Source: Sediminispirochaeta sp. (GTDB taxonomy: Bacteria; Spirochaetota; Spirochaetia; DSM-16054; Sediminispirochaetaceae). From it: DNA of 17,400 nucleotides. The position numbers and the translations under genes were made by a program. Of this stretch, positions 1-17,400 are shown piece after piece (position 1 is the stretch's first letter; the number at the start of each line of letters is the position of its first letter). The notes under the pieces were generated by a model, which saw nothing but the letters and a program-made list of their open reading frames with translations, made no database searches and was not told the origin of the DNA. The stretch spans positions 1 to 17,400 of the forward strand of contig DSBN01000365.1 in NCBI GenBank assembly GCA_011046055.1, in the 5' to 3' direction.

Positions 1-770
1 ATCTGGAGATGCTGGGCATACCCTATTCGGGCGCCTCTCCAAGCTGCCTGGCTCTGTGCTACAACAAAGCTCTGGTCAGATCTCTGGCCGAATCCCTGGA
101 GATCCCAGTCCCGCTGGAGACCTACTACAGCCATTCCGACCAGTCGGCCACCATACCGGCGACCTTCCCCGCCCTGGTCAAGCCGAATTTCGGCGACGGC
201 AGCGTCGGAATCAACCAGGAGGCGGTGGTACACTCCTCGGAGGAGTTGATCAGGTATATCGGCTTGCTGAAAAGCCAGTTCAGCAACAAACCTTTTTTGA
301 TCCAGGAGTATCTCCCCGGTGCGGAGTACAGCCTTGGTCTCATTGGAAATCCCGGACGCAGCCTCAAGTTCCTCCCCATACTCCAGGTAGACTACAGCCT
401 GCTCCCCCCGGAGCTGCCCAAAATACTCGGATACGAATCCAAATGGCTGCCCGACTCACCCTACTGGCACAAGCTCCGCTATGTCGAAGCCCAATTAAGC
501 GAGTCATTGGCTCGACAACTGCAGGATTACTCGCTCCTGCTGTTCGAACGCCTCGGCTGCCGGGACTACGCCCGCTTCGACTTCCGGACCGACATTGACG
601 GAGTGATCAAACTGCTCGAAGTCAACCCGAACCCCGGCTGGTGCTGGGACGGCAAATTGAACTATATGGCCGGTTTCGCCGGGCTGAGGTACCCCGAACT
701 GCTGGAGATGATCATCAGTACCGCCCAAGAGAGGACAATCTTCACCGCGGAAAGCACCCCCACACAGTGA
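1..770 (+). CDS. ATP-grasp ligase, D-Ala-D-Ala ligase-like (5' end outside window)
   Basis: The reading frame is open at the window edge (codons CTG GAG precede the first ATG at 9), so the true start lies upstream and about 255 residues are visible. Family hallmarks in order are LGIPYSGASP near the visible start, as in the N-terminal part of Ddl-like enzymes; the ATP-grasp strand PALVKPNFGDGSVGI; QEYLPGAEYSLGLIG; DYARFDFR; and the metal/ATP loop LLEVNPNPGW, where E and N bind magnesium in the family. The enzyme probably joins a carboxylate to an amine in the cytosol through an acyl-phosphate. The substrate cannot be read from sequence, and the spacing looks more like the Ddl-related ligases of unknown substrate than housekeeping Ddl. 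It is followed directly by a kinase remnant on the same strand. Confident for the fold, unsure of the substrate. Confidence 0.85.
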   Translation, partial: LEMLGIPYSGASPSCLALCYNKALVRSLAESLEIPVPLETYYSHSDQSATIPATFPALVKPNFGDGSVGINQEAVVHSSEELIRYIGLLKSQFSNKPFLIQEYLPGAEYSLGLIGNPGRSLKFLPILQVDYSLLPPELPKILGYESKWLPDSPYWHKLRYVEAQLSESLARQLQDYSLLLFERLGCRDYARFDFRTDIDGVIKLLEVNPNPGWCWDGKLNYMAGFAGLRYPELLEMIISTAQERTIFTAESTPTQ

Positions 771-790
771 AAGACATTGGAGTCAATTCT

Positions 791-1196
791 ATGTATTACG
801 CGAAAGAGCATCCCTATCAGACCTCGTTTTTTGTCCTCTTTCTTGCCGCTGACACTCACTCCCGCGAAGAGGTCATTGTAAACGGCGACCCCTTGCTCAC
901 CTACTCGATCGTCTCCAACCTGGTGAAAAACGCTATTGAGGCTTCGCCCCTAGGCAAGCTTGTAAGCATACACTTAAGCAACTATGGTTCCGTTGAGCTG
1001 TCGATCCACAACGAAGGTGCGGTCCCCGAGGCTATCAGAGATTCCTCTTTGACAAGTACAGCTCCTTCGGCAAGAACCACGTACCGGCTTGGGAACCTAC
1101 AGCGCTAAGCTCCTGAGTGAAGCCCAGGTTTGGCGCATCCAGATGGAGAGCTCCGAGCAGCATGGAACTGAGCTCGTACTCACCATTATAAAATAG
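791..1196 (+). pseudogene. Remnant of a sensor histidine kinase (HATPase_c domain)
   Basis: Only the catalytic ATPase domain can be recognised. Frame 2 encodes an N-box (DPLLTYSIVSNLVKNAIEAS, about 884-943) and LSIHNEGAVPEAIRD of the G1 region. The homology then jumps frame near 1041 to FDKYSSFGKNH, and again near 1085 to GLGTYSAKLLSEAQ (G2 region) and HGTELVLTII, ending at TAG 1194-1196. At least two frameshifts are needed to join these blocks, and no sensor or dimerisation (H-box) domain precedes them. The gene is therefore truncated and broken and is unlikely to make an active kinase. Its stop lies three bases from the 3' end of the convergent pdxA-like gene. The ATG at 791 is simply the first in frame and no ribosome binding site is visible. 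Confidence 0.75.
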
Positions 1197-1199
1197 CTC

Positions 1200-2213
1200 T
1201 CACGCCCCATAGATGGGACGGTACTTTGGCGCCATCGAGAAGCAGGCGGCGATCGCCTCTTCCATGCTCACCGGATTGGCCACACCCCGCCAGGCAATAT
1301 CCAACGCCGTCCCATGGTCCACGGAGGTACGAAGGAAGGGGTAGCCGAAGGTCACGCTCACCGTCCGGAAAAAATCGTAGGTCTTCGCCGCCACGTGCCC
1401 TTGATCGTGGTAAAGCGAGAGCACCGCGTCGTAACGCCCTTCCAGAGCCTGGGCGAAGACGCTGTCCGCCGGTATCGGCCCGGCTACTCTCAAGCCGCGG
1501 TCAACGGCCTGACGGCGGGCGGGAATCAAGCACCGTTCCTCCTCGTCCCCAAAGAGCCCACCGTCCGAGGCATGAGGGTTCAGGGCGGCCAGGGCCAGCT
1601 TCGGCACCAGGTAGCCTATCGATCCGAGACAGCGGTCGGCCAGAATCAGGCTCTCCAGGACGCTCTCCCGGTCGATCGCCTCGATGGCCCGTCGCAGCGA
1701 GAGGTGGCGGGAGTGAAAGAAGATCTTCATCCGGTCTACTTGGAACATGGTGATCCCCTTCTTCCCGTTGGACATCTGGGAAATCATCTCCGTGTGGCCG
1801 ATGTAGTCCTGTCGTCCCTCCCGTAGGGCCTCCTTGTTTATCGGTCCGGTGACCAGCCCCGAAGCCTCCCCCGTCAAGCACAGGTCGACCGCGCGGCGGA
1901 CGTACTCCACACTCGCCCTGCCGGCCAGGGCGCTGACCCTCCCTACTTCGAGCTCCGCCGCATGGCGAATCACTCCGACGTCGAGCACCGGCACCGTTCC
2001 CTTTTCAGCCCCGACTTCGTGTACCGACTCCAGACGCTGCAACCGTACCGGTATCGCCAGCTTATCCCTAACCGCCTCCAACACCGCGTAGTCTCCGACC
2101 ACCACCGCGGTACCAAGACCAGCCACCCTTTCTGATAAAAAGCTCTTCAGAGTGATCTCCGGGCCAACGCCGGCGGGGTCGCCGGTGCTGATAGCGACTA
2201 TACGGTTTCTCAT
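1200..2213 (-). CDS. PdxA-family dehydrogenase, PdxA2-like
   Basis: The protein has 337 residues, close to the usual 330. It starts MRNRIVAISTGDPAGVGPE, the family's N-terminus. Metal-binding histidines are visible in GHTEMIS, ALNPHASDGG and YHDQGH, matching the three zinc-binding histidines of E. coli PdxA. The text after the third one (HVAAKTYDFFRTVSVTFG) differs from housekeeping PdxA and resembles the PdxA2 group, which oxidises 4-phospho-D-threonate or 4-phospho-D-erythronate to a ketone that loses CO2. The usual DUF1537 kinase partner is not in the window. I chose the ATG at 2213 over an upstream start at 2270 because homology begins there and a purine-rich stretch (GAGAGAGG) lies upstream. 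It has its own promoter and is divergent from iolO. A role in vitamin B6 synthesis remains possible but less likely in this context. Confidence 0.85.
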   Translation of the reverse strand: MRNRIVAISTGDPAGVGPEITLKSFLSERVAGLGTAVVVGDYAVLEAVRDKLAIPVRLQRLESVHEVGAEKGTVPVLDVGVIRHAAELEVGRVSALAGRASVEYVRRAVDLCLTGEASGLVTGPINKEALREGRQDYIGHTEMISQMSNGKKGITMFQVDRMKIFFHSRHLSLRRAIEAIDRESVLESLILADRCLGSIGYLVPKLALAALNPHASDGGLFGDEEERCLIPARRQAVDRGLRVAGPIPADSVFAQALEGRYDAVLSLYHDQGHVAAKTYDFFRTVSVTFGYPFLRTSVDHGTALDIAWRGVANPVSMEEAIAACFSMAPKYRPIYGA

Positions 2214-2241
2214 ATTTCTGTTTTCCTCTCTCTTCCCTGCG

Positions 2242-2270
2242 ACTATACCACGGAAATATGGGCGGCTCAA
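2242..2270 (-). promoter_or_regulatory. Sigma70-type promoter for the pdxA-like gene
   Basis: Read on the minus strand, TTGAGC (2265-2270) and TATAGT (2242-2247) are separated by 17 bp. The predicted start of transcription is near 2235, about 20 bases before the ATG at 2213. Confidence 0.6.
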
Positions 2271-2300
2271 TCTGAAAGCTTAGTCTACCTGATTTAAAAC

Positions 2301-2328
2301 TTGACAGCCGACGAAGAGGGTTTATAAT
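2301..2328 (+). promoter_or_regulatory. Near-consensus sigma70 promoter for iolO-iolG
   Basis: A perfect TTGACA (2301-2306) and a perfect TATAAT (2323-2328) are separated by 16 bp. Transcription should start near 2335, leaving a leader of about 78 bases before the chosen iolO ATG. No LacI-type palindrome like those near lacI and iolM was seen here, so this promoter may not belong to the same regulon. Confidence 0.75.
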
Positions 2329-2412
2329 TTCATTTAGTCCGATAGTTTCATTGTGTTTCGTTTTTTGAAAGTTTTTGACAAAACCATCGCTATCGAACGC
2401 TCGGAGTTGGGA

Positions 2413-3219
2413 ATGTTCAAGAAAAAAAACAGGCTCTCAGTACAGACGGTGCTTCCGGAGAACTTTCAGCAGAATCGGCAATTTCGCCAAGAGATGGACA
2501 CGCTGCGGTCCCTGGGCTTTGACGGGGTGGAGCTCAATATCGCCCACCCCAACCGATGCAAACTCGGGCCGATACTCGCCTTTCTGGAGGAGTCCGAGTT
2601 GCAGCTGACGAACTTCGCCTCCGGTCTGACCGCAAAGACCTACGGACTCTCCCTTTCTCACCAAGACGAGGAGGAACGTCGGCGGGCGGTAGGCAAGGTT
2701 CAGGAGATCATCCGCCTCCTGGAGGGCAGCTCGATCGGGATCATCCTCGGTTTTTTCAAAGGTCCGAAAGCGGAGAACCAAGAGACCGCCAGGATCCAGT
2801 TCGCCCGTTCCTTCGAAGAACTCCTGCCCCGGGCCGAGGCGGGGAAGGTTCCGCTCATCGTGGAGGCCACCAACCGCTACGAGTCCTCCGTGGCCAACAG
2901 CCTGGAAGAGGCCTTCGAGTGTATAAAAAAACTACCCAGCCCCTACGCGAAGATCCTGCCCGATACCTTTCATATGAACATCGAAGAGTCGGATATGTAC
3001 TCCGCCCTGAGCCGGCACCTTCAGTACTTCGACACGATCCACCTCTCGGACAACAACCGGTACTTCCCCGGATTCGGGGCGCTGGACTTCGAGAGGATCA
3101 TCCGCCACCTGAGGCATGACGGTTTCGATGGCGGATTTGCCATAGAGGGACAAATCAAAAGGAGCTTCACCGACGACTGCCGCGCCGCCATCGATTTTCT
3201 CAAACCTTATCTGAGTTGA
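2413..3219 (+). CDS. iolO: 5-keto-L-gluconate epimerase-like TIM-barrel protein (IolO)
   Basis: The protein has 268 residues and belongs to the sugar phosphate isomerase/epimerase (xylose isomerase-like TIM barrel) family. Probable metal ligands are E151 (IVEATNRYE), D184 (LPDTFHMNIEE), H210 (IHLSDNNR) and E245 (AIEGQ). The motifs GLSLSH, NRYE, DTFHMNIEE and H-x-D-x-NR-x3-PG resemble Thermotoga IolO as I recall it. That enzyme epimerises 5-keto-L-gluconate to D-tagaturonate in inositol breakdown. The gene precedes iolG by 12 bases, and iolM and iolN lie downstream, which supports the assignment. I chose ATG 2413 because GGAG sits six bases upstream. A GTG at 2353 would add 20 unconserved residues. 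Another ketose epimerase of the same fold is the main alternative. Confidence 0.8.
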   Translation: MFKKKNRLSVQTVLPENFQQNRQFRQEMDTLRSLGFDGVELNIAHPNRCKLGPILAFLEESELQLTNFASGLTAKTYGLSLSHQDEEERRRAVGKVQEIIRLLEGSSIGIILGFFKGPKAENQETARIQFARSFEELLPRAEAGKVPLIVEATNRYESSVANSLEEAFECIKKLPSPYAKILPDTFHMNIEESDMYSALSRHLQYFDTIHLSDNNRYFPGFGALDFERIIRHLRHDGFDGGFAIEGQIKRSFTDDCRAAIDFLKPYLS

Positions 3220-3231
3220 AGGAGTATTATC

Positions 3232-4257
3232 ATGGAAAAAGCTTTGCAGGCGGGTATTATTGGCGCCGGACGAATCGGACGGCTGCACGCCACGCATTTG
3301 TCCAGCCGGATTCCCGGGGTCAAAGTGAAGAGCATTTCTGACATCATCCCCGAGGCGGCCCGAAGCTGCGCGCGGGAGCTCGATATCCCCCAGGCCGTCG
3401 AAGACCACCGCCAAATCATGGAGGACCGGGAGATCGATTTCGTTGTCGTCTGCTCCAGCACCGACACTCACGTTCGGATGATCAAAGAGGCCGCCGCGGC
3501 GGGCAAGCATATTTTCTGTGAAAAACCGATCGCCCTGGACCTCGCCGAAATCGATCAAGCCCTCGAGGAGGTAGCAAAGCACAAAGTGAAGCTGCAAGTC
3601 GGCTTCAACCGGCGCTTCGATTCCAACTACCGTCGATTGCGCGATCTTGTGGCCGCCGGAGAAGTGGGAGAGCCCCACATCCTGCGGATCACCAGCCGGG
3701 ATCCGGCTCCCCCGCCGATCGAGTACGTGAAGGTCTCCGGGGGTATCTTTCTGGACATGATGATTCACGACTTCGATATGGCCAGATTTCTGATAGGGGA
3801 CGAAGTGGAGGAGGTCTTCGCCAGCGGGGCGGTGAGAGTCGACCCGGCCATCGGAAAAGCCGGCGACGTGGACACTGCGGTGGTTTCCCTGAGCTTCCGC
3901 AACGGCGCCATCGGTACCATCGACAACAGCCGCCAGGCGGTCTACGGCTACGACCAGCGGGCGGAAGTCTTCGGCAGCAGAGGTATGGTCAGCAACGAAA
4001 ACAACACGCCCAACCGGGTCCGTTTGGCCAACAGGGAGAAGATATCCGAGGATCTCCCCCTGCACTTTTTCGTAGAACGCTACATCGACTCCTACATCGA
4101 AGAGATGAAGCAGTTCGTCGAAGCCCTGCGCCATGATAGCCCCGTGCTGGTAGACGGGTGGGACGGAAAATACCCGGTGGCCATGGGACTGGCCGCCCTG
4201 AAGTCCCTGCGGGAACACCGCCCGGTGAAATTGAAGGAGATCGATACTTCTTTATAA
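3232..4257 (+). CDS. iolG: Myo-inositol 2-dehydrogenase (IolG), Gfo/Idh/MocA family
   Basis: The protein has 341 residues, typical for IolG. The N-terminal Rossmann fold shows GIIGAGRIGRLH (nucleotide loop, residues 8-19). The catalytic lysine is K98 in CEKPIALD, and D175 and H179 in FLDMMIHDFDMARF match the conserved Asp/His pair of the family. The stretch around VDTAVVSLSFRNGAIGTIDNSRQAVYGYDQR is typical of inositol dehydrogenases rather than other Gfo/Idh enzymes. The enzyme oxidises myo-inositol to scyllo-inosose with NAD+ in the cytosol, the first step of inositol use. It follows iolO by 12 bases with AAGGAG seven bases before the ATG, so the two form one operon. A weak 6-bp hairpin follows the gene, but I see no clear terminator. 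Confidence 0.9.
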   Translation: MEKALQAGIIGAGRIGRLHATHLSSRIPGVKVKSISDIIPEAARSCARELDIPQAVEDHRQIMEDREIDFVVVCSSTDTHVRMIKEAAAAGKHIFCEKPIALDLAEIDQALEEVAKHKVKLQVGFNRRFDSNYRRLRDLVAAGEVGEPHILRITSRDPAPPPIEYVKVSGGIFLDMMIHDFDMARFLIGDEVEEVFASGAVRVDPAIGKAGDVDTAVVSLSFRNGAIGTIDNSRQAVYGYDQRAEVFGSRGMVSNENNTPNRVRLANREKISEDLPLHFFVERYIDSYIEEMKQFVEALRHDSPVLVDGWDGKYPVAMGLAALKSLREHRPVKLKEIDTSL

Positions 4258-4297
4258 ACCTCGACGAATCGGCGTCTTTGTCGAGCGACTTCAAAGG

Positions 4298-5069
4298 TCA
4301 TTTCATTCTTATAACAGTTCCTTTTCTCACCGCTTCGGCAGCCACAAAAGCCCACTGCACCGCTCGGTAGCCATCCTCCAAACCGACCCGGGGCGGACGG
4401 TCTTCGGCGATGCAATCAACAAAATCTTGCATCTCAGCCAGATAAGTGGGCTTCCAGTACTCATAAAACCACTGGGTATACTCCCGGTGCGCTCCGTGTT
4501 CGTCCATCCAGGTGATGCGGTCTCGATATGACTGCTCACCGACGCTGATCGCGTGAGACTATCCTTATCAAAACCGGCTTTCCGACGTAGCCCGCGTCTA
4601 TTTTTTCCTTGACCGCCATCAGCTCCCTATCGAAACGGTGATTGTAGCCCACCTGCAGCCTCATCCTCGGATTGGACTCCACCGCATCCTTGATTCGGTC
4701 GATCTCTTCGAGATTCATCCCCATGGGCTTTTCCGTGTAGACGTTCTTCACCTCCGCCTCCGCGGCGGCGCATATTATTTCACAGTGGGTCTGGGAGTTC
4801 GTGGAGACGATCAGGCCGTCCAGCTGATCGCTGCGTATCAGGTCTTGGTAGTTATCGCTGACCAGGCTGGGAGCCATCGCGTGCAGAAATTGCTCCAGCT
4901 CTTCCGGCACTACACTGCATATCGCCGCGAGTTCGGCATGAGGGATATTGAAATAGATGTTCTCCGCGTGTTTTCTTCCCAAACGACCGAGTCCTATTAT
5001 CCCAAGCTTTACTTTTTGCACCGTCCACCCCCTTTTGCTATTTTTATCACGGTCCCATAGCGCAGCCAT
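4298..5069 (-). pseudogene. Second Gfo/Idh/MocA dehydrogenase with an internal deletion
   Basis: Two pieces of one oxidoreductase are visible. The N-terminal piece (5021 or 5069 down to a TGA at 4536) has the nucleotide loop GIIGLGRLGRKHAENI and the TEKPMGMNLEEI motif, and runs to VGKPVLIRIVSRD. The C-terminal piece resumes in another frame near 4531 and ends with AEMQDFVDCIAEDRPP and RKGTVIRMK at 4298. Compared with the neighbouring IolG, roughly 100 residues after SRD are missing, including the Asp/His catalytic pair, so the product cannot be an active dehydrogenase. A GTG at 5021 preceded by GGGGGTGG fits the family N-terminus. An ATG at 5069 with GAGGAG three bases upstream is the alternative start. 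The gene is divergent from lacI and shares its operator region. Confidence 0.85.
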
Positions 5070-5078
5070 TTACTCCTC

Positions 5079-5108
5079 ATAGTAGCACGGTTTCGTAAAC
5101 GTTTACAA
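5079..5108 (-). promoter_or_regulatory. Promoter of the broken Gfo/Idh gene
   Basis: Read on the minus strand, TTGTAA (5103-5108) and TACTAT (5079-5084) are 18 bp apart. The -35 box overlaps the LacI-type operator at 5095-5106, so the bound repressor would block this promoter. Confidence 0.45.
5095..5106. promoter_or_regulatory. LacI-family operator 1
   Basis: This is a perfect 12-bp palindrome, GTAAACGTTTAC, with a central CG as expected for LacI/GalR-family sites. It lies in the divergent gap between the broken dehydrogenase and lacI, ten bases upstream of the lacI -35 box and over the -35 box of the opposite promoter. A near copy precedes iolM. Confidence 0.8.
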
Positions 5109-5116
5109 ATTTTTTC

Positions 5117-5145
5117 TTGCCTTTGCTCCAAAGCTTTGCTATGCT
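5117..5145 (+). promoter_or_regulatory. Promoter of lacI
   Basis: TTGCCT (5117-5122) and TATGCT (5140-5145) are separated by 17 bp. Transcription would begin at or next to the ATG at 5152, implying a leaderless or nearly leaderless message. Confidence 0.5.
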
Positions 5146-5151
5146 CGAAGT

Positions 5152-6210
5152 ATGAACGTGACCATCAAAGACATCGCCGAGCAGGCCCGAGTCTCCTACG
5201 CCACCGTCTCCAGAGCGCTGAACAACAAGTACGGCGTAGACCCCGAGACCCGGCGGCGAGTTCTTTCGGTGGCCAAAGAGCTGAACTACCGCCCCAACGC
5301 CATCGCCCGAGGTTTGGTCAGCAACCGGAGCTTCACCCTCGGATTGATTTTGCCGGACGTGACCAATCCCTACTTTCCCGCGGTAGCTGCGGGTATCGAG
5401 GCGGGAGCCCAGGAGAGAGGCTACAGCGTCTTTTTGTGCAACACCAACTGGGACACGCGGCGGGAGACCAACTACATCAAGCTGCTCTCGGAGCGACGGG
5501 TCGACGGCATCATCCACGCCCCGGTAGGCAACACTTTGAACGAAGAGACCGAGGGGCTTCTGCCCACCGTCTACGTCAGCAACGCACCCAAGAACGCCCG
5601 ACAGAGCTCGGTGATTATCGACAACATTCGCGGCGGCTACCTGGCCACCAAGCACCTCATCGACTGCGGCTACGAGTCCGTCGGCTTTGTCGGTGTATCG
5701 GAGCACGAGACCATGGCCAACAACGACCGGCTGGAGGGCTACAAAACGGCTTTTCGCAGGTACGGCAAGGAGATCAAACAAGACTACATCAAGTTCGGCG
5801 ACTTTCGGCAGGAGACGGGCTACAAAATTATCCAGACCATGATAGCTGACCGGAGCTATCCGCAGGCTATCTTCGCCGAAAACGATGTACTGGCCATTGG
5901 CATCCTCCACGGTATCAAGGACATGGGCCTCCGAGTCCCCGACGATATAGCCCTGATCGGATTCGACGACATCTCATTCTCCGCCTATCAGGAGATTCAG
6001 CTGAGCACCATCAGCCAACCCAAGGAGCGCATGGGCAGGCTCGCGGTTGACTTGCTGATCGACGAGATTGAGAGCGGAGACGCAAAAGCCGCTCCCCGGA
6101 GGGTGATACTGGAGCCGGAGCTGATAGTCAGAAAGAGCAGCTGCCGAAGCACTGGCTCCGACGAAGAGCTGCTCCCGCGAACCGAAGCCGGAGGTTCGGT
6201 GCCAGGCTGA
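5152..6210 (+). CDS. LacI-family transcriptional regulator of inositol genes
   Basis: The protein has 352 residues, the usual size. The N-terminal helix-turn-helix and hinge are clear: TIKDIAEQARVSYATVSRALNN (residues 4-25) and YRPNAIARGL. The periplasmic-binding-like effector domain starts at TLGLILPDVTNPYF and includes RRVDGIIHAPV, AIFAENDVLAIGIL and IALIGFDDISFSAYQ. The last 25 or so residues are an unconserved tail. It probably represses genes of this cluster and releases DNA when an inositol-derived sugar binds; the ligand is not known. A perfect palindromic site lies upstream and a near-perfect one precedes iolM, so it likely controls iolM-iolN, the divergent broken dehydrogenase and perhaps itself. 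No Shine-Dalgarno sequence precedes the ATG. Confidence 0.9.
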   Translation: MNVTIKDIAEQARVSYATVSRALNNKYGVDPETRRRVLSVAKELNYRPNAIARGLVSNRSFTLGLILPDVTNPYFPAVAAGIEAGAQERGYSVFLCNTNWDTRRETNYIKLLSERRVDGIIHAPVGNTLNEETEGLLPTVYVSNAPKNARQSSVIIDNIRGGYLATKHLIDCGYESVGFVGVSEHETMANNDRLEGYKTAFRRYGKEIKQDYIKFGDFRQETGYKIIQTMIADRSYPQAIFAENDVLAIGILHGIKDMGLRVPDDIALIGFDDISFSAYQEIQLSTISQPKERMGRLAVDLLIDEIESGDAKAAPRRVILEPELIVRKSSCRSTGSDEELLPRTEAGGSVPG

Positions 6211-6285
6211 ACGGAAAAAGGCGGAGGCGAAGAGAGTAATGAAGCGAGCCTGTTTTCCCCGCCTCGGCCTGTCGGGCTCGCCTTC

Positions 6286-6297
6286 GCAAACGTTTAC
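6286..6297. promoter_or_regulatory. LacI-family operator 2, before iolM
   Basis: GCAAACGTTTAC matches operator 1 at 11 of 12 positions and is followed by the same AAA. It lies about 90 bases before the iolM start. I could not pick out a convincing -35/-10 pair for iolM around it. A 13-bp palindrome (GCGCCC-T-GGGCGC, 6305-6317) follows eight bases later. Confidence 0.75.
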
Positions 6298-6386
6298 AAA
6301 CCATGCGCCCTGGGCGCGTGTGAATATCAAGGCGCTTCCAATACTTATTTGGAGGCCCTGAAAAAGTTATTTACAGGAGGTCCCCT

Positions 6387-7589
6387 ATGGGAGAAAAAAT
6401 GAGAGCCGTACGGCTGTACGCCGATTGGGAGCCGAAGCCGGATTTCAAACTGGGTTGGAAAGACGTGGACCGGAAGCAGACCTACTTGGGCAGCAAGGTC
6501 TGGAGAAATCCCCGCTTGGTGATCGAAGAGGTGGACGTACCCCGCCCCGGCCCCGGAGAAGTGCTGATCGAAGTCAAGCAGGTGGGCATCTGCGGCAGCG
6601 ACGTGCACATGGCCCAGGCCGACGAAGAGGGCTACATCTGGTACCCGGGACTGACCGGCTTCCCCGCAACCCTGGGCCACGAGTTTTCCGGAATAGTCCG
6701 GGAGGCCGGACCGGGAGCCTTCGACAAGACCACGAACCAAGCCTTCAAAGGGGGAGAGTGGGTCTGCGCTGAAGAGATGCTTTGGTGCGGCGCGTGCAAA
6801 CCCTGCGCCGACGGCTACCCCAACCACTGCGAAAGGCTGGACGAGATCGGTTTCAACGTCAACGGCGCCTTCACCAAGTACATAGTAGTTCCGGCGAAAG
6901 TAGTCTAGAGCCTCAACCCGCTGAGAGACAAGTACAGCGATGAGGATGTCTTTCGCCTGGGCAGCATGGTCGAGCCGACCAGCGTCGCCTACAACGCCGT
7001 CATCGAACGGGGCGGTGGGATACGTCCGGGGGACAACGTCGTGATCTGCGGCAGCGGTCCCATAGGCATGGCAGCCATCGCCATCCTCAAAAGAGCCGGG
7101 GCGGCCAAGGTCATCCTCTCCGAACCTGAAGCGGGCCGGGCCGAGCTGGGCCGGAAGATGGGAGCCGACCACATCGTCAATCCGATCAAAGAAAACTTCG
7201 CCGAAAAGGTTTTGGATATCACCGGCGGTATGGGGGCGTCCCTCTTTCTCGAAGCCACCGGACTGCCGACCCAGGTCTATCCCGGTATCGAACAGGTGAT
7301 CTGGGAGGGTCGAACCCTGAACAGCACGGTGGTGGTGGTCGCCAGAGCCGACGCGAAGATGCCGGTCACCGGAGAGGTGCTCCAGGTCCGCCGGGCGCGA
7401 ATCGTAGGCTCCCAGGGTCACTCGGGGCACGGGACCTTCCCCCGGGTCATCGAAGCGATGGCCAGCGGGATGAATATGCTGCCGATGATGACCAAAGAGA
7501 TCAGCCTGAACGAGGTACCCGACAACATCGTCGCCCTCAGAACCGACCGCAAAGAGACCAAGATCAGCTGCAAAAACCCCGGTGCCTGA
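6387..7589 (+). pseudogene. iolM: scyllo-Inosose 3-dehydrogenase (IolM), interrupted by an in-frame TAG
   Basis: This zinc-dependent medium-chain dehydrogenase spans 400 codons but carries a TAG at 6906-6908 (codon 174). Before it come the catalytic zinc ligands C69 (GICGSDVH), H98 and E99 (GHEFSG) and four structural zinc cysteines (C134, C137, C140, C148). After it, in the same frame, come MVEPTSVAYNAV, the NAD loop CGSGPIGMAAIAI, and ARADAKMPVTGEV with GSQGHSGHGTFPRV. The whole resembles Thermotoga IolM, which oxidises scyllo-inosose to a diketo-inositol. TAG is one base from TGG (Trp), which I recall at the matching position in homologues. No other lesion was seen, so the stop may be a recent nonsense mutation or a sequencing error. 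AGGAGGT six bases before ATG 6387 supports the start. It likely forms an operon with iolN. Confidence 0.85.
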
Positions 7590-7591
7590 GC

Positions 7592-7633
7592 AATTCTAAA
7601 TTTGGAAGTCTGATGACTTCCAAATTTAGAATT
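7592..7633. repeat. Perfect 19-bp inverted repeat (hairpin) between iolM and iolN
   Basis: Arms 7592-7610 and 7615-7633 are perfectly complementary around a TGAT loop. Beyond them the stem can extend by the flanking GC pair if one T is bulged. The arms are AT-rich, unlike the coding DNA around them, and no run of T follows. It may be an RNA-stability or partial-termination element, or a small inserted palindrome. Confidence 0.9.
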
Positions 7634-7715
7634 TGCTTCATTTGCATAGCAATAATTTGTGTTTCTAATTGCTGCCGGTGCCCAAACGCAGCAGACAAAA
7701 TACAAGGAGGAGAGT

Positions 7716-8846
7716 ATGAGTGAGAGCATGGTCAGGGGAGGTTTCAAGTTCCTCACCACGAATCACCCGATGATAGTATTCGAGGACAACGAAGTGGGGC
7801 GTTTGAAAAAAGAAGTTTTCGACGCCCCCATGGAGGAGATAGATAAAATACTCCGGGACTACGAAGTACCTTCGCCCCCGGAGATCGGCAAGGGCGGCTG
7901 CTACATCCAGACCACCCCCCGGGCAATAAATATAGAGAAACGCCGCCGCAACGATATTGTACTGGTACCCGTGGGCACCACTGAGAACCACGGCGACCAC
8001 GCCAACAGCGGGCTGGACACCTTCATGGCCAGCCAGATCTGCGAGGCCGTGCGCCGCTACACCGCCAAAAAGGGGCATGAGGTGAACCTGGCCCTGCCCC
8101 CGCTCAACTACGGCGGCCACCCCTACCACCACATGGGCATGCCGGGAACTATCATGCTGCCCCAGGAGACGGTCAGCGAGATACTGATCCACGTCATGCT
8201 CGGACTCTGGAACGACGGATACCGCAAGATAATCATAGTCAACAACCACGGTCAGCTCTGGATGCTGGAGAACGCACTGCAGGAGTTCTGCAAGCGCTAC
8301 CAGCTCCCCGGAATCTACCAAGTCTTGGACTGGCACCGTGCGGTTCGGGAGTTTTTCATCCCCGTAGAGAGGGAAGACAGTCTAGAGACCACCTTCGTTC
8401 ACGCCGATGAGAGCGAGACCGCCGTCGCCCAGCTGATGTTTCCCGATATGGTCGACATGAAGTACGTCCGTGACGCCAGCGGCGAGACCTTTCTCCCAGG
8501 AGGCCACTTCGACACCTCCGTCGACCCCTGGCGCCGGCCACACAAGTGGTCCGAAGGCCAGGGCCATTTCGCCATCGAACAACGGGCCACCCCCGAGGGA
8601 GTGGTGGGAAAACCCTCGTTAGCCACACCGGAGAAGGCCAAGCGCCCCATTGCGGCGATACTCAAGTACTTGACCCTGGTGGTGGAGCAGATCTACGAGA
8701 CCTACCCCTCGGGAAAGCTTCCTCCCATCGAGAAGCTGAGCCTGCGGGACCCCAAGGAGCTGGAGCCCTTCCTCAAGGAACCCTTCAGCGAAGGGTGGAA
8801 GTCGGTCTACGAGCTGCCGGCGGTGGGACCCTTCACCAAAGGATAG
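7716..8846 (+). CDS. iolN: 3-Dehydro-scyllo-inosose hydrolase (IolN), creatininase family
   Basis: The protein has 376 residues, longer than ordinary creatininases (about 250-260) but in line with the IolN type. Metal-binding motifs of the creatininase fold are visible: E90, H92 and D94/D101 in GTTENHGDHANSGLD, N176-N177-H178 in IVNNHGQ, and H229 to E234 in HADESE. In the Thermotoga pathway IolN cleaves the C-C bond of the diketo-inositol made by IolM, giving 5-keto-L-gluconate. The position directly after iolM fits. AAGGAGGAG four to ten bases before ATG 7716 marks the start; an upstream in-frame start at 7659 is not needed. A strong bidirectional terminator follows. Other creatininase-family amidohydrolases are the alternative, made unlikely by context. 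Confidence 0.88.
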   Translation: MSESMVRGGFKFLTTNHPMIVFEDNEVGRLKKEVFDAPMEEIDKILRDYEVPSPPEIGKGGCYIQTTPRAINIEKRRRNDIVLVPVGTTENHGDHANSGLDTFMASQICEAVRRYTAKKGHEVNLALPPLNYGGHPYHHMGMPGTIMLPQETVSEILIHVMLGLWNDGYRKIIIVNNHGQLWMLENALQEFCKRYQLPGIYQVLDWHRAVREFFIPVEREDSLETTFVHADESETAVAQLMFPDMVDMKYVRDASGETFLPGGHFDTSVDPWRRPHKWSEGQGHFAIEQRATPEGVVGKPSLATPEKAKRPIAAILKYLTLVVEQIYETYPSGKLPPIEKLSLRDPKELEPFLKEPFSEGWKSVYELPAVGPFTKG

Positions 8847-8908
8847 AAGCGTCGGCAGCACCAAGATTCGAGCAACTCTTATTTGGTTTTGATGTAAAAA
8901 TTTTTATC

Positions 8909-8953
8909 TAAAAAAAGGAGCGAGAGGGCCGGTCTCTTTCGCTCCATTTTTTT
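8909..8953. terminator. Bidirectional rho-independent terminator between iolN and gnd
   Basis: A stem of GGAGCGA (8917-8923) and TCGCTCC (8939-8945) is flanked by seven A on the left and seven T on the right, so it can stop transcripts arriving from either side. It sits between convergent iolN and gnd. Confidence 0.85.
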
Positions 8954-9038
8954 ATTTAAGTGGTACGAAGCTTGGGCTCATACACTCTCATCGCGGAATT
9001 GGGCCCTCGACGATCTCCTTCTCCCCCGATGACTGGAC

Positions 9039-10499
9039 TTAGGCGTTGTAGGTCCCCGCGGAGACGTCCTCCATCCCCTCGCCGGTCCAGTTGGTGTGAA
9101 AAAACTCACCCCGAGGGCGGTCCACCCGCTCGTAGGTGTGGGCGCCGAAGTAGTCGCGTTGAGCCTGCAGGAGGTTCGCCGGTAGACGTTCGCTGCGGTA
9201 GGCGTCGTAGAAGCCAAGGGCCGTCGCGTGGGCCGGCAGGGGAATTCCCATTTCCACCGCCTTGGCCACTACCCGGCGCCAGGGACCCTGGGCCTCATCC
9301 ATCACCTTTTTGAAATAATCGTCCAACAGCAGGTTGCTCAGTTCCGGGTTACGCTGAAAAGCCTCTTTGATCTTTCCCAGAAAAACGCTCCTGATAATGC
9401 AACCGCCCCGCCACATCAGAGCTATACCCCCGAAGTTTAGGTTCCAGGCGTAAGCCGCCGCCGCCTGCCGCATCAGCATGAAGCCCTGAGCGTAGGAGAC
9501 CATTTTGGAAGCCAACAGCGCTTTTCGGATATCTTCGATGAAGCTCCGGCGGTCCCCTTCGAAAGAGACCTTCGGCCCCGACAGGACCTTCGACGCCGCC
9601 GTTCGCTCCTCCTTCAGAGCGGAGATGAACCGCGAGTAGACCGCCTCGGTGATGAGGGTGATCGGTACACCCATCTCCAGGGAGTCGATGGCGGTCCATT
9701 TACCGGTGCCCTTCTGCCCCGCCGTGTCTAGGATCTTCTCCACCAGGGCCGAGCCGTCCTGGTCTTTGAAGCCGAGGATCTTGGCGGTGATCTCTATCAG
9801 GTAGCTGTTCAACTCACCGCGGTTCCATTCGGCGAAAATCTCAGCCATCTCGTCGGTACTCAGCCCCAGACCGATCTTCATCAGGTGGTAGGCTTCGCCG
9901 ATGAGCTGGATGTCGCCGTACTCGATGCCGTTGTGCACCATCTTTACATAATGACCGGCACCGTTCTCCCCGACCCACTCGCAGCAGGCCTCCCCGGTCT
10001 CTGTCTTTGCCGATACCGCCTGAAAAATATCCTTCACCAGCGGCCAGGCTTTGGGACTCCCCCCGGGCATGATGGAGGGGCCGTGCCGCGCCCCCTCCTC
10101 CCCGCCGGAGACGCCGGTGCCGATGTACAGCAGTCCCTTCTCCTCCAGGTATTTGGTCCGGCGAATTGTATCGGGGAAATGCGAGTTGCCGCCGTCGATT
10201 ATCAGATCCCCCTCCTCTAGATGGGGCAGCAGCATTTCGATGAAGGTATCCACTACCTCCCCGGCCTTGACCATCAACATTATCCGCCGGGGCTTCTTGA
10301 TACTGGCGACGAAGTCCTCCAGGCTCTTGGTCCCCAGTATTCCGGACCGTCCACGGGCGGCGTTGTTCAAAAAGTCGTTGACCTTGGAGGTAGTTCGGTT
10401 GAAGACCGCCACCGAGTAGCCCTTGTCGTTCATGTTCAGTACCAGGTTTTGCCCCATAATCGCCAAGCCGATGAGTCCTAGGTCAGCTTTTTTTTCCAT
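9039..10499 (-). CDS. gnd: 6-Phosphogluconate dehydrogenase, decarboxylating
   Basis: The protein has 486 residues, slightly longer than the usual 470. The N-terminus has GLIGLAIMGQNLVLNM, and FNRTTSK follows the second strand, the Arg/Thr pattern that favours NADP+. The family signature IGTGVSGGEEGARHGPSIMPGG is intact. The catalytic lysine K186 and E193 lie in YVKMVHNGIEYGDIQLI, and the C-terminus shows the expected HTNWTGEG. It converts 6-phosphogluconate to ribulose-5-phosphate, CO2 and NADPH in the cytosol. I chose ATG 10499 over 10529 because AGGAGG sits six bases upstream. That ribosome site lies inside the last codons of the larA-like gene, whose stop is one base away, so the two are probably translationally coupled. 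This suggests gnd here serves a catabolic route for a sugar acid. Confidence 0.95.
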   Translation of the reverse strand: MEKKADLGLIGLAIMGQNLVLNMNDKGYSVAVFNRTTSKVNDFLNNAARGRSGILGTKSLEDFVASIKKPRRIMLMVKAGEVVDTFIEMLLPHLEEGDLIIDGGNSHFPDTIRRTKYLEEKGLLYIGTGVSGGEEGARHGPSIMPGGSPKAWPLVKDIFQAVSAKTETGEACCEWVGENGAGHYVKMVHNGIEYGDIQLIGEAYHLMKIGLGLSTDEMAEIFAEWNRGELNSYLIEITAKILGFKDQDGSALVEKILDTAGQKGTGKWTAIDSLEMGVPITLITEAVYSRFISALKEERTAASKVLSGPKVSFEGDRRSFIEDIRKALLASKMVSYAQGFMLMRQAAAAYAWNLNFGGIALMWRGGCIIRSVFLGKIKEAFQRNPELSNLLLDDYFKKVMDEAQGPWRRVVAKAVEMGIPLPAHATALGFYDAYRSERLPANLLQAQRDYFGAHTYERVDRPRGEFFHTNWTGEGMEDVSAGTYNA

Positions 10500-10500
10500 A

Positions 10501-11778
10501 TCATCCCTCCTCAAACTTACTTTTTTCATACCACAGGCCGAGGCCGGGGTTCTTGATAAAATAGAACTCTTCTCCGTCGGGCAGGCGGTTCCACCCCTCC
10601 CGCAGCCGCTCGGGATCGTACCTCTCCATCATCGGCCCGAGCTCGCCGTATTGGAAATTGACCCCTTGAACCTCTTCTCTGCTCAGCCCCCCGGGACAGT
10701 AGCGGATGCTGAAGCGCCCCTCCGAAGAGCCGTGGATCAGATGGGCCGCCGTCCCCAGGTTGTCCGCCAGGTCCCGGTTCTCCCGTACCGCCTGGAGCAC
10801 CCTTTCGGTACCGATATACCCGTATTTACGGATCAGTGGGTCGATGGTTCGGTTTTCTCCGAACTCCTTCACCCCTGGAGCAAGAACAATCAACTCCCCG
10901 CCGTCGGCCAAAGCCATACGGGTTCGGTAGATCGCCTTGTTGCCCAGCCAGGTACTCCTGAACTCCCTCGGGTCGAGGTAGACCACCACCCTGTCCAGAG
11001 GCTCATCCAAAGCGGTCATGTTGACCTCTTGGGCCAAGGCCGCCGCCCGGTGGTAGCACTCGAAACCGTCGCCGATGTAGAGTCCCTTGACGGATAGAGA
11101 TCCGTCGTCCTCCTGGGCTACCACCGTCAGCACGTAGAGAACTGGCAGACCCGCTCCGAAATGCTCGCTGGCGTAGTTCAGTACCGACCGAACCGGGCTG
11201 TCGATGCGGCCCATGATCCGCTCCATGTTGTAGACCGCCCCGAGGAAGTGGCTCTTGTTGATTCCTTCGGTTCCCCCGGTTCCAACGAAGATGTTTTTGT
11301 TGTGGTTGGCCATACCGATCACCTCGTGGGGCACCACCTGCCCGATGGAGAGGATCAGGTCGTAGCCGCCGTTCACCAAGCGTCCGTTGACCTGGGCGGG
11401 CCAGTCGAAGTCGAGCCGCCCCTCCGAGAGCTCGCGGATGACCGAGGAGGGGACCCTTCCCAGGGTGACCAGCTCGTTCTGCCAATCGTGGACCCGAAAG
11501 AGCTCCTGGGGCGTGTTCCCGTACATGGCAGAGATCTCTTCCGCGGTCATCGGTGTGTGGGTGCCCAGGGCCGGCAGTACATCGGTGAGCCCGGCGCCGT
11601 AGTAGCGCCACGCCCCTTCGGTGAGGATCCCGGCCCGGGAGTGGAAACGGGTGATATCCGGAGGTACGGCGATCACCCGGCGCCGCGGCCCGATACGGTC
11701 CAAGGCTTCATAGAGTCCCTCTATGAGCTCCTCGTTCGAGATATTCTCATTCACTCCGCCCCGTTGGTAGTAGAGCAT
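10501..11778 (-). CDS. LarA-like nickel-pincer racemase/epimerase, possible D-gluconate 2-epimerase
   Basis: The protein has 425 residues, as is usual for LarA (lactate racemase) homologues. PPDITRFHSRAG (39-50) matches the family's D-x-TR region, and H74 in GTHTPMT matches the first catalytic histidine. H151, K161 and H177 keep exactly the +10 and +16 spacing of H174, K184 and H200 in Lactiplantibacillus LarA. Those residues hold the nickel-pincer nucleotide cofactor, so the site looks functional. LarA homologues include lactate, malate and phenyllactate racemases and D-gluconate 2-epimerases. Coupling to gnd and proximity to D-mannonate-forming genes favour mannonate/gluconate, but this is inference. 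The cofactor genes larB, larC and larE are not in the window. AGGAGGAG lies five bases before ATG 11778. It is the second gene of a three-gene operon, 36 bases after the HAD gene. Confidence 0.8.
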   Translation of the reverse strand: MLYYQRGGVNENISNEELIEGLYEALDRIGPRRRVIAVPPDITRFHSRAGILTEGAWRYYGAGLTDVLPALGTHTPMTAEEISAMYGNTPQELFRVHDWQNELVTLGRVPSSVIRELSEGRLDFDWPAQVNGRLVNGGYDLILSIGQVVPHEVIGMANHNKNIFVGTGGTEGINKSHFLGAVYNMERIMGRIDSPVRSVLNYASEHFGAGLPVLYVLTVVAQEDDGSLSVKGLYIGDGFECYHRAAALAQEVNMTALDEPLDRVVVYLDPREFRSTWLGNKAIYRTRMALADGGELIVLAPGVKEFGENRTIDPLIRKYGYIGTERVLQAVRENRDLADNLGTAAHLIHGSSEGRFSIRYCPGGLSREEVQGVNFQYGELGPMMERYDPERLREGWNRLPDGEEFYFIKNPGLGLWYEKSKFEEG

Positions 11779-11814
11779 CGCTTCTCCTCCTTCGGCCCGA
11801 AAATCTCCAGCCCG

Positions 11815-12699
11815 TTACTTCCAGGGCGGACTCTCGGGTAGGTGTCCCTGGAAATCATCGATCAACTCCCTTTCGTAGGCTCCGGCGTAGGATCCGTCGA
11901 AAAATTTGTCCAGCGCCTCCTCGTAGAAGCGCTTCCAGGACTCCTCCTCGGCTCCGGGGTTGATGGGGTAAAACAGGGCACCGTTGGCCCGAGCGGCCTT
12001 CAGATCGCCCGGGGCGTCCCCTATCATCAGTATCTTCTCCGGATCGTACTTCCCGTCGGCGGCGTACTGGATGTGTTCCGATTTTTTACCCATCTCCTGT
12101 CCGGCGATGGCCCGAACGTACTTGGCGATGTCGTGTTCGTTCCACTCCCTCTCCAGGGCTTCGAAGGGGGTTTGGCTGACCACGATGGTGTCGGCCTTTT
12201 CGACCATTTTTTGCAGACTCTCCTCGACGTAGGGAAAAGGGGGGAGGTTGCGCACCATTTTGGCGATCACCTGATTCACCTCCAACGACCAGTGGTAGGC
12301 CCGTTCGAGGTCGGCGTCGGGCTTCTGTTTCAACTCCTGCTCCAATGCGGGAATTCCGAGCTTGCTCTCCCGCCCAACCCAGTCCCGCAGTCCTTGGAGT
12401 TCCGGAATATCCACGTGCCGCTCCCGCACTTCCCGCCGATCCCGGAGGAAGTCCAGGGCATGGAGTACCGCGAGGTAGCGGTTGCAGCCCCTCGTTTTGG
12501 AATAGAGGTTGACGAAGTCCCATACCTCACGGGCGAATTTCGAAACCGCTTGCAGATCGAAGTGATTGATAAACTGGGGGCAGAAGCACTCCTTGTGCTT
12601 GATCTCCATCGAGTCGAAGGCGCACCCGTCGGAATCAACACCGATGAAAAAATCGTGCTCCCGCGGCAAGTCTTTAAGCGTCTGGACCGGACTCTCCAT
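11815..12699 (-). CDS. HAD-superfamily hydrolase, substrate unknown
   Basis: The 294-residue protein shows all four HAD motifs: motif I with D22 and D24 in GVDSDGCAFDSM, motif II S175 in IVVSQTP, motif III around K205-K206 in MGKKSEHI, and motif IV with D228 and D232 in IGDAPGDLKAA. The roughly 150 residues between motifs I and II form a large, mostly helical cap. I do not recognise the subfamily. It is probably a cytosolic phosphatase for a small phosphorylated compound; a phosphotransfer role cannot be excluded. It is the first gene of the operon with the LarA-like enzyme and gnd, so a sugar-acid phosphate or a damaged metabolite of that route is a reasonable guess. GGAG lies six bases before ATG 12699. 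Transcription is divergent from deoR. Confidence 0.85.
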   Translation of the reverse strand: MESPVQTLKDLPREHDFFIGVDSDGCAFDSMEIKHKECFCPQFINHFDLQAVSKFAREVWDFVNLYSKTRGCNRYLAVLHALDFLRDRREVRERHVDIPELQGLRDWVGRESKLGIPALEQELKQKPDADLERAYHWSLEVNQVIAKMVRNLPPFPYVEESLQKMVEKADTIVVSQTPFEALEREWNEHDIAKYVRAIAGQEMGKKSEHIQYAADGKYDPEKILMIGDAPGDLKAARANGALFYPINPGAEEESWKRFYEEALDKFFDGSYAGAYERELIDDFQGHLPESPPWK

Positions 12700-12731
12700 A
12701 CTCCTCTCCTTTGTTTACTCAGGGAATCTTT

Positions 12732-12753
12732 CTTACGAATACTTACGAAAATC
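12732..12753. promoter_or_regulatory. Repeated CTTACGAA motif, possible DeoR operator
   Basis: CTTACGAA occurs at 12732-12739 and again at 12742-12749, a repeat of exactly ten bases (one helical turn). An inverted, one-mismatch copy of TTACGAAAAT (12744-12753) occurs at 12811-12820, inside the deoR promoter. This arrangement suits a regulator acting on both divergent promoters, most likely the adjacent DeoR protein; inferred from position only. Confidence 0.4.
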
Positions 12754-12767
12754 GTTCATCTACAAAA

Positions 12768-12796
12768 CTAATATCACGTGATGGGTGACAGGTCAA
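12768..12796 (-). promoter_or_regulatory. Promoter of the HAD-larA-gnd operon
   Basis: Read on the minus strand, TTGACC (12791-12796) and TATTAG (12768-12773) are 17 bp apart. Transcription would start near 12761, leaving a leader of about 60 bases. Confidence 0.55.
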
Positions 12797-12797
12797 G

Positions 12798-12826
12798 TTG
12801 ACAGAGGCTGATTTTCGTTATACTAT
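12798..12826 (+). promoter_or_regulatory. Promoter of the deoR-pfp-uxuB-uxaE operon
   Basis: A perfect TTGACA (12798-12803) and TACTAT (12821-12826) are separated by 17 bp. The -35 box lies one base from the -35 box of the divergent operon. The leader would be only about 15 bases, including an AAAGGA ribosome site. Confidence 0.7.
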
Positions 12827-12847
12827 GTATTTCGAAAGGAAACGTAA

Positions 12848-13611
12848 ATGGCAATCAACCGCAGACACGAGGACTCCTCAAGATACTGTCCCGCCGACGT
12901 TCGGTAAGTGTCGCGGACCTGACCGAACGGCTCGGAGTCTCCGAGGTGACCATCCGCAAAGACCTGACCGTCCTCGAAGAGATGGGCTACCTCCTACGCA
13001 CCCGCGGCGGCGCGGAGCTGGCCGAGGACAAGGACTTTCTGCGGACTCTGAAGGTCCGCCGCCGGGAGCACCTGCGGGAGAAAAAGTCGATTGCCCGCGT
13101 CGCGGCGAGTTTTGTCCGGGACGACGACACGATCTTCATCGATTCCGGCTCCACCTGCACCCTCTTCGCCGAGGAGCTCCGAGAACACAGCCTGCGGGTG
13201 GTGACCAATTCCCTGGATGTGATGAATATTTTGGGGGACACCCCGGGCATCACCCTCATTAGTCTCGGCGGCAACTACCGCAAAGAGGCGGGCTCCTTCA
13301 TCGGCCCCATGGCCGAAGAAAACCTGAAGAACTTCCAGCTGGAAACCTGCTTTCTGGGTACCACCGGCGTCTCCGCGGAGGGGATTTTTTCGTCTCAAAA
13401 CGTGATCGAGAGCCGACTCAAAGCGCAGGTGCTGGGGGTATCGAGACGTAGAGTGATTCTCGCTGACTCATCGAAGTGCGGAAGGACCGCCTTCTCGGTC
13501 TTCGCCCGCCCGGAAGACGTGGATGTACTGATCACCGACTCCGGATTCGCCGGTACGCAAGCGTTCCAATCGATGGGGATCGAAGTCCTCACCGACCTAC
13601 CTGGATCATAG
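12848..13611 (+). pseudogene. DeoR-family regulator with a frameshift near codon 8
   Basis: From ATG 12848, after AAAGGA, the frame reads MAINRRHE, the usual start of DeoR regulators, then hits a stop after 17 residues. The family continues in another frame from about 12871 with LLKILSRRRSVSVADLTERLGVSEVTIRKDL (the DeoR helix-turn-helix). It then runs intact through the DeoR sensor domain (RREHLREKKSIARVAASFV, FIDSGSTC, VVTNSLDV, GGNYRKEAGSFIGP, LGTTGVS, ILADSSKCG) to TAG 13609-13611. One missing base around 12869-12873 explains everything; an internal GTG at 12946 would delete half the DNA-binding domain. DeoR proteins usually repress sugar operons and bind a phosphorylated sugar. It heads the operon of the PFK, fructuronate reductase and UxaE genes, and is divergent from the HAD-larA-gnd operon, so it probably controlled both. 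Confidence 0.85.
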
Positions 13612-13636
13612 ATTTTTAAAAAAGAGGAGAGCGGCA

Positions 13637-14875
13637 ATGGCAGCATTGAAAGGCAAGGCGATCGTCGCCCAGAGCGGAGGACCCACGGCGGTCATCAACG
13701 CCTCGGCCTGCGGGATCATCCAAGAAGCCCATAAGCACCCCGAAATCAGCGCGGTCTACGCGGCCCACAACGGCATTCTGGGAGTACTGAACGAAGAGAT
13801 TTTCGACCTGAGCAGGGAGAACCCGCAAGATATCGAAGCTCTCAGGAGCGCCCCCGCCGCCGCCCTGGGCTCCTGCCGTTACAAGGTACGCAACGAAGAG
13901 GACTTGGAAAAGATCCTCCGGGTCTTCCAAAAGTACGATATCCGTTACTTTTTCTACATCGGCGGCAACGACTCGATGGACACCGCCGACAAGGTCAACA
14001 AGCTCGCCGCCGAGCGGGGCTAAGACTTCATCGCCCTGGGCGTCCCAAAAACCATCGACAACGACCTGGCCTACACGGACCACTGCCCCGGCTACGGCAG
14101 CGTGATCAAGTATCTGAGTACCATGGTCATGGAGGCCGGACGAGACACCGAATCCCTCTACACCAGCGACACGGTGAACGTGATCGAGGCGATGGGCCGC
14201 AACGCCGGCTGGATCGCCGCCGGGACCGCATTGGCGAGACGGGACGAGGAAGATGCCCCGCATATCATTCTGCTGCCCGAACGTCCTTTCACCAAGGAGG
14301 AGTTCAAAGATCGGGTACGATACTATCTGGACCGGATAAAACGCTGCGTCGTCGTCGTCTCGGAAGGGGTGAAAAGCCCCGACGGCCGCTACCTAGCCGA
14401 ACAGGGAGGAAAGTTCGGCACCGACGACTTCGGCCACCGTCAACTCGGGGGCGCCGCGGAGTATATCAAATCGATCATCGAACAAGAAGTACAGGTCAAA
14501 TCCCGTTTCGCCATCCCTTCGACAATCCAGCGCACGGGTGCGCATTTTGCCTCCCGGACCGACTCGGAGGAGGCGTACCTGGTCGGCCAAAGGGCGGTAC
14601 AGCTCGCACTGGAAGGGGTGAACGGCAAGATGGTGAGCCTGCAGCGAACGGAGAACGGCCCGTACCGCTGCCAAACCGGAACGGTCGACCTGGCGATGGT
14701 AGCCAACGGCGAGAAGTACTTTCCCGATGAGTGGATCTCCCCGGAGGGCTACTTTGTCACCGACGAGTTTCTCCGCTACGCCCGCCCCTTGATACAGGGG
14801 GAGGTGAAGCCGCGGATCCAGGATGGTCTGCCAAACTACGTTCGTCTAAAAAAACACTTTATCACTGCAAACTAA
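13637..14875 (+). pseudogene. pfp: 6-Phosphofructokinase, probably PPi-dependent, interrupted by an in-frame TAA
   Basis: The frame spans 412 codons with a TAA at 14021-14023 (codon 129). Before the stop come the N-terminal loop AQSGGPTAVINAS and IGGNDSMDTADKV (109-113 GGNDS). Directly after it, in the same frame, come DFIALGVPKTIDNDL, EAMGRNAGWIAAG, VVVSEGVK and the fructose-6-phosphate region. Asp in place of the second Gly of GGDGS and Lys in PKTIDND are the known marks of pyrophosphate-dependent enzymes. TAA is one base from TAC or TAT, and Tyr is common at this place (RGYDF). No other damage is visible, so the stop is either recent or an error. The enzyme phosphorylates fructose-6-phosphate with PPi in glycolysis. 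GAGGAG precedes ATG 13637. It lies 25 bases after deoR and 13 before the SDR gene. Confidence 0.85.
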
Positions 14876-14888
14876 AGGGGGTCGGAGG

Positions 14889-15743
14889 ATGGTGCCTTTG
14901 AAAATCGATCTGCATGACAAAACAGCGGTGGTCACCGGCGGGGCGGGAGTCTTGTGCAGCGCTTTCGCCAAAGCACTGGCCGAGTGCGGAGCCCGAGTGG
15001 CGGTACTCGACCTGCGCAAGGAGGCCGCCGACGAGGTGGCCGAGCAGATCAAGTCCGCCGGTGGCCGAGCCATGGGTGTGGCGGCCAACGTCCTCGAACC
15101 GGATAGCCTGAAGGAGGCGGAGGAGAGAATCCGCCGAGCTTACGGGACGGCGGAGATACTGATAAACGGCGCCGGCGGAAACAACCCCAAGGGGACCACC
15201 GACCGGGAGTACCTCTACCCCGAGGATTTAGAAAAAAAGAGCGCTCCTCTGATCACCTTTTTTGACCTCGATCCCCAGGGGGTGGAGTTCGTCTTCAACC
15301 TCAACTTTTTGGGCACCCTCCTGGCCACCCAGCGTTTCGCCAGAGGTATGGTCGAAAAGGGCGGCGGGACCATTCTCAACGTCTCTTCGATGAACGCCTT
15401 CACTCCCCTGACCAAGATCCCCGCCTACAGCGGGGCCAAGGCCGCAGTGAGCAACTTCACCCAGTGGCTGGCGGTACATTTTTCCAAGGTCGGCATACGG
15501 GTCAACGCGATCGCTCCAGGTTTCTTCCTCACCGAACAGAATCGCAGCCTCCTCAAAAACGAGGACGGCAGCTGGAACGAACGGGCTGAAAAGATCATCA
15601 AGGCCACTCCTATGGGGCGCTTCGGCGAAGCGTCGGAGCTCATCGGAACCCTGCTCTACCTCTTGGACGAGGGGGCATCGGGTTTTGTCAACGGCACGGT
15701 TATACCGGTGGACGGCGGGTTTTCCGCCTACGCGGGGGTGTGA
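14889..15743 (+). CDS. uxuB: SDR-family D-fructuronate reductase (D-mannonate oxidoreductase)
   Basis: The protein has about 284 residues, with the nucleotide loop VTGGAGVLCSAFA (residues 15-27), D41 after the second strand (favouring NADH), NGAGG (93-97), and the catalytic S166/S167, Y180 and K184 (YSGAK). A long insert around DREYLYPEDLEKKSAPLITFFDLDPQGVEFVFNLNF is typical of the short-chain mannonate oxidoreductases such as Bacillus YjmF/UxuB, as I recall them, and unusual for generic SDR enzymes. It would reduce D-fructuronate to D-mannonate. Next to the tagaturonate epimerase gene this fits well. The start is uncertain: ATG 14889 touches the GGAGG, so GTG 14892 or TTG 14898 (nine bases from it) could be used. 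Its stop is four bases before uxaE. Confidence 0.8.
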   Translation: MVPLKIDLHDKTAVVTGGAGVLCSAFAKALAECGARVAVLDLRKEAADEVAEQIKSAGGRAMGVAANVLEPDSLKEAEERIRRAYGTAEILINGAGGNNPKGTTDREYLYPEDLEKKSAPLITFFDLDPQGVEFVFNLNFLGTLLATQRFARGMVEKGGGTILNVSSMNAFTPLTKIPAYSGAKAAVSNFTQWLAVHFSKVGIRVNAIAPGFFLTEQNRSLLKNEDGSWNERAEKIIKATPMGRFGEASELIGTLLYLLDEGASGFVNGTVIPVDGGFSAYAGV

Positions 15744-15747
15744 TAAT

Positions 15748-17286
15748 ATGAAAAAAATCATTGAAATACTTCGGGAGAACAATCTCGAGGAGCTGAGTCA
15801 AACCCAGTTGGACCGACTCAAGGCCTCGGAGAGGGAGAAGATCGAAAAAGATTCGACCCGCCTCTACACCAGGTCTCTCTATACCAGAGAGGGGATTCTC
15901 TACTTCGTCGCCAAGGAGGATGGGGAGAAGAGCCTCTACCTCTGCTCGCATCGAGTCCTTCCGGAGGACTTCACCGGTCAAGTCGAACAATTCGGGGACC
16001 TCTTCCTGAAAAAGGCGCCCTTCAGTACGGACAACGCCGCGACGCTGCGGACTGTTTTTCCCTTCACCGCTCCCGTCTCTCTGCGGGAAAAAAGAACCAC
16101 CATCGGCTGCGGCGACCGCCTGGGAATAGCCTCGGCGGCCCACATTAGAGCTATTCGCAAATATCAAGCCTACCCGGTACTCGCCCAACAGTCCATTCGC
16201 GAGCTCAACTTCACCAATCGTACCTTCAAGAGAATAGTCGCCGACGCGGGTTTCCAGGTCTTTCAAGAAGGCTATGAGGATGGATGGGGAGCCGACGGGG
16301 ACCACCTCAAGAGCATCGAAGACGTGGATACGGCGCTGCAGGCGGGAATGCCGATGATTACCCTGGATCTGACCGAGACCCTTCATCCGGAGGCGGTCCG
16401 CTGGGATGAGCCAAAAATCGAGGAGGAGTTCGGCGAGCTGCCCCAGGCAGTACGAAAGCATATCGACCAGGAGTACCGCGACCTGGTCTTCGAGAATAGG
16501 GGGGTCACCGTGCGCCTGCCCCGACTGGAGGCGCGCCGCTGCGCGCTGATGTACCTGGACGCCCTCGACTTCGCCGCTCTGATGGATCGCCACATTCGAG
16601 AGCACCGGGGAGAGGCCTACGACCTGGAGATCAGTATCGACGAGACCAGCACCGCCACCCTCCCGGGGCACCACCTCTTCATCATCCGTGAGCTGCGGCG
16701 ACGGGGGGTGACGGTCAACTCACTGGCCCCGCGATTTATCGGTGAGTTCCAGAAAGGTGTCGACTACATCGGGAATTTGGAGGAGTTCGAAGGGCAGTTC
16801 GCCGTCCATTGCGCCATTGCCCAGGCTCATGGCGATTATAAAATCTCCATCCATTCGGGCAGTGACAAGTTCTCCGTCTACCCCGCTATCGGCAGATACA
16901 CTCACCACCGGCTCCACCTAAAAACCGCCGGCACCAGCTGGGTCGAGGCGATCCGTACCATAGCCCGAACAGAACCCGAGCTCTACCGTCGGATGCACAA
17001 AAAGGCCCAGGACTTCTTTCCCGAAGCCCTGAAGAGCTACCACATCAGCGCCGATATCAGCGGACTCCCCGATATCAACACGCTGCGGGATTCTCAGCTC
17101 GAAGAGTACCTGGATATCTCCGAGTCCCGGCAGATGCTCCACATATCCTACGGCGGCCTGCTGCGCGACTCGGAGATACGGGGGCCCTTTTTCAAGGCGC
17201 TCAGCGATCACGAGGAGCTCCACGAAACTATCATACGGAAACACATGGAGAAGCATCTCTCCAAATTGGGGGTGAAAAAGCGATGA
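15748..17286 (+). CDS. uxaE: Tagaturonate epimerase (UxaE)
   Basis: The protein has 512 residues. I recognise it as the UxaE family by overall resemblance: TTIGCGDRLGIASAAHIRAIRKYQ, PVLAQQSIRELNFTNRTF, GWGADGDHLKSIEDV, MPMITLDLTETLHPE, EISIDETSTATLPGHHLFI and KISIHSGSDKFSVYP. The conserved His, Asp and Glu residues in these blocks are probable metal ligands. In Thermotoga UxaE converts D-tagaturonate to D-fructuronate, linking galacturonate or inositol breakdown to mannonate. The ATG at 15748 is four bases after the fructuronate reductase stop, with GGGGGTG about eight bases upstream, so the two are coupled; an earlier in-frame start inside the previous gene is not needed. It is the last gene of its operon and converges with the next gene. 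Confidence 0.85.
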   Translation: MKKIIEILRENNLEELSQTQLDRLKASEREKIEKDSTRLYTRSLYTREGILYFVAKEDGEKSLYLCSHRVLPEDFTGQVEQFGDLFLKKAPFSTDNAATLRTVFPFTAPVSLREKRTTIGCGDRLGIASAAHIRAIRKYQAYPVLAQQSIRELNFTNRTFKRIVADAGFQVFQEGYEDGWGADGDHLKSIEDVDTALQAGMPMITLDLTETLHPEAVRWDEPKIEEEFGELPQAVRKHIDQEYRDLVFENRGVTVRLPRLEARRCALMYLDALDFAALMDRHIREHRGEAYDLEISIDETSTATLPGHHLFIIRELRRRGVTVNSLAPRFIGEFQKGVDYIGNLEEFEGQFAVHCAIAQAHGDYKISIHSGSDKFSVYPAIGRYTHHRLHLKTAGTSWVEAIRTIARTEPELYRRMHKKAQDFFPEALKSYHISADISGLPDINTLRDSQLEEYLDISESRQMLHISYGGLLRDSEIRGPFFKALSDHEELHETIIRKHMEKHLSKLGVKKR

Positions 17287-17305
17287 GAGATCGGGCAGCG
17301 GTCTT

Positions 17306-17400
17306 TCATAGCTTGGAGAAGTAATCTTGTACGTACCATATCCAATATTTTTTGAAAAACACCACCAGCGGGATGGCGATAAGAACGCCCACGAGCCCGA
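17306..17400 (-). CDS. C-terminus of an AI-2E family permease (partial)
   Basis: The last 95 bases, read on the minus strand, give an open frame of 30 codons ending at TGA 17306-17308. It reads GLVGVLIAIPLVVFFKK and then an aromatic, charged tail, YWIWYVQDYFSKL. The G-hx-G-x-LIA-x-P-L pattern in a last membrane helix followed by a short cytoplasmic tail is typical of the AI-2E (PerM/YdiK-like) transporter family. Most of the gene lies outside the window, so the family call rests on about 17 residues. It ends 19 bases from the uxaE stop and I see no clear terminator in between. Confidence 0.55.
   Translation of the reverse strand, partial: GLVGVLIAIPLVVFFKKYWIWYVQDYFSKL

Follow-up and report, generated by a model that had tools for sequence, protein, structure and literature searches.

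A Sediminispirochaeta gene cluster probably links inositol and uronate degradation to the pentose phosphate pathway through a LarA-family epimerase

We describe a gene cluster that probably degrades inositol and uronic acids to mannonate, which would then not be dehydrated as in the textbook route but epimerised at a single carbon and so channelled into the pentose phosphate pathway. The cluster occupies the window, by which we mean the whole 17,400-nucleotide stretch of DNA that was analysed; this is one entire contig of a draft genome (G000; 2.29 Mb, 400 contigs, 68% complete). At this level of completeness, arguments from absence require relatives, and we therefore also draw on related genomes, including the three closest kin (G001–G003), of which G001 is 94% complete. 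The identities of the genes, their linkage, the conserved LarA residues and the missing UxuA are observed directly. Two catabolic modules meet in the contig (Table 1). In the first, a Thermotoga-type oxidative inositol route, IolG, IolM, IolN and IolO would lead to D-tagaturonate. In the second, a widespread uronate module, UxaE would convert tagaturonate to fructuronate, the SDR oxidoreductase would convert fructuronate to D-mannonate, and LarA of group 18 (LarA-18), with its nickel-pincer cofactor, would invert C2 to turn mannonate into gluconate; a kinase would then phosphorylate, and Gnd would decarboxylate 6-phosphogluconate to ribulose 5-phosphate. We hold this two-module route, from inositol through tagaturonate, mannonate, gluconate and 6-phosphogluconate to Gnd, to be probable, if only just; its substrates, the order of kinase and epimerase, and the flux from inositol are what we infer. 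If it is true, inositol enters the pentose phosphate pathway rather than KDPG aldolase cleavage.

Table 1 Features of the window.
Feature	Position	Strand	Basis or remark
IolO-like sugar-acid epimerase (xylose-isomerase-like TIM barrel)	2413..3219	+	best NCBIfam match IolO
IolG, inositol 2-dehydrogenase	3232..4257	+	TIGR04380, 469 bits vs cut-off 355
Second iolG-like gene, remnant	4304..5021	-	96 internal residues missing
LacI-type palindrome	5092..5109	.	upstream of lacI
LacI-family regulator	5152..6210	+	Pfam LacI and periplasmic-binding domains
LacI-type palindrome	6283..6300	.	upstream of iolM
iolM, scyllo-inosose 3-dehydrogenase	6387..7589	+	in-frame TAG at 6906-6908
IolN, 3-dehydro-scyllo-inosose hydrolase	7716..8846	+	NF041098, 306 bits vs cut-off 245
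Gnd, decarboxylating 6-phosphogluconate dehydrogenase	9039..10499	-	TIGR00873, 764 bits vs cut-off 427
LarA group 18, putative nickel-dependent hexonate epimerase	10501..11778	-	NF052594, 638 bits vs cut-off 500
HAD hydrolase	11815..12699	-	Pfam HAD_2; directly upstream of larA, part of larA unit
DeoR-family regulator	12848..13611	+	main frame AgaR-like; frameshift near start
PPi-type phosphofructokinase homologue	13637..14875	+	in-frame TAA at 14021-14023
SDR D-mannonate oxidoreductase	14889..15743	+	PRK08277, 430 bits vs cut-off 281
UxaE, tagaturonate-fructuronate epimerase	15745..17286	+	Pfam PF16257, 566 bits

The oxidative inositol pathway is indicated by IolG and IolN, both of which score above their curated cut-offs. 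The IolO-like gene has IolO as its top NCBIfam match at 156 bits, under the curated cut-off of 300, and its protein reaches 48% against the IolO-like protein in the iol operon of genome G013. Each half of the split iolM matches NF041097 best (231 and 237 bits, NCBIfam), and intact copies occur in G008, G013 and G030. In the iolG-like remnant, the protein from the intact copy in G006 aligns at residues 1-159 and 256-338 only (tblastn). The original prediction that every step from inositol to mannonate is encoded here is confirmed in part: IolG, IolN, UxaE and SDR are identified, iolM is split and IolO scores below its cut-off.

Three genes are broken in the assembly, namely iolM by a TAG, the phosphofructokinase homologue (PFK) by a TAA and deoR by a frameshift, so the locus in G000 may be decaying or misassembled. 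The parts of PFK on either side of the stop both match PRK14072 best, and an intact copy is found in G007. Relatives whose locus is intact include G007 and the cultured Puteibacter caeruleilacunae (L063). Recoding of the premature stops was considered and rejected, as genes in the window use TAA, TAG and TGA as ends. The genes originally named are present, with these three in broken form; the breaks themselves, the iolG-like remnant and the HAD gene had been overlooked. Given the broken genes and a HAD gene that belongs to the larA unit, the description of the last two operons as complete was too strong.

The window LarA scores above the cut-off of an NCBIfam family named "nickel-dependent putative hexonate epimerase", and its coupling to gnd, as originally noted, is borne out, with a single base separating the larA stop from the gnd ATG. 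Across the 77 LarA-18 proteins of at least 400 aa among 87 loci, with residues mapped by alignment to GntE2 (4NAR), D41, R44, H74, H151, E152, V153, K161, H177, W277 and K281 are each conserved in 77/77; these comprise the catalytic and cofactor-binding residues, the EV loop and the alpha-11 Trp typical of groups 18–20. The C2-inverting and cofactor residues match those in GntE2, which acts on D-mannonate as described in PMC7583248.

The surroundings of LarA-18 point in the same direction. Among the 87 loci, gnd lies on the strand of LarA within 3.3 kb in 65 (within 500 bp in 35), SDR is found in 53, glucuronate isomerase in 31 and UxaE in 30; neither uxuA nor edd occurs in any of the 87, and a KDPG aldolase, sought within the loci, occurs in four. 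The window itself contains UxaE, SDR and Gnd, that is, the mannonate-forming enzymes together with Gnd, and a scan of 17 window frames against NCBIfam and Pfam returned no match to UxuA, KDG kinase, KDPG aldolase or gluconokinase, in agreement with the earlier view that mannonate dehydratase, KDG kinase and KDPG aldolase are lacking here. UxuA likewise has no match genome-wide in G000–G003. Conversion of mannonate to 6-phosphogluconate is therefore the likely ending, given LarA-18, its gnd, SDR, UxaE and gntK neighbours and the missing uxuA, and the proposed passage to Gnd without mannonate dehydratase is backed by the conserved neighbourhoods and by the four genomes. A co-regulated uxuA-kdgK-kdgA set, which the original prediction had named as telling against it, was not seen; the lack of a gluconokinase, named alongside, came out so for two recognised families, with neither GntK nor FGGY above cut-off in G000–G003, G000 being 68% complete. 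These loci supply a concrete gene set for a mannonate-to-6-phosphogluconate bypass, in records from several phyla, together with candidates for its kinase.

The kinase gene lies outside the window, and in relatives it may be GntK, encoded immediately after LarA in four loci (L030, L034, L074 and L104), or a PfkB-family kinase. A PfkB clade (clade I, with a member at L038:8925-10004) adjoins LarA on the same strand in 18/25 of its members, and we tentatively predict it to be a new gluconate or mannonate kinase. The same association would suit a pathway in which the kinase acts first, a mannonate kinase giving 6-phosphomannonate and LarA-18 serving as a 6-phosphomannonate 2-epimerase that yields 6-phosphogluconate. 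Extracts of Lactobacillus suebicus are described as phosphorylating mannonate ahead of epimerisation (PMC6978723), and LarA-18 retains Arg287 and Arg355 in 77/77 proteins, where the GntE2 alignment has Gln and Thr; judged from sequence, these arginines might bind phosphate. LarA-18 may then be the missing 6-phosphomannonate 2-epimerase. However, groups 19 and 20, its closest tested relatives, use free D-mannonate according to PMC7583248, and we regard the kinase-first order as rather unlikely.

The PFK homologue of LarA operons could alternatively be a PPi-dependent gluconate or mannonate kinase rather than a fructose-6-phosphate kinase, which we consider very improbable. PFK and PfkB clade I co-occur in just 1/56 loci (L066, with a housekeeping-type PFK), the 56 being those whose flanks each extend 2.5 kb or more, with L065 dropped as it is the same genome as G007 (identical contig and coordinates); the other LarA-linked PFKs carry T or P at the position of E. 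coli PfkA Arg162. However, plasmid-borne members of the PFK family, most of which carry a phosphofructokinase annotation, vary at this site as well (M, Q, S, H or G); one of these is encoded beside fba, and the LarA-linked PFKs do not form a single clade. In a background set of 14 PFKs (13 BG rows and L066), the position is R or K in ten and Q, H, P and P in the others, and since the background varies in this way we place little weight on it as a sign of a changed substrate.

The HAD gene, whose place immediately upstream of LarA is conserved, is present in 30/87 loci, always on the strand of LarA, and its structural model suggests a HAD subfamily-I fold (pLDDT 95). Across the 56 loci none has both HAD and PfkB clade I, 24 have HAD only, 17 PfkB only and 15 neither (p = 6e-6). 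Substitution of HAD for the kinase was nevertheless rejected because the exclusion is not strict: L023 and L024, which have short flanks and fall outside the 56, carry both, as does the G025 genome.

The inositol link is weaker than the mannonate ending: a direct feed is suggested by adjacency in this single contig and by an association across genomes that is of borderline significance. The two modules might be mere neighbours, with different substrates for the iol genes and for the LarA-Gnd uronate module, and inositol carbon leaving through another branch, e.g., altronate. They are joined in one locus only, since iolN lies near LarA-18 in 1/87 loci, the window alone; the LacI-type operators in the window are confined to the iol genes, leaving the iol and LarA modules with separate regulators; and the frequency of glucuronate isomerase in LarA-18 loci points to uronates. 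Against this, UxaE, which is required after IolO, sits within the iol clusters of G002 and G006 and is encoded in the window in the LarA module only, and LarA-18 is found in 6/7 genomes carrying the iolN type of the window vs 14/34 others (p = 0.045), a borderline result whose statistics are weak because the 41 relatives are non-independent, the pairs G002/G003 and G010/G035 looking like near copies. On this evidence we find it somewhat unlikely that the modules are unconnected.

Two further loci with possible inositol links were set aside: in L101/L103 the IolM-like (212 of 450) and IolG-like (131 of 355) scores are far under cut-offs, and in L104 the IolO-like gene is ~8 kb away from LarA, too far to count as one unit. 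LarA-18 and UxuA occur together in 5/41 genomes and are thus not exclusive, and G006 has inositol genes alongside UxuA, without LarA-18. These two observations run against the two-module route, as do the single joint locus, the operators restricted to iol, the broken genes, the lack of a recognised gluconokinase in G000–G003 and the lack of larB/C/E in G000 and G001.

None of larB, larC and larE, whose products synthesise the nickel-pincer nucleotide (NPN), was found in 13/20 LarA-18 genomes, G000 and G001 having none of the three; the remaining 7/20 have them. This is unexpected, as cofactor and catalytic residues are retained in all 77 LarA-18 proteins. Tentatively, and short of calling it probable, we suggest that LarA-18 works in cells incapable of LarB-LarE-LarC NPN synthesis and thereby connects the breakdown of inositol and of uronates with the pentose phosphate pathway, with NPN or a precursor coming from neighbours or from an unknown biosynthesis. 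As the genes are missing from well-assembled genomes, NPN may be shared between microbes or made by a second synthesis.

Most of the mannonate-to-6-phosphogluconate ending is already known in other bacteria, so the original prediction that it is undescribed fails for the ending itself and can hold for the inositol entry only. The oxidative inositol pathway of Thermotoga maritima, reportedly published in 2013, has IolG, IolM, IolN and IolO in common with the window (enzyme names from NCBIfam). T. maritima possesses an inositol regulon, and inositol as sole carbon source did not support its growth according to PMC3750489. The L-glucose pathway of Luteolibacter LG18 shares the IolO-like epimerase step, there from 5-keto-L-gluconate to D-tagaturonate, but is described as continuing via altronate and KDG in place of the mannonate and 6-phosphogluconate proposed here (PMC12632266). 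The galacturonate pathway of L. suebicus, as presented in PMC6978723, likewise runs from mannonate to 6-phosphogluconate and Gnd, bypassing mannonate dehydratase, but with phosphorylation first, in a demonstration made in cell extracts without gene assignment. A further parallel is the GntE2 route of T. maritima, whose mannonate-gluconate-6-phosphogluconate ending was proposed in 2012 for uronate catabolism (Rodionova 2012, via PMC7583248 and PMC6978723) and whose epimerase was shown active in 2020 (PMC7583248). It has UxaE, mannonate formation, a LarA-family C2 epimerase and Gnd in common with our locus; the T. maritima locus includes a gluconokinase, which the window lacks, and its LarA belongs to group 20 rather than group 18, whereas here, unlike in T. 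maritima, inositol genes stand beside the module.

The genes named in the original prediction are real. Curated models recover IolG, IolN, Gnd, the SDR mannonate reductase, UxaE and a LarA of superfamily group 18 (LarA-18; NF052594, a putative nickel-dependent hexonate epimerase), as well as IolO at a weak score, and they name IolM and the PPi-type phosphofructokinase (PFK) each in two halves. Regulators of the LacI and DeoR types are clear at the family level, a HAD hydrolase that no NCBIfam model matches is encoded between deoR and larA, and a tRNA search of the window found none. The window is one whole contig (contig 5) of a 400-contig draft genome (G000; 2.29 Mb, 68% complete), and several of its genes are broken (see table); iolM is intact in three class relatives (G008, G013 and G030) and PFK in another (G007). 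Decay was weighed against draft error by comparing 40 stretches of G000, window included, with 41 stretches of G001, one of its three nearest kin (G001–G003). Stop-carrying genes made up 3 of 57 matched genes in the former and 2 of 56 in the latter, and the excess within the window (3 of about 15) is not significant (p = 0.10); the broken genes may come from either source.

Coordinates of features in the window and in related loci
Feature	Location	Position	Observation
ATP-grasp protein, D-Ala-D-Ala-ligase-like	window, contig edge	9-770	far under family cut-offs
PdxA-family dehydrogenase	window, minus	1200-2270	301 bits against a cut-off of 290
LacI-type palindromes	window	5092-5109; 6283-6300	upstream of lacI and iolM
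iolM	window	6906-6908	in-frame TAG
LarA-18	window, minus	10501-11778
HAD hydrolase	window	11815-12699
PFK	window	14021-14023	in-frame TAA
deoR	window		frameshift near start
Second iolG-like gene	window		remnant
PdxB-like dehydrogenase	L053	12314-13435	example
Second LarA homologue locus (L181)	G008, C1	714500-723500	operon with larC, larE, larB and an IolO-like TIM-barrel gene

The proposed ending, from mannonate through gluconate to 6-phosphogluconate and Gnd without mannonate dehydratase (UxuA), was assessed in 87 LarA-18 loci: the window, 67 from genome contigs and 19 from class relatives (L065 and L095 come from one genome, apparently G007, with whose contig number and coordinates L065 agrees; the short stretches L001–L020 were left out). 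Open reading frames were clustered without labels, and genes were counted anywhere in a stretch. The gnd gene occurs in 65 of the 87 loci, every time on the strand of larA, within 500 bp in 35 and at most 3.2 kb away. SDR (53), glucuronate isomerase (31), UxaE (30), the HAD protein (30), a PfkB-family kinase (33), PFK (18), GntK (4), LacI (25), DeoR (13) and Gfo/Idh (19) follow, with KDPG aldolase in 4 and UxuB in 2; UxuA and Edd appear in none of the 87, many of which are cut by contig ends. In the 56 loci that are flanked by 2.5 kb or more on each side, gnd is present in 50, SDR in 41 and UxaE in 28. This neighbourhood, whose record titles span Spirochaetes, Bacteroidetes, Planctomycetes, Lentisphaerae and Kiritimatiellae, among others, looks like a hexuronate module ending in 6-phosphogluconate. 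The HAD family coupled to LarA also lacks an NCBIfam name and is strongly conserved: 23 other members are 48–68% identical to the window protein. A PdxB-like 4-phosphoerythronate dehydrogenase stands beside gnd in 28 of the 87 loci and perhaps clears a Gnd inhibitor. In G002 and G003 (loci L101 and L103), a sugar ABC transporter is followed by LarA-18 and gnd, together with a divergent regulator, a PfkB kinase, a zinc alcohol dehydrogenase and a Gfo/Idh gene; this set may represent a further sugar-acid route that joins the same ending.

This ending calls for a kinase, and GntK follows LarA in L030, L034, L074 and L104. A PfkB clade comprises 25 alignment rows, and in 18 the gene lies no more than 300 bp from LarA in the same orientation. 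The four kinases from loci that carry KDPG aldolase or glucuronate isomerase at that end fall outside this clade. Among solved structures, a KDG kinase (2afb, E 5e-33) is closest to the clade. Because UxuA is missing around the clade, we infer a candidate gluconate or mannonate kinase. The gluconokinase expected in the genome was not recovered: neither GntK nor the FGGY family exceeded its cut-off in G000 (68% complete) or G001–G003, and across 41 genomes GntK did so in 4 and FGGY, whose cut-off only 2 of 14 controls reached, in 0. G000 and G007 have no match to the PfkB alignment at 1e-40; G001–G003 have matches near gnd or LarA, but the alignment itself includes proteins of G001 and G003. 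PPi-PFK homologues also occur on plasmids of Phyllobacterium (L214) and Chlorohelix (L212), in sugar-transport or sugar-isomerase neighbourhoods, and perhaps not all are fructose 6-phosphate enzymes.

All genome-level tests used the same 41 genomes. LarA-18 has strong matches (E ≤ 2.2e-79) in 20 and weak matches only in four more. UxuA exceeds the Pfam cut-off in 10, full-length in 7 (G006, G008, G010, G021, G028, G033 and G035); we take the shorter matches of 116–140 bits in G012, G016 and G030 to be other superfamily members. As the route would have it, UxuA has no match in G000 (68% complete) or G001–G003. UxuA and LarA-18 occur together in 5 of the 41. Window-type IolN (E ≤ 4e-180) is found in 7 genomes, of which 6 carry LarA-18 against 14 of the 34 others (p = 0.045), 2 have full-length UxuA and 2 more the shorter matches. 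UxaE lies inside the iol clusters of G002 (L186) and G006 (L191). G006 has UxuA and lacks LarA-18; therefore, the inositol route can end either way. IolN occurs in 1 of the 87 LarA-18 loci, the window itself, and the inositol link to this ending is weakly supported. The LacI-type palindrome matches 4 times when both strands are counted, compared with an expected 0.45; 1 of 200 shuffled sequences gave as many. Allowing up to 3 mismatches yields no site near larA, gnd, PFK, SDR, uxaE or iolO, and the iol and LarA/uronate modules thus seem to be under different regulators.

One unexpected result is that cofactor genes are missing. LarE over the cut-off and the LarC ring mark the identical 14 of 41 genomes, an agreement that speaks for both searches. 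Of the 20 LarA-18 genomes, only 7 have them, with LarB concordant (7 of 7 and 0 of 13), and LarA-18 shows no association with LarC/LarE (7/20 vs 7/21, p = 1). The larB, larC and larE genes, which make the nickel-pincer cofactor of LarA and had been looked for in the window's own genome, are absent from G000 (68% complete). Of the 13 LarA-18 genomes that lack all of them, 11 are at least 90% complete (G001, G005, G007, G011, G013, G020, G025, G026, G028, G030 and G033), and G028 is a single contig. In a survey of 50 of the 67 genomes behind the genome-contig loci, whose completeness is not given and one of which is G007 again, LarB passed its cut-off in 21 and was partial in another 2. The LarA-18 proteins nonetheless retain the cofactor and catalytic residues in 77 of 77 cases, 10 shorter than 400 aa being excluded. 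In G008 the cofactor genes sit not with LarA-18 but with a second LarA homologue, 44% identical (see table). About 9% of genomes are reported to have homologues of LarA and of the synthesis enzymes, and about 15% to have the synthesis genes but no larA (PMC11796402, in the part covered); the portions covered of PMC7583248, PMC11770544, PMC11796402 and PMC12611868 make no mention of larA without synthesis genes.

We found no description of an inositol-to-6-phosphogluconate route in the literature searched, although Rodionova 2012 and 2013 may state one; PMC3750489, in the part covered, cites a 2013 inositol paper. Within the sections covered, PMC11770544 describes further GntE enzymes and holds no group-18 assay that we could find, and PMC7583248 hypothesises that group 18 acts on a hexonate. 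GntE2 of T. maritima uses D-mannonate as a substrate (PMC7583248), and extracts of Lactobacillus suebicus phosphorylate mannonate ahead of its epimerisation (PMC6978723). T. maritima has an inositol regulon, and inositol, gluconate and uronates each fail as its sole carbon source for growth, according to the part of PMC3750489 covered. What stands of the predicted route is its genes and a sensible ending from mannonate to 6-phosphogluconate, an ending that is mostly published already.
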